This document shows positions 1 to 40,176 of a DNA stretch of 40,176 bases, one piece after another (the stretch's first letter is position 1; every line of letters starts with the position of its first letter). The notes below the pieces were generated by a model, which was not told where the DNA came from, did not search any database, and worked only from the letters and a program-made list of their open reading frames with translations. Location of the stretch: positions 1 to 40,176 of the IMG/VR virus record IMGVR_UViG_3300028189_000548, one strand, 5' to 3'. Position numbers and translations under genes: made by a program. Source of the stretch: a virus.

Positions 1-250
1 CTTTCCACCAAGTAACTGCACTATCTAAAAAATTAGTTTCAGGTGGAGTTTGAATATTCGTGTTAAGTTCTAATAACTTTAATGATCCACTTGAAGGGAC
101 CCAATCATATCCGGCAATTACTCCATAATTATCACCCTTTCCCGACCAATATTCAGGATTACTTCCTGTTAAAAAGGGAGCGGCAGCTTGCAAAGACTGA
201 GTTACAATAGAACTACTATAATTATTAAAACTAAAATAATTTAATTTCAT
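1..250 (-). CDS. Unidentified protein, 3' end outside window (possible ATP-grasp-like)
   Basis: An open frame runs from an ATG at 250-248 to the window edge, giving 83 codons with no stop. Its start overlaps the stop of the upstream acetyltransferase gene as ATGA, which indicates translational coupling. The N-terminus begins MKLNYFSFNNYSSS. A stretch reading GYDWVPSSGSLKLLELNTN resembles the metal-binding 'LxELNxN' strand of ATP-grasp ligases, but that is one short motif in a partial protein. The gene continues outside the window. I do not recognise a specific family; the ATP-grasp idea is an inference of low weight. Confidence 0.6.
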   Translation of the reverse strand, partial: MKLNYFSFNNYSSSIVTQSLQAAAPFLTGSNPEYWSGKGDNYGVIAGYDWVPSSGSLKLLELNTNIQTPPETNFLDSAVTWWK

Positions 251-675
251 TTAATTTCTTCCCAATTACATTTTTTAAATACATTTATGCTTTTTATATT
301 CCACCCATCTACCATACTATAAATATCAATTTTCTTCTTATTTACCAAATTTGTAATTGAATATATTAATTGCTCTCCATATCCCGTATTTCTATAATCT
401 TTATGTACATATAAATTACAAAGTTCATTTTCTATGATATTAAACCAAACCCACCCCACGATTTTATTATTTATTTCTAAAATATTAAAATACCATCCAT
501 CTTTTAATCGTTGTTTTGCATCTTCCATCGACCACATATCTTCCCAATTCAATTCTACTTGAAATTCATCTATAGCCCATTTTAATTTTTCTTCATCTAA
601 GTCAAAAACTTGATTTATTTCTGGTATAATTTCAACTTCTTTATAATTTATTAAATCTGGTTTAAATTTAATCAT
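247..675 (-). CDS. GNAT-family N-acetyltransferase
   Basis: A 142-aa protein with the GNAT fold signature. A hydrophobic strand (GWVWFNI, about residues 74-80) is followed by ELCNLYVHKDYRNTGYGEQL, the acetyl-CoA pyrophosphate-binding motif A with its RxxGxG core (RNTGYG). The C-terminal KSINVFKKCNWEE matches the usual 'A..FYxk.GF' end of these enzymes. The family transfers an acetyl group from acetyl-CoA to an amine; the substrate here cannot be told. The gene directly abuts the SET-domain gene upstream (start 675, SET stop at 676-678) and its stop overlaps the next start by ATGA. These genes therefore look co-translated in a small modification or accessory operon. Confidence 0.8.
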   Translation of the reverse strand: MIKFKPDLINYKEVEIIPEINQVFDLDEEKLKWAIDEFQVELNWEDMWSMEDAKQRLKDGWYFNILEINNKIVGWVWFNIIENELCNLYVHKDYRNTGYGEQLIYSITNLVNKKKIDIYSMVDGWNIKSINVFKKCNWEEIK

Positions 676-1077
676 TTATTCATCAATATCCAATCCATTA
701 GGATACCACTGTAAAAGTTCTTCGTCCTTTTTTATATCTTTAGTGGATTGCAAAACAAAAATTTTATAATTAATATGTTTTTTAAATTTCCAATAAACAC
801 TTCTATCCTCTAATTTAATTGCACTATTATACAATGCTGCATATCCAAATACCACACAATGTTGCTCTTTCGGTTGACCACTTGGTAATTCTCCATCAAA
901 AAGAGAATAGATATATCTGTGAAAATTATCATCATCAAAATATTCTTCCAATTCACAATAATGACATTCTTCCAATAATTCTCCTTTTTTTATATCCTCT
1001 TTTGCAAAAACACCATATCCCTGTAGGGGAGATTTTCTAACTTCTAATTTCGGATTATGATAAAGTTTATCTTTCAT
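676..1077 (-). CDS. SET-domain protein (putative protein lysine methyltransferase)
   Basis: A 133-aa protein made almost entirely of a compact SET domain. The order of motifs is typical: an N-terminal SPLQGYGVFAKEDIKKGELL (the 'G.G.fA...I..G..i' opening), a central VFGYAALYNSA replacing the usual 'NHS' SAM-site motif, and a C-terminal STKDIKKDEELLQWYP equivalent to 't.dI..GeEl...Y'. SET proteins methylate lysines using S-adenosylmethionine. Virus-encoded stand-alone SET proteins are known, but the target here is unknown. The motif 'YNSA' instead of 'NHS' is a departure that could affect activity. It sits in an operon with GNAT and other small-molecule or protein-modifying genes. Confidence 0.75.
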   Translation of the reverse strand: MKDKLYHNPKLEVRKSPLQGYGVFAKEDIKKGELLEECHYCELEEYFDDDNFHRYIYSLFDGELPSGQPKEQHCVVFGYAALYNSAIKLEDRSVYWKFKKHINYKIFVLQSTKDIKKDEELLQWYPNGLDIDE

Positions 1078-1096
1078 TTATCAAACTTCTTTGTCA

Positions 1097-1390
1097 TTAT
1101 CCCATCAAATCTGGTCGTGAAAGTGCATCTTTCTTTGGTTTATTTACTTCTTCTAAACCAAGTCCAGCTCCCTCTATAAACATCTTTGGAACTTTACCAC
1201 AATTACCACAACTATAAACTTGAACTGGTACAAGTGCTTCTTGTCCTGTGGGTGATAGGATTGCAGATATTCTCTTTATTATGTGTGAAGTAATAAATAG
1301 ATAATTTCCACAATCATCACATTTTATTGTGTCTGCCTTTGTTAAATCAACCTTTTGTTGAATCTGTTGTGGTGGTTTTCGTTTAGCCAT
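1097..1390 (-). CDS. Small zinc-ribbon phage protein
   Basis: A 97-aa protein with two CxxC knuckles, CDDC near residue 25 and CGNC near residue 61. They are separated by a basic, hydrophobic segment containing ISAILSPTGQEALVPV. The arrangement predicts a four-cysteine zinc ribbon. Proteins of this type with the 'SPTG.E..vP...y.C..CG' core are common hypothetical genes in T4-like phages, and no function has been assigned that I know of. The start (1390) overlaps the end of the sugar-kinase gene upstream by 8 nt. A role in nucleic-acid binding is plausible but not shown. Confidence 0.75.
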   Translation of the reverse strand: MAKRKPPQQIQQKVDLTKADTIKCDDCGNYLFITSHIIKRISAILSPTGQEALVPVQVYSCGNCGKVPKMFIEGAGLGLEEVNKPKKDALSRPDLMG

Positions 1391-2171
1391 TTTGTAACTC
1401 CTCTAATGTAACCATTTCAACTCCGTGTTTCTGAACTACACGAGTTGTACATTTCTGTGCAAATTGTATTGCACTTTCTATGTTATTTGTTTCTAAATAT
1501 TCCTTAACAAGTCCAGCTATAAATGTATCACCTGCCCCACTAACATCTTTAACTGGAACTTCTTCTACTGAAAATACTTTATCTTTATATCTACATCCAT
1601 TACCTCCAAGTGTAACTATAAGTTTATCATCAAATCCTTCTTCAGATAGTAGTTCGTGATTTTTCTGATATTCTAACTCGTTTATTTTTATGAAATCTGC
1701 ACACTGTATCCACTTACCAAGTTTTTTCTTTGTATCTACAAATACATTATTATTATTTTCACAAATGAATTGTATATCTTCTTCTTCTAAAAATCCCTTA
1801 CAGTAATCTGAAATAATGATTGCGTCAAGCTTGGTTTTGTGTCCAAATATTGGAGTAAATGAATTATCTACTATGCCACTTAGTATTTTCTTATCTATTC
1901 TATCACAATAATCATGTTCATCAACTCGTAATACCATTTGATTTGACCGACTATCCACGTAACGCTTCTTCACAATACTAGTTTCATTTGTAAGTGAATA
2001 TACAGTCATTTCTAATGATTCAACATTATTCACCACATTTTTAGACATTCCTTCATTTGATTCTGTATGTGTTGGAACAAATATTGGAACTGGGGCCTCT
2101 GGACTTATTCTATGTATATCACCGTATATAAACACATCTAAGCATTTATCTCCAATGACTAAAACATTCAT
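1383..2171 (-). CDS. PfkB-family sugar kinase, HldE/RfaE domain I-like
   Basis: A 262-aa ribokinase-fold kinase. The N-terminus VIGDKCLDVFIYGDIHRISP followed by EAPVPIF is the hallmark of the kinase domain of HldE/RfaE, which phosphorylates D-glycero-D-manno-heptose 7-phosphate. The C-terminal DVSGAGDTFIAGL is PfkB signature 2, with the catalytic Asp of GAGD. The protein is shorter than bacterial domain I (about 320 aa) and lacks the nucleotidyltransferase domain II. A separate HxGH nucleotidyltransferase is encoded at 29560-29898. A role in phage or host surface sugar metabolism is inferred. Confidence 0.8.
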   Translation of the reverse strand: MNVLVIGDKCLDVFIYGDIHRISPEAPVPIFVPTHTESNEGMSKNVVNNVESLEMTVYSLTNETSIVKKRYVDSRSNQMVLRVDEHDYCDRIDKKILSGIVDNSFTPIFGHKTKLDAIIISDYCKGFLEEEDIQFICENNNNVFVDTKKKLGKWIQCADFIKINELEYQKNHELLSEEGFDDKLIVTLGGNGCRYKDKVFSVEEVPVKDVSGAGDTFIAGLVKEYLETNNIESAIQFAQKCTTRVVQKHGVEMVTLEELQNG

Positions 2172-2172
2172 A

Positions 2173-2382
2173 TTATTCTATCACATCCATTATTCTGGAT
2201 TCTTTTGCTGATTTTACTTCAAATGAAAATGGTGAATCTTTTAACCACTCATGTGCTTTGGTTTCTGCGATACTTACTGAATCACATTCTACCAAATAAT
2301 TCCTACGGACTTTCTTTTCTTTTGATCCGTTTTTTGTTTGTATTTCTTCTATAAAAACTACCTGTACTTCGTAATAACTCAT
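2173..2382 (-). CDS. Small protein resembling DUF4494
   Basis: A 69-aa acidic/basic protein with the pattern YYEVQVVFIEEI, then KEKKVRRNYLVECDSVSIAE, then an aromatic FSFEVKSAKESRI end. This order (YxV.V.y...NG..kKv...YLV.A.S..EAE) recalls the DUF4494 family seen in phages. That family has no assigned function that I know of. The gene lies between the clamp-loader C-terminal gene and the sugar kinase, 1 nt before the latter's start. Assignment is by pattern memory only. Confidence 0.5.
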   Translation of the reverse strand: MSYYEVQVVFIEEIQTKNGSKEKKVRRNYLVECDSVSIAETKAHEWLKDSPFSFEVKSAKESRIMDVIE

Positions 2383-2397
2383 TTTTGTAACTCCTGT

Positions 2398-3126
2398 TTA
2401 TTTTATTATATTTAATATATTAATCATTGTTGCCATAAAATTTATTTCTCTATCCACGATGTTTTTTTCTCTAAACTGACCTTCAGCCAGTTCTAATATA
2501 CATTCCGCGACATGACCACTCGCCCATGAATCCAGTTCATCAAATAGTAATCTGAACATATCAGCAAATTCTGTAACTTGGGTGTCTGCTAATAATTGTC
2601 GTATATTCTTAAATGCGCTCTTCTTATCTTGTGACTTTAGTATTTCTAATAATTTTAATTTGTAATCATTTTCAACCATACTACGTTTATCAACAGTCAA
2701 TTTACCATTTATAGATTGCTGTTGGACTGAATTGATTATTCGTCTAATGTCTGGATACCCACTATTAACGTTCAATACTATGTCCTCTACGTTGTATTCT
2801 ATTTCTTCCTTATCCAATATACCCTTTATATGTACTGCAATTTCTTTTTTGGATGGTGGAATTATCTGAAATGTTTGACATCTACTTTGGATTGGATCAA
2901 TTATTCGTTCTACATAATTACAGGTTAGAATAAACCGAGAATGTTTACTGAACGTTTCCATTAGATTTCGTAGTGCTGCTTGACCTTGTGGGGTGACGAA
3001 ATCACAATTATGTGTAAGTGTTTCTGTTTTACCTATTACGAAATTATGATTACCGTCAACTGACAAGTCATACACGTGCTGGGTGTCTTTTAATTTTTTT
3101 ATAGATTTAATCTTTATCTTGTTCAC
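2398..3126 (-). CDS. 44: Clamp loader small subunit gp44, C-terminal half with intein C-half
   Basis: A 242-aa protein. Residues 1-40 are an intein C-terminal fragment ending THN. From Cys41 it reads CDFVTPQGQAALRNLMETF, the direct continuation of the Walker B 'DE[C]D' of the AAA+ clamp loader truncated at 4065-4697. Further on, CNYVERIIDPIQSRCQTFQI contains the sensor 1 Asn and the conserved 'SRC' arginine finger of RFC/gp44 subunits, followed by the lid and collar domains. Joined to the 109-aa N-extein this gives a protein of about 311 aa, close to the 319 aa of T4 gp44. Trans-splicing would restore the clamp loader that places gp45 on primer-template DNA. Confidence 0.9.
   Translation of the reverse strand: MNKIKIKSIKKLKDTQHVYDLSVDGNHNFVIGKTETLTHNCDFVTPQGQAALRNLMETFSKHSRFILTCNYVERIIDPIQSRCQTFQIIPPSKKEIAVHIKGILDKEEIEYNVEDIVLNVNSGYPDIRRIINSVQQQSINGKLTVDKRSMVENDYKLKLLEILKSQDKKSAFKNIRQLLADTQVTEFADMFRLLFDELDSWASGHVAECILELAEGQFREKNIVDREINFMATMINILNIIK
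3007..3126 (-). other. Split intein C-half (gp44)
   Basis: Residues 1-40 of the gene at 2398-3126. They contain KIKIKSIKKLKDTQHVYDLS (block F strands), a block F-like NHNF, and the terminal block G TETLTHN followed by nucleophile Cys41. The penultimate His and terminal Asn needed for Asn cyclisation are present, so the half looks functional. Its partner is the N-half at 4068-4370. Confidence 0.85.
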
Positions 3127-4000
3127 TATAACCTATTCCCACATACATTTTATTTAATTGTATTTTGTTATTATCAATAAATATTTCTGAATTTATATAA
3201 TCCATAATATTATTTTCATTTATCCACTTGAATTTATATCCACTCACATCACAATGTTTTATTAAGCTGTCTATTTTTTTTGTTTGTTTTAAGAAAAAAC
3301 TTCTTGGTTTTATTTCATACAATATCTTTGTATCTTTATCGTAAAAATCACCCATATAAACTCTACCATTATCCGTTTTTTTAGTTCTACATTCCTTACT
3401 TTCATATTCTAAATGTTGATTACTATACCAAAAACAAGCTTCCCACGAACTCCTAAACTTTTTAACTTTACCATTAACTTCTATTATAGCATCCCAATGT
3501 GTAAATGTATTTGTTATTGGTGGTGTAAATTCACCATTGGAAATCTTTTCTCTCATCAACTTTGAGTTTAATTTTGCATTTCTTTTTATATTAGCCTTAC
3601 CCTTTTCAGTCTGGTTAAACTCTTTCATCTTTTTAGAATTGTGTTTTCCAAGTTGTGTATAAAATTGTTTAGCTTCATCCGATTGTAACCATTTTTTCTT
3701 TGTATGTTGTATCTTTTTAGCAATTTTTATATTATCTCGTTTTCGCATCCATACTCTATTACCGACACACTGATTACAATATTTTCCATTATTTTTTGTA
3801 TGAAATCTAGAATCACAATGTTCACATTCTTTCAACCTACCTATTTTTTTACATTCATAACATAACAATTGATTCGACGCTTTAGCTACATAATCTTTAC
3901 CACAACTGTCACAAATCTTATCATAATAATGAACTCCACCAAGGCCATTTCTATTTGCGGCATCTCTTAACTTTTGCCTTGTAGATTTTTTTATACTCAT
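3107..4000 (-). CDS. Zinc-finger/PD-(D/E)XK-like endonuclease between the gp44 halves
   Basis: A 297-aa basic protein. The N-terminal 85 residues hold three CxxC pairs (CDSC, CYEC, CEHC) and a CNQC, suggesting treble-clef or ribbon zinc modules. A Lys-rich helical segment follows. The C-terminal third has the order EVNGKVKKFRSSWEACFWYS, then GDFYDKDTKILYEIKPRSFF: an Asp followed by a strand ending in E-I-K, the core of PD-(D/E)XK nucleases. It sits exactly between the two gp44 fragments and overlaps the start of the C-half gene by 20 nt. It therefore most likely acts as a free-standing homing endonuclease spreading the split-intein locus. Specific cleavage is inferred. Confidence 0.75.
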   Translation of the reverse strand: MSIKKSTRQKLRDAANRNGLGGVHYYDKICDSCGKDYVAKASNQLLCYECKKIGRLKECEHCDSRFHTKNNGKYCNQCVGNRVWMRKRDNIKIAKKIQHTKKKWLQSDEAKQFYTQLGKHNSKKMKEFNQTEKGKANIKRNAKLNSKLMREKISNGEFTPPITNTFTHWDAIIEVNGKVKKFRSSWEACFWYSNQHLEYESKECRTKKTDNGRVYMGDFYDKDTKILYEIKPRSFFLKQTKKIDSLIKHCDVSGYKFKWINENNIMDYINSEIFIDNNKIQLNKMYVGIGYSEQDKD

Positions 4001-4064
4001 TTAACATCTCCATTGTTCATATATAAATATAACCAACTTGTGTTTTTCGAGTAAAAAAATCTAA

Positions 4065-4697
4065 CTATGGTGATAAAATATGATTATAGTTATCCAACTG
4101 ATTTGTTTTAACTACAATTGGATTACCATTTTTATCTTCGACGTACCATTTATGATCTTCAGTGCAAACAACTACTTCACCATTTTCAAGTTCAATCTCA
4201 TACACCTCTTGTTCACCCTTATCCCACAAGTGGAATGGTCTCCACTGCCATTCTTCTTTTTCAACATTCCAAGATTTAACTAAATCATTGTTTTCATCAA
4301 CATCTTTTATCGGAACTTGAATCTGTTCCCCATTCGATAATACAGTAACTAATGTATTTTCATCCAAACACTCATCAAGTACGACCACCTTTAAATCTTT
4401 AAATCCAATAGTTGATACGAATCCTTTTATTTTATTTCTAACAGAATCTACACTATTTTCATCACTCGCATTTATGTAAATATAGTCACATTCAATACTA
4501 TTTGAGAGTATTTTTGCGAGAGTTGTCTTACCGGTTCCAGCTGGACCAAATAATAGTAAGTGTGGGATGTCTCCACTTTCCAAATAAACCCTTACCTTTT
4601 CCTTTAGGTGGTCGTTTCCTATGTAAGTGTCTAATGATGTTGGCCTGTATTTCTCAACAAAAAGAGTATGTTCAGAATTTTGTTTGTTTTGTAACAT
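4065..4697 (-). CDS. 44: Clamp loader small subunit gp44, N-terminal half with intein N-half
   Basis: A 210-aa protein. Residues 1-109 are the AAA+ N-terminus of a clamp-loader ATPase: FVEKYRPTSLDTYIGNDHLK is the RFC box II motif, LLFGPAGTGKTTLAK is Walker A (about 49-63) and VVVLDE (104-109) is the start of Walker B. At Cys110 the protein turns into an intein N-half and ends at a stop. The interruption therefore falls inside the DE-C-D Walker B motif, so this fragment alone cannot hydrolyse ATP. The remainder is at 2398-3126. The start is taken at the ATG at 4697, preceded by GGAAG. Confidence 0.9.
   Translation of the reverse strand: MLQNKQNSEHTLFVEKYRPTSLDTYIGNDHLKEKVRVYLESGDIPHLLLFGPAGTGKTTLAKILSNSIECDYIYINASDENSVDSVRNKIKGFVSTIGFKDLKVVVLDECLDENTLVTVLSNGEQIQVPIKDVDENNDLVKSWNVEKEEWQWRPFHLWDKGEQEVYEIELENGEVVVCTEDHKWYVEDKNGNPIVVKTNQLDNYNHILSP
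4068..4370 (-). other. Split intein N-half (gp44), 101 aa
   Basis: Starts at Cys110 (CLDENTLVTVLSNGE), which matches intein block A. Block B is present as VVVCTEDHKWYVED, with the conserved TxxH. The half ends TNQLDNYNHILSP before the stop. All residues needed for the first N-S acyl shift are visible. Confidence 0.85.
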
Positions 4698-4792
4698 TTA
4701 ATTTCTTCCAAGTTTTATAATTTTTATTTTCACATCTATTTCCATGTTATCTCTCTATAATAAGTATTATTCATAACATTTTTACAAATAAA
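4698..4792 (-). promoter_or_regulatory. Leader of gp44 with a possible 15-codon minicistron
   Basis: This 95-nt gap separates the methyltransferase gene from gp44. On the minus strand it holds GAGAG, then an ATG at 4745-4743 opening a 15-codon frame (MEIDVKIKIIKLGRN). That frame stops at 4700-4698, directly next to the gp44 ATG at 4697-4695. The spacing would suit translational coupling, but so short a frame may be chance. Confidence 0.25.
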
Positions 4793-6022
4793 TTAAATTA
4801 ATTTACGAAATACCCACGTTGGCTCTCCAAAACTTTTATCATCTTTGTTTTCAAGGGATTTTTCTGTCCATTTACTATCTTCGTAGCCTTTTGCCGTTCC
4901 AGCTCCACCAGAATTTGGTCTTTTTGCTAACTGGTAACCTATACACCCCATATATTCACTACCTTCTATTTCAGATAAATAATCGTTCATCGGGTTGCAG
5001 ATTTCTAACCAACCCTTTTTTGTGACCCCCTTTGTACCTGAATACACATCTGATATATTCACTAATAGATGACCTCCTGGTTTAATACTTGGCCAAATTT
5101 TACCGAGGGTGGCCTGTAGGAAATCTCTATTCCAACCTTCTATGTCTTTGTATCTGACCCAACTTTGAGTGTCATCGTAACTGTATCTCTCTACTGAAAA
5201 ATACGGTGGTGAAGTGAATACCACATCGAAATAGTCATTGAACTGAGTGAAGTCAAAATCTTCTGCTGGTGAGCAATGGAATTCTGACTTTCTCTCGTGT
5301 TCAAAATATCCTAAATGTTTTTCGTAGAACTCTGCCTGTTCTTTGTATATAGGATGGTTCTCTTTTCGTGGGTCTAAACCTACATAATGTTTTCCATAGT
5401 CACTGGCGTAAAATCCTGCCAATCTATCACCCCAACCAGCACTGAAATCAAGGATGGTTTCTGCCTTAAACATATCGTAGATTGCTTTTGCCACATTTGG
5501 TTTAAACTGGGAACAGATATATTTTCGTAGAGCTAACATTACTCGTAACGTTGACTTGTCCATCTTTGGAACTTTGAGTGAGTATGCACTTCCCATTAAT
5601 GAAGTCATAAACTTTTTACTTTCCCAAGTTCGTTTTGGACCTGGTGATACTGAACCATCTACTGACCATCTGTTTTCAATCTGGAAATAATTACTACAAC
5701 TATTTCCTACATTTAGTCGTCTAAACATTAACTGCTTTCCATCGTAGTTTAGATTATAACTATACTTGGTGCCCTCTCTTGCATACCACTCACCCTCTAC
5801 CATTATTTCATTCCACTTCATACCTTTTAGTTTTTGGAAATCTCTATATGCTCTCTTTTCGGTTAAATCAGGATATGGAAGTGGATATGTCATTGCTACC
5901 GTGGCAAGACTTTCTTTTACATCTTGTTTTTCAAATGTTTCTTTTATGTATTCCCAATCTTTCTCGTCTATTTTGAGATAGGGCTCCATATTGTAAAATT
6001 TGTCAAAGTAATCTATATACAT
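4793..6022 (-). CDS. DNA methyltransferase with TSPPY motif
   Basis: A 409-aa protein. Motif I is ILDFSAGWGDRLAGF (residues 190-204, SAM binding) and motif IV is FTSPPYF (269-275, target-base catalysis), followed by WNRDFLQATLGKIWPSIKPG. The order I then IV, with an N-terminal domain of about 180 aa, fits an amino-methyltransferase; the S-P-P-Y form is most common in N4-cytosine enzymes. Its start overlaps the stop of the Cys-cluster gene by one base, so it is the last gene of a tightly coupled operon with the PLP enzyme. It could protect phage DNA from host restriction. Base specificity cannot be read from sequence. Confidence 0.8.
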   Translation of the reverse strand: MYIDYFDKFYNMEPYLKIDEKDWEYIKETFEKQDVKESLATVAMTYPLPYPDLTEKRAYRDFQKLKGMKWNEIMVEGEWYAREGTKYSYNLNYDGKQLMFRRLNVGNSCSNYFQIENRWSVDGSVSPGPKRTWESKKFMTSLMGSAYSLKVPKMDKSTLRVMLALRKYICSQFKPNVAKAIYDMFKAETILDFSAGWGDRLAGFYASDYGKHYVGLDPRKENHPIYKEQAEFYEKHLGYFEHERKSEFHCSPAEDFDFTQFNDYFDVVFTSPPYFSVERYSYDDTQSWVRYKDIEGWNRDFLQATLGKIWPSIKPGGHLLVNISDVYSGTKGVTKKGWLEICNPMNDYLSEIEGSEYMGCIGYQLAKRPNSGGAGTAKGYEDSKWTEKSLENKDDKSFGEPTWVFRKLI

Positions 6023-6576
6023 TAAAAGAACTCGTGTTTAATTGTTTGTTTCATTTCATTTTTTATTCTATTGTAATATTCTTGACCATATCGTTGAATG
6101 ATGGAATCTTTAGATTGTAACCAAATCTGATGAACCACGTTGTCTATTTCGTCATCGAGTATTAATTCTTCTCGTTTGTTGTGTTTTCTCACTTTTGGTT
6201 TTAGTTTATAATGATACTTTCCTTCCACTATCTTATCCAATTCATAATGTTGTGATTTAGGACAATGTAAGTATCCCCAATTATTCATCACTAATCTATT
6301 AGACTTGTTTTCTACTAATGGATACAACTTACAAAATACTGGTCTGTCATCTCCTAAACTACAACCTGTATTGTCATCTTCCAATAACTTACAACAACCG
6401 TCTTGCTTCCATTCCAATTCAAGGTCTAATCCATATTTTTTTTGATAGAATTCTTGTTCATCTTCCGAAATTTCAACATGAAACGTTGGATGATTACAGC
6501 AGCCGAAGTTGCATAGCCCGCACATTATTTTCTTTTCTAGCCAGGATTTAGAAAAAGTTGTGCTTAACTTGCTCAT
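6022..6576 (-). CDS. Cysteine-cluster (YkgJ-like) metal-binding protein
   Basis: A 184-aa protein rich in Cys near the N-terminus: CGLCNFGCC (about 19-27), then DGCCKLLEDDNTGCSLGDDR, then PVFCKLYP. The pattern 'CC..L....GC.....RP..C..yP' is that of the YkgJ-type zinc- or iron-chelating cluster proteins. The C-terminal half is basic and helical. It overlaps the PLP-enzyme gene upstream by 29 nt and touches the methyltransferase downstream, pointing to a shared job. YkgJ-like proteins have no settled reaction, so whether it binds an Fe-S cluster or simple metal is unknown. Confidence 0.65.
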   Translation of the reverse strand: MSKLSTTFSKSWLEKKIMCGLCNFGCCNHPTFHVEISEDEQEFYQKKYGLDLELEWKQDGCCKLLEDDNTGCSLGDDRPVFCKLYPLVENKSNRLVMNNWGYLHCPKSQHYELDKIVEGKYHYKLKPKVRKHNKREELILDDEIDNVVHQIWLQSKDSIIQRYGQEYYNRIKNEMKQTIKHEFF

Positions 6577-7522
6577 GTTTCCTTCTTAATTCTCTATCTA
6601 TAATCATTTCGTATTCTGATTTATGCCATTTGATTGGTTCGATATAACTCAAATCATATTCCTTAATCCCAACATCCCAAAATAACACATTTTCAGATGG
6701 TTCTATGTTCTTAACCATCCAATCCCATGCCTTTGCTTCGTATGTTTGATCAAGTGGTAATGACTCATCAAGTTTTAGTTTATGTTGGTATGGATAATCT
6801 GACTGAACAACTTTAAAATCTCCGTCAAATTTGTGACGATCATTGAGACGATCATACCACATTTTCTTGTTTTTATACACATAACCACTTAATGCTACAG
6901 GATATATCGTTTTAATATTCTTATTATACAACTTACAACCCATAGCTACACCCAACATAGACAAACCACTCCCAGCGATCCCCACCACAGTCTCTACGTG
7001 ATCCGGAACATTTTTGACTTGTTGGGCAATAGTTTTCATTACTTGTCGTCCATTCATACCAAATTTTATCTGAAAATAACCCGTTTCACCTACTAATTTC
7101 TTGGCATCAAGTTCTGGACCCGATATATTCGGATTACCTACTCCATATACCTTGGCACCAAACTTCTGTGCCAATGACACATTCACTCTGTAACTATCTT
7201 TAATGTGGTCGGGATAATGTAGTAATGTAACCAAACATTTTAGACCAAAATACTTAGCAACTGCGGATGTGATACAACTCTGAGGCGACGGTATACCGGC
7301 AGCCGTTAATATCCCACCATTACACTCATTGAGTATATGGTCTAAATTATCGTAGACAAGTTTAGAACATTGGCGGACTTTTCCACCTGAAACGCCTGCA
7401 AGGTTGAATTTATCGTCACGCTTGACCAAATAACCTTTATGTTCTTCAATCGGTGTTAATTCATTTGTCCAAGATTGAAAATGTTCTTCACTAAAAGTTG
7501 GGAAATTATCAAAGTCTATCAT
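6548..7522 (-). CDS. PLP-dependent enzyme, ACC deaminase/D-cysteine desulfhydrase-like
   Basis: A 324-aa protein of the tryptophan-synthase-beta fold. VKRDDKFNLAGVSGGKVRQ (33-51) matches 'iKRDD..g...GGNK.Rkle', with Lys48 the likely Schiff-base lysine. GGILTAAGIPSPQSCITSAV matches the substrate-binding 'GG.qSNH...tA'. GIAGSGLSMLGVAMG resembles the PLP phosphate-cradle Gly loop. Length matches the family (about 320-340 aa). The reaction is unknown; relatives act on D-cysteine or aminocyclopropane carboxylate. It is encoded between an HNH endonuclease and the Cys-cluster/methyltransferase pair, which makes a role in DNA or nucleotide modification conceivable but unproven. Confidence 0.7.
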   Translation of the reverse strand: MIDFDNFPTFSEEHFQSWTNELTPIEEHKGYLVKRDDKFNLAGVSGGKVRQCSKLVYDNLDHILNECNGGILTAAGIPSPQSCITSAVAKYFGLKCLVTLLHYPDHIKDSYRVNVSLAQKFGAKVYGVGNPNISGPELDAKKLVGETGYFQIKFGMNGRQVMKTIAQQVKNVPDHVETVVGIAGSGLSMLGVAMGCKLYNKNIKTIYPVALSGYVYKNKKMWYDRLNDRHKFDGDFKVVQSDYPYQHKLKLDESLPLDQTYEAKAWDWMVKNIEPSENVLFWDVGIKEYDLSYIEPIKWHKSEYEMIIDRELRRKHEQVKHNFF

Positions 7523-8129
7523 TCATCACCCTGTAACCTTCTTTTTGTAAATAACTTATTGCCCAATCTGTTAGGTCATTTTTTCTTACGCCGTGGGGAT
7601 GAGAACCAGTCCAAAGTTCCAAGTTCTCAATTCTATTATCATCTCGTATTCCGTTTTTATGATGAACTGTTTCCTTGGATGTGAGAGTCCTACCAATATG
7701 TGCTTCCATAACCAAACGATGCTCCAAGACTCGTCTATCTTTTGATTTAGGATGGTCAGGTGCAAATTTCAAAACATATCCTTCTCTTGTGTAAGTTCTA
7801 TGACCACCAAAAAGTGGATGATTTTCAGTTCCAGCTGTTTCAGGGATTGACTTTCCCATTAGACAGCCACAACTTTTAGATTGATATTTACCAATTAATT
7901 GCCAGTTAGGCCTCAAGGCATACATACCACAATCACATTTACAAACCCACCACCATCGTTGAGATTTTTCTACTCTCGTAGAATATAAAACTTTAAGATG
8001 GTGAATTCTTTTACCTGTAAAGTCTTTGGTTCTTGGATCTAAACCATCTAACGGAATATGTTCCCAAATTGGTTTTTCATTTCTCCTACTATGATTAAGC
8101 CCTCGTTGTAGTGTCTTTTTTACCTTCAT
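7509..8129 (-). CDS. HNH homing endonuclease
   Basis: A 206-aa protein. The middle carries GKRIHHLKVLYSTRV...WWWVCKCDCG, the 'G..fg.L.vl.......W.C.CdCG' module typical of free-standing phage homing endonucleases. The C-terminal part has RRVLEHRLVMEAHIGR, then ETVHHKNGIRDDNRIENLEL, the HNH nuclease core (H-H...N...H/N). It overlaps the start of the PLP gene by 14 nt and lies in the accessory block after the clamp gene. It probably nicks or cuts DNA to promote its own spread. Confidence 0.88.
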   Translation of the reverse strand: MKVKKTLQRGLNHSRRNEKPIWEHIPLDGLDPRTKDFTGKRIHHLKVLYSTRVEKSQRWWWVCKCDCGMYALRPNWQLIGKYQSKSCGCLMGKSIPETAGTENHPLFGGHRTYTREGYVLKFAPDHPKSKDRRVLEHRLVMEAHIGRTLTSKETVHHKNGIRDDNRIENLELWTGSHPHGVRKNDLTDWAISYLQKEGYRVMNDRL

Positions 8130-8250
8130 AATATTTCTCCATCTTCTTGGATATTATTTCTTCACGATGTTTAGCATAGTAACGCCTTTGACGAATACGA
8201 TTTTGTTCTCGTATTTCATCGGGCGTTCTATTTAATTTCTTTCTTCCCAT
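8095..8250 (-). CDS. Small basic 'MGRKK' protein (51 aa)
   Basis: An ATG at 8250-8248 opens a 51-codon frame ending TAA at 8097-8095. The protein starts MGRKKLNRTPDEIREQNRIR and continues QRRYYAKHREEII; it is highly charged and predicted helical. A 60-aa paralogue at 21520-21702 begins MGRKKIYKTKDELKDAQKKW and also has a Tyr/His-containing basic middle. Both lie next to HNH endonuclease genes. The 3' end overlaps the HNH start (8129) by 35 nt. Function unknown; it may be a DNA-binding accessory of the endonucleases. Confidence 0.6.
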   Translation of the reverse strand: MGRKKLNRTPDEIREQNRIRQRRYYAKHREEIISKKMEKYYEGKKDTTTRA

Positions 8251-8263
8251 ATCTATAAATAGT

Positions 8264-8290
8264 TCGTTAGGAAAAAAATCGTTAGGAAAA
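8264..8290. repeat. Short tandem direct repeat TCGTTAGGAAAA (two copies)
   Basis: The 12-mer tcgttaggaaaa occurs at 8264-8275 and again at 8279-8290, in the 60-nt gap between the clamp gene stop and the small MGRKK gene. No hairpin or T-run typical of a terminator is seen. It may be a slippage product or a binding site. Confidence 0.5.
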
Positions 8291-8310
8291 TTGGAAATAA
8301 TTAAAAAATA

Positions 8311-9030
8311 TCAAGAAGCGTCTGTGACAGCCACCAAATAATACGTCACATCGTAATCATCTACCTTAAAGTTAATTCTGGACAACCCATCTGAACTTAC
8401 TTCAAGTGTTGCACTTTCACATTCCTTGTTTGCCGTCAATACATCCTTAAATAGGTTAGCATTAAAAGATACTTTATCAATATCTTCATAGACTTCAGTT
8501 TCTACTGGAAGTGTAACTCTGTTCGTATTAATTGACGAGTAACCAATAACCAATTTAGCTTCATCATTTTCAGTAATTACAGTAAATGTATCTGTATCTG
8601 GTAATGCTGCTTTTGCACTGATGAACCTAACGATGAAGTTGGTATCAACTTTAATCTTCAACTGAAACTCTGGAAGTTTCTTTAGTGGTGGTGGTTGATT
8701 GATAACCGATTTATCCGATAACATGAAATTAACTTTAGAGTGTTTATCTGACACCTCTAATGCAATTGCCTTGTCACCAGCTTGAGTTAGATTGAGTGTT
8801 ACATCATCATCTAAAACTCCTAACAATTTACTAAACTGTTCTGTATCATATACACCTAACTCGGCATCTTGGAAGGACCAATTAGTCATTGATAATTCAC
8901 CGAGAAGTGCTTTATCTCCTGTGATAAAACGGGTACTCAATGTATCATCTTTACTGTTTATAACTACCGCATTTACATTGCCACCTAAATGGTATTTGGC
9001 AATAAAGCGGGTTAATTTATGTTTGTTCAT
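8311..9030 (-). CDS. 45: Sliding clamp gp45
   Basis: A 239-aa protein near the length of T4 gp45 (228 aa), with the clamp architecture: two repeats of the processivity fold. Recognisable segments are SMTNWSFQDAELGVYDTEQF (domain 1 strand and helix), LKIKVDTNFIVRFISAKAAL (domain 2 start), and the C-terminal strand VDDYDVTYYLVAV. It forms the ring that tethers DNA polymerase, and in T4 also activates late transcription. Unlike its loader, the helicase and the polymerase, it is not interrupted. A CAGGAG ribosome binding site precedes the ATG. Confidence 0.85.
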   Translation of the reverse strand: MNKHKLTRFIAKYHLGGNVNAVVINSKDDTLSTRFITGDKALLGELSMTNWSFQDAELGVYDTEQFSKLLGVLDDDVTLNLTQAGDKAIALEVSDKHSKVNFMLSDKSVINQPPPLKKLPEFQLKIKVDTNFIVRFISAKAALPDTDTFTVITENDEAKLVIGYSSINTNRVTLPVETEVYEDIDKVSFNANLFKDVLTANKECESATLEVSSDGLSRINFKVDDYDVTYYLVAVTDAS

Positions 9031-9092
9031 TTGTTACTCTCCTGTTATTTGTTCTGACGTATATACATATATATCAGATTGATTATTCAAAA

Positions 9093-10009
9093 TTAAAAAA
9101 ATCTTTCTATACTTTGTGCTTCATCTACTGGTTTACCCCAATCTAAACATTCATAAAATAGATTGAGTTTTTTAGTGAGTGCTCTATCATAGATTTTATC
9201 ATAATCCATATTATCTTCTATGAATTTCATAATCTCGGGTGGATCTTCATAACCTTTATATGCTACTACTGATAATCCTAATGAGTTATTCTTTAAATAT
9301 ACCCACCGGATTTTATCCCCATTACTTATAAATCCATATTTTTTATCTCGTTTGTAATATCGCAATAAATCATTATAACTTACTGCTGCCCTTACATGGA
9401 CTGGAATACCGTTCTTCAATACTGTAAATACTGAAGTATTTTCTTTGTCCTTTTTAATATATTTCTTAATTCCCTTTACACCGGTTGGAGAAGAAATATC
9501 ATCTAAATCTTTTAATCTCATGTTCTTCTTAAATCTGGTTATTCTATGGTCTATCTTATCCCGTGGAACACTTGCTAAAATGTCCTCTAATACATCGTTT
9601 AATAGTTTTCTAAATGCCGGTGCGAAATTACTACGTACAGTATCTAATCCCTTTACCATTGTCTTATTTACTTGAACTCCATTATCACTAATGAGTTTCA
9701 TACCATATCGTTTCTTTGTAATGAATAAACCAGACTTTGCTATAATTTCCTGTTTGATTTCAAATCGGTGTGTGTCTAAGTTACAGAATTTCTTAGCGAA
9801 ATAGTCGTATGAACCATTTAAGTATTCTTGAACTTCAGTTGCAATTTCATTTATTCGTTGAGTCATCATTACATCACTCAGGCTTTGACCTTTGAAACGG
9901 TGGTTAATGAGGTCTACAACTGATAAAAATATAGAATCAGTCAAGTGTCGACGTAGATAATTCTATCAACATCGAGATCTGGCTGCCTCCTTATTTGTTT
10001 TATTTTCAT
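9093..10009 (-). CDS. 43: DNA polymerase gp43, C-terminal half (motif C, palm and thumb), frame disrupted
   Basis: An ATG at 10009-10007 overlaps the endonuclease stop as ATGA. It reads MKIKQIRRQPDLDVDRIIYV, then D, T, and stops (TGA at 9943-9941). Five nucleotides beyond the last ACT codon the second ACT (9941-9939) opens TDSIFLSVVDLINHRF, which continues through the palm/thumb (RFKKNMRLKDLDDISSPTGV) to FF at 9093. The two frames together rebuild motif C of family B polymerases as YVDTDS, whose Asp residues bind the catalytic metals. The only start codon inside the second frame is a TTG at 9944-9942 without a ribosome binding site. So the half is either expressed by a 5-nt translational hop, or it is a pseudogene or an error. 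Confidence 0.8.
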
Positions 10010-10479
10010 ATTATAATTTTCCTTATATGTTCTAAAACGGTTTCTTTACTCAAATTCCAATCATTTTCCCAAATTATTATTGGGATATATCCATTATCTT
10101 CATAAAAATTTATTTTAATTTCATCATACTCCCAAATTTCATTGGCAACTTTACCCCCTCTAATAGTATGAGTCTCATTATATAACTGCGGATTCATGTG
10201 CCAATAATCACCAAAAAATTCTATAATATAATTTTCATATTTACCATCTGCCACATAACACCCAATTCGAACTTCTGGTTGGATCTCAATATTAAGTTCA
10301 CGTTCTATTTCCTTCATTACAGAAATAGATAATTTTGATTTTGAATTAAATTTAACACGTTTACTTTCAGCCTCTATTTCTGTATATCCATTATGTAACC
10401 AATACTCAATTTTAGTTGTATTATAAAGTAAATTCCAAATTTTTCTTCTATTATCATCTGTATAATCTAACTCAAAAAA
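10006..10479 (-). CDS. Vsr-like endonuclease between the polymerase halves, no canonical start
   Basis: A frame of 157 codons open from 10479. The nuclease part resembles the Vsr family: a metal-site strand YIIEFFGDYWHMNP (compare 'iFVDGcFWHgc') and NEIWEYDEIKINFYEDNGYI followed by PIIIWENDWN (compare 'W..Ki..N...d..L...GW.v...WE'). Upstream, WLHNGYTEIEAES resembles the helical 'GYs.eEA' module of phage endonucleases. That N-terminal part has no ATG, GTG or TTG. The first ATG (10317-10315) would delete it. The frame is -1 relative to the polymerase/intein frame and overlaps its end by 13 nt. Either it is made as a fusion by frameshifting, or it is truncated. Confidence 0.7.
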   Translation of the reverse strand, partial: FFELDYTDDNRRKIWNLLYNTTKIEYWLHNGYTEIEAESKRVKFNSKSKLSISVMKEIERELNIEIQPEVRIGCYVADGKYENYIIEFFGDYWHMNPQLYNETHTIRGGKVANEIWEYDEIKINFYEDNGYIPIIIWENDWNLSKETVLEHIRKIII

Positions 10480-12227
10480 TCATCGGTTTCCAGTAAATCT
10501 TTTACTTTTATTTCCATTTTTTTACCATTTCGTATTACATCAACTCTATTGTTTTCATATAACTTTCTAACTTCACCGTTTTCTAATTCAACTTCAACTG
10601 GAGTACCAATCTCACTATTATAAAAATGATTTGTTATTTTTGCAGTAAACTTAATTAATTCTTGCCCTGCCGTTGTAACTGAGGTTGCATTTTCTAAATC
10701 GTAAAATCTCCAACCCTGAAGTCCAAGAACACCGTACATACTATTAAGTAAAATTTTCTGAATATATTGTCGTCTGTTAAAGTATTCATATTTTTCGTCA
10801 TTTCCGTCGTCTGCAAATTTCTTAGCTAATTTCCTAAACTCTGATCTTGTATCAAACCACTTGGATAAAATAGTTGGTATTAAACCTGCTTTGTCTGTTT
10901 TATATAATATACCAGCACTTGAAATAGATATTTGATTATCATTAAAAAAGTCCTCTAATTCTGTATTTGTTAGTTGGCCCTTCTTCTTTCCATTTAATAT
11001 GATAGAATGTGTCTTTTTTTTCTTTGATATAAATTCTTTAGCATTCCAACCAACTACCCTTCCAAACTTAGTTTCTGGGCTGATATTCAAACTCATTATT
11101 AAATTTGGGTACATACTTGTCAGATCCAAATCTATAACCCAGTCATGTTTACCACGTTGTGGACTTTTTACGTATGCTCCTACGAACTTATTATCTGTAT
11201 ATTCACCCTTTTCTGGTTTGTTTGGTGCTACGATGTTTAATTTTTTCAAATGAGTGAGGATTGCCCCTTCTAAATATCTACTACTGAAATATATGTCCTC
11301 ATATGGAACATGACCGATATGACAAATACCACGGGCAATATCAATGAAATCTAATTTATCATCCAACTGTTTTACTATTCTAACATCATGAATGTTATAT
11401 TCCACAAACTTTCTCAAGTCGTTTTCAAATAAATCGTTTAGTGTTCCATCGTAACTTATTTTTGGTGATCCAACTTCAAATTGACCAATGGCATCTAATC
11501 TATATGATGGTCTTGACCCAAATGTAAAATCCTTATAGAGTAGTAAGTAATCTAATACACTTACACCTGCTATTTTATATCGTTTCGTGTATTTACTATA
11601 CATCACCTTTGATATTGGTGATAGATTGTCAGCAACACTTTGACCGAGAACTTTAATTGTTCTGTTGTATAAATATGGAATATCAAACCCATCTACGTTC
11701 CAACCTGTAATAATAGTTGGTCGTAGCTCTAAATACTTTTGGTAAAATCTTTGTAATAATTCATACTCTGTTTGGTGACTCTCAACTACGACATTCTTTC
11801 CAAATCCTGTTGTGTCTAGTGTCTTATGTTCGTCTAATGCTAAGCACGTATAAACATTACTGATGTTATCCCACATTGCAATAGATGTGATTTTATTTGG
11901 ACCAATCATTGGGTCTGGAAAGCCCTCTGTTACTTCACACTCAATGTCAAATATGAATATTTTATGTCCAGTAGATGGTTCTTCACTTTGACCGTACATA
12001 TCTATTAATGTCCGCATTTCAGGATTTACATCACTTTCAAATAATCCTTCTGCAGTCTTATCCCATCTGTATATCTTCTTTAATTTATCACCGTATAAGG
12101 ATGCAAAAGTTCCATAGTTGTCTCTAACATAAGCATACTTTTTGTATTGTGTTGAAACATATCCGGCTTTGTCGTCCCAAATGTGGACCTTTCCCTTGAA
12201 TGGTTCTACGAATATATTTTGGTAAAT
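10467..12227 (-). CDS. 43: DNA polymerase gp43, N-terminal half (exonuclease, motifs A and B)
   Basis: Family B replicative polymerase. Exo I is FDIECE, Exo II is NVDGFDIPYLYNR and Exo III is YNIHDVRIVKQL. Motif A is DLDLTSMYPNLIMSL and motif B is QKILLNSMYGVLG. The protein then ends 44 residues after NHFYNSEIGT, before motif C. The frame stays open 70 codons upstream of the first ATG (12017), and these codons read as real polymerase N-terminus (HIWDDKAGY, YAYVRDNYG, SLYGDKLKK, GLFESDVNPE). No ATG, GTG or TTG exists there. An ATT at 12227-12225 preceded by AGAGG with 7-nt spacing is the best start, giving 586 aa. Confidence 0.88.
   Translation of the reverse strand: MYQNIFVEPFKGKVHIWDDKAGYVSTQYKKYAYVRDNYGTFASLYGDKLKKIYRWDKTAEGLFESDVNPEMRTLIDMYGQSEEPSTGHKIFIFDIECEVTEGFPDPMIGPNKITSIAMWDNISNVYTCLALDEHKTLDTTGFGKNVVVESHQTEYELLQRFYQKYLELRPTIITGWNVDGFDIPYLYNRTIKVLGQSVADNLSPISKVMYSKYTKRYKIAGVSVLDYLLLYKDFTFGSRPSYRLDAIGQFEVGSPKISYDGTLNDLFENDLRKFVEYNIHDVRIVKQLDDKLDFIDIARGICHIGHVPYEDIYFSSRYLEGAILTHLKKLNIVAPNKPEKGEYTDNKFVGAYVKSPQRGKHDWVIDLDLTSMYPNLIMSLNISPETKFGRVVGWNAKEFISKKKKTHSIILNGKKKGQLTNTELEDFFNDNQISISSAGILYKTDKAGLIPTILSKWFDTRSEFRKLAKKFADDGNDEKYEYFNRRQYIQKILLNSMYGVLGLQGWRFYDLENATSVTTAGQELIKFTAKITNHFYNSEIGTPVEVELENGEVRKLYENNRVDVIRNGKKMEIKVKDLLETDDFLS
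10470..10598 (-). other. Decayed intein N-fragment at the end of the polymerase half
   Basis: The last 43 residues after GTP read VEVELENGEVRKLYENN, then RNGKKMEIKVKDLLETDDFL. This aligns by eye with the ends of the intein N-halves in this window (nrdJ: IKTLNGTEYEATEKH ... WKMVKDIDKDKDFL; gp44: IELENGEVVVCTEDHKW). The first 50 or so residues, with Cys1 and block A, are missing. The block B His of TxxH is replaced (YENN). It should not splice. Confidence 0.6.
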
Positions 12228-12253
12228 CTTATAACCTCTTTTGTTTAATTGGT

Positions 12254-12280
12254 ATTATACTGTAATAATCTTGATGTGAA
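12254..12280 (-). promoter_or_regulatory. Possible promoter before the polymerase gene
   Basis: On the minus strand TATAAT lies at 12259-12254, 26 nt upstream of the ATT start, with TTCACA at 12280-12275. The 15-nt spacing is short for a sigma-70 promoter. It sits in the 46-nt gap after the nrdJ C-terminal gene. Confidence 0.3.
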
Positions 12281-12303
12281 TATACGACGGAAAATCGTAA
12301 AAG

Positions 12304-13680
12304 TCAAGAATATTCTTGGTCGTCATTATCACCCGTACCGTAAATTATTTCACATCCAGATGAATCACAGAATTTTTCCACGTCAGCTTCTTCACCCTCG
12401 ATACCAACAAAACTCAACTTGCCTAGTTTTTTCACCATTTTATTATATGTCTTTTCGTCAATGGCTTCGTATGGCATTTGTCGGTATGCACCGAGTTCGT
12501 GGCGTGGTAATAACGATATTCCCTTTAATCTGTATTGGAAATAATTTAAAACTTGTGGTAATTCGGCAGACTCGGTTTCTGGATTAAATGTCGCCGTACA
12601 ACTCACTTGGTTGTCTGCCCAATGTCGTTGTAGGAATGCGGCTAAATTGAATTGTTCCCATATAGATAAATCACCTACAGTTCTAATTCCCTCACCTACA
12701 TCAACTGGAACCTCTACTACCATTGTACTATCTTCTGACCCGAATGCTGGTTCTAAATGATAGTTTGCCTTTTTTAATGGTTCGATCAATTCCGATTGTT
12801 TGGATAATCTCATCCGTCTTATATAAAACCTACTTTCTGGATAATGCATTCCGGGTGTTGCTCCTACTAACAAAGACACCGTCCCACTCGGTTTTATTGA
12901 GCTCAACTTTATACTTCTCGGTACTGCTAACCAATCTGAATACATTTTATCCCATTTTGTAAGTTCGTCGTATCCCTCTTCACACCACAGTTTTAATGTG
13001 TTTAATCCATTATTAGTAATAAATTGAGCTATACCACTCATAGATGTACCAATTCGTCTGTTGCGTAACATTACTCTATTAGTTTCTGGCCAATGAGTTT
13101 TTCCTAAAGTAACTGTTTTTGCATATAAGTATGCATACTTTAATGTCTTTTTATAATCTTCTAAGTCATCGTGGTGGTGTGGAAATGTCTCTACGAGACA
13201 ACATAGCTCGTAGCTTTCGAGTGATTGTTCCAGACAGGGATTTCCGCCTGCAACTCTGTGGTCTTTGTTATCGCCACCATTTTTCATACGAGAATATTCT
13301 CTCATATTTTCTAACCATGCAATTCCGGGTTCACCATTATCTACTATTCGTTTACATATATCAGTATAATCCATTCCGATTTCTGCAAATACTGAATTAT
13401 TAGATGTCCAACCAAATTGTTCCCGTTCTGGGTTCTTTTTGTAATTCTTTAAGTCTAAGTATTCTTCATCTGTAGCATCACCGAATACAATTTCTGCTGT
13501 ATTATGTGATACTATTGTCTCATCTACTCCATTTTCAGGATTTTTAACAAAGAAATGATGTTTATCTTCAACTTCTATGTCCCAAGTTTTTTCAACTTTA
13601 CCTTCATCAACTATATCCATAATAGTAACGAGTTCAAAATCTTCTAAATTAAAATCTTCTATTCCGTATTTTTCTATCAT
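12304..13680 (-). CDS. nrdJ: Class II ribonucleotide reductase NrdJ, C-terminal half with intein C-half
   Basis: A 458-aa protein. Residues 1-60 are an intein C-half; Thr61 begins the C-extein TAEIVFGDATDEEYLDLKNY, which continues the N-half gene after VAGNVRR. Reductase landmarks are GGNPCLEQSLESYELCCLVE (active-site Cys loop), SSIKPSGTVSLLVGATPGMH (phosphate-binding PSGT) and a C-terminal FCDSSGCEII resembling the redox Cys pair. The sequence resembles the monomeric adenosylcobalamin-dependent triphosphate reductases, so no NrdB partner is needed and none is present. Spliced length is about 668 aa. The enzyme supplies dNTPs for phage replication. Confidence 0.88.
   Translation of the reverse strand: MIEKYGIEDFNLEDFELVTIMDIVDEGKVEKTWDIEVEDKHHFFVKNPENGVDETIVSHNTAEIVFGDATDEEYLDLKNYKKNPEREQFGWTSNNSVFAEIGMDYTDICKRIVDNGEPGIAWLENMREYSRMKNGGDNKDHRVAGGNPCLEQSLESYELCCLVETFPHHHDDLEDYKKTLKYAYLYAKTVTLGKTHWPETNRVMLRNRRIGTSMSGIAQFITNNGLNTLKLWCEEGYDELTKWDKMYSDWLAVPRSIKLSSIKPSGTVSLLVGATPGMHYPESRFYIRRMRLSKQSELIEPLKKANYHLEPAFGSEDSTMVVEVPVDVGEGIRTVGDLSIWEQFNLAAFLQRHWADNQVSCTATFNPETESAELPQVLNYFQYRLKGISLLPRHELGAYRQMPYEAIDEKTYNKMVKKLGKLSFVGIEGEEADVEKFCDSSGCEIIYGTGDNDDQEYS
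13501..13680 (-). other. Split intein C-half (nrdJ), 60 aa
   Basis: Contains the block F-like TWDIEVEDKHHFFVKNPENG and ends ETIVSHN with Thr as the +1 nucleophile. At 60 aa it is longer than the other C-halves in the window (40 and 47 aa). Penultimate His and terminal Asn are intact. Confidence 0.85.
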
Positions 13681-13688
13681 GTTATCTC

Positions 13689-14639
13689 CTAATAAACGTC
13701 CAGCTTAAAATCAAATCCAAGTGATTTTGTTGCTTCAAATTTTAAATTATTTTTTTCCTTATCGAACTCAAGTGTATATGTGCCTTTCGTTTCAATAATT
13801 AAATTATCACCGGGTATATAAAAATCTGGATAGTATCGTCTTTTTTTACCTTCATAGTTATACCAAATCTCTGGCATATCACTCTTTTTGTATAAAATAT
13901 CATTTTCACTATATCCAGACTGAAATAAATTATCTAACGTTTTATTTTCGTATCCTTGAATTCTAATTCGTTTTCCGGATGGCATAGTATAAAATTTATT
14001 TGTATTATAATACCCACTATATCCGTCTAATGCCTTTTCTGCAAATTCTGGGTGATGCATTGGATTTTCTACACCATATAATTCTACCATCCTATCTCTA
14101 AATTCTTTAGTTCCAAATTTAAAATAATCTTCTCTACCATACTTTTCAATTATTGTTTGTTTAGCTTTCCTTTTAAACTCATCTGTCTGTGTGTAATAAT
14201 CAACACCGTATTCACTATTTATAAAATCCATTCTAATTTTTTTATATTCATTAGAATTTACATACGCAGTTGCTCCATATTTTTTTAAATTAGTTTTCAT
14301 TGTTCTATCTTTAACTTCGGGGATTTGTTGTGCATTGTCTACACCATATCTTCTTTGGAAAGTTTTTATTTTTTTATCAGTTATTTCCGTTTCATTACGC
14401 TTTTCTTGTATTTTTTTGATGGAAGTTGGAAATTGCCATGCGTTTTCATACCCATATTTTTCTTTCATTATTTTAGCTTGATGATTGTATCTCATTTTCT
14501 TTGCTTTATCACTCCAAGTGCATTTTTTATCACAGTAGAATAATCCACTTTCAATCCGTATCCTATAATCTCTATTCTTTTTTGTTTCATATTCTGTTCC
14601 ACAAATAATACAATTAACTTTTACAATTTCAAGTGCCAT
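13689..14639 (-). CDS. Endonuclease with repeated 'KYG' modules between the nrdJ halves
   Basis: A 316-aa protein. A Cys pair near the N-terminus (CIIC, then CDKKC) suggests a zinc finger. The middle consists of repeated units with a conserved Tyr-Gly: EKYGYENAWQFPTS, QRRYGVDNAQQIPEVK, KKYGATAYVNS, SEYGVDYYTQTDEF, EKYGREDYFKFG and ELYGVENPMHHPEF. These are DNA-binding repeats typical of phage homing endonucleases. The C-terminus RRYYPDFYIPGDNLIIETKG is a PD-(D/E)XK core (D...E-T-K). It lies exactly between the intein halves of nrdJ, 8 nt before the C-half gene, and presumably mobilises that locus. Confidence 0.82.
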   Translation of the reverse strand: MALEIVKVNCIICGTEYETKKNRDYRIRIESGLFYCDKKCTWSDKAKKMRYNHQAKIMKEKYGYENAWQFPTSIKKIQEKRNETEITDKKIKTFQRRYGVDNAQQIPEVKDRTMKTNLKKYGATAYVNSNEYKKIRMDFINSEYGVDYYTQTDEFKRKAKQTIIEKYGREDYFKFGTKEFRDRMVELYGVENPMHHPEFAEKALDGYSGYYNTNKFYTMPSGKRIRIQGYENKTLDNLFQSGYSENDILYKKSDMPEIWYNYEGKKRRYYPDFYIPGDNLIIETKGTYTLEFDKEKNNLKFEATKSLGFDFKLDVY

Positions 14640-14701
14640 TTTTTATCTCCTATATTCAATAATAACTATAAGAAAAGATAAAAAACATACATTTCCCGAC
14701 A

Positions 14702-15796
14702 CTATTTTTTCTGTTTTACGAGAAAATCTTTATCTTTATCTATATCTTTAACCATCTTCCATTCAAACCCATTATCTTGATTATAAACTAATAAAGTATG
14801 TTTTTCCGTCGCCTCATATTCAGTCCCATTTAAAGTTTTAATTTTTAGGACTTTTTGTTCGCCACTATCAAATGTATTTAAGACTTGTTTATAGCCATCA
14901 GCAGTTAAAACTTTATCATTTCTCGTTATTTCTTCCATCTTCTTAAATCCATCTTCAGTAAGAACTTCATACCATTTAGGTAAGCACCTGCGAACATTGC
15001 CGGCCACTACACACTTTCCAATCAAATTCATAATATCTACGATTGTGGTAACGGTTATTGGTTCACCTGTATTCTTTTCTAATACTTCACTTACGGTGTC
15101 ATGGACTTCTTCTAATGGTGTATATCCACTCGCCACACCACCAAAACCTTTTATTGGTTCACCTAGACCTCTAATGAGTGAATAATCAAATTTCATCGGG
15201 GCTGTTCCGTGAAAATATGATTCCAATAATAATTCTAAACTCTCTACCCAACCTTCTCGTGTATCTGGTATTTGAAATGTTTCTTCGTTTCTATCTCTAT
15301 TTATTCCCTTTATTATAATTTCACCAGCACCCTTTACATCAAACCCCACGCCGACACCCAACATTGAGGCATCCATTAAAAATGTGAATGGTTTGGAGTA
15401 ATCTTGTTTTAGTGTGGAAGTGGAGACGAATGCACAGTTGTTTAGGGCGGCATATAACTTCTTTTCTTCTGTGATAGCAGTTCCCATTGCCCATAAACCT
15501 CTGCCTGGTGGTAGAAATTTCATACTCCACATTCTCTCATACATTTCTTGAGCGGAGTTTTGAGCTTGCCATGGATTCCAACCTAATTGATGTTGTTCAA
15601 TCCATTCCTTTTGCATATTATATGTACCCTCTACAACCCGTTGAATGGTTTCCCACCACCTTTCATTTTTTCCATTTTCCTTGATACGGGAATAGGTTCG
15701 CATATACACTAACAGTCCCAATCCATTAAAGCCAAATGGTGGCTTTTTTCTCTTGTATCCGTTTATAAAATTTTCCGTTAAAACGAATTTATCCAT
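14702..15796 (-). CDS. nrdJ: Class II ribonucleotide reductase NrdJ, N-terminal half with intein N-half
   Basis: A 364-aa protein. Residues 1-270 are reductase: PPFGFNGLGLLVYMRTYSR, FLPPGRGLWAMG, then ALNNCAFVST with the first redox-active Cys (Cys121) and MDASMLGVGVGFD. The extein ends CVVAGNVRR270. From Cys271 to the stop is an intein N-half of 94 residues. The split therefore precedes the active-site Cys loop and separates the two redox Cys residues onto different polypeptides. A strong GGAGG precedes the ATG at 15796. Confidence 0.9.
   Translation of the reverse strand: MDKFVLTENFINGYKRKKPPFGFNGLGLLVYMRTYSRIKENGKNERWWETIQRVVEGTYNMQKEWIEQHQLGWNPWQAQNSAQEMYERMWSMKFLPPGRGLWAMGTAITEEKKLYAALNNCAFVSTSTLKQDYSKPFTFLMDASMLGVGVGFDVKGAGEIIIKGINRDRNEETFQIPDTREGWVESLELLLESYFHGTAPMKFDYSLIRGLGEPIKGFGGVASGYTPLEEVHDTVSEVLEKNTGEPITVTTIVDIMNLIGKCVVAGNVRRCLPKWYEVLTEDGFKKMEEITRNDKVLTADGYKQVLNTFDSGEQKVLKIKTLNGTEYEATEKHTLLVYNQDNGFEWKMVKDIDKDKDFLVKQKK
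14705..14986 (-). other. Split intein N-half (nrdJ), 94 aa
   Basis: Begins at Cys271 (CLPKWYEVLTEDG, block A). Block B is TEYEATEKHTLLVYN with TxxH-type His. It ends KDFLVKQKK. It looks catalytically complete for the first splicing step. Confidence 0.85.
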
Positions 15797-15845
15797 AACA
15801 TTCCTCCATAATTTCTCTATCCATAACTATTATAAATAGTAATAT

Positions 15846-16319
15846 TTATTCAAATCCACCCATGTCTTTGTCAGAATTATACTTATTTGCTAATTGTTTA
15901 CGTAGATATTCTTCACTATTATCCATTTTCTTTTGAGTTGTTTGACCATCTTGTGTATTTGCTTCAAAAATTTTAATACTACCATTATTTGTATTTATAC
16001 TAGCTGGAAATGTAATTCCATCAACACCGAATCTGTTTTTAATAACATGGAAACGGCCTGTATTGGCTATCTTATCTTCTACTTTTCTACTCATGGATAT
16101 AACAAAATCGGCAATCATAACTTTTGCATATGATTCGGCTACTTTACTTGCATCGATGACATCTTCTTCTAATGATGAATTATGTGAATATATACCATTA
16201 GCAAAAAACATATGTGTATCTTCAACTGTAATATCAACAGTATCTTCTTCCCCTACCAATTCAATAGAAACAATTTCATCCATTACAAAATCTTCTGGAT
16301 TTATGTTATGCATTTTCAT
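15846..16319 (-). CDS. 41: Replicative helicase gp41, C-terminal part with intein C-half
   Basis: A 157-aa protein. Residues 1-47 are an intein C-half ending YSHN. From Ser48 it reads SSLEEDVIDASKVAESYAKV, then MIADFVISMSRK, which continues the RecA-like core of DnaB/gp41 helicases after ASQANR of the upstream gene. The end (IFEANTQDGQ onwards) is the variable C-terminus. Its ATG (16319) is preceded by AAGGAA. Trans-splicing with 16551-18425 rebuilds the hexameric 5'-3' replication helicase. Confidence 0.9.
   Translation of the reverse strand: MKMHNINPEDFVMDEIVSIELVGEEDTVDITVEDTHMFFANGIYSHNSSLEEDVIDASKVAESYAKVMIADFVISMSRKVEDKIANTGRFHVIKNRFGVDGITFPASINTNNGSIKIFEANTQDGQTTQKKMDNSEEYLRKQLANKYNSDKDMGGFE
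16179..16319 (-). other. Split intein C-half (gp41), 47 aa
   Basis: Carries DEIVSIELVGEEDTVDITVE followed by DTHMFFANGIYSHN (blocks F and G), with Ser48 as +1 residue. It closely resembles in layout the C-halves of the gp41-type split inteins known from marine metagenomes. Confidence 0.87.
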
Positions 16320-16569
16320 TTACAAATTCCTTACATTTTTTAACTATATATTTTTCATCCATCTTATAGAAAACATCATCTACTCGTAAAATTTTATACC
16401 CCTTACTTTCTAAAATAATATCTCGTTGAATATCAAGATTTCCATCGTGCCAATATTCACAATCAAATTCAATTATTGAATTTCCACACTTGAAATCTGG
16501 CATTATAATTTTATTTGGATAATCATTTTCGTGATTTACAAAAAGTTTCTTTATTTCTTTGTAAATAAT
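16306..16569 (-). CDS. Short Vsr-like endonuclease between the gp41 halves, possibly truncated
   Basis: From the first ATG (16503) it is 65 aa: MPDFKCGNSIIEFDCEYWHD followed by GNLDIQRDIILESKGYKILR. The 'PDF...iieFD.eyWH' core matches the Vsr-type metal site. The open frame extends 22 codons further upstream (KKLFVNHENDYPNK), which looks like genuine domain sequence but has no ATG, GTG or TTG. That upstream part overlaps the end of the intein N-half gene in the -1 frame. The 3' end overlaps the C-half gene by 14 nt. It resembles the Vsr-like homing endonuclease family reported with fractured genes. Activity of so short a form is doubtful. Confidence 0.65.
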   Translation of the reverse strand: MIYKEIKKLFVNHENDYPNKIIMPDFKCGNSIIEFDCEYWHDGNLDIQRDIILESKGYKILRVDDVFYKMDEKYIVKKCKEFVNENA

Positions 16570-18425
16570 TTATCACCCACTTTTAATCCAGTTGCAACTG
16601 ATTTTAATTTACCATACATAACAGGTAAATCGTGATTAGCTGAAATAGTTATCTCTTTACCTGATTTCAATTTAACTTTATATACTGGTTGTTTTTCAAC
16701 TGGAAAAACTTTATTAACTTTTTTATATCCAAGATGAGTTAGAATTTCATCACCTTCTTTTATTTTTCCAATTTCTATTTCGCCATTTTCAGTTTCTACT
16801 TTATCAGTTAAAATATGACACCTATTCGCTTGACTTGCGGTCCAGATGGGGAAGTCGTATTCTCCTGCAAGACCTCTTAAATCTTCATAAATACTTTCTA
16901 ATACGTGTCGTTTTTCTGTTCCAACACCACGGAGAATATCTGCGTAATCTACTAATACCAAATCTATATTTGTTCCCTGTAATTCTATTTGTTTCAAATG
17001 GGATGAAAGTGTCTGGACTGTTGCACCCTTTGTTGGGAAGTATTTAATTAGTAGAGTTCCCTTTAATTCTGCAATTTTCTTCTTGACATCATCTTTATAG
17101 TATTTTATATTAGCCGTAGTCACTCCACTAAATACTGTATCAAATCGTAACCCCACGTAATTTTGATTTAATTCTAACGTATAATATACTACATTTAATC
17201 CATTCTTTACTGCTGATGCTCCTATTGCTTGTAAAGTCCAACTGTTATGTGATAAAATACCATTACCATAAAAACAATGAATGTCCTCTACTGATATATC
17301 ATATAAAATGGTTTCTGGCATTTCGTTAAACTTTAATACAGACATATATCCGGTGGTAGACACAATTTTATCACCAACCTTTAAATCTCGAACCTTTACC
17401 CAGTCACCGTCATATAATTTAAGTCTGTGATCCCAACTACAACGTAAAGATCTATTGTGAGATTTAAAATAAACTCTAACATTTTTTAGGAACTCAGTTC
17501 GTTGTAATGTTATAATATTTTTATATGCGTCCGGTGTTTTAATTAATATTTCAAATGGCAATTCATATTCTACATTTTGAACTTCTGGTATTCCTATTTT
17601 AGAAAATAAAGTTTTTAAGTTTATGGTTTCTAATACTTGTTTTTTAATAAATCCATCATTATCAAAAAATTTCCAAGCTGATGTCAATTTCTCTAAACCA
17701 TATGAATCAATTAATTTTATCTTATCCCATGGATCATACCATTCAGTATCACCATTTTCAATTAACTTTCCAAGTTTAAAAAATGCAATGTCAATTTTAG
17801 TACACCCACCAACACATTTTCCAATTCCGGCTGGGGCTACTACTACTCCTAATTCACCCGATCCTAAACCACCATCCATTATTTCATCTATGGTTTCCCA
17901 ACCAGTTTTTACGGTGTCTCTAGCAGAGTTAGCAAGTCGCTCTTCTATACCATCAATGTATTCATGTCCTAATTCTCTGTCACCACCAGCCTTCATTGCG
18001 TCATCTATGAGTTGCTTTATCTCATCATATTTACCGATTTCTAATAAATCAACACTATCCATTATTGCTGCTTTAATAACTTGATTTTTACAGAACTCTA
18101 ATGTCTGTTCTTGTATAAATGGTAAATCAGTTGATTCTATATATCTCCAACTTTCTTTTAGATTTTCTACCACGGACATCTTTAGAATGTCGTTTTCTAT
18201 ATCGTCTATTTTTACCTTTAATACTTCTAATGTAGGACCAGTTTTATACTCAAAGAAATAATCTCGTATTGTTTTTGCTAAAAACTTATTCGCATCAGAG
18301 TCGAAGTATGATGGTTCTAATATATCTGATATTGTTTGGAGGAACTTTTTATCACCAAGTAGTGATGATATTATTTTACATTGAAATGTTTTACCAAACT
18401 GTTGTAAAGTTGAGTGTTCACTCAT
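16551..18425 (-). CDS. 41: Replicative helicase gp41 (DnaB-type), N-terminal part, with one whole and one half intein
   Basis: A 624-aa protein. Residues 1-203 are the N-terminal domain and start of the helicase core, ending at the Walker A VVVAPAGIGK203. A complete mini-intein (204-394) follows, and SWTLQAIGASAVKNG resumes at Ser395. Walker B is NIDLVLVDYADILRG (486-500), and the core reaches FPIWTASQANR535. Cys536-Lys624 is an intein N-half, then a stop. Both a cis and a trans splicing event are needed for ATPase activity, since the P-loop itself is interrupted. The mature exteins (203 + 141 + 110 aa) total about 454 aa, close to T4 gp41 at 475 aa. Confidence 0.93.
   Translation of the reverse strand: MSEHSTLQQFGKTFQCKIISSLLGDKKFLQTISDILEPSYFDSDANKFLAKTIRDYFFEYKTGPTLEVLKVKIDDIENDILKMSVVENLKESWRYIESTDLPFIQEQTLEFCKNQVIKAAIMDSVDLLEIGKYDEIKQLIDDAMKAGGDRELGHEYIDGIEERLANSARDTVKTGWETIDEIMDGGLGSGELGVVVAPAGIGKCVGGCTKIDIAFFKLGKLIENGDTEWYDPWDKIKLIDSYGLEKLTSAWKFFDNDGFIKKQVLETINLKTLFSKIGIPEVQNVEYELPFEILIKTPDAYKNIITLQRTEFLKNVRVYFKSHNRSLRCSWDHRLKLYDGDWVKVRDLKVGDKIVSTTGYMSVLKFNEMPETILYDISVEDIHCFYGNGILSHNSWTLQAIGASAVKNGLNVVYYTLELNQNYVGLRFDTVFSGVTTANIKYYKDDVKKKIAELKGTLLIKYFPTKGATVQTLSSHLKQIELQGTNIDLVLVDYADILRGVGTEKRHVLESIYEDLRGLAGEYDFPIWTASQANRCHILTDKVETENGEIEIGKIKEGDEILTHLGYKKVNKVFPVEKQPVYKVKLKSGKEITISANHDLPVMYGKLKSVATGLKVGDKLFTKK
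16554..16820 (-). other. Split intein N-half (gp41), 89 aa
   Basis: Begins at Cys536 (CHILTDKVETENGEIEIGKI). It contains KSGKEITISANHDLPVMYG (block B with ANHD) and ends LKVGDKLFTKK. Length and layout match known gp41-type split-intein N-halves (about 88 aa). Confidence 0.88.
17244..17816 (-). other. Contiguous mini-intein in the gp41 Walker A motif, 191 aa
   Basis: Starts at Cys204 (CVGGCTKIDIAFF) directly after the P-loop Lys203 and ends NGILSHN394 before Ser395. Block B is the SLRCSWDHRLKLYDG region, and block F is ILYDISVEDIHCFYGNG. No LAGLIDADG or HNH motif is visible in the linker, so it is a cis-splicing mini-intein without a recognisable endonuclease. The insertion separates GK from the following Ser of the P-loop. 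Confidence 0.9.
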
Positions 18426-18498
18426 TTATTTTTTTCTCTATAATGTATGTTTGTTTTATAATATATATCCATGGAAATAATCAAAACCAATGATTTTA

Positions 18499-19257
18499 TT
18501 ACCAGAAATTCTGATGTTGATTTCTATTTTTATCAATGACACCAAACTTGAATAATTTTTCTGTCGTAGCATGGGTATTTGTTGTATTCATTGAATTCGT
18601 GATATTCTTTTCCCAAATGCAACCAAAATCATCTGGGGCATTATATTCAGAAATAAATACATCATGTCCAATGTTAGTCATTTCTCTACACCATTGCCAA
18701 AAATTATCATGATCAAAGTTTTTAGAAGTCAAATACTGTTTTGTATTTTTATATGGTGGATCACAATATATTATACTATTATCTGGAATATTCATAACAT
18801 TGTAATTACCATCTACAAATTTAATATCTCGTATTTTATCAATTTGGGATTCTACATTCCGTATTTGTTCATTAATATAATTACGTCCAGTCTTTCCAGC
18901 CGAATGTCCACTGTATCCACCATCAAAAAATCTACCATTATAAGAAGCCATCCAACCAATCCAACCAATCATAAAATCATCAAATTCTATATTAGTGTTG
19001 TTATTAAATTCAACCCGTGCCTTTGAATATAATTCTTTACTAATAGTATTTGGTCGTTTTTTATTATCACAAAGACCTTTCCACATGGAAATTAAATATT
19101 TATTTTTATCGGAAGCCAATCTTTTACCACCGGCTTTATCTATAGTATTCAATCCACCACAAAAAGGTTCAACATACCATTGATTATCGGTTCTGTTTTT
19201 TAAAATGATAGGAAGTATATACTTTGCTATCCTATTTTTACTGCCCATATATTTCAT
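18499..19257 (-). CDS. Dam-type DNA adenine N6-methyltransferase
   Basis: A 252-aa D12-class (alpha) methyltransferase. MKYMGSKNRIAKYILPII is the typical N-terminus; WYVEPFCGGLNTIDKAGGKR is motif I for SAM binding. YCDPPYKNT is motif IV (DPPY) for adenine methylation. Length is close to T4 Dam (259 aa). GATC as target is the family norm but is not proven by sequence. Its ATG overlaps the stop of the preceding methyltransferase gene by one base, so two DNA methyltransferases are expressed together. Confidence 0.88.
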   Translation of the reverse strand: MKYMGSKNRIAKYILPIILKNRTDNQWYVEPFCGGLNTIDKAGGKRLASDKNKYLISMWKGLCDNKKRPNTISKELYSKARVEFNNNTNIEFDDFMIGWIGWMASYNGRFFDGGYSGHSAGKTGRNYINEQIRNVESQIDKIRDIKFVDGNYNVMNIPDNSIIYCDPPYKNTKQYLTSKNFDHDNFWQWCREMTNIGHDVFISEYNAPDDFGCIWEKNITNSMNTTNTHATTEKLFKFGVIDKNRNQHQNFW

Positions 19258-20729
19258 TAAAAATATTCGTGTTCTACTAAATTATGAGGATTTTTTGCAT
19301 TCTCGATTCTAGCTTCCATTATTTTAAAATACTCTTTTTCTCTTTCGATAAGTATGTAGTTCCTTTCTGAAAACACACAAGCAATTCCTGTTGTTCCACT
19401 TCCTGAAAATGGATCTAATACCACATCACCTTTACGACTACCCAATGTAACTAAATAACTCATTAAGGTTACGGGTTTTACTGTTGGATGAATATTATTT
19501 TCCAATCCACTATTCTTTTCAGATTTACTCGCCTTTGGAACAATTAAAAATGGAAATGTCCGTTGTATTTCTTCTGGTAATTTCTTAACCCTATCTTCCC
19601 ACCAAGCATCTAAACTATAATATCTACTAAAATCTTTTTCTAATATATCATCACTTATTAATAGGTTTGCTGCAAATCTACCGAGTGGTGATGCTTCTGC
19701 TGTATCATTATTCTCTGACTTAAATCCACTTGTCTTAAATACATTATCGTCTGCTCGTGGTTGTCGTTTAGTGGTTTTTGGTTTTTGATAAGTTTCACTC
19801 GGGTTTAATTGTTTCATATCACCACTAAGAAATGTCTTTCCACCTTCATTTACTTTACCGATTGTTTTTGCACCACCGAATGACTGTTGTTTTTCTACAT
19901 ATTTATCGTAATCACTTTTAGATTTTCGTGATGGTTGATTTCCCCTTGATAATCCTTCTGCGTCAGTATCAAAGTTTTTCTGACTACCTACATTATCCTT
20001 ATTGTATTGTTCTAAATCTTTACTAACAGGTTTCTTAAATCCATAATTATATGTTCCACCATATTCTTTAGCATATACCGAACCTTCTTCTATGGAACTT
20101 CTTTCTGTAAATCCTTTTCTATCACTTTCATATTGTTCTGTATCACTCATTCCTGCAAATGGTATTCTACAATTATCCAACCAAGTGATCCCTTTTTGAT
20201 TATCAAGTGCTTGGTCTAAATAACCTTTCTTCTCTAATGGTTTCATTGCCACAATCACGACTTCTACTGCTGGTTTTGGTTGATATCCTGCATAACTTCC
20301 ATCAAGTTTCTTGGCTTCGTCTGACTTTGGTTCTGTTATATAACTTTCAACTCTTGGTCTATTACTTACAGTTTCACCACTCCAACCATCTTGACCTGTG
20401 TTTTCATCTCGGCGGATATCCGCATAAGTTCCTTTCTTTTTACCAATTACTTTCCGTTCCTTACCTAATCTTTTATCAACTGCCTTACCAATATTCATAG
20501 CCTTTGGAAAACCTGTAGCGTATGTCCAATAGATAGGTGAGAAACCAATTTGAAATCCAACTTCCTCTAACATTTGAACCATTCTGTATTGAACGTCACT
20601 TCTTGGAGCACTCATTACGAATGCAAATCCACCTGGTTTCAATACTCTCAATGACTCTTCAAATATCTCTTTAGGTGGCAACGTCTTATCCCAATCTTTA
20701 CCCATAAATCCATAGCTTAATTCAACCAT
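19257..20729 (-). CDS. Beta-class DNA methyltransferase, C-terminal frame
   Basis: A 490-aa frame that holds all of a beta-class amino-methyltransferase except its first 35 residues. It starts MVELSYGFMGKDWDKTLPP, immediately downstream of the DPPYG in the other frame, so a +1 shift would give TDPPYGELSYGFMGKDWD. The long middle is the target-recognition region. The end has HPTVKPV (414-420), then VVLDPFSGSGTTGIA (SAM-binding motif I). The order IV-TRD-I defines the beta class, which methylates adenine N6 or cytosine N4. As a separate protein it would lack the catalytic DPPY and be inactive. Confidence 0.75.
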   Translation of the reverse strand: MVELSYGFMGKDWDKTLPPKEIFEESLRVLKPGGFAFVMSAPRSDVQYRMVQMLEEVGFQIGFSPIYWTYATGFPKAMNIGKAVDKRLGKERKVIGKKKGTYADIRRDENTGQDGWSGETVSNRPRVESYITEPKSDEAKKLDGSYAGYQPKPAVEVVIVAMKPLEKKGYLDQALDNQKGITWLDNCRIPFAGMSDTEQYESDRKGFTERSSIEEGSVYAKEYGGTYNYGFKKPVSKDLEQYNKDNVGSQKNFDTDAEGLSRGNQPSRKSKSDYDKYVEKQQSFGGAKTIGKVNEGGKTFLSGDMKQLNPSETYQKPKTTKRQPRADDNVFKTSGFKSENNDTAEASPLGRFAANLLISDDILEKDFSRYYSLDAWWEDRVKKLPEEIQRTFPFLIVPKASKSEKNSGLENNIHPTVKPVTLMSYLVTLGSRKGDVVLDPFSGSGTTGIACVFSERNYILIEREKEYFKIMEARIENAKNPHNLVEHEYF

Positions 20730-21435
20730 ACGGTGGATCTGTACATAACAAATCTACCGTATGATCGGCAATCTCCTTTAATTTTTCTATACTATCTCCA
20801 AGTAATAATTTACTTTCCATAATATTCATGTCCCCCTGGAACTTTGACTTTTTCCAATTATCATTTTCCATCATTTTTTTGATGGATTTTTTACTCATTA
20901 TTCTCCAACCATCCATATTGAAAGTTTTTATCACTTCTCCCAATAATTTCATCTGGTCTATACTAAATGCATGACCACGAGTTCTATTACATAACTCACA
21001 ACACACAACACAATTTTCTTTAATATGCCCTACATTATTATCTATTCTATCAAGTCCAAGAGTTTCTCTTTCACCACTTCCACAATAATAACACATTAAA
21101 TCATTTTCCATAATCTCACACATTTCATCAAATGTAAAATCTACTTCATCTCTTTGCCTATAACTGTTATATTTCCGTTTCCATATGTGTTTATATTTTG
21201 ACCAACCAGTACCTTCTCTCATCGGTGCAGTTAATCCTAATGATTGACCTTTATTTCTACATTCAACACTACAGAACTTTTTCCCATCGGCATGAGATGG
21301 ATATACTTTACTTACTTTACCACATAATTTGCACTCTACTTCTACTCTACTATCTTTCCCTTTATTCCACCCAGATCCCTTTTTTAGATTTTCCCAACTT
21401 GAGTTATATGTCTTTCTTTTATCTTCATTTCCCAT
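20722..21435 (-). CDS. HNH endonuclease running in frame into the methyltransferase N-terminus
   Basis: A 237-aa frame with two parts. Residues 1 to about 190 are an HNH endonuclease: zinc-binding CKLCGKVSK and FCSVECRNKGQSLGL, then MCYYCGSGERETLGLDRIDN and CCELCNRTRGHAFS, the C-C/H-N-H core. Residues 203-237 (MNIMESKLLLGDSIEKL to TDPPYG) are the start and catalytic motif IV of the DNA methyltransferase completed at 19257-20729. No stop separates them. The methyltransferase may start at internal ATGs (20829 or 20820) preceded by AGGGGG. The frame stops TGA directly after DPPYG. Confidence 0.75.
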   Translation of the reverse strand: MGNEDKRKTYNSSWENLKKGSGWNKGKDSRVEVECKLCGKVSKVYPSHADGKKFCSVECRNKGQSLGLTAPMREGTGWSKYKHIWKRKYNSYRQRDEVDFTFDEMCEIMENDLMCYYCGSGERETLGLDRIDNNVGHIKENCVVCCELCNRTRGHAFSIDQMKLLGEVIKTFNMDGWRIMSKKSIKKMMENDNWKKSKFQGDMNIMESKLLLGDSIEKLKEIADHTVDLLCTDPPYG

Positions 21436-21437
21436 TA

Positions 21438-21451
21438 TTTATCTCCTATAT
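21438..21451 (-). promoter_or_regulatory. Shared endonuclease-gene leader with ribosome binding site
   Basis: The minus-strand leader ATATAGGAGATAAA lies directly before the HNH start. The identical 14 nt precede the nrdJ-inserted endonuclease at 14642-14655. It contains an AGGAG ribosome binding site at normal spacing. The two proteins are unrelated, so the leader may have moved with the endonuclease genes or been selected in parallel. Confidence 0.45.
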
Positions 21452-21519
21452 TATTTATTTATTCTTTCATCAATAAATATAGGGAAATCTAAAAAATAAT
21501 CAACTTTTTTCGTATTATT

Positions 21520-21702
21520 TTACTGGTCTCCATATAACCGTCTCCGTTTATCTTCTCTTTGTTTTTGTCGTTTTTTCTTTAAGTAACGATCCTTTGCCTG
21601 TTGTAATATCTTATCTTTGTTGCGTTGGTAGTGTTCCATCTGCCACTTTTTTTGAGCATCTTTTAACTCGTCTTTTGTTTTGTATATTTTCTTTCTACCC
21701 AT
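21520..21702 (-). CDS. Small basic 'MGRKK' protein (60 aa)
   Basis: A 60-aa, Lys/Arg/Gln-rich helical protein beginning MGRKKIYKTKDELKDAQKKW and ending DKRRRLYGDQ. It is similar in start, charge and Tyr/His middle (EHYQRNKDKI) to the 51-aa protein at 8095-8250. Its start overlaps the exonuclease stop by 8 nt. Function unknown; a small DNA- or RNA-binding role is likely from charge alone. Confidence 0.6.
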   Translation of the reverse strand: MGRKKIYKTKDELKDAQKKWQMEHYQRNKDKILQQAKDRYLKKKRQKQREDKRRRLYGDQ

Positions 21703-22753
21703 TACTCAATTTTGCAAATCTGTTTAACTTAGACCAGCATTGTGTGAACCAACTTTCAAGGTTCGGGATAGTATGCTGCATCTGATCCTGAATATACATT
21801 TTCTGGAAATTCATTTTTGCGGTCTCTGTTATTTTACCATTCACTATATTATTTATTTTCAATTTTACTTGACCACTAATATCTACTTCATCTAACTGCA
21901 TCAATTTATAGTTTAATCTTAATTTATCTTCACTATTTGTAACATTGTCGTATATCTTTATACCTTTATTGTCCGATGCAGTTTTCAGTAAATCACCTAT
22001 AGATACATCTACATTTTCATCTAATAGTTGTGGAAATCTCTTTATTGCAGTTTTTAATCCTACTCCCATTACACCAGGTATATTATCCGATTTATCACCT
22101 TCTAATAATCTATATGTAAGAAAATTATTTGCACTAATCTCATATTCTTCTTTAAGATTGTCTGGTTTATAGAGTTTCTTTTTAGTTGGACTCCAAACTG
22201 ATATTTTATCATTCACGAGTTGTAAAAAGTCTTTGTCGGTGGACATAATAACATGATTACTTTCAGGAAGTAATTGTTTTGCAATATATGCCATAGCATC
22301 ATCTGCTTCTATATTATCTACTGAAATGATTGTTACTGGTAGTGTTTCTAAATACTCAGCCGTTCTACTTAATTGCATCATCATTGACTGCCTTTCATCA
22401 TCCAAGTTTTCAAAACTATCAGATCTATTTAATCTAATTTTAGTTTTTCGTTGTGCCTTGTAGTCTGGAAATAACTTTCTTCTTCTTGTTGATCCACCTT
22501 TTCCATCAAATACTATAATGGTTCTGGTCGGACTCAATAGTTTTATTGCATATCCAAGTGATTTTAGAAACCCTGAAATTCCCCCGACATGAACGCCGTT
22601 GGTATTTGTAGTCGGAATAACTGAAAAACATCTAATAAATAAATTAAGACCGTCGACTAATAATATATTCTCGTTTGGATTTTCAGTATTTCCTTCTTCA
22701 CCACCATGTTTTTTTATCTCGTCTAATATAGACAAATATCTTTTATTACTCAA
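21695..22753 (-). CDS. 5'-3' exonuclease / RNase H (FEN-like)
   Basis: A 352-aa FEN-family nuclease. ILLVDGLNLFIRCF carries the first metal Asp, then TIIVFDGKGGSTRRRKLFPD and YKAQRK contain the second Asp and the helical-arch basics. SVDNIEADDAMAYIA has the conserved E-A-D-D, and IMSTDKDFLQLV the following Asp pair. GDKSDNIPGVMGVGLKTAIK is the helix-hairpin-helix with its own Asp. T4 RNase H (305 aa) has this order and removes RNA primers from Okazaki fragments. It follows recA after a 163-nt gap with a possible late promoter and hairpin. Confidence 0.9.
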   Translation of the reverse strand: MSNKRYLSILDEIKKHGGEEGNTENPNENILLVDGLNLFIRCFSVIPTTNTNGVHVGGISGFLKSLGYAIKLLSPTRTIIVFDGKGGSTRRRKLFPDYKAQRKTKIRLNRSDSFENLDDERQSMMMQLSRTAEYLETLPVTIISVDNIEADDAMAYIAKQLLPESNHVIMSTDKDFLQLVNDKISVWSPTKKKLYKPDNLKEEYEISANNFLTYRLLEGDKSDNIPGVMGVGLKTAIKRFPQLLDENVDVSIGDLLKTASDNKGIKIYDNVTNSEDKLRLNYKLMQLDEVDISGQVKLKINNIVNGKITETAKMNFQKMYIQDQMQHTIPNLESWFTQCWSKLNRFAKLSNG

Positions 22754-22796
22754 TTTATATTCTCTTTATTTAAAACAGGAAAAGTGGGTATATATC

Positions 22797-22804
22797 TATT
22801 TATA
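22797..22804 (-). promoter_or_regulatory. T4-type late promoter element TATAAATA
   Basis: The exact T4 late-promoter octamer TATAAATA reads on the minus strand at 22804-22797, 44 nt upstream of the exonuclease ATG, in a non-coding gap. In T4-like phages this element is used by gp55 with gp45. In such AT-rich DNA chance is a real alternative. Confidence 0.4.
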
Positions 22805-22872
22805 CTCTAACATATACATCGTTATCATCCTATAACCAAAATAGTTACACACCCATTTTTTCACTGCTACCC

Positions 22873-22905
22873 CAAGTAGATTTTATGACTTATAGTCTCT
22901 ACTTG
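22873..22905 (-). other. RNA hairpin after recA
   Basis: On the minus strand CAAGTAGA (22905-22898) pairs with TCTACTTG (22880-22873). Inside, GACT-ATA-AGTC pairs directly against the outer stem with a 6-nt ATAAAA bulge. That gives 12 bp in all, 11 nt after the recA stop. No T-run follows, so it is not a classical terminator; processing or mRNA stability is possible. The rest of the 22754-22916 gap shows nothing coding. Confidence 0.45.
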
Positions 22906-22916
22906 AACAGGTTAAA

Positions 22917-24023
22917 TTAATCTACACCATCTAACTCATTTGTGTATTCTACATCATCAATACCAAGTTCTGCTGTTTGATATTTTAAAATAGACACACC
23001 ACAAATCAGTTCGTATAAATGTTCTTCAAGTCCATCAATTTCTTCTAACTTTTGTTTAAAGTCTTTTGATAGAAATTTGATTTCATCGCCTTTGTATTCA
23101 ATAGTATACCAGGCTCCTCCAGATTTAACAAGTTTGTGATCTTTAAGAACTTGTAACCAACTGCCCTTATCATCAATTCCACTATCGAAAAATAAATTGA
23201 AGTCGGCATGTCGAAGTGGTGGACCTAATCTGTTTTTGATTATCTGTGCCCTACATTTCATACCTAATACGTTCTTATCTTTGTCTTTGATTTGACCCAT
23301 ATTCTTGAGACGAATACGAGTAGATGCGTGAAATGGTAATGCTTTACCACCACTTGTAGTCCAAGGATCACCAAACATTGCTCCGAGCTTTACTCTCAAC
23401 TGATTAGTGAACACGAGAGCAATTCTCTCTCTACCAATCATTTGTGTAATTTTTCTCATTGCCTTTGAAATGATGATAGCCTTACTTGTAGCCCAACCAT
23501 CTTTTTCAAAATCAGCTTCCATTTCTACTTTTGTGGATGCTCCAGCTAAACTATCTACGAGAATAGTAACCAATCTATCACGGTCTGATTCCCGTATTTT
23601 TACTATAATACTCTCAATACATTCAAATATATCTTCTACTGTTTCCACATGAAGATATAACAAGTCTTGAACGTTTACACCAATGGTTTCTAACCACTCT
23701 CTACTTACTGAAGTTTCTGTATCTATGTATACTGCCAATCCACCCTTTTGTTGAGTTTCGGCTAATAGATGAGATCCGATAAGTGATTTGCCTGATCCTT
23801 CTAATCCGTTAATTTCTGTAATTCTACCGACAGCAATTCCACCATGTGGTCGGTTTGAAATTGCTAAATCTAATGTAGATGATCCAGTTGAAACGAACTC
23901 TTTAATGTCCGTTGGTGTTGCGTTTGACCCATCGAGAAAGTAAGCAACTTTTTGTCCCTTGAATTTCTTGTTTAGAGTATCAGCGAGAGCGTGAGCTAAC
24001 TCGTCTTTTACTGCTACAGACAT
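22917..24023 (-). CDS. uvsX: RecA/UvsX-type recombinase
   Basis: A 368-aa RecA-fold strand-exchange ATPase. Walker A is INGLEGSGKSLIGSH (71-85), Walker B is LVTILVDSLAGAS, and VFTNQLRVKLGAMFGDPWTT contains the conserved 'TNQ.R' loop L2 start. GGKALPFHASTRIRLK matches the RecA ATPase core end. Length is near T4 UvsX (391 aa). It drives recombination-dependent replication together with gp32 directly upstream. The start is ATG 24023 with AGGAG inside a palindrome. Confidence 0.9.
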   Translation of the reverse strand: MSVAVKDELAHALADTLNKKFKGQKVAYFLDGSNATPTDIKEFVSTGSSTLDLAISNRPHGGIAVGRITEINGLEGSGKSLIGSHLLAETQQKGGLAVYIDTETSVSREWLETIGVNVQDLLYLHVETVEDIFECIESIIVKIRESDRDRLVTILVDSLAGASTKVEMEADFEKDGWATSKAIIISKAMRKITQMIGRERIALVFTNQLRVKLGAMFGDPWTTSGGKALPFHASTRIRLKNMGQIKDKDKNVLGMKCRAQIIKNRLGPPLRHADFNLFFDSGIDDKGSWLQVLKDHKLVKSGGAWYTIEYKGDEIKFLSKDFKQKLEEIDGLEEHLYELICGVSILKYQTAELGIDDVEYTNELDGVD

Positions 24024-24029
24024 ATTAGT

Positions 24030-24117
24030 CTCCTAAATTTAGGCAGTGGTTGTATCCGGCTTTTAAACAATGTGTCGCACGTAGTCGGTTTTATTAGCTA
24101 CTGGCTTCAACAACCAC
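24030..24117 (-). ncRNA. Structured leader between gp32 and recA (candidate regulatory RNA)
   Basis: The 105-nt gap 24024-24128 has no frame. Its ends are complementary: GTGGTTGT (24117-24110, minus strand) pairs with ACAACCAC (24053-24046), an 8-bp closing helix around about 56 nt. Inside, GTAG can pair with CTAC and CCG with CGG. Immediately downstream the perfect palindrome CCTAAATTTAGG (24043-24032) covers the recA ribosome binding site AGGAG (24034-24030). The fold could regulate recA translation. No match to a known riboswitch is claimed. Confidence 0.4.
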
Positions 24118-24128
24118 CACAAGTTTAC

Positions 24129-24896
24129 TTACTTATTGAATAAATCGTCGAAATCATCACTTACATTAGAAGTATTACTTACTGCACTTTGAATTGTAGA
24201 AGATGCTGGTTGTGAAGCTTCTGTTGAAGTTTCTTCAGTCTCCCCATCTTTTGGGCTTAACCAATCTTGAAGTGCCTCTGTAAGTTCATCATAACTTAAT
24301 TCGTTATATACTTCACGAATGTCTTTTTGATCTTCAAGTAAAGTAGTTAAAACTTTCTTATCTTCTGTGATAGGTGTTTGATTTGGCTTTACTCGAATAG
24401 ATGTTTTTGGAAACGAAGCTCCAGTTTCTTCAGCTGTCTTGAATTCCACTACTACATCGCGACCATTTACGGTATCACTAATGTCACCATAATCTGGGTC
24501 TGCAATGATTGAGAGTAATTCTTGATAAACTGTTTTACCAAAACCCCAAAACTTTGAACCTTGTCCTTCTTCACCACGAACTACTACTGGAGCGAAAGTT
24601 CTTAACTTTGCTTCCAATTTTTTACCAAGTTTCCAATCTTCACGATTTCCACTTGATTTTAGTTTATCTGCGAATTCTTCAATCGGATCTGGGCGACCAA
24701 ATGAGATTGGGGACAAAAATGATTTGCCACCTAAGTCATAATGAAAGAATAGTTCGATGAATGGTGTTTCTGAATTTAGTTTATATGGAAGAATTCTGAT
24801 TTGAGTTTTTCCAGGTTGAGGTTTCCACAAGTTTGTAGTTCTTGTATTTGAGGTTTGTAGCTGGTTTAATCGTTTGCGTATTGCATCAATATCCAT
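24129..24896 (-). CDS. 32: Single-stranded DNA-binding protein gp32
   Basis: A 255-aa gp32-type protein. A basic N-terminal segment (IRKRLNQLQ, the LAST-like cooperative region) is followed by the core with NLWKPQPGKTQIRILPYK, FIELFFHYDLGG, SPISFGRPDPIEEFADKL, KFWGFGKTVYQELLSIIADP and DYGDI. These sequences are typical of marine T4-like gp32. The tail is Ser/Thr-rich and ends with acidic VSDDFDDLFNK, which in T4 recruits partner proteins. There is no cysteine, so the zinc module of T4 gp32 is absent. A hairpin lies in its leader. Confidence 0.9.
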   Translation of the reverse strand: MDIDAIRKRLNQLQTSNTRTTNLWKPQPGKTQIRILPYKLNSETPFIELFFHYDLGGKSFLSPISFGRPDPIEEFADKLKSSGNREDWKLGKKLEAKLRTFAPVVVRGEEGQGSKFWGFGKTVYQELLSIIADPDYGDISDTVNGRDVVVEFKTAEETGASFPKTSIRVKPNQTPITEDKKVLTTLLEDQKDIREVYNELSYDELTEALQDWLSPKDGETEETSTEASQPASSTIQSAVSNTSNVSDDFDDLFNK

Positions 24897-24962
24897 TTGT
24901 TTTTCTCCTATTGTTTTATTTATTATTTGTTATTTGCCAGTGGTATAACCCTTGACAATAAT

Positions 24963-24996
24963 ATATATCATGCTCTTTAATAAAAACATGATATAT
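24963..24996 (-). other. 10-bp hairpin in the gp32 leader
   Basis: On the minus strand ATATATCATG (24996-24987) pairs perfectly with CATGATATAT (24972-24963) around a 14-nt AT-rich loop, 67 nt before the gp32 ATG and 10 nt after the cold-shock stop. T4 gp32 controls its own translation through a leader structure, so this may be the counterpart. It could also act as a weak terminator or processing site. Confidence 0.45.
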
Positions 24997-25005
24997 TTCT
25001 ATTAT

Positions 25006-25215
25006 TTATTCTGCCGTAACATTTTTTGCTACTTCACCTTTTTGTCCTTCACCGATTTCAAACTTGACTTTCTGACCCTCTTCTAAGGTTCTAAACCCAT
25101 CAGTTTTAATTTCGGAAAAATGGACAAAATAATCTTTGGTGTCGCTTGATGTTGTGTCGGATATGAAACCATATCCTTTTTTAGCATCAAACCATTTTAC
25201 TGTACCGTCATTCAT
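25006..25215 (-). CDS. Cold-shock domain protein (CspA-like)
   Basis: A 69-aa OB-fold protein with the start [15 protein letters not shown] (RNP1 KGYGFI) and RNP2 DYFVHF, ending [20 protein letters not shown]. This is a complete bacterial-type Csp. It binds single-stranded nucleic acid and melts RNA structure. It is the first gene of the replication block, directly before gp32, and may act as an RNA chaperone or transcription antiterminator during infection. Confidence 0.93.
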
Positions 25216-25285
25216 TTTGTATTTCCTGTTTGTTATTAAAAATTTACTTACAACTATATATATACCCTAAATTTACCAAAAACAA

Positions 25286-26149
25286 TTATTTTTTATTATG
25301 AATTAAATCTAATGCCAATGAATGTGAAAATCTACCAGCTTTTGGACCACCGTTTACCTTTCCATCACTTTCACCTGGAACCTTTACCCATAAAAATGCA
25401 TCAACTAATTCATCTCCGGTGTTAGTAGTTGGAAAATTTCCTATTGAACGTCCGTATGGATTAAAGTGATCTCGTATTGCACCGTTTCCGTTTCGTGAAG
25501 TGTCTATAATGAAATGTTTACCCTTTAATCCCTTACTTATAGACTTTCCATATTTAAAACAGGTGGGAGTTGCATAATAATTACTTACATTTATACTAAA
25601 TCCAGTTATTTTATGAATATCACACATTCTTAAATATGATATTGATTTTGAGACTGAAAGCCAACCTGGATTTCCTATGTCTAAATATATTATTGCATTT
25701 GTTTTACTCAATAACTCCACTGACTTTTTAATTAATCGCAATCTTTGTAATCCATCATATAATCCCATATCTTCCATGTGTGGAATACAGTCTGGTTCGT
25801 ATATTACTATTGGTTCTCTATCTCCAAGTGCATCACAAAATTCACTTATGAACTTTAAGTATTCTTTATCACTATCTGCACCACCTTTTGAATGATGTCC
25901 TAAATCTCTGTTTGGTATTGAGTATATTACTAATACTGGTAGATATGGGTCTGCTCGTTTTAACAGTCTTTGTATCGAATTTTTCGTTTTTCGTATTGTT
26001 CGTTTTGGACCCACTCCGAACCAAAATGCTGTTGGTTCTCGTGTTATTTCTTTGATTTGTGGATATTTTATACAGACTTGTTTTCTGTTATTCCACTCTG
26101 GATAGTAAAACCTATAATTCACTTTTATTCGTTCCAGTCGTTCTCCCAC
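25286..26149 (-). CDS. Glycoside hydrolase family 6 (cellulase-type)
   Basis: A 287-aa GH6 domain. PVLVIYSIPNRDLGHHSKGG (71-90) carries the catalytic-site Asp82; IVIYEPDCIP (114-123) has the general-acid Asp120. AIIYLDIGNPGW, GFSINVSNYYATPTCFKYGK and HFIIDTSRNGNG follow. PTTNTGDELVDAFLWVKVPG then ESDGKVNGGPKAG forms the conserved substrate-cleft end. GH6 enzymes hydrolyse beta-1,4-glucan with inversion. There is no signal peptide and no carbohydrate-binding module, so export would need lysis or virion packaging. Its start overlaps the 140-aa gene upstream by 25 nt. Known GH6 members are bacterial and fungal, so a phage copy suggests transfer. Confidence 0.88.
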   Translation of the reverse strand: MGERLERIKVNYRFYYPEWNNRKQVCIKYPQIKEITREPTAFWFGVGPKRTIRKTKNSIQRLLKRADPYLPVLVIYSIPNRDLGHHSKGGADSDKEYLKFISEFCDALGDREPIVIYEPDCIPHMEDMGLYDGLQRLRLIKKSVELLSKTNAIIYLDIGNPGWLSVSKSISYLRMCDIHKITGFSINVSNYYATPTCFKYGKSISKGLKGKHFIIDTSRNGNGAIRDHFNPYGRSIGNFPTTNTGDELVDAFLWVKVPGESDGKVNGGPKAGRFSHSLALDLIHNKK

Positions 26150-26547
26150 GTTTCTACATCTATGATTTTATGTATTTTAGTGTGAATGATGTTTAGTCCT
26201 TCATTATTTACTAACAATAACTGATTTTGATATTCCGACCAATCTACTGTAAATCTTTTGTCTAATACTCCGTTGTTTTTTGATCGTATAACTTCATTTA
26301 AACTATTGATTGTGTATAACGTATTAGTTTGTTTTTTTCTGTGTAATGATATTGTATCTGTTCCTTCTATAAAATTATCTTTATTTTCTTCTATATTGTA
26401 TGTGCAAATTAATGAAGTGTGATCACTTTCATTAGTGAATACATAAATTTTATTGAACACTATATCGTGACATTCTATGATTAGACTTACAGTGTTAGTA
26501 AGTTTGTCGTGTTTAGTGAATGTGCAGAGTAGTTGAGTCCGTTTCAT
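26125..26547 (-). CDS. Hypothetical protein (140 aa)
   Basis: A beta-rich 140-aa protein (MKRTQLLCTFTKHDKLTNTV start, ENDWNE end) with no family motif I recognise. It starts 2 nt after the stop of the 520-aa gene and overlaps the GH6 start by 25 nt. It is thus translationally linked to both. A small virion or accessory role is possible. Confidence 0.6.
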   Translation of the reverse strand: MKRTQLLCTFTKHDKLTNTVSLIIECHDIVFNKIYVFTNESDHTSLICTYNIEENKDNFIEGTDTISLHRKKQTNTLYTINSLNEVIRSKNNGVLDKRFTVDWSEYQNQLLLVNNEGLNIIHTKIHKIIDVETWENDWNE

Positions 26548-26549
26548 TA

Positions 26550-28112
26550 TTAACCAACACGTTCTTTGTGATTAAAAATAAAGACCCCACTATTTCCATA
26601 GGATTGTTCAATCTTAGTTTCAATTTGTACTGATTTAGATTTATCTGAATTTCCAGCTGTAATACGTAATGACTTCTTACTTCCATCTATTATAATTGGT
26701 GCCGGTATATTTTCGTCACTGCAATAATGATTTTCATCTCGTAATTCCACATTGGATGTTTTCTTATTTCCTATGACATGAATTAATTCAATAGGATTAC
26801 CATTTTCATCAACTGAATTACACCCGTGAATTTCTTTCCAAAGGTCTTTTAATTCATCTTGGGTCATGTTTTTTAATTTATTAAATAACACATCATGAAC
26901 TTTTTGTTTATATTCTTCTTTTTGATCTGGATCTGAAAAATCCCATCCCTTTCCATCATTATCGTTTATTTCTTCAAATTCATTCTGAAGTTTTTCATCA
27001 TTAAATATTAGTTTCCCCACTGCGCCTATACCAGAATTTTTGATATTTATAGACGATGGGTTATTTCCAGCCTTCATTGAAATTCGTATTAAAGTTCCAT
27101 CTTCAAGTTCTACCACTAAATCTGTCGGGTCTTTTTTTGCATTGCCGGACGCTGATAAAGATGTTCCCACTACCCTTACACTTTTAACTTTTTTACCTTT
27201 AAATCTATCATCTAAATATTTTTTAATTTTAATAGCACTATTACGGTTTATCTGTTCCATTGTTGACATTTTCCCACCGGCATTCTGGAATTTTTTACTT
27301 ACATCGGAAAATTCGGTATCTTCTGGGTCTGATTCTAAATCATATATATTTCTAAGAGCAACAGCCGTCCCTGCTTCATGTACTCTTCCGGTGTAGGCTG
27401 CAACTCGTCTGGATGATGAATATGTATCAAGTTTTGGAAAAGTGTCATCTAACTCTGTATTATTATACATAAAATCCCACATATGTCTTGCATCAGTATA
27501 CTCTGCAAATTGTTTTCTAATCCCTGGAGTTAATTTATCAGCATTAAAATAAATTTTCCTACCTTTTTGATCAGGATTGTCTGTGTTTGTTGTTATATAA
27601 TCAGAATCAATTAATGCTTTACAAATTTTTACTTTTTCTTCATCTGTAGTTTTCTCATCAAAAAACTTTCTAACCATTAATACAGCATCTCTACTTCTTT
27701 CTTGTCTGTGCTTATTTTCTGGTAGATTATCAGTCTCTATTTCAATATTTGCATCATCTAATCTATCATTAATTGTTTTTCTTTTGGATTTTGATTTATT
27801 TTTATCTACTTGATCTTGAGTTGCGTAAGTTGGAAGTGTATCTGATTTCTTTGTCAAAGGACCAATTTTATCCCCGTCTGTGAACCAAAATCTTGGTGTA
27901 CCGGCTGCAGTTGGTGGGGCAGATATTGGACCCCCACTATCTCTTTTTTCTCTCAAATTACCAATAAACTCATTCGTGGCATTCTCATTCCAACCGAACA
28001 ATAATAGTGATTCCCGTAATAAAGCAAGGTGTCGGGGGTTCGTGAAGTTTGGTGAACCATCTCCACATTTATATGCAAAATCTTTTATTATTTTATCCCA
28101 ATTTTGATTCAT
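26550..28112 (-). CDS. Possible PD-(D/E)XK-like protein of the virion-proximal block
   Basis: A 520-aa protein. The N-terminal KCGDGSPNFTNPRHLALLRE, followed by SLLLFGW, recalls a short module seen at the start of several T4-like phage proteins. The middle is Lys/Asp-rich and low complexity. Residues 245-347 contain HEAGTAVALRNIY (Glu246), DPTDLVVELEDGTLIRISMK (Asp331, Lys347): the E...D...xxK order of PD-(D/E)XK nucleases. No mobile-element context is seen. A nuclease acting on host DNA or during packaging is an inference. It could also be a structural protein. Confidence 0.5.
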   Translation of the reverse strand: MNQNWDKIIKDFAYKCGDGSPNFTNPRHLALLRESLLLFGWNENATNEFIGNLREKRDSGGPISAPPTAAGTPRFWFTDGDKIGPLTKKSDTLPTYATQDQVDKNKSKSKRKTINDRLDDANIEIETDNLPENKHRQERSRDAVLMVRKFFDEKTTDEEKVKICKALIDSDYITTNTDNPDQKGRKIYFNADKLTPGIRKQFAEYTDARHMWDFMYNNTELDDTFPKLDTYSSSRRVAAYTGRVHEAGTAVALRNIYDLESDPEDTEFSDVSKKFQNAGGKMSTMEQINRNSAIKIKKYLDDRFKGKKVKSVRVVGTSLSASGNAKKDPTDLVVELEDGTLIRISMKAGNNPSSINIKNSGIGAVGKLIFNDEKLQNEFEEINDNDGKGWDFSDPDQKEEYKQKVHDVLFNKLKNMTQDELKDLWKEIHGCNSVDENGNPIELIHVIGNKKTSNVELRDENHYCSDENIPAPIIIDGSKKSLRITAGNSDKSKSVQIETKIEQSYGNSGVFIFNHKERVG

Positions 28113-29377
28113 AACTTCTCCGTTATATCTTCCATTTCATTATAGTTTAATCCTTTACTTACTGATGTAGGGAATGTTCCATTACTCTCAATAATCTTTT
28201 TTACTTCTCTCAAAAATTCTACTCCATCATTTAAATTATAATCTATAAGAAATGAATCGTATGAATATAATATTAATTTACTTTTATACTCCCTGATGAA
28301 TGGAATCAACTTACTTAACATATCAACATTTGCCTCGGTTTCCAAATTCTGCAAAAAATAGTTAAACAATTTATTCCGATTCATATCAGATAAATTTTTT
28401 CTATATATCTTCTTACTATAAATATAAGATTTTATAAATTCTTTGTTTTTATACTCTTTCCACATTTCGTTTATAAAATCTGAAACTAATTTAAAAAATG
28501 GATTTGATTCTATAACCTCTATTGGGGTGTGTCCATATAAGCATTGAAAAGTTAAAATTTTACTCTCTTCTCTATCAACTCCATAATATTTTCCTAAATG
28601 TTCATATACATCTCCACTAAATTTATATCCAAGCATATCTGCAATAAGTGATGGATGGTAGGCTGAATAATCATATTCTACTAATATACCATTTTGGAAT
28701 CTACTGGTGAATGGTTCTCTTGAGCCATCTGACTTGTTTAGTGCTGCAAAGTTAATTCCGCCAAATCTATTGGATGGCCTACCAGTTGAAGTATATGGAT
28801 TATACTCACTATAAATGATTTCGTTATTTCGGTTGAGGCCGGAAGATTCAATATATGTCAGATTATCTATTAAGTCATCATTATAATTTTTGTTTATTAA
28901 ATTACCCTTATATGACTCCAACTTGCTTACTAACTCACGACAGTACTCCAAATGGTGGAGAATGGGGATGATCCTGTTGATGTTTTTATGTTTATAGTAT
29001 TTTCTATGGAAATAGTCGTGAGAAGGCGTAGTAATTTCAGTAATATCTAATGGGATATTATTACTCATATAATAGTTCATATTTAAGTCTATCACATTTT
29101 TTAAAGGTAAAATGTGGTTCAACTCTTTCTTATTATATGTGTATTTTACTGTGTCTGTATTTAATTGAGTGAGTAGGTATTTATCAAGGTTGATGGCCTC
29201 GCTATGATTGAATGGAAGAATGTAATCTTCATCTTCAATTTTAATGTATAGAAGGCAAAGAGAATTATCAAGTGGATGTTTATTTACATCATCTAATACT
29301 GGTATTATTATACAACTTGATTTCTCATATTTTTCTATAAACTTACTAAACTCATTTTGAGTTTCTACTATAACCAT
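28109..29377 (-). CDS. Divergent family A DNA polymerase-like protein
   Basis: A 422-aa protein with polymerase I palm/fingers motifs. NPYTSTGRPSNRFGGINFAA (193-212) matches 'T.TGRLSS..PNLQNIP', and ILVEYDYSAYHPSLIADMLG (231-250) is motif A with metal Asp236. REESKILTFQCLYGHTP (269-285) is the O-helix motif B, QNLETEANVDML precedes, and LILYSYDSFLID (368-379) is motif C with Asp374 (usual HDE). A degenerate exonuclease-like domain may occupy the first 110 residues (YILPFNHSE). The phage thus has a second polymerase besides gp43. Replacement of HDE by YDS leaves activity uncertain; roles in repair or translesion synthesis are possible. Confidence 0.7.
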   Translation of the reverse strand: MVIVETQNEFSKFIEKYEKSSCIIIPVLDDVNKHPLDNSLCLLYIKIEDEDYILPFNHSEAINLDKYLLTQLNTDTVKYTYNKKELNHILPLKNVIDLNMNYYMSNNIPLDITEITTPSHDYFHRKYYKHKNINRIIPILHHLEYCRELVSKLESYKGNLINKNYNDDLIDNLTYIESSGLNRNNEIIYSEYNPYTSTGRPSNRFGGINFAALNKSDGSREPFTSRFQNGILVEYDYSAYHPSLIADMLGYKFSGDVYEHLGKYYGVDREESKILTFQCLYGHTPIEVIESNPFFKLVSDFINEMWKEYKNKEFIKSYIYSKKIYRKNLSDMNRNKLFNYFLQNLETEANVDMLSKLIPFIREYKSKLILYSYDSFLIDYNLNDGVEFLREVKKIIESNGTFPTSVSKGLNYNEMEDITEKL

Positions 29378-29570
29378 TTTTTCTTATTCTACGTCTAACT
29401 ATTCTATGTCTCCAATAACCAAGTGTCCATCCTATAAATAGTAATATTGCGATAGAAAATCCAATTAAATTAAATTGATCCGATTCTAATACTTTCCACA
29501 TGAATAAAGCTGCTGTGGCAAATTGAATATAAAATTGTGCCATATCCAATTGTCGTAATTTATGTTTCAT
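29352..29570 (-). CDS. Small membrane protein (72 aa)
   Basis: A 72-residue protein with two hydrophobic segments: AQFYIQFATAALFMWKVL and FNLIGFSIAILLFIGWTLGY. A basic tail follows (RHRIVRRRIRKNG), predicting both ends in the cytoplasm. It overlaps the upstream nucleotidyltransferase gene by 11 nt and the polymerase-like gene by 26 nt. Function unknown; size and topology would allow a holin-like or superinfection-exclusion role, but nothing specific supports it. Confidence 0.65.
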   Translation of the reverse strand: MKHKLRQLDMAQFYIQFATAALFMWKVLESDQFNLIGFSIAILLFIGWTLGYWRHRIVRRRIRKNGYSRNSK

Positions 29571-29898
29571 TCTCTTCCCTTATTTTTGTTCCACTTATTT
29601 GTTTAATATCTTCTGGTGGTATGTGTTCTATAACATCATACCCTACACCACGACCATAATTTATACTCTCTATATCTGGAACAATCAATAGTTTGATTTT
29701 ACCATCTATAATTTCATCTTCAAATTCTGTAGTTAAATTGTATAATATTTCTTCTGCTGTAAGTGGGTTGTTCTCATCCAACTCACAATCTCGTATCATT
29801 ATCAATACATTTTTATCTTTATCTAATGCTTGATTCCATAACCATCTATGACCATCATGTATTGTTTGCCATCTTCCTATAAACATTGAGTATTTCAT
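29560..29898 (-). CDS. Cytidylyltransferase-like nucleotidyltransferase
   Basis: A 112-aa HxGH-fold protein: MFIGRWQTIHDGHRWLWNQA contains the HDGH nucleotide-binding motif near residues 14-17, and ISGTKIRE near residues 102-109 is the second signature (ISSTxxR). The family joins NTP to a phosphorylated substrate (NMN, phosphopantetheine, glycerol- or sugar-phosphate) and releases pyrophosphate. It is shorter than NadM/NMNAT (about 170 aa). Its start overlaps the CysC-like kinase by 44 nt, so the two enzymes probably act in one pathway. Confidence 0.8.
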   Translation of the reverse strand: MKYSMFIGRWQTIHDGHRWLWNQALDKDKNVLIMIRDCELDENNPLTAEEILYNLTTEFEDEIIDGKIKLLIVPDIESINYGRGVGYDVIEHIPPEDIKQISGTKIREENET

Positions 29899-30304
29899 TT
29901 ATACATTCCTCTACTGTTAATTTTCCTGTATCTAAATCTAAATAATTTTCATTTGGTTCAATATAATGATCAACGAAATAATTTTCCCTACCTCGTATTT
30001 CGTCTGTGTGTAAATACACTTCTAATACAGTAGTTTTAGATTTAAATTCTTCTCTCTGAACTTTGTATGGGGATACCAATGATACTACTGGAGTAAAACC
30101 TTTACTCTCCATAAATAGTGCCAAATTCTGTGCAAGTTTTATATTAGAAACTCTACCTAAATAACTATAATCTTTATTATCCATTAAATCACGTAAATCA
30201 TCTCCATCAATATGGATTAATTTTTGGTGATCTAATATTGAAATAAATTCTTTTGCTAACGTAGTCTTACCTGATCCGGGTTGACCCGTGAACCATATTA
30301 TCAT
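29855..30304 (-). CDS. CysC-like (adenylylsulfate kinase family) P-loop kinase
   Basis: A 149-aa kinase: MIIWFTGQPGSGKTTLAKEF holds Walker A; IHIDGDDLRDLM is the typical 'lDGDxlR' of APS kinases. VVSLVSPYKVQREEFKS matches the substrate-binding 'S.isPy...R', and VYLHTDEIRGREN occupies the lid region. It is a little short of bacterial CysC (about 200 aa) and may phosphorylate a sugar or nucleotide-linked substrate instead. It starts the small accessory block after the virion genes and is coupled to the nucleotidyltransferase. Confidence 0.8.
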   Translation of the reverse strand: MIIWFTGQPGSGKTTLAKEFISILDHQKLIHIDGDDLRDLMDNKDYSYLGRVSNIKLAQNLALFMESKGFTPVVSLVSPYKVQREEFKSKTTVLEVYLHTDEIRGRENYFVDHYIEPNENYLDLDTGKLTVEECINEILNVYRKMANNT

Positions 30305-30341
30305 ATTCTATAACCCTTATTTAACTATATATATCAAATAA

Positions 30342-30929
30342 TTATTTCAAATTACTTAATTTCTTTTGCAATTCTTCTTCTGGTGTTGATTTTTCACCTT
30401 CATAAAATTCTAATGGATCTATATAATTTATAATGCCACGTAGAGTTTTATCCGCTTCTTCTAATGCTTTATTATTCTTTAATAATATGTTTTCTTTTGA
30501 TCCTTGTAATTGCCATTGAACTGAAACTTTTTTGTAAAAATCGGCTTGTAGACCAAAACTTGCTTTGGATATTTCAAATATTTTATCATCGGGGTCTAAT
30601 TTGTATTGAGCGAAATATCTGGTTATTGATTGTTTCTTTTTCATTACTTTGGTTAGTGTTATTTGGTGTGGGTTTAGGTAGTATTCTCTGGTTAGTGATC
30701 CTTTTGCATTTTTGTATTTACTAAATAAAGTTGGATTTTTAATCCTAACAATTTGATTATTTCTGTAATCGAAATAGAATTCTTTTTTGTCCGAAGTATA
30801 CACAATTTTATATTTTGTATTTTCTCTAACCGGTATTATATCATTATCAGAAAAACTTTTACCATGATAAAATTCAAATTTTTTTGTTGCCCCATCTCCC
30901 CAAACTATTCGTTCATATTTACTTTTCAT
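30342..30929 (-). CDS. Hypothetical protein of the virion module (195 aa)
   Basis: A 195-aa basic, beta-rich protein (start MKSKYERIVWGDGATKKFEF, end EEELQKKLSNLK). No catalytic motif is seen. It follows the 1086-aa hub-like gene by 12 nt, which suggests a baseplate or tail-associated part, and is the last gene of the block. I do not recognise a family. Confidence 0.6.
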   Translation of the reverse strand: MKSKYERIVWGDGATKKFEFYHGKSFSDNDIIPVRENTKYKIVYTSDKKEFYFDYRNNQIVRIKNPTLFSKYKNAKGSLTREYYLNPHQITLTKVMKKKQSITRYFAQYKLDPDDKIFEISKASFGLQADFYKKVSVQWQLQGSKENILLKNNKALEEADKTLRGIINYIDPLEFYEGEKSTPEEELQKKLSNLK

Positions 30930-30941
30930 ACTATTTTCCTA

Positions 30942-33900
30942 TTATGGATATGACCAACCGACCTGTACGGTTGCCGGTTTGCCATCCCAATTTGGATATT
31001 TTGATTTCAACGCAGATATAATAGTTCCTTGAGGAATTCCAAGTCCTTTTGCCATAGATGAAATAGTATAATAATTTCCCTGTCCTGATCCAAATCCAGT
31101 AGATAATGATGTTCTTATTGTAGGAGTCAATACACTTAATTCTTCCATAGATTTTGCCTTGTAAGTTTTACCACCAAATTGGAAATATTGTCCAACGGCA
31201 TCTTCTCCGGCCTGTTCTATAAAAAATTTATTTGCGTCCAGTACAGTATCACCATTTTCTGGAGTAAATTGTTCCCCTGTATATTTACCCAAATCATCTA
31301 TACTACCATCTGCTATAATTTCTGCTGTCCATTCACTTTGAGACTCCTTAATAACTTCCTTCATTTCACCTACAGTCAATTCAGAAAATCCTGCACTATC
31401 TTTTATTACCATACCATTTGCTAGCAATTCAGATATTCTTTCTTGGGTAAATGGTTCACCAGTTTGTGGATCAATACCCTTTGGATCAAGAACCACATTC
31501 TTCGGAATTAACCTATCATCTAATATAGAATCCACAGCCTTTACTCTAATCTGACCTTTAATAGAAGTAGTCCAACCACTACTATCTATTTTATGTCCTA
31601 CACCAACCATCTGGAACACTGCTTCTTCTTTATATCTCTGTGCTAAATATGAACTGTGAAATGAATTTCCTGGAAACATACCACCTGTTCCATCTATTTC
31701 TAATTCAAATTCTATTGGAATAAGCGGTTGTATGTTTTTACCTATGCCATCCTCATCTCCACGCAATAATGATTGTAATATTGTTAAAACTTCTGGTTTC
31801 ATTATTATATATCGAGGGAACGGTCCTTCATTTTCAATGTTATATATCTCACCATAACTATCCAATACACCAGATGCTAAATAACTTAATGATTTTGAAC
31901 GCGTCCTTTTATATGCAACAACATCGTCAAATTTTTCAACCTCATCATTATCACTTTCATATAATTCTTGAAATTCTTTAATTGCTCTACCAGTCACAGT
32001 TTGACGAATTTTATCATGAACTCGAATTCCATCATCACTATTTATTGTAATCGGTTTGGTTATATCTCCATCTATTCTCCCAAATTTTCTATTTTTCTTT
32101 CCTGGCATTTCCGATTTGCCAGTTAATAAATCTGCAAACCTCTTTTGAATTTTTTCTGCCTCCGACATATTTTTTTCATCTGTAGTTATAGATTTCATCA
32201 TACGCCCCCACGCCTTTGCTGCAATTATATCATAGCTATCTATTTTATTATCTGTTTCATTCTCGTCTGGATTACTACCATACATTGCTGCAATTTTCAT
32301 TCTATCTGGAAGTTTTGCATTTATAGTTTGAGATTTTACTATTGAATCATCTTGCCATACCGGAAATTCGTAAGGTTTTAATTCATCTACTTCATCAACA
32401 TTACTAATAGTATATCCTTCCTCTTTAACAACTAATCTACTATTAGTATCATCATAATCCAATTTAAACTTATAAACTCCACCATATTCTGAAGAAAAGT
32501 CATCCCATATTGTTTGTATTACTTGTTGAATATCTGATTTATCCTTTAATTTTTCTGCTAACCACGCTACATTAAAATATATTTTTCTAATTTCTACTCC
32601 ACCGTCTCCAATATAAGTTTTATTCTCTTCAAATTTCATATCTTCTTTTGATTTTCGTTCTTCTTTAAACCCAAACTCTTTAATAATTTTGGAAAATACT
32701 GTATCATTTATTTTTGGTATAAGCCATTTTTTACTATTCACTGTCATTAAATAATTGCTATCTGTAAATTTTGAATAGACATACTCTATGTTACCTTCGT
32801 TATTATATGTTGATTCAATACTCCTGATTGCAGAAATAACTTTGTCATCAGAAGTTTCTCCAAAAAATCTACTCAATATATTATCTTCAAACCAGCCCCA
32901 TGTAACATAATATGTAGGATGTTTTCCAACAGTTTCCTTAGAAGCTTCTACATAGTCAATTACATATGGACCATTTTCATCATCGATAAAGTTGCCCAAC
33001 CAATCTTTTTTCTTGCGAGTATATATTTTTTTACTCGAACTCTTTTTTAATGAAAATTTATATGTAGAAATAATCTGATTCTTTAATTTATCATCTGAAA
33101 TTTTATTAGTATTATCGTCCAATTTGTAAATCTTCTTGGTTTGACCAGTTTTTTGCGATACGACTTCAGTTTTTACGATTTTCCTGATTTTTGGAATAAT
33201 CATCTCGTTTATTTGATTCCAAAAATTACTCATATAATCACTAAATGTGATATATTTATATAATTCCTTCAAATCTCCAGGTATAGTATAGTGACTATAA
33301 TCCCCCTTAACAACTAAAGTTGCGATTGCCGACTTTTGTATGGACTTAAAATCATCCTGTTTATTCTGTAACAATGTTACTCCTGGAGAAATTATAGTTG
33401 TATTGCAATCAAATCCCCCATTTTCATTTACAGACCAATCAAAATTTTGAACCAATCCTAACATTGCATCATAATGTCCGTTCTGTGATTGAATGTGAGT
33501 TAAAAGTTTTTCAGTTAATTTATCTAATTTATCGGCATCAAAATTTAATGTTCCATCATTAAGTAAAGGATAAACTTGAGTATCTTTTAAATCTCCAATT
33601 CCTGACCAACCCCATTCAAGCAAAACTGTTTTTCCATGATGTAAAAAATGTGGAGTTAATCTATCCAGTTGTTCCCAATCCCAACACGTCCAATTTATTT
33701 CTCCAGTTCTGGTTGCACCTAATTTCATACCACCACCTTTATATTCGATTGATATATCCTTTACTCCTGCAATTGGTCTGTATGGAATATTTCCTGATTT
33801 GCGATATAAATCTTTGAACCCACTTAAAGTTTTTCTCGTTGATATTTCAGTAGATATTTCAGTAGATATTCCATCCTTTTCATTATTTACTGTTCCCATT

Positions 33901-34202
33901 ATGTTTTGAATTTTTTCAGATAGGCCAACCTCTCCTCCCATTATAACTACAGCCGTATTATTAGTTCCTTGCATTGGAGTAAATGAAGTCATTCGTAGCC
34001 ATGGTGTTCTTGCAAACATATAATTTTGACTTATGGAAGGTTTACCTTCCGTTGAAAGTGGCATATTAAATGCATAATTACCATCTATCCAATCATCTGT
34101 CTTTTTATCATAAACCTGACCACCCGTTCCCTTCTTTAACATAGCTATTTTTTGTCTAAGAGTTCGTTGTATATTCTTACTAATTGGTGCTAATGTAATC
34201 AT
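30942..34202 (-). CDS. Large baseplate hub-like structural protein
   Basis: A 1086-aa protein without catalytic motifs. The N-terminal third has KDISIEYKGGGMKLGATRTG and INWTCWDWEQLDRLTPHFLH followed by HGKTVLLEWGWSG. The later PVWQDDSIVKSQTINAKLPD and FPGNSFHSSYLAQRYKEEAV (followed by FQMVGVGHKID) read as beta-rich virion sequence, the last similar in feel to the gp27/D-type hub ending. The C-terminus (about 960-1086) has repeated hydrophobic/Gly segments (GQYFQFGGKTYKA, GIPQGTIISALKSKYPNWDG), possibly a small binding domain. The position directly after a gp53/LysM-like gene fits a baseplate hub. A short STEISTEIST repeat is seen near residue 118. Confidence 0.6.
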   Translation of the reverse strand: MITLAPISKNIQRTLRQKIAMLKKGTGGQVYDKKTDDWIDGNYAFNMPLSTEGKPSISQNYMFARTPWLRMTSFTPMQGTNNTAVVIMGGEVGLSEKIQNIMGTVNNEKDGISTEISTEISTRKTLSGFKDLYRKSGNIPYRPIAGVKDISIEYKGGGMKLGATRTGEINWTCWDWEQLDRLTPHFLHHGKTVLLEWGWSGIGDLKDTQVYPLLNDGTLNFDADKLDKLTEKLLTHIQSQNGHYDAMLGLVQNFDWSVNENGGFDCNTTIISPGVTLLQNKQDDFKSIQKSAIATLVVKGDYSHYTIPGDLKELYKYITFSDYMSNFWNQINEMIIPKIRKIVKTEVVSQKTGQTKKIYKLDDNTNKISDDKLKNQIISTYKFSLKKSSSKKIYTRKKKDWLGNFIDDENGPYVIDYVEASKETVGKHPTYYVTWGWFEDNILSRFFGETSDDKVISAIRSIESTYNNEGNIEYVYSKFTDSNYLMTVNSKKWLIPKINDTVFSKIIKEFGFKEERKSKEDMKFEENKTYIGDGGVEIRKIYFNVAWLAEKLKDKSDIQQVIQTIWDDFSSEYGGVYKFKLDYDDTNSRLVVKEEGYTISNVDEVDELKPYEFPVWQDDSIVKSQTINAKLPDRMKIAAMYGSNPDENETDNKIDSYDIIAAKAWGRMMKSITTDEKNMSEAEKIQKRFADLLTGKSEMPGKKNRKFGRIDGDITKPITINSDDGIRVHDKIRQTVTGRAIKEFQELYESDNDEVEKFDDVVAYKRTRSKSLSYLASGVLDSYGEIYNIENEGPFPRYIIMKPEVLTILQSLLRGDEDGIGKNIQPLIPIEFELEIDGTGGMFPGNSFHSSYLAQRYKEEAVFQMVGVGHKIDSSGWTTSIKGQIRVKAVDSILDDRLIPKNVVLDPKGIDPQTGEPFTQERISELLANGMVIKDSAGFSELTVGEMKEVIKESQSEWTAEIIADGSIDDLGKYTGEQFTPENGDTVLDANKFFIEQAGEDAVGQYFQFGGKTYKAKSMEELSVLTPTIRTSLSTGFGSGQGNYYTISSMAKGLGIPQGTIISALKSKYPNWDGKPATVQVGWSYP

Positions 34203-34205
34203 AAT

Positions 34206-34505
34206 CTAAAACGCCATATCTTTTAATTTATTTAAAATTGGATCAATATCTATTGGTATTCTAATTTGATTATCTACATCAAATCCTATTTCTGCCCTAT
34301 CTAACCCATTTGCTTTTGCAATAATCCACCATAACGATGTATCTTTATAATATTTATATGCAAGAGTATCTAATCTGTCTCCAAACTTTGGATAGATAAA
34401 TATATCACTATCTTTAATTGGAATAACTGGATAAATAGTAGGTTTAAATACTCTCTTACCATCTTTATTTATTTTTATTTTTGTATTATTATATCTACTT
34501 GGCAT
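34206..34505 (-). CDS. gp53-like baseplate protein with LysM-type fold
   Basis: A 99-aa protein whose core IYPKFGDRLDTLAYKYYKDT, then SLWWIIAKANGLD is the LysM/gp53 baseplate-wedge signature ('gdrld.iA.ryYgd..lWWiIa.aN'), followed by QIRIPIDIDPIL. Small proteins of this kind lie between tape-measure/tube-initiator and hub genes in contractile phages. It has 3-4 nt gaps to both neighbours. In the virion it should sit in the baseplate. Confidence 0.8.
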   Translation of the reverse strand: MPSRYNNTKIKINKDGKRVFKPTIYPVIPIKDSDIFIYPKFGDRLDTLAYKYYKDTSLWWIIAKANGLDRAEIGFDVDNQIRIPIDIDPILNKLKDMAF

Positions 34506-34509
34506 CTGA

Positions 34510-37500
34510 TTATCCTAAACCACTAAATAATTTAGCCATGGGTTCGATTCTGTTAGGTTTATCTACAACATTTTCTTCAGAAGTAAATGTCCCCTTTGTT
34601 CCAGTACCATCTTTGTCTAATGACCAACCTTTGTCATCTAACCAACCTAATTCATAATGTTTACCAAGTGTAGATGGCATATACTTGCCAACATAAGTGA
34701 AACTACAATCACATTTAATATATTTTGGAAATTGTAATCCATCTTCTATTTCCCAAGTTGAGTTATCTTCTACACTAACACTTAAACTATCAAGAAAACC
34801 AGGAGTATCAACAAACATATCACCAATAGTTAATTCAATAAATGGTGCAATCATTCTATTGTCTGGAGTAAACGATGGATAACATAATCCTATAAGATAA
34901 TTTAATTTTTCAAGTAATACTGGAAATTCTTGTTTTGTTTTTGGGTATATATCAAAATTAAAACTAACTTTTCTTTCTGTTCCACTATAAACATATACTT
35001 GATCTGGTCTACCTATATATCTTGTACCTGTCCATTCTGGAGTTATACTATCTGATATACCACTTAGTAGTGCTCTGAATATAAGAAATTTAGTGTTTAC
35101 TATATCTTTGAATTTAAATTTTACAAAATCACTTACATCTTCTGGTAAATCTTTTCCATATGGATGTATATTAATTTTATCTGTAGCAATTGATTTATAT
35201 TTATATTTATCATCACCAGTATTAGTTTTAATAACTCCTAATCCTGCACCGGCAGCTGCATTAGGATCTAATATTCTTTTTAAACCCTGTTGTTTTCCTG
35301 GATGTCCAATATTCGTAGATACTTGTCCATAAGCCATCAGAGTTGCTTTGTACTTTTCAATAATCTCATTTTGCGCTTTTATATCTGACTTATCTTGTTC
35401 ATATACCTCTAACTTAGTTCCGTAATCCTTTACAGCCGCATCATATTTTAAACCTGCTTCTAGATCCAGATCTCCACCTTCTCTTCCAACATTAGGATTC
35501 GTTGGTGCTATTGGTTCATCACTTGCACTTGCACCCTCTCCAGGTATTGGAGAATCAGATGGTATATATTTTCCACCCAATTGGTCATAAGATTTAGTTT
35601 TATATCGTTTATGAATAAGATCCGGACTACCAGCTGATGTATCACTAGAACTTTTTACTACTCTATCAGAGTACCAATTTCCTTTAAATACATTTTGATA
35701 TTTATAATTTTTCGTTCCCAATTCTAATGGTTTTGGTGCACCATCTTCATCCCATACTCTAGTAGGTGCATATTCATTATAATGAGTACCCCAAAATTGT
35801 GCTGCTACAGGACCGATTTGTACAAATCCATATGGATCAATTCCGACTTGAAAATCTACCAATTTTGATAAGGCAAATAAACCATATTTATTTTTTTCAC
35901 CCCACCAACCAGATCCTGGTAAAGGAAGCCCATCAGAAAGAGTTTCTTTTCTGGATTCAGCAAACGGCCCTTTCTGACTAAATACATATTGTGTTGGTGT
36001 GGCTGGAGTTCCACCAAAACGAGACATACCACCTATATAATTTTTAAACTTATCCCACGGTTTAAGATCAGTATCAGGGGTTGGTATAATAAATTTATTT
36101 GTTAATCTTGTTAATCTACTATAATGATGTTCGGTGGAAGCCCCAAAATCACCATCGACATCCTCTATATCTTCCCCAATCTTACCAAAACCATCTTTAA
36201 CACGAGTTCCATATCCCCAAGTTTCAACAGTTGATGCATCTAAAAAGAACGCTTCGGGTTTTCCCAAAACTCCATAATTTTTCCAATAATTTCCATATGA
36301 ATCTTCACCTTCTCCCGTAAATGTTGTAGAATGTCTTTGTGTATGAACAAAGGGCAGTAATGATGCCTGAATTCCCAACATACTAAAATCTCGTGTTTCT
36401 GGTCTTGGATTTAGATCCTGTAAGAAAGTTTGATTCCTTATCCAATTTTTTCCTATTGGAGATGCTCCCCATTGATTAATTCTTTCAATATCTTCTGCTG
36501 CGGCTAAACTTGCCAATACTATATTATCCCTACCAACAATAGTTCTTTCACCAACATCTTTTATTACATATGGTTGATAAGTATCTGGTAACTGTTGTGG
36601 GAGTAACCTAAGATTATCACCTAATCCTACCCCCTTATATGGCCAATTGGGATTATCAGCTTGTGCTTGATAAAATATAGCCGATAACGCAGTTCCGGCA
36701 AATTCTCCCGAAAGTTCATCACTTAGAGTGAAATCTTCATACAAAGGCGGAAATAGATTTGTACTTTGAATTGGAAGGGAATCAGTTATATATCGTTCTG
36801 AATAAGAATATCCAAATTGATCTCCTATAGAATATGAAAAAATATTATTTGGATATGCACCTTGAACATTAAATGTTCTCTGAGGGTTTTCTGATATATC
36901 ATCAAAATCTGATGGTCTTGTGTATTTCATGTTCTCTGGATTCTGATAAATAGACGGAAACGGAGTTCCAAGTGGACTAAATGCATCTAAATTTGCAAAT
37001 TGTAAAGCTTGACCACCAATTGCTGCTGCTTCTGTAACATCACTTGGAATATGAATTGAACCATCTTTCCAAGGCGTAGTAGCTCCCGTTTCATCAAATA
37101 AATCAGTACCTACCGTTATCGGTGTAAAGGGTGAAGTTAAAAAATGATGTTGATATACTTCCGTTGTTTTATTGGCTTCAGGAAATGTCATATCTTCCCA
37201 AGTTGTCGCTGGTGATGTTTGATCACTTGGAATATGAATTGAACCTTGCTTCCATCCTTCGAATGTTATATAGCTCATATTACCAAACATATCTAATGTT
37301 ATTTGATTAAGAAAAGGATTCAAATTAAGATTCAAATGATTAAATGGAACAGAAAAAGGACTACCAAAATGGTCATATAATTTAGTTCCTTCAGGTGATA
37401 ATTCGTGGAAAATTTTGTCTGGCCATGGTTCTGCGTAATTGGGCCAGAATGCATCATCAGGTGAATATTGACTTGCATAATTCTCTAATGGAACTGTATT

Positions 37501-38613
37501 ACTTCCATGTGCATCTGCTGATATAGGTGTTAATTGTAAAGTACTCTGATAATCTTCATCCCCAAATGGACCAGATAGTGTTATTTGTGGAATATTATGT
37601 GTTATTTGATCCACAGTAAAATCTAAAATATTACTCGGATATTGTTCTGTTATTCCAGGTGGAACTGTAGTTGCTTCTATTGTCGGAACTCTATAATCAC
37701 CATTCTCATCCATATATATTGATGACCTACCTGCTAATGATTTCAAATCTCCATAATAATTAACACCACCACCAAGTACACCAGCAATATCGTCTGTTCC
37801 TATATGCACAGACCCAAGTTTCCAACCACTAGTTTGTCCTTGATTAAGAAATGGAGATGTATTAAGTGATAAATGCTTAAATGGAACACTAAATGGACTA
37901 TTAAAAGTATCATATAATTTAGTTCCCTCTATACCATCATATGTATGAAAAATATCTGTTGGATGTGTTTGTGCATAAGATGGAAAAAATGGATCAGTTG
38001 GTGAATGGGTGCTTGTATATGATGATATTGGTGGATTAACTAATGCACCATAAGCTCCTTCTGCTCTAGGAGATATATCAAGAGTCTCTTCTTCAACAAC
38101 TCCATATTCTAAAGATGAATTCATACCCGCGATAGTATGTGATAATGGAGTTAATGTATAATTAAGTGGATCACCTATAGCATATTCAGATACTCCCATA
38201 TCAACTGTAAATCCAAGTGGTGGTCCTCCTGGCGGAATAAATCCTTGTCCTTGTTGAGTTCCATCCATATAATCTGTTACACCATATGGACCTCTATCGG
38301 GTGGTTGAGTATTAAGTGGACCAAATTCACTTTCCATATTTACTAGAGCTGATTCGGCTGGTCTATAAAAAGATTTATTTCCTGTAACTATGTCTCCACG
38401 AACCGTATATGATTGTGGATTGTCATTTGGGTAAGTTCCAGATCCTATTCCATCATCATGTATAGAATGTTCCGTTTGATGTGGAAATAATTTATCCTTA
38501 GTAGAACCATGAACACCACCTTTATTTGGATCAATATCAGTATCATCACCGATTTTATTATATTCAGTCCATTTAAAGTTTTCTAAGTTTTCTGTTAGTT
38601 TTACTATACTCAT
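34510..38613 (-). CDS. Giant tail/baseplate protein with internal duplications
   Basis: A 1367-aa protein. The N-terminal half is Pro/Gly/Thr/Asp-rich and low in charge, with at least two copies of a unit of about 180 aa (see repeat entry). The central part (about 850-1030) has FSQKGPFAESRKET and FGKIGEDIEDVDGDFG segments. The last 240 residues form a different, folded-looking domain: INIHPYGKDLPEDVSDFVKF, YIGRPDQVYVYSGTERKVSF, NFDIYPKTKQEFPVLLEKLN and GDMFVDTPGFLDSLSVSVED. This domain resembles tail-tube-end or baseplate cap proteins that precede gp53/LysM genes. I infer a tail terminus or baseplate protein with a repetitive extension. Confidence 0.6.
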   Translation of the reverse strand: MSIVKLTENLENFKWTEYNKIGDDTDIDPNKGGVHGSTKDKLFPHQTEHSIHDDGIGSGTYPNDNPQSYTVRGDIVTGNKSFYRPAESALVNMESEFGPLNTQPPDRGPYGVTDYMDGTQQGQGFIPPGGPPLGFTVDMGVSEYAIGDPLNYTLTPLSHTIAGMNSSLEYGVVEEETLDISPRAEGAYGALVNPPISSYTSTHSPTDPFFPSYAQTHPTDIFHTYDGIEGTKLYDTFNSPFSVPFKHLSLNTSPFLNQGQTSGWKLGSVHIGTDDIAGVLGGGVNYYGDLKSLAGRSSIYMDENGDYRVPTIEATTVPPGITEQYPSNILDFTVDQITHNIPQITLSGPFGDEDYQSTLQLTPISADAHGSNTVPLENYASQYSPDDAFWPNYAEPWPDKIFHELSPEGTKLYDHFGSPFSVPFNHLNLNLNPFLNQITLDMFGNMSYITFEGWKQGSIHIPSDQTSPATTWEDMTFPEANKTTEVYQHHFLTSPFTPITVGTDLFDETGATTPWKDGSIHIPSDVTEAAAIGGQALQFANLDAFSPLGTPFPSIYQNPENMKYTRPSDFDDISENPQRTFNVQGAYPNNIFSYSIGDQFGYSYSERYITDSLPIQSTNLFPPLYEDFTLSDELSGEFAGTALSAIFYQAQADNPNWPYKGVGLGDNLRLLPQQLPDTYQPYVIKDVGERTIVGRDNIVLASLAAAEDIERINQWGASPIGKNWIRNQTFLQDLNPRPETRDFSMLGIQASLLPFVHTQRHSTTFTGEGEDSYGNYWKNYGVLGKPEAFFLDASTVETWGYGTRVKDGFGKIGEDIEDVDGDFGASTEHHYSRLTRLTNKFIIPTPDTDLKPWDKFKNYIGGMSRFGGTPATPTQYVFSQKGPFAESRKETLSDGLPLPGSGWWGEKNKYGLFALSKLVDFQVGIDPYGFVQIGPVAAQFWGTHYNEYAPTRVWDEDGAPKPLELGTKNYKYQNVFKGNWYSDRVVKSSSDTSAGSPDLIHKRYKTKSYDQLGGKYIPSDSPIPGEGASASDEPIAPTNPNVGREGGDLDLEAGLKYDAAVKDYGTKLEVYEQDKSDIKAQNEIIEKYKATLMAYGQVSTNIGHPGKQQGLKRILDPNAAAGAGLGVIKTNTGDDKYKYKSIATDKINIHPYGKDLPEDVSDFVKFKFKDIVNTKFLIFRALLSGISDSITPEWTGTRYIGRPDQVYVYSGTERKVSFNFDIYPKTKQEFPVLLEKLNYLIGLCYPSFTPDNRMIAPFIELTIGDMFVDTPGFLDSLSVSVEDNSTWEIEDGLQFPKYIKCDCSFTYVGKYMPSTLGKHYELGWLDDKGWSLDKDGTGTKGTFTSEENVVDKPNRIEPMAKLFSGLG
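37030..37982 (-). repeat. Coding repeats in the 1367-aa protein
   Basis: The unit DIFHTYDGIEGTKLYDTFNS with PFSVPFKHLSLN (about residues 210-245) recurs as KIFHELSPEGTKLYDHFGSP with FSVPFNHLNLN (about 390-425). A shorter element recurs three times: GWKLGSVHIGTD, GWKQGSIHIPSD and PWKDGSIHIPSD. DNA identity is only partial, so the duplication is old or under selection for variation. Confidence 0.75.
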
Positions 38614-38616
38614 TTA

Positions 38617-40176
38617 TTATCTCTGTTGAAATGCACTTTCTGTTGCCGATTTTTGTCGTCTTGCTTGATCTGTTACTAATTCTGATGTCGGTTGTTTTGC
38701 TAATAATGATATTACTGCATCTAATTTAGATTCCATTTTAGAATTGTCTATGTTTACTATTGATTGTTGTTGATTATTCATTGATCCCATAAGATTTGGT
38801 GCTGCCATTACATCATCATTTTTAGATAAATTATATAATCCACCTTCTTTTGTGGATATTTGAGTTTTACCTTTTGCTGGACTCATAACATCACCTGCTG
38901 CCATATTTTTTACACCCGCAGCGGCAGCAAATATACCGGCCCCTAACGCTCCACCTACTACAGCTCCTGTTGCCATTCCACCCAAAATACCTAAACCAAC
39001 ACCAGTAACGATTAATGCTCCTGCAATGGCTCCGAGAACACCAAGAATAATTGCACCCCACATTGCCCATTTACCAACACCAGCTCCTTGTGCTTTATTG
39101 GAGGCGCCTTGTGTCTTTACAAATTCTGCTAAATTTGCACCACTCAATCCAATGGCATCTCCTAATGACCTACGTTGAACTACACTCATTTTAGCAAATT
39201 CAGCTTCTCCACCTGCCTGTATTTTAACTTCTTTCATCATAGCAGCTAAATCACCACTATATGCTAATTGACGCGCTTTATCAAAATTTATTTGACGACC
39301 AAGTAATACTGATGCTTCCATTTCTGCGGCTATTGATGATTCCCAATCTAATAATTTATCTGCTACTGATGCTGTTGCATCTAAACTTAATCCCATACCT
39401 GCGGCCTGTTTAGCGGCCTCTTTCATATTTTCACCACCATCTTTTGCATAGTCTGCAAATAAATCTGCATGACTGGCGATATCTGCCATAACTTTGCCAG
39501 CTGCTAATCCGTCATTTATAAATTCTTTCATCCACTTGGCATTTTGTTCACTTGCCTGTTCTTTTGATAATCCAGTAATAGATTCTTGTAACATCATTAC
39601 TTTTGCTAAATCAGCGGCTTGTGCTCCACTCCAAAAAGCTTGCCATTTCATACTAAAAAGTAAGGAATTACTTACATCTCGTAAACTACCAAATTCATCA
39701 AGAACTGCCTTAGTTTCTTCTTTAAAAAGTAATGCTCCTGCATTAAGTTCACCAAAACCAACACCTAATTCTCGTGCAAAATTAAATGTCGATACTGCCC
39801 AACCAGCTATTGCCGTACCAACTGCTATGGCTCCGATGCCTAATTTTCCCATCCCTTTTTTTGCAGATGATATACCCTTTTTGTGCTCAGCATATTGTTC
39901 TGATACTTGAGTTTTACTTAAATCCTGTCCAGCTTTCTCTTTTTGAAATTCATTCCAGTTTAGTACATCACCAGTCGAACCTCTCATTGATGAAACTAAA
40001 TCATTTGCAAGATCCTTACCTTTCCCTTTTTTTGCAGATGATATACCCTTTTTGTGCTCAGCATATTGTTCTGATACTTGAGTTTTACTTAAATCCTGCC
40101 CAGCTTTCTTTTTTTGAAATCCCAATGGATGTTCTGATACTTGAGTTTTACTTAAATCCTGCCCAGCTTTCTTTTT
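38617..40176 (-). CDS. Tape-measure-like tail protein, C-terminal part (5' end outside window)
   Basis: The frame is open to the window edge, so the start lies beyond 40176. It opens with Lys-rich repeats (see repeat entry), then a membrane-like stretch LGIGAIAVGTAIAGWAVSTF. A long helical region follows (KWMKEFINDGLAAGKVMADI, SIAAEMEASVLLGRQINFDK). A second hydrophobic block rich in Gly/Ala/Ile follows (WAMWGAIILGVLGAIAGALI), then an end with EGGLYNLSKNDDVMAAP. Helical, hydrophobic-block architecture and the 'GEGGL..LS.NDDV.AAP' tail match tape-measure proteins of large phages. It sets tail length and is ejected with DNA. Confidence 0.75.
   Translation of the reverse strand, partial: KKKAGQDLSKTQVSEHPLGFQKKKAGQDLSKTQVSEQYAEHKKGISSAKKGKGKDLANDLVSSMRGSTGDVLNWNEFQKEKAGQDLSKTQVSEQYAEHKKGISSAKKGMGKLGIGAIAVGTAIAGWAVSTFNFARELGVGFGELNAGALLFKEETKAVLDEFGSLRDVSNSLLFSMKWQAFWSGAQAADLAKVMMLQESITGLSKEQASEQNAKWMKEFINDGLAAGKVMADIASHADLFADYAKDGGENMKEAAKQAAGMGLSLDATASVADKLLDWESSIAAEMEASVLLGRQINFDKARQLAYSGDLAAMMKEVKIQAGGEAEFAKMSVVQRRSLGDAIGLSGANLAEFVKTQGASNKAQGAGVGKWAMWGAIILGVLGAIAGALIVTGVGLGILGGMATGAVVGGALGAGIFAAAAGVKNMAAGDVMSPAKGKTQISTKEGGLYNLSKNDDVMAAPNLMGSMNNQQQSIVNIDNSKMESKLDAVISLLAKQPTSELVTDQARRQKSATESAFQQR
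39853..40176 (-). repeat. In-frame near-identical repeats in the tape-measure gene
   Basis: A block of about 96 nt at 39853-39948 recurs at 40024-40119 (offset 171 nt, 57 codons), with only about two mismatches over the shared core. A third partial copy begins at 40131 (offset 63 nt, 21 codons) and runs identical to the window end. Protein unit: KAGQDLSKTQVSEQYAEHKK followed by GISSAKKG. All offsets are multiples of three. Confidence 0.85.

What the first reader, a model, noticed from the sequence alone, without database searches (positions are those of the whole stretch)
2398..18425. Replication and dNTP genes fractured by split inteins, each with its own endonuclease
Within 16 kb, gp44, nrdJ and gp41 are each cut into two genes at conserved sequence. 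Each N-gene ends in a Cys-started intein N-half and each C-gene opens with an intein C-half ending HN, followed by Cys, Thr or Ser. The endonucleases between the halves are unlike one another: zinc-finger plus PD-(D/E)XK in gp44, KYG-repeat plus PD-(D/E)XK in nrdJ, Vsr-like in gp41. Fractured genes of this kind are established from marine metagenomes (gp41 and NrdJ types). What stands out is their accumulation across one replication system, which makes phage DNA synthesis dependent on several trans-splicing reactions and could act as a timing control.
Basis: partly seen in the sequence, partly recalled or inferred. Interest (0 to 1): 0.88.

Follow-up and report, generated by a model that had tools for sequence, protein, structure and literature searches.

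The report
Split-intein phage genes plus ribosome-hop elements
A T4-like phage has its DNA-copying genes cut by several selfish DNA inserts: most are undone by protein splicing, but its DNA polymerase and a DNA methylase look as if the ribosome must hop over a stop codon to make them, a repair so far proven in phages only for one T4 gene.

Summary
gp44, nrdJ and gp41 are each cut by a split intein with intact catalytic residues, and intact relatives join at exactly 0 nt at each site. An independent 17-kb contig carries all breaks. Five gp43 lineages share break (3). Each has a stop directly after the Thr codon, a codon the same tRNA could pair with just before the resume point, and a strong hairpin whose 3' arm is the YxD codons (-11 to -20 kcal/mol; 201 intact gp43s, minimum -10.4). 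Three base pairs show compensatory change. This resembles the homing-endonuclease-linked ribosome bypass of T4 gene 60, in a much shorter form. Best reading: successive homing cassettes, repaired by trans-splicing (gp44, nrdJ, gp41), cis-splicing (gp41), and probably non-covalent assembly plus a ribosome hop (gp43, methylase). Timing control has no support. The hop is inferred, not shown.

The parts
4371..4697 (-). gp44 (clamp loader) N-extein
   Evidence: RFC/AAA hits; ends VVVLDE
4065..4370 (-). gp44 split intein N-half (Cys1, block B CTEDH)
   Evidence: TIGR01445 2.7e-11; 94% identical to the contiguous intein of L007
3107..4000 (-). gp44 free-standing endonuclease ORF (four CxxC, FRSSWEACF..YEIKP)
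   Evidence: phrog_15427 endonuclease 4.9e-14; homologues at the same site in L008, L010, L021
3007..3126 (-). gp44 split intein C-half, ends LTHN before Cys+1
   Evidence: TIGR01443 3.8e-7
2398..3006 (-). gp44 C-extein
   Evidence: RFC small subunit hits
14987..15796 (-). nrdJ N-extein
   Evidence: RNR_Alpha 1.1e-41
14702..14986 (-). nrdJ split intein N-half
   Evidence: TIGR01445 3e-5; gp41-1 intein PDB 6qaz 5.5e-6 with the C-half
13689..14639 (-). nrdJ endonuclease (DUF7487, KYG repeats, PD-(D/E)XK-like end)
   Evidence: PF24308 1.9e-44; PHROG homing endonuclease 3.8e-13
13501..13680 (-). nrdJ split intein C-half, ends IVSHN before Thr+1
   Evidence: TIGR01443 0.0037, above its curated cut-off
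12304..13500 (-). nrdJ C-extein
   Evidence: RTPR 1.5e-50
17244..17816 (-). gp41 contiguous intein (191 aa) in the Walker A motif, GIGK|C...HN|S
   Evidence: VidaL 6vgv 1.7e-9; empty in 166 relatives with 0 nt junction
16551..16820 (-). gp41 second intein, split, N-half
   Evidence: gp41-1 6qaz 5.8e-15
16309..16569 (-). Vsr-like (EDxHD-type) open frame between the gp41 halves, maybe a remnant
   Evidence: IIEFDCEYWHD; DUF559 0.00098
16179..16319 (-). gp41 split intein C-half, ends YSHN before Ser+1
   Evidence: TIGR01443 9e-8
10602..12017 (-). gp43 (DNA polymerase) N part; open frame extends upstream to about 12250
   Evidence: DNA_pol_B 1.3e-27
10467..10601 (-). 44-aa Hint-like tail on gp43N, no Cys1 block, ends LLETDDFLS*
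   Evidence: absent from intact relatives; hhalign of tail+head to intein profile 87%, columns 53-114 of 142
10006..10479 (-). Vsr-like endonuclease open frame in gp43 (IIEFFGDYWH); its stop overlaps the next ATG
   Evidence: phrog_22677 2.4e-12, shared with the endonuclease of L461
9941..10009 (-). 22-codon ORF MKIKQIRRQPDLDVDRIIYVDT* carrying the first catalytic Asp of gp43
9948..9975 (-). hairpin, 3' arm = YVD codons
   Evidence: -11.0 kcal/mol, more stable than all 201 intact gp43 junctions
9939..9946 (-). hop site ACT-TG-ACT: Thr codon, stop TGA, 5 nt skipped, matched Thr codon
   Evidence: same in all sibling loci; exact place of the D^TDS junction
9093..9938 (-). gp43 C part (DSIF... 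onwards)
   Evidence: DNA_pol_B 4.4e-8; 77-78% identical to intact gp43 of L165/L241/L115
20830..21435 (-). HNH/EndoVII-like endonuclease fused in frame ahead of a DNA methylase
   Evidence: phrog_1035 1.6e-9, phrog_3118 7.5e-9
20725..20765 (-). methylase hairpin, 3' arm = DPPYG codons
   Evidence: -21.1 kcal/mol against 12 intact relatives: mean -3.7, minimum -9.5
20715..20724 (-). 10-nt frame-breaking insert TGAATTAAGC after DPPYG
   Evidence: intact relatives read DPPYG-YGFMGK
19257..20714 (-). methylase C part (YGFMGKDWD...)
   Evidence: N6_N4_Mtase 1.2e-25

Best explanation
The replication and dNTP genes of this T4-like phage were invaded one after another by independent homing cassettes, each aimed at a highly conserved catalytic sequence and each neutralised in one of several ways. 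(a) gp44, nrdJ and gp41 (site 2) are fractured by split inteins: two polypeptides meet and are joined by protein trans-splicing, while the free-standing endonuclease between them spreads or once spread the insertion. (b) gp41 also carries a contiguous, cis-splicing intein in its Walker A motif. (c) gp43 is split upstream by a Vsr-like endonuclease. The flanking tail and head are a Hint-like remnant without splicing residues and probably only hold the two chains together. (d) Inside the DTD motif of gp43, and inside DPPYG of a methylase that also has an endonuclease fused in front, sits a small frame-breaking insert: hairpin with its 3' arm on the motif codons, take-off codon, immediate stop, 2 to 7 nt, a landing codon the same tRNA can pair with (poorly for the methylase), new frame. 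The peptidyl-tRNA most likely hops over the insert, as in T4 gene 60, restoring DTDS and DPPYGYG. Shown by sequence: all junctions, motifs, hairpins, conservation, and no stop within the C frames. Inferred: splicing activity, endonuclease activity, non-covalent assembly, and the hop.
For: Inteins: models hit all ends; PDB matches gp41-1 and VidaL; 0-nt junctions in 162-171 loci per site; an unsplit gp44 intein in L007 and L011 with an intein fold, best PDB match NpuDnaE E 1.6e-5. Cassette more alike than its flanks in nrdJ. Hop: five gp43 lineages (window, L089, L232, L461, L477) have skipped lengths 5, 5, 8, 7, 7; a stop directly after the Thr codon 5 of 5 (TGA, TAA, TGA, TAG, TGA); codon before the resume point identical to take-off in 3, GCG for ACG (G.U wobble) in 2. 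Hairpin energies -11.0, -19.6, -18.0, -20.3, -20.2 against 201 intact junctions (mean -3.3, minimum -10.4). Three G-C/A-U compensatory pairs between L232 and the rest. C frames open for 280-289 codons; pN 0.28-0.40 against pS 0.68-0.78. The scar is identical in independent assemblies. In L089 no start codon exists in the C frame ahead of DTDS. The 30 nt upstream of the window's scar resemble other carriers (21-23/30), while its gp43C is 77-78% identical to intact polymerases, so the scar marks a cassette border. A second element of the same architecture sits in the methylase.
Against: No expression data. The methylase landing codon (AGC for take-off GGT) matches poorly; GGT to GGA or TAT to TAT would give a two-residue shorter product. 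The window's gp43 hairpin (-11.0) is only just below the most stable intact one. Known efficient bypass in T4 needs a nascent-peptide signal and further stem-loops that I did not find. In four of five gp43 lineages a possible start (TTG, CTG or ATG) exists in the C frame, so separate translation is not excluded there. L477 has a scar without an endonuclease in gp43, L400 an upstream split without a scar, so the two are separable. Fold and PDB matches for the endonucleases are weak or absent.
Confidence: 0.64

Rival explanations
1. gp43 and the methylase are made as separate polypeptides (termination at the stop, re-initiation nearby) that assemble without a covalent bond; the scar only makes the gene immune to the endonuclease.
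For: Split but active gp43 (phage 25) and NrdA (Aeh1) are known (PMC2988022). In the window TTG overlaps the TGA stop; L232 has CTG; L461 and L477 have ATG in the C frame. The upstream split of gp43 (L400) is viable without a scar.
Against: L089 has no start codon in the C frame before the motif; the break would fall between the two catalytic aspartates; it does not explain the matched codons (5 of 5 at bases 2 and 3) nor the conserved hairpin with compensatory change.
Confidence: 0.22
2. The polymerase and methylase are dead, or the scars are assembly or sequencing errors.
For: Frame-breaking inserts with stops usually mean pseudogenes.
Against: Same scar in several independent contigs of each of three lineages; five lineages at 40-60% gp43 identity keep open C frames under purifying selection; the stop is always in the same place; a lytic phage needs a replicative polymerase and no second gp43 was found in these 20-40 kb pieces.
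Confidence: 0.06
3. The inverted repeat acts on DNA (recognition site or scar of an unknown mobile element), not on the ribosome.
For: The 5' arm is an inverted copy of target codons; the scar is the border of a transferred segment.
Against: In the methylase the 5' arm lies in sequence that aligns without a gap with intact relatives, so it arose by recoding rather than insertion; the stop is always directly after the 3' arm.
Confidence: 0.1
4. One reading: several trans-splicing reactions act as a timing control of phage DNA synthesis.
For: Accumulation in one replication region.
Against: Patchy presence, the same sites empty in about 90% or more of the sampled relatives, cassette more alike than host gene: the mark of selfish elements. 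No regulatory feature found.
Confidence: 0.05

Closest known systems
Fractured genes with split inteins and free-standing endonucleases (gp41-1, gp41-8, NrdJ-1 type; Dassa et al. 2009, from memory, paper not held)
   Same: Two genes, each with an intein half, endonuclease ORF between; gp41 and nrdJ as hosts; Vsr-like (EDxHD) endonuclease type
   Different: gp44 as host was not found in the held literature; three such genes plus a contiguous intein in one 16-kb stretch; DUF7487 and CxxC endonucleases
T4 gene 39 / mobA / gene 60 bypass cassette (PMC5009743; T4 record L479)
   Same: Endonuclease splits the gene upstream; frame-breaking insert in the most conserved catalytic motif (DADHDG in T4, DTDS here); stop directly after take-off; matched codons; 5' stem-loop
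   Different: Skip of 5-10 nt instead of 50; hairpin ends at the take-off codon; host genes are DNA polymerase and a methylase; no KKYK-type nascent peptide recognised
VidaL intein (PDB 6vgv)
   Same: Sequence match 1.7e-9 to the Walker A intein of gp41
   Different: Here contiguous, not split
Split phage PolB inteins (MIJ3, PMC6892783; Aes123 PolB1, PDB 9hth)
   Same: Same conserved region (DTDS) of family B polymerases for MIJ3, with an endonuclease between the halves
   Different: The window gp43 lacks Cys/Ser1 and the C-terminal HN blocks, so it cannot splice
Split gp43A/43B of Aeromonas phages 25 and 44RR (PMC2988022)
   Same: Endonuclease-associated split of gp43, polypeptides assemble
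   Different: Different split site, no DTD scar

Membership tests
Split-intein fractured genes | N gene ends in a Hint N domain with Cys1 and TxxH block B; C gene opens with a Hint C domain ending HN before C/S/T | tested here: met
   gp44, nrdJ and gp41 site 2 (block B of gp41 site 2 reads SANH, as in gp41-8 from memory)
Split-intein fractured genes | Extein halves join exactly at uninterrupted homologues | tested here: met
   0 nt in 162-171 loci per site
Split-intein fractured genes | Endonuclease ORF between the halves | tested here: met
   gp44 and nrdJ clear; gp41 87-codon Vsr-like frame, perhaps degenerate
Split-intein fractured genes | Trans-splicing activity | not testable with these tools
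   Needs expression
Split intein in gp43 | Splicing residues at both junctions | tested here: not met
   No Cys/Ser1 and no HN; only the middle of the Hint profile aligns. Not filed as a split intein
T4 gene 60-type programmed bypass | Stop codon directly 3' of the take-off codon | tested here: met
   5 of 5 gp43 lineages and the methylase
[quoted passage not shown]
   Identical in 3 gp43 lineages; bases 2 and 3 in the other 2 (G.U at base 1); methylase GGT/AGC pairs at two bases only
T4 gene 60-type programmed bypass | 5' stem-loop next to the take-off site | tested here: met
   201 controls; 12 controls; compensatory pairs
T4 gene 60-type programmed bypass | Nascent-peptide signal, take-off stem-loop and 3' stem-loop | not tested
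   None recognised; not searched systematically
T4 gene 60-type programmed bypass | One fused polypeptide is made | not testable with these tools
   Needs translation assay or proteomics
EDxHD (Vsr-like) homing endonucleases | Significant similarity to I-Bth0305I or Vsr fold | tested here: inconclusive
   DUF559 0.00098 for the gp41 frame; no PDB sequence match; motif E..D..WH present

The most novel reading that the evidence does not exclude
There is a mobile class of short ribosome-hop elements in phages (hairpin plus stop plus 2-7 nt gap) that sit in the catalytic motifs of DNA polymerase (DTD) and DNA methylase (DPPYG) genes, often next to a homing endonuclease. They make the target site immune to cleavage while the ribosome restores the protein, so T4 gene 60 is one member of a wider kind and not a curiosity.
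Probability: 0.55. Interest if true: 0.9.

Novelty: new variant of a known kind. Interest (0 to 1): 0.78.

Why it matters
Programmed ribosome bypass in phages is proven for one gene (T4 gene 60), and PMC5009743 notes how few cases are known and that shorter matched-codon counterparts had long been presumed to exist. Five phage lineages with a hop-like break inside the active-site motif of their replicative polymerase, and a second such gene in the same genome, would turn a singleton into a comparative system with short, clonable, testable elements and built-in natural variation (skips of 5, 7, 8 and 10 nt; all three stop codons). It would also show that selfish endonucleases use at least three repair routes (trans-splicing, cis-splicing, recoding) within one replication region. 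The gp44 split intein and its unsplit relatives add a natural series of contiguous, split, and split-plus-endonuclease forms at one site.

Tried and rejected
Group I/II intron in the gp43 gap: no Rfam match and the upstream part lacks the YxD codons, so RNA splicing cannot restore the motif. Split intein in gp43: no splicing residues; only the Hint middle aligns. Selenocysteine-type recoding: the stops are TGA, TAA and TAG. Simple -1 slip: the P-site Thr tRNA cannot re-pair, and skips differ in frame (+2, +2, +2, +1, +1). Re-initiation as a general answer: no start codon in L089. Scan of all fetched loci for hairpin + stop + frame change: 666 distinct sites, 50 with homologue support, of which on reading only gp43 and the methylase have strong hairpins and exact junctions; the rest look like out-of-frame noise. 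The window's gp43 fell below the energy threshold of the first scan. Cultured phages: 439 of 440 matching records align over at least 80% of a query that spans DTDS. The first caller with spliced queries gave false 'intact' calls because BLAST ran into intein sequence; replaced by separate extein queries. The cassette-identity script stopped after L087, so other cassettes were not compared. The AF2 model of the gp44 endonuclease is too poor to use. MAFFT misaligned the L232 hairpin arm, so pairs were counted on arms registered by hand. Dassa 2009 is not held.
Full report
What is there. The window is a whole IMG/VR record of 40,176 bases, all relevant genes on the minus strand. gp44, nrdJ and gp41 are each cut into two genes. 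Each N gene ends in an intein N-half starting with Cys, each C gene begins with an intein C-half ending HN before Cys, Thr or Ser. NCBIfam intein models hit every end. The nrdJ intein halves joined match the gp41-1 intein in the PDB (5.5e-6). The gp41 site-2 N-half matches gp41-1 (5.8e-15 for the whole protein). For gp44, phage L007 carries the same intein unsplit. The window's halves are 94% and 83% identical to it, and its predicted structure matches NpuDnaE and other inteins.

Is it more than chance? I cut the exteins at the predicted junctions and searched about 305 IMG/VR loci. In 162-171 loci per site the two halves abut with exactly 0 nt between them (0 is the typical value printed, and the count uses a tolerance of 40 nt). 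Only the window's population has all sites occupied. One independent 17.5-kb contig (IMGVR_UViG_3300037805_000128, L164) contains all five breaks. Among loci with at least four of five sites scored, 86 have none occupied, 4 have one, and 9 (all this population) have every scored site occupied. The set was chosen by similarity to the window, so these are not population frequencies.

gp41 also has a contiguous 191-aa intein in the Walker A motif, similar to VidaL, absent in 166 loci. gp43 is broken too. Its N gene ends in a 44-aa tail absent from intact relatives; then comes a Vsr-like open frame; then a 22-codon ORF MKIKQIRRQPDLDVDRIIYVDT*; then, out of frame, TDSIF and the rest of the polymerase. 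Tail plus head align with the middle of an intein profile (hhalign 87%), but the first block with the nucleophile and the last block with HN are missing, so this is not a splicing intein. The same tail/head split occurs in L089 (no cargo), L232 and L461 (another endonuclease), L400 (glycosyltransferase-like cargo) and LR756508 (4 kb of cargo, plus a full intein exactly at D^TDS).

The break inside the catalytic motif. The window reads GTC GAC ACT TGA CT GAT TCT where intact polymerases read GAY ACN GAY TCN. Four other lineages have the same kind of break at the same place: L089 ACT-TA-ACT, L232 ACC-TGAAG-ACC, L461 ACG-TAGT-GCG, L477 ACG-TGAA-GCG. A stop codon follows the Thr codon directly in 5 of 5 (TGA, TAA, TGA, TAG, TGA). 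The codon just before the resume point equals the take-off codon in three and differs at the first base only, allowing G.U, in two. The skipped lengths are 5, 5, 8, 7 and 7 nt. Apart from these lineages and the intein-bearing polymerases, the loci with a gp43 C part read in frame across the motif. The scar is the same in several contigs of each of three lineages. The C frames stay open for 280-289 codons with pN 0.28-0.40 and pS 0.68-0.78, the latter saturated.

The hairpin. In all five lineages the YxD codons just before the break are the 3' arm of a stem-loop whose 5' arm lies immediately upstream. Best energies of hairpins ending at the junction are -11.0 (window), -19.6, -18.0, -20.3 and -20.2; in 201 distinct intact gp43 junctions scored the same way the mean is -3.3 and the minimum -10.4. 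L232 has three G-C to A-U double changes against the others: synonymous changes in the 3' arm are matched by amino-acid changes in the 5' arm (VDVD to VNMN). L400 and LR756508, which lack the scar, have no such hairpin.

A second element in the same window. The methylase reads ...TDPPYG then TGAATTAAGC then YGFMGK in another frame, where relatives (L115 at 84%) read TDPPYGYGFMGK. The insert is exactly 10 nt, begins with a stop, and is preceded by a -21.1 kcal/mol hairpin ending on the Gly codon; 12 intact relatives have -9.5 at best. An HNH/EndoVII-like endonuclease is fused in frame ahead of the methylase. Five sibling loci have it.

How it most likely works. The parallel is T4 genes 39 and 60: a homing endonuclease split the gene, and an insert in the conserved DADHDG motif, with a 5' stem-loop, a stop after the take-off GGA and a matched landing GGA, is hopped by the ribosome and is thought to protect against cleavage (PMC5009743; T4 record; mechanism in PMC11194080). 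PMC5009743 also describes synthetic 'stop-hops' in which matched codons flank a stop, close to what is seen here. I infer that the scar marks the endonuclease target, that the hairpin folding behind the ribosome helps pull the mRNA forward, and that the Thr-tRNA re-pairs 5-8 nt on. Transfer as a unit is supported: the window's gp43 C part is 77-78% identical to intact polymerases of L165, L241 and L115, but the 30 nt before the scar match those by only 12-16 of 30 against 21-23 of 30 for two other carriers (15 of 30 for L477 and L232), and L089 and L461 share 28 of 30 there while their C parts share 58%.

What is not shown. No splicing, no cleavage, no hop has been measured. Separate polypeptides remain possible in four lineages, not easily in L089, which lacks a start codon in the C frame ahead of the motif. 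The five lineages may share ancestry of the element, so counts such as '5 of 5' are not independent trials; sequence differences make at least three clearly distinct versions. The methylase landing codon matches poorly.

Known or new. The split inteins are new members of a known kind (fractured genes); gp44 as host was not found in the held literature, and the founding paper is not held. The hop elements are a new variant of the T4 gene 60 type; no report of such elements in phage polymerase or methylase genes was found.

Noticed in passing
window 19257-21435 (-): DNA methylase broken at DPPYG by a 10-nt insert with stop and hairpin, endonuclease fused in front: second hop-like element.
   Followed up: yes
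window 7509-8129 (-): HNH endonuclease ORF (HNH_3 1.8e-11) next to gp45: another free-standing homing endonuclease candidate in the replication region.
   Followed up: no
L400:6303-8148: gp43 split at the same loop with a glycosyltransferase-like ORF as cargo and no DTD scar.
   Followed up: partly
L307/L310 (LR756508.1): Jumbo phage gp43 split at the same loop, with a 4-kb cargo and a complete contiguous intein at D^TDS.
   Followed up: partly
L009:8343-8836, L240:5401-5931: Split inteins in gp44 and gp41 without an endonuclease: likely a later stage after endonuclease loss.
   Followed up: partly
L087 (nrdJ): Same 1486-nt nrdJ cassette as the window, 87% identical where flanks are 76-77%, with all other sites empty.
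   Followed up: yes
window 12018-12250 (-): gp43N open frame extends upstream of the called ATG with no obvious ATG start.
   Followed up: no
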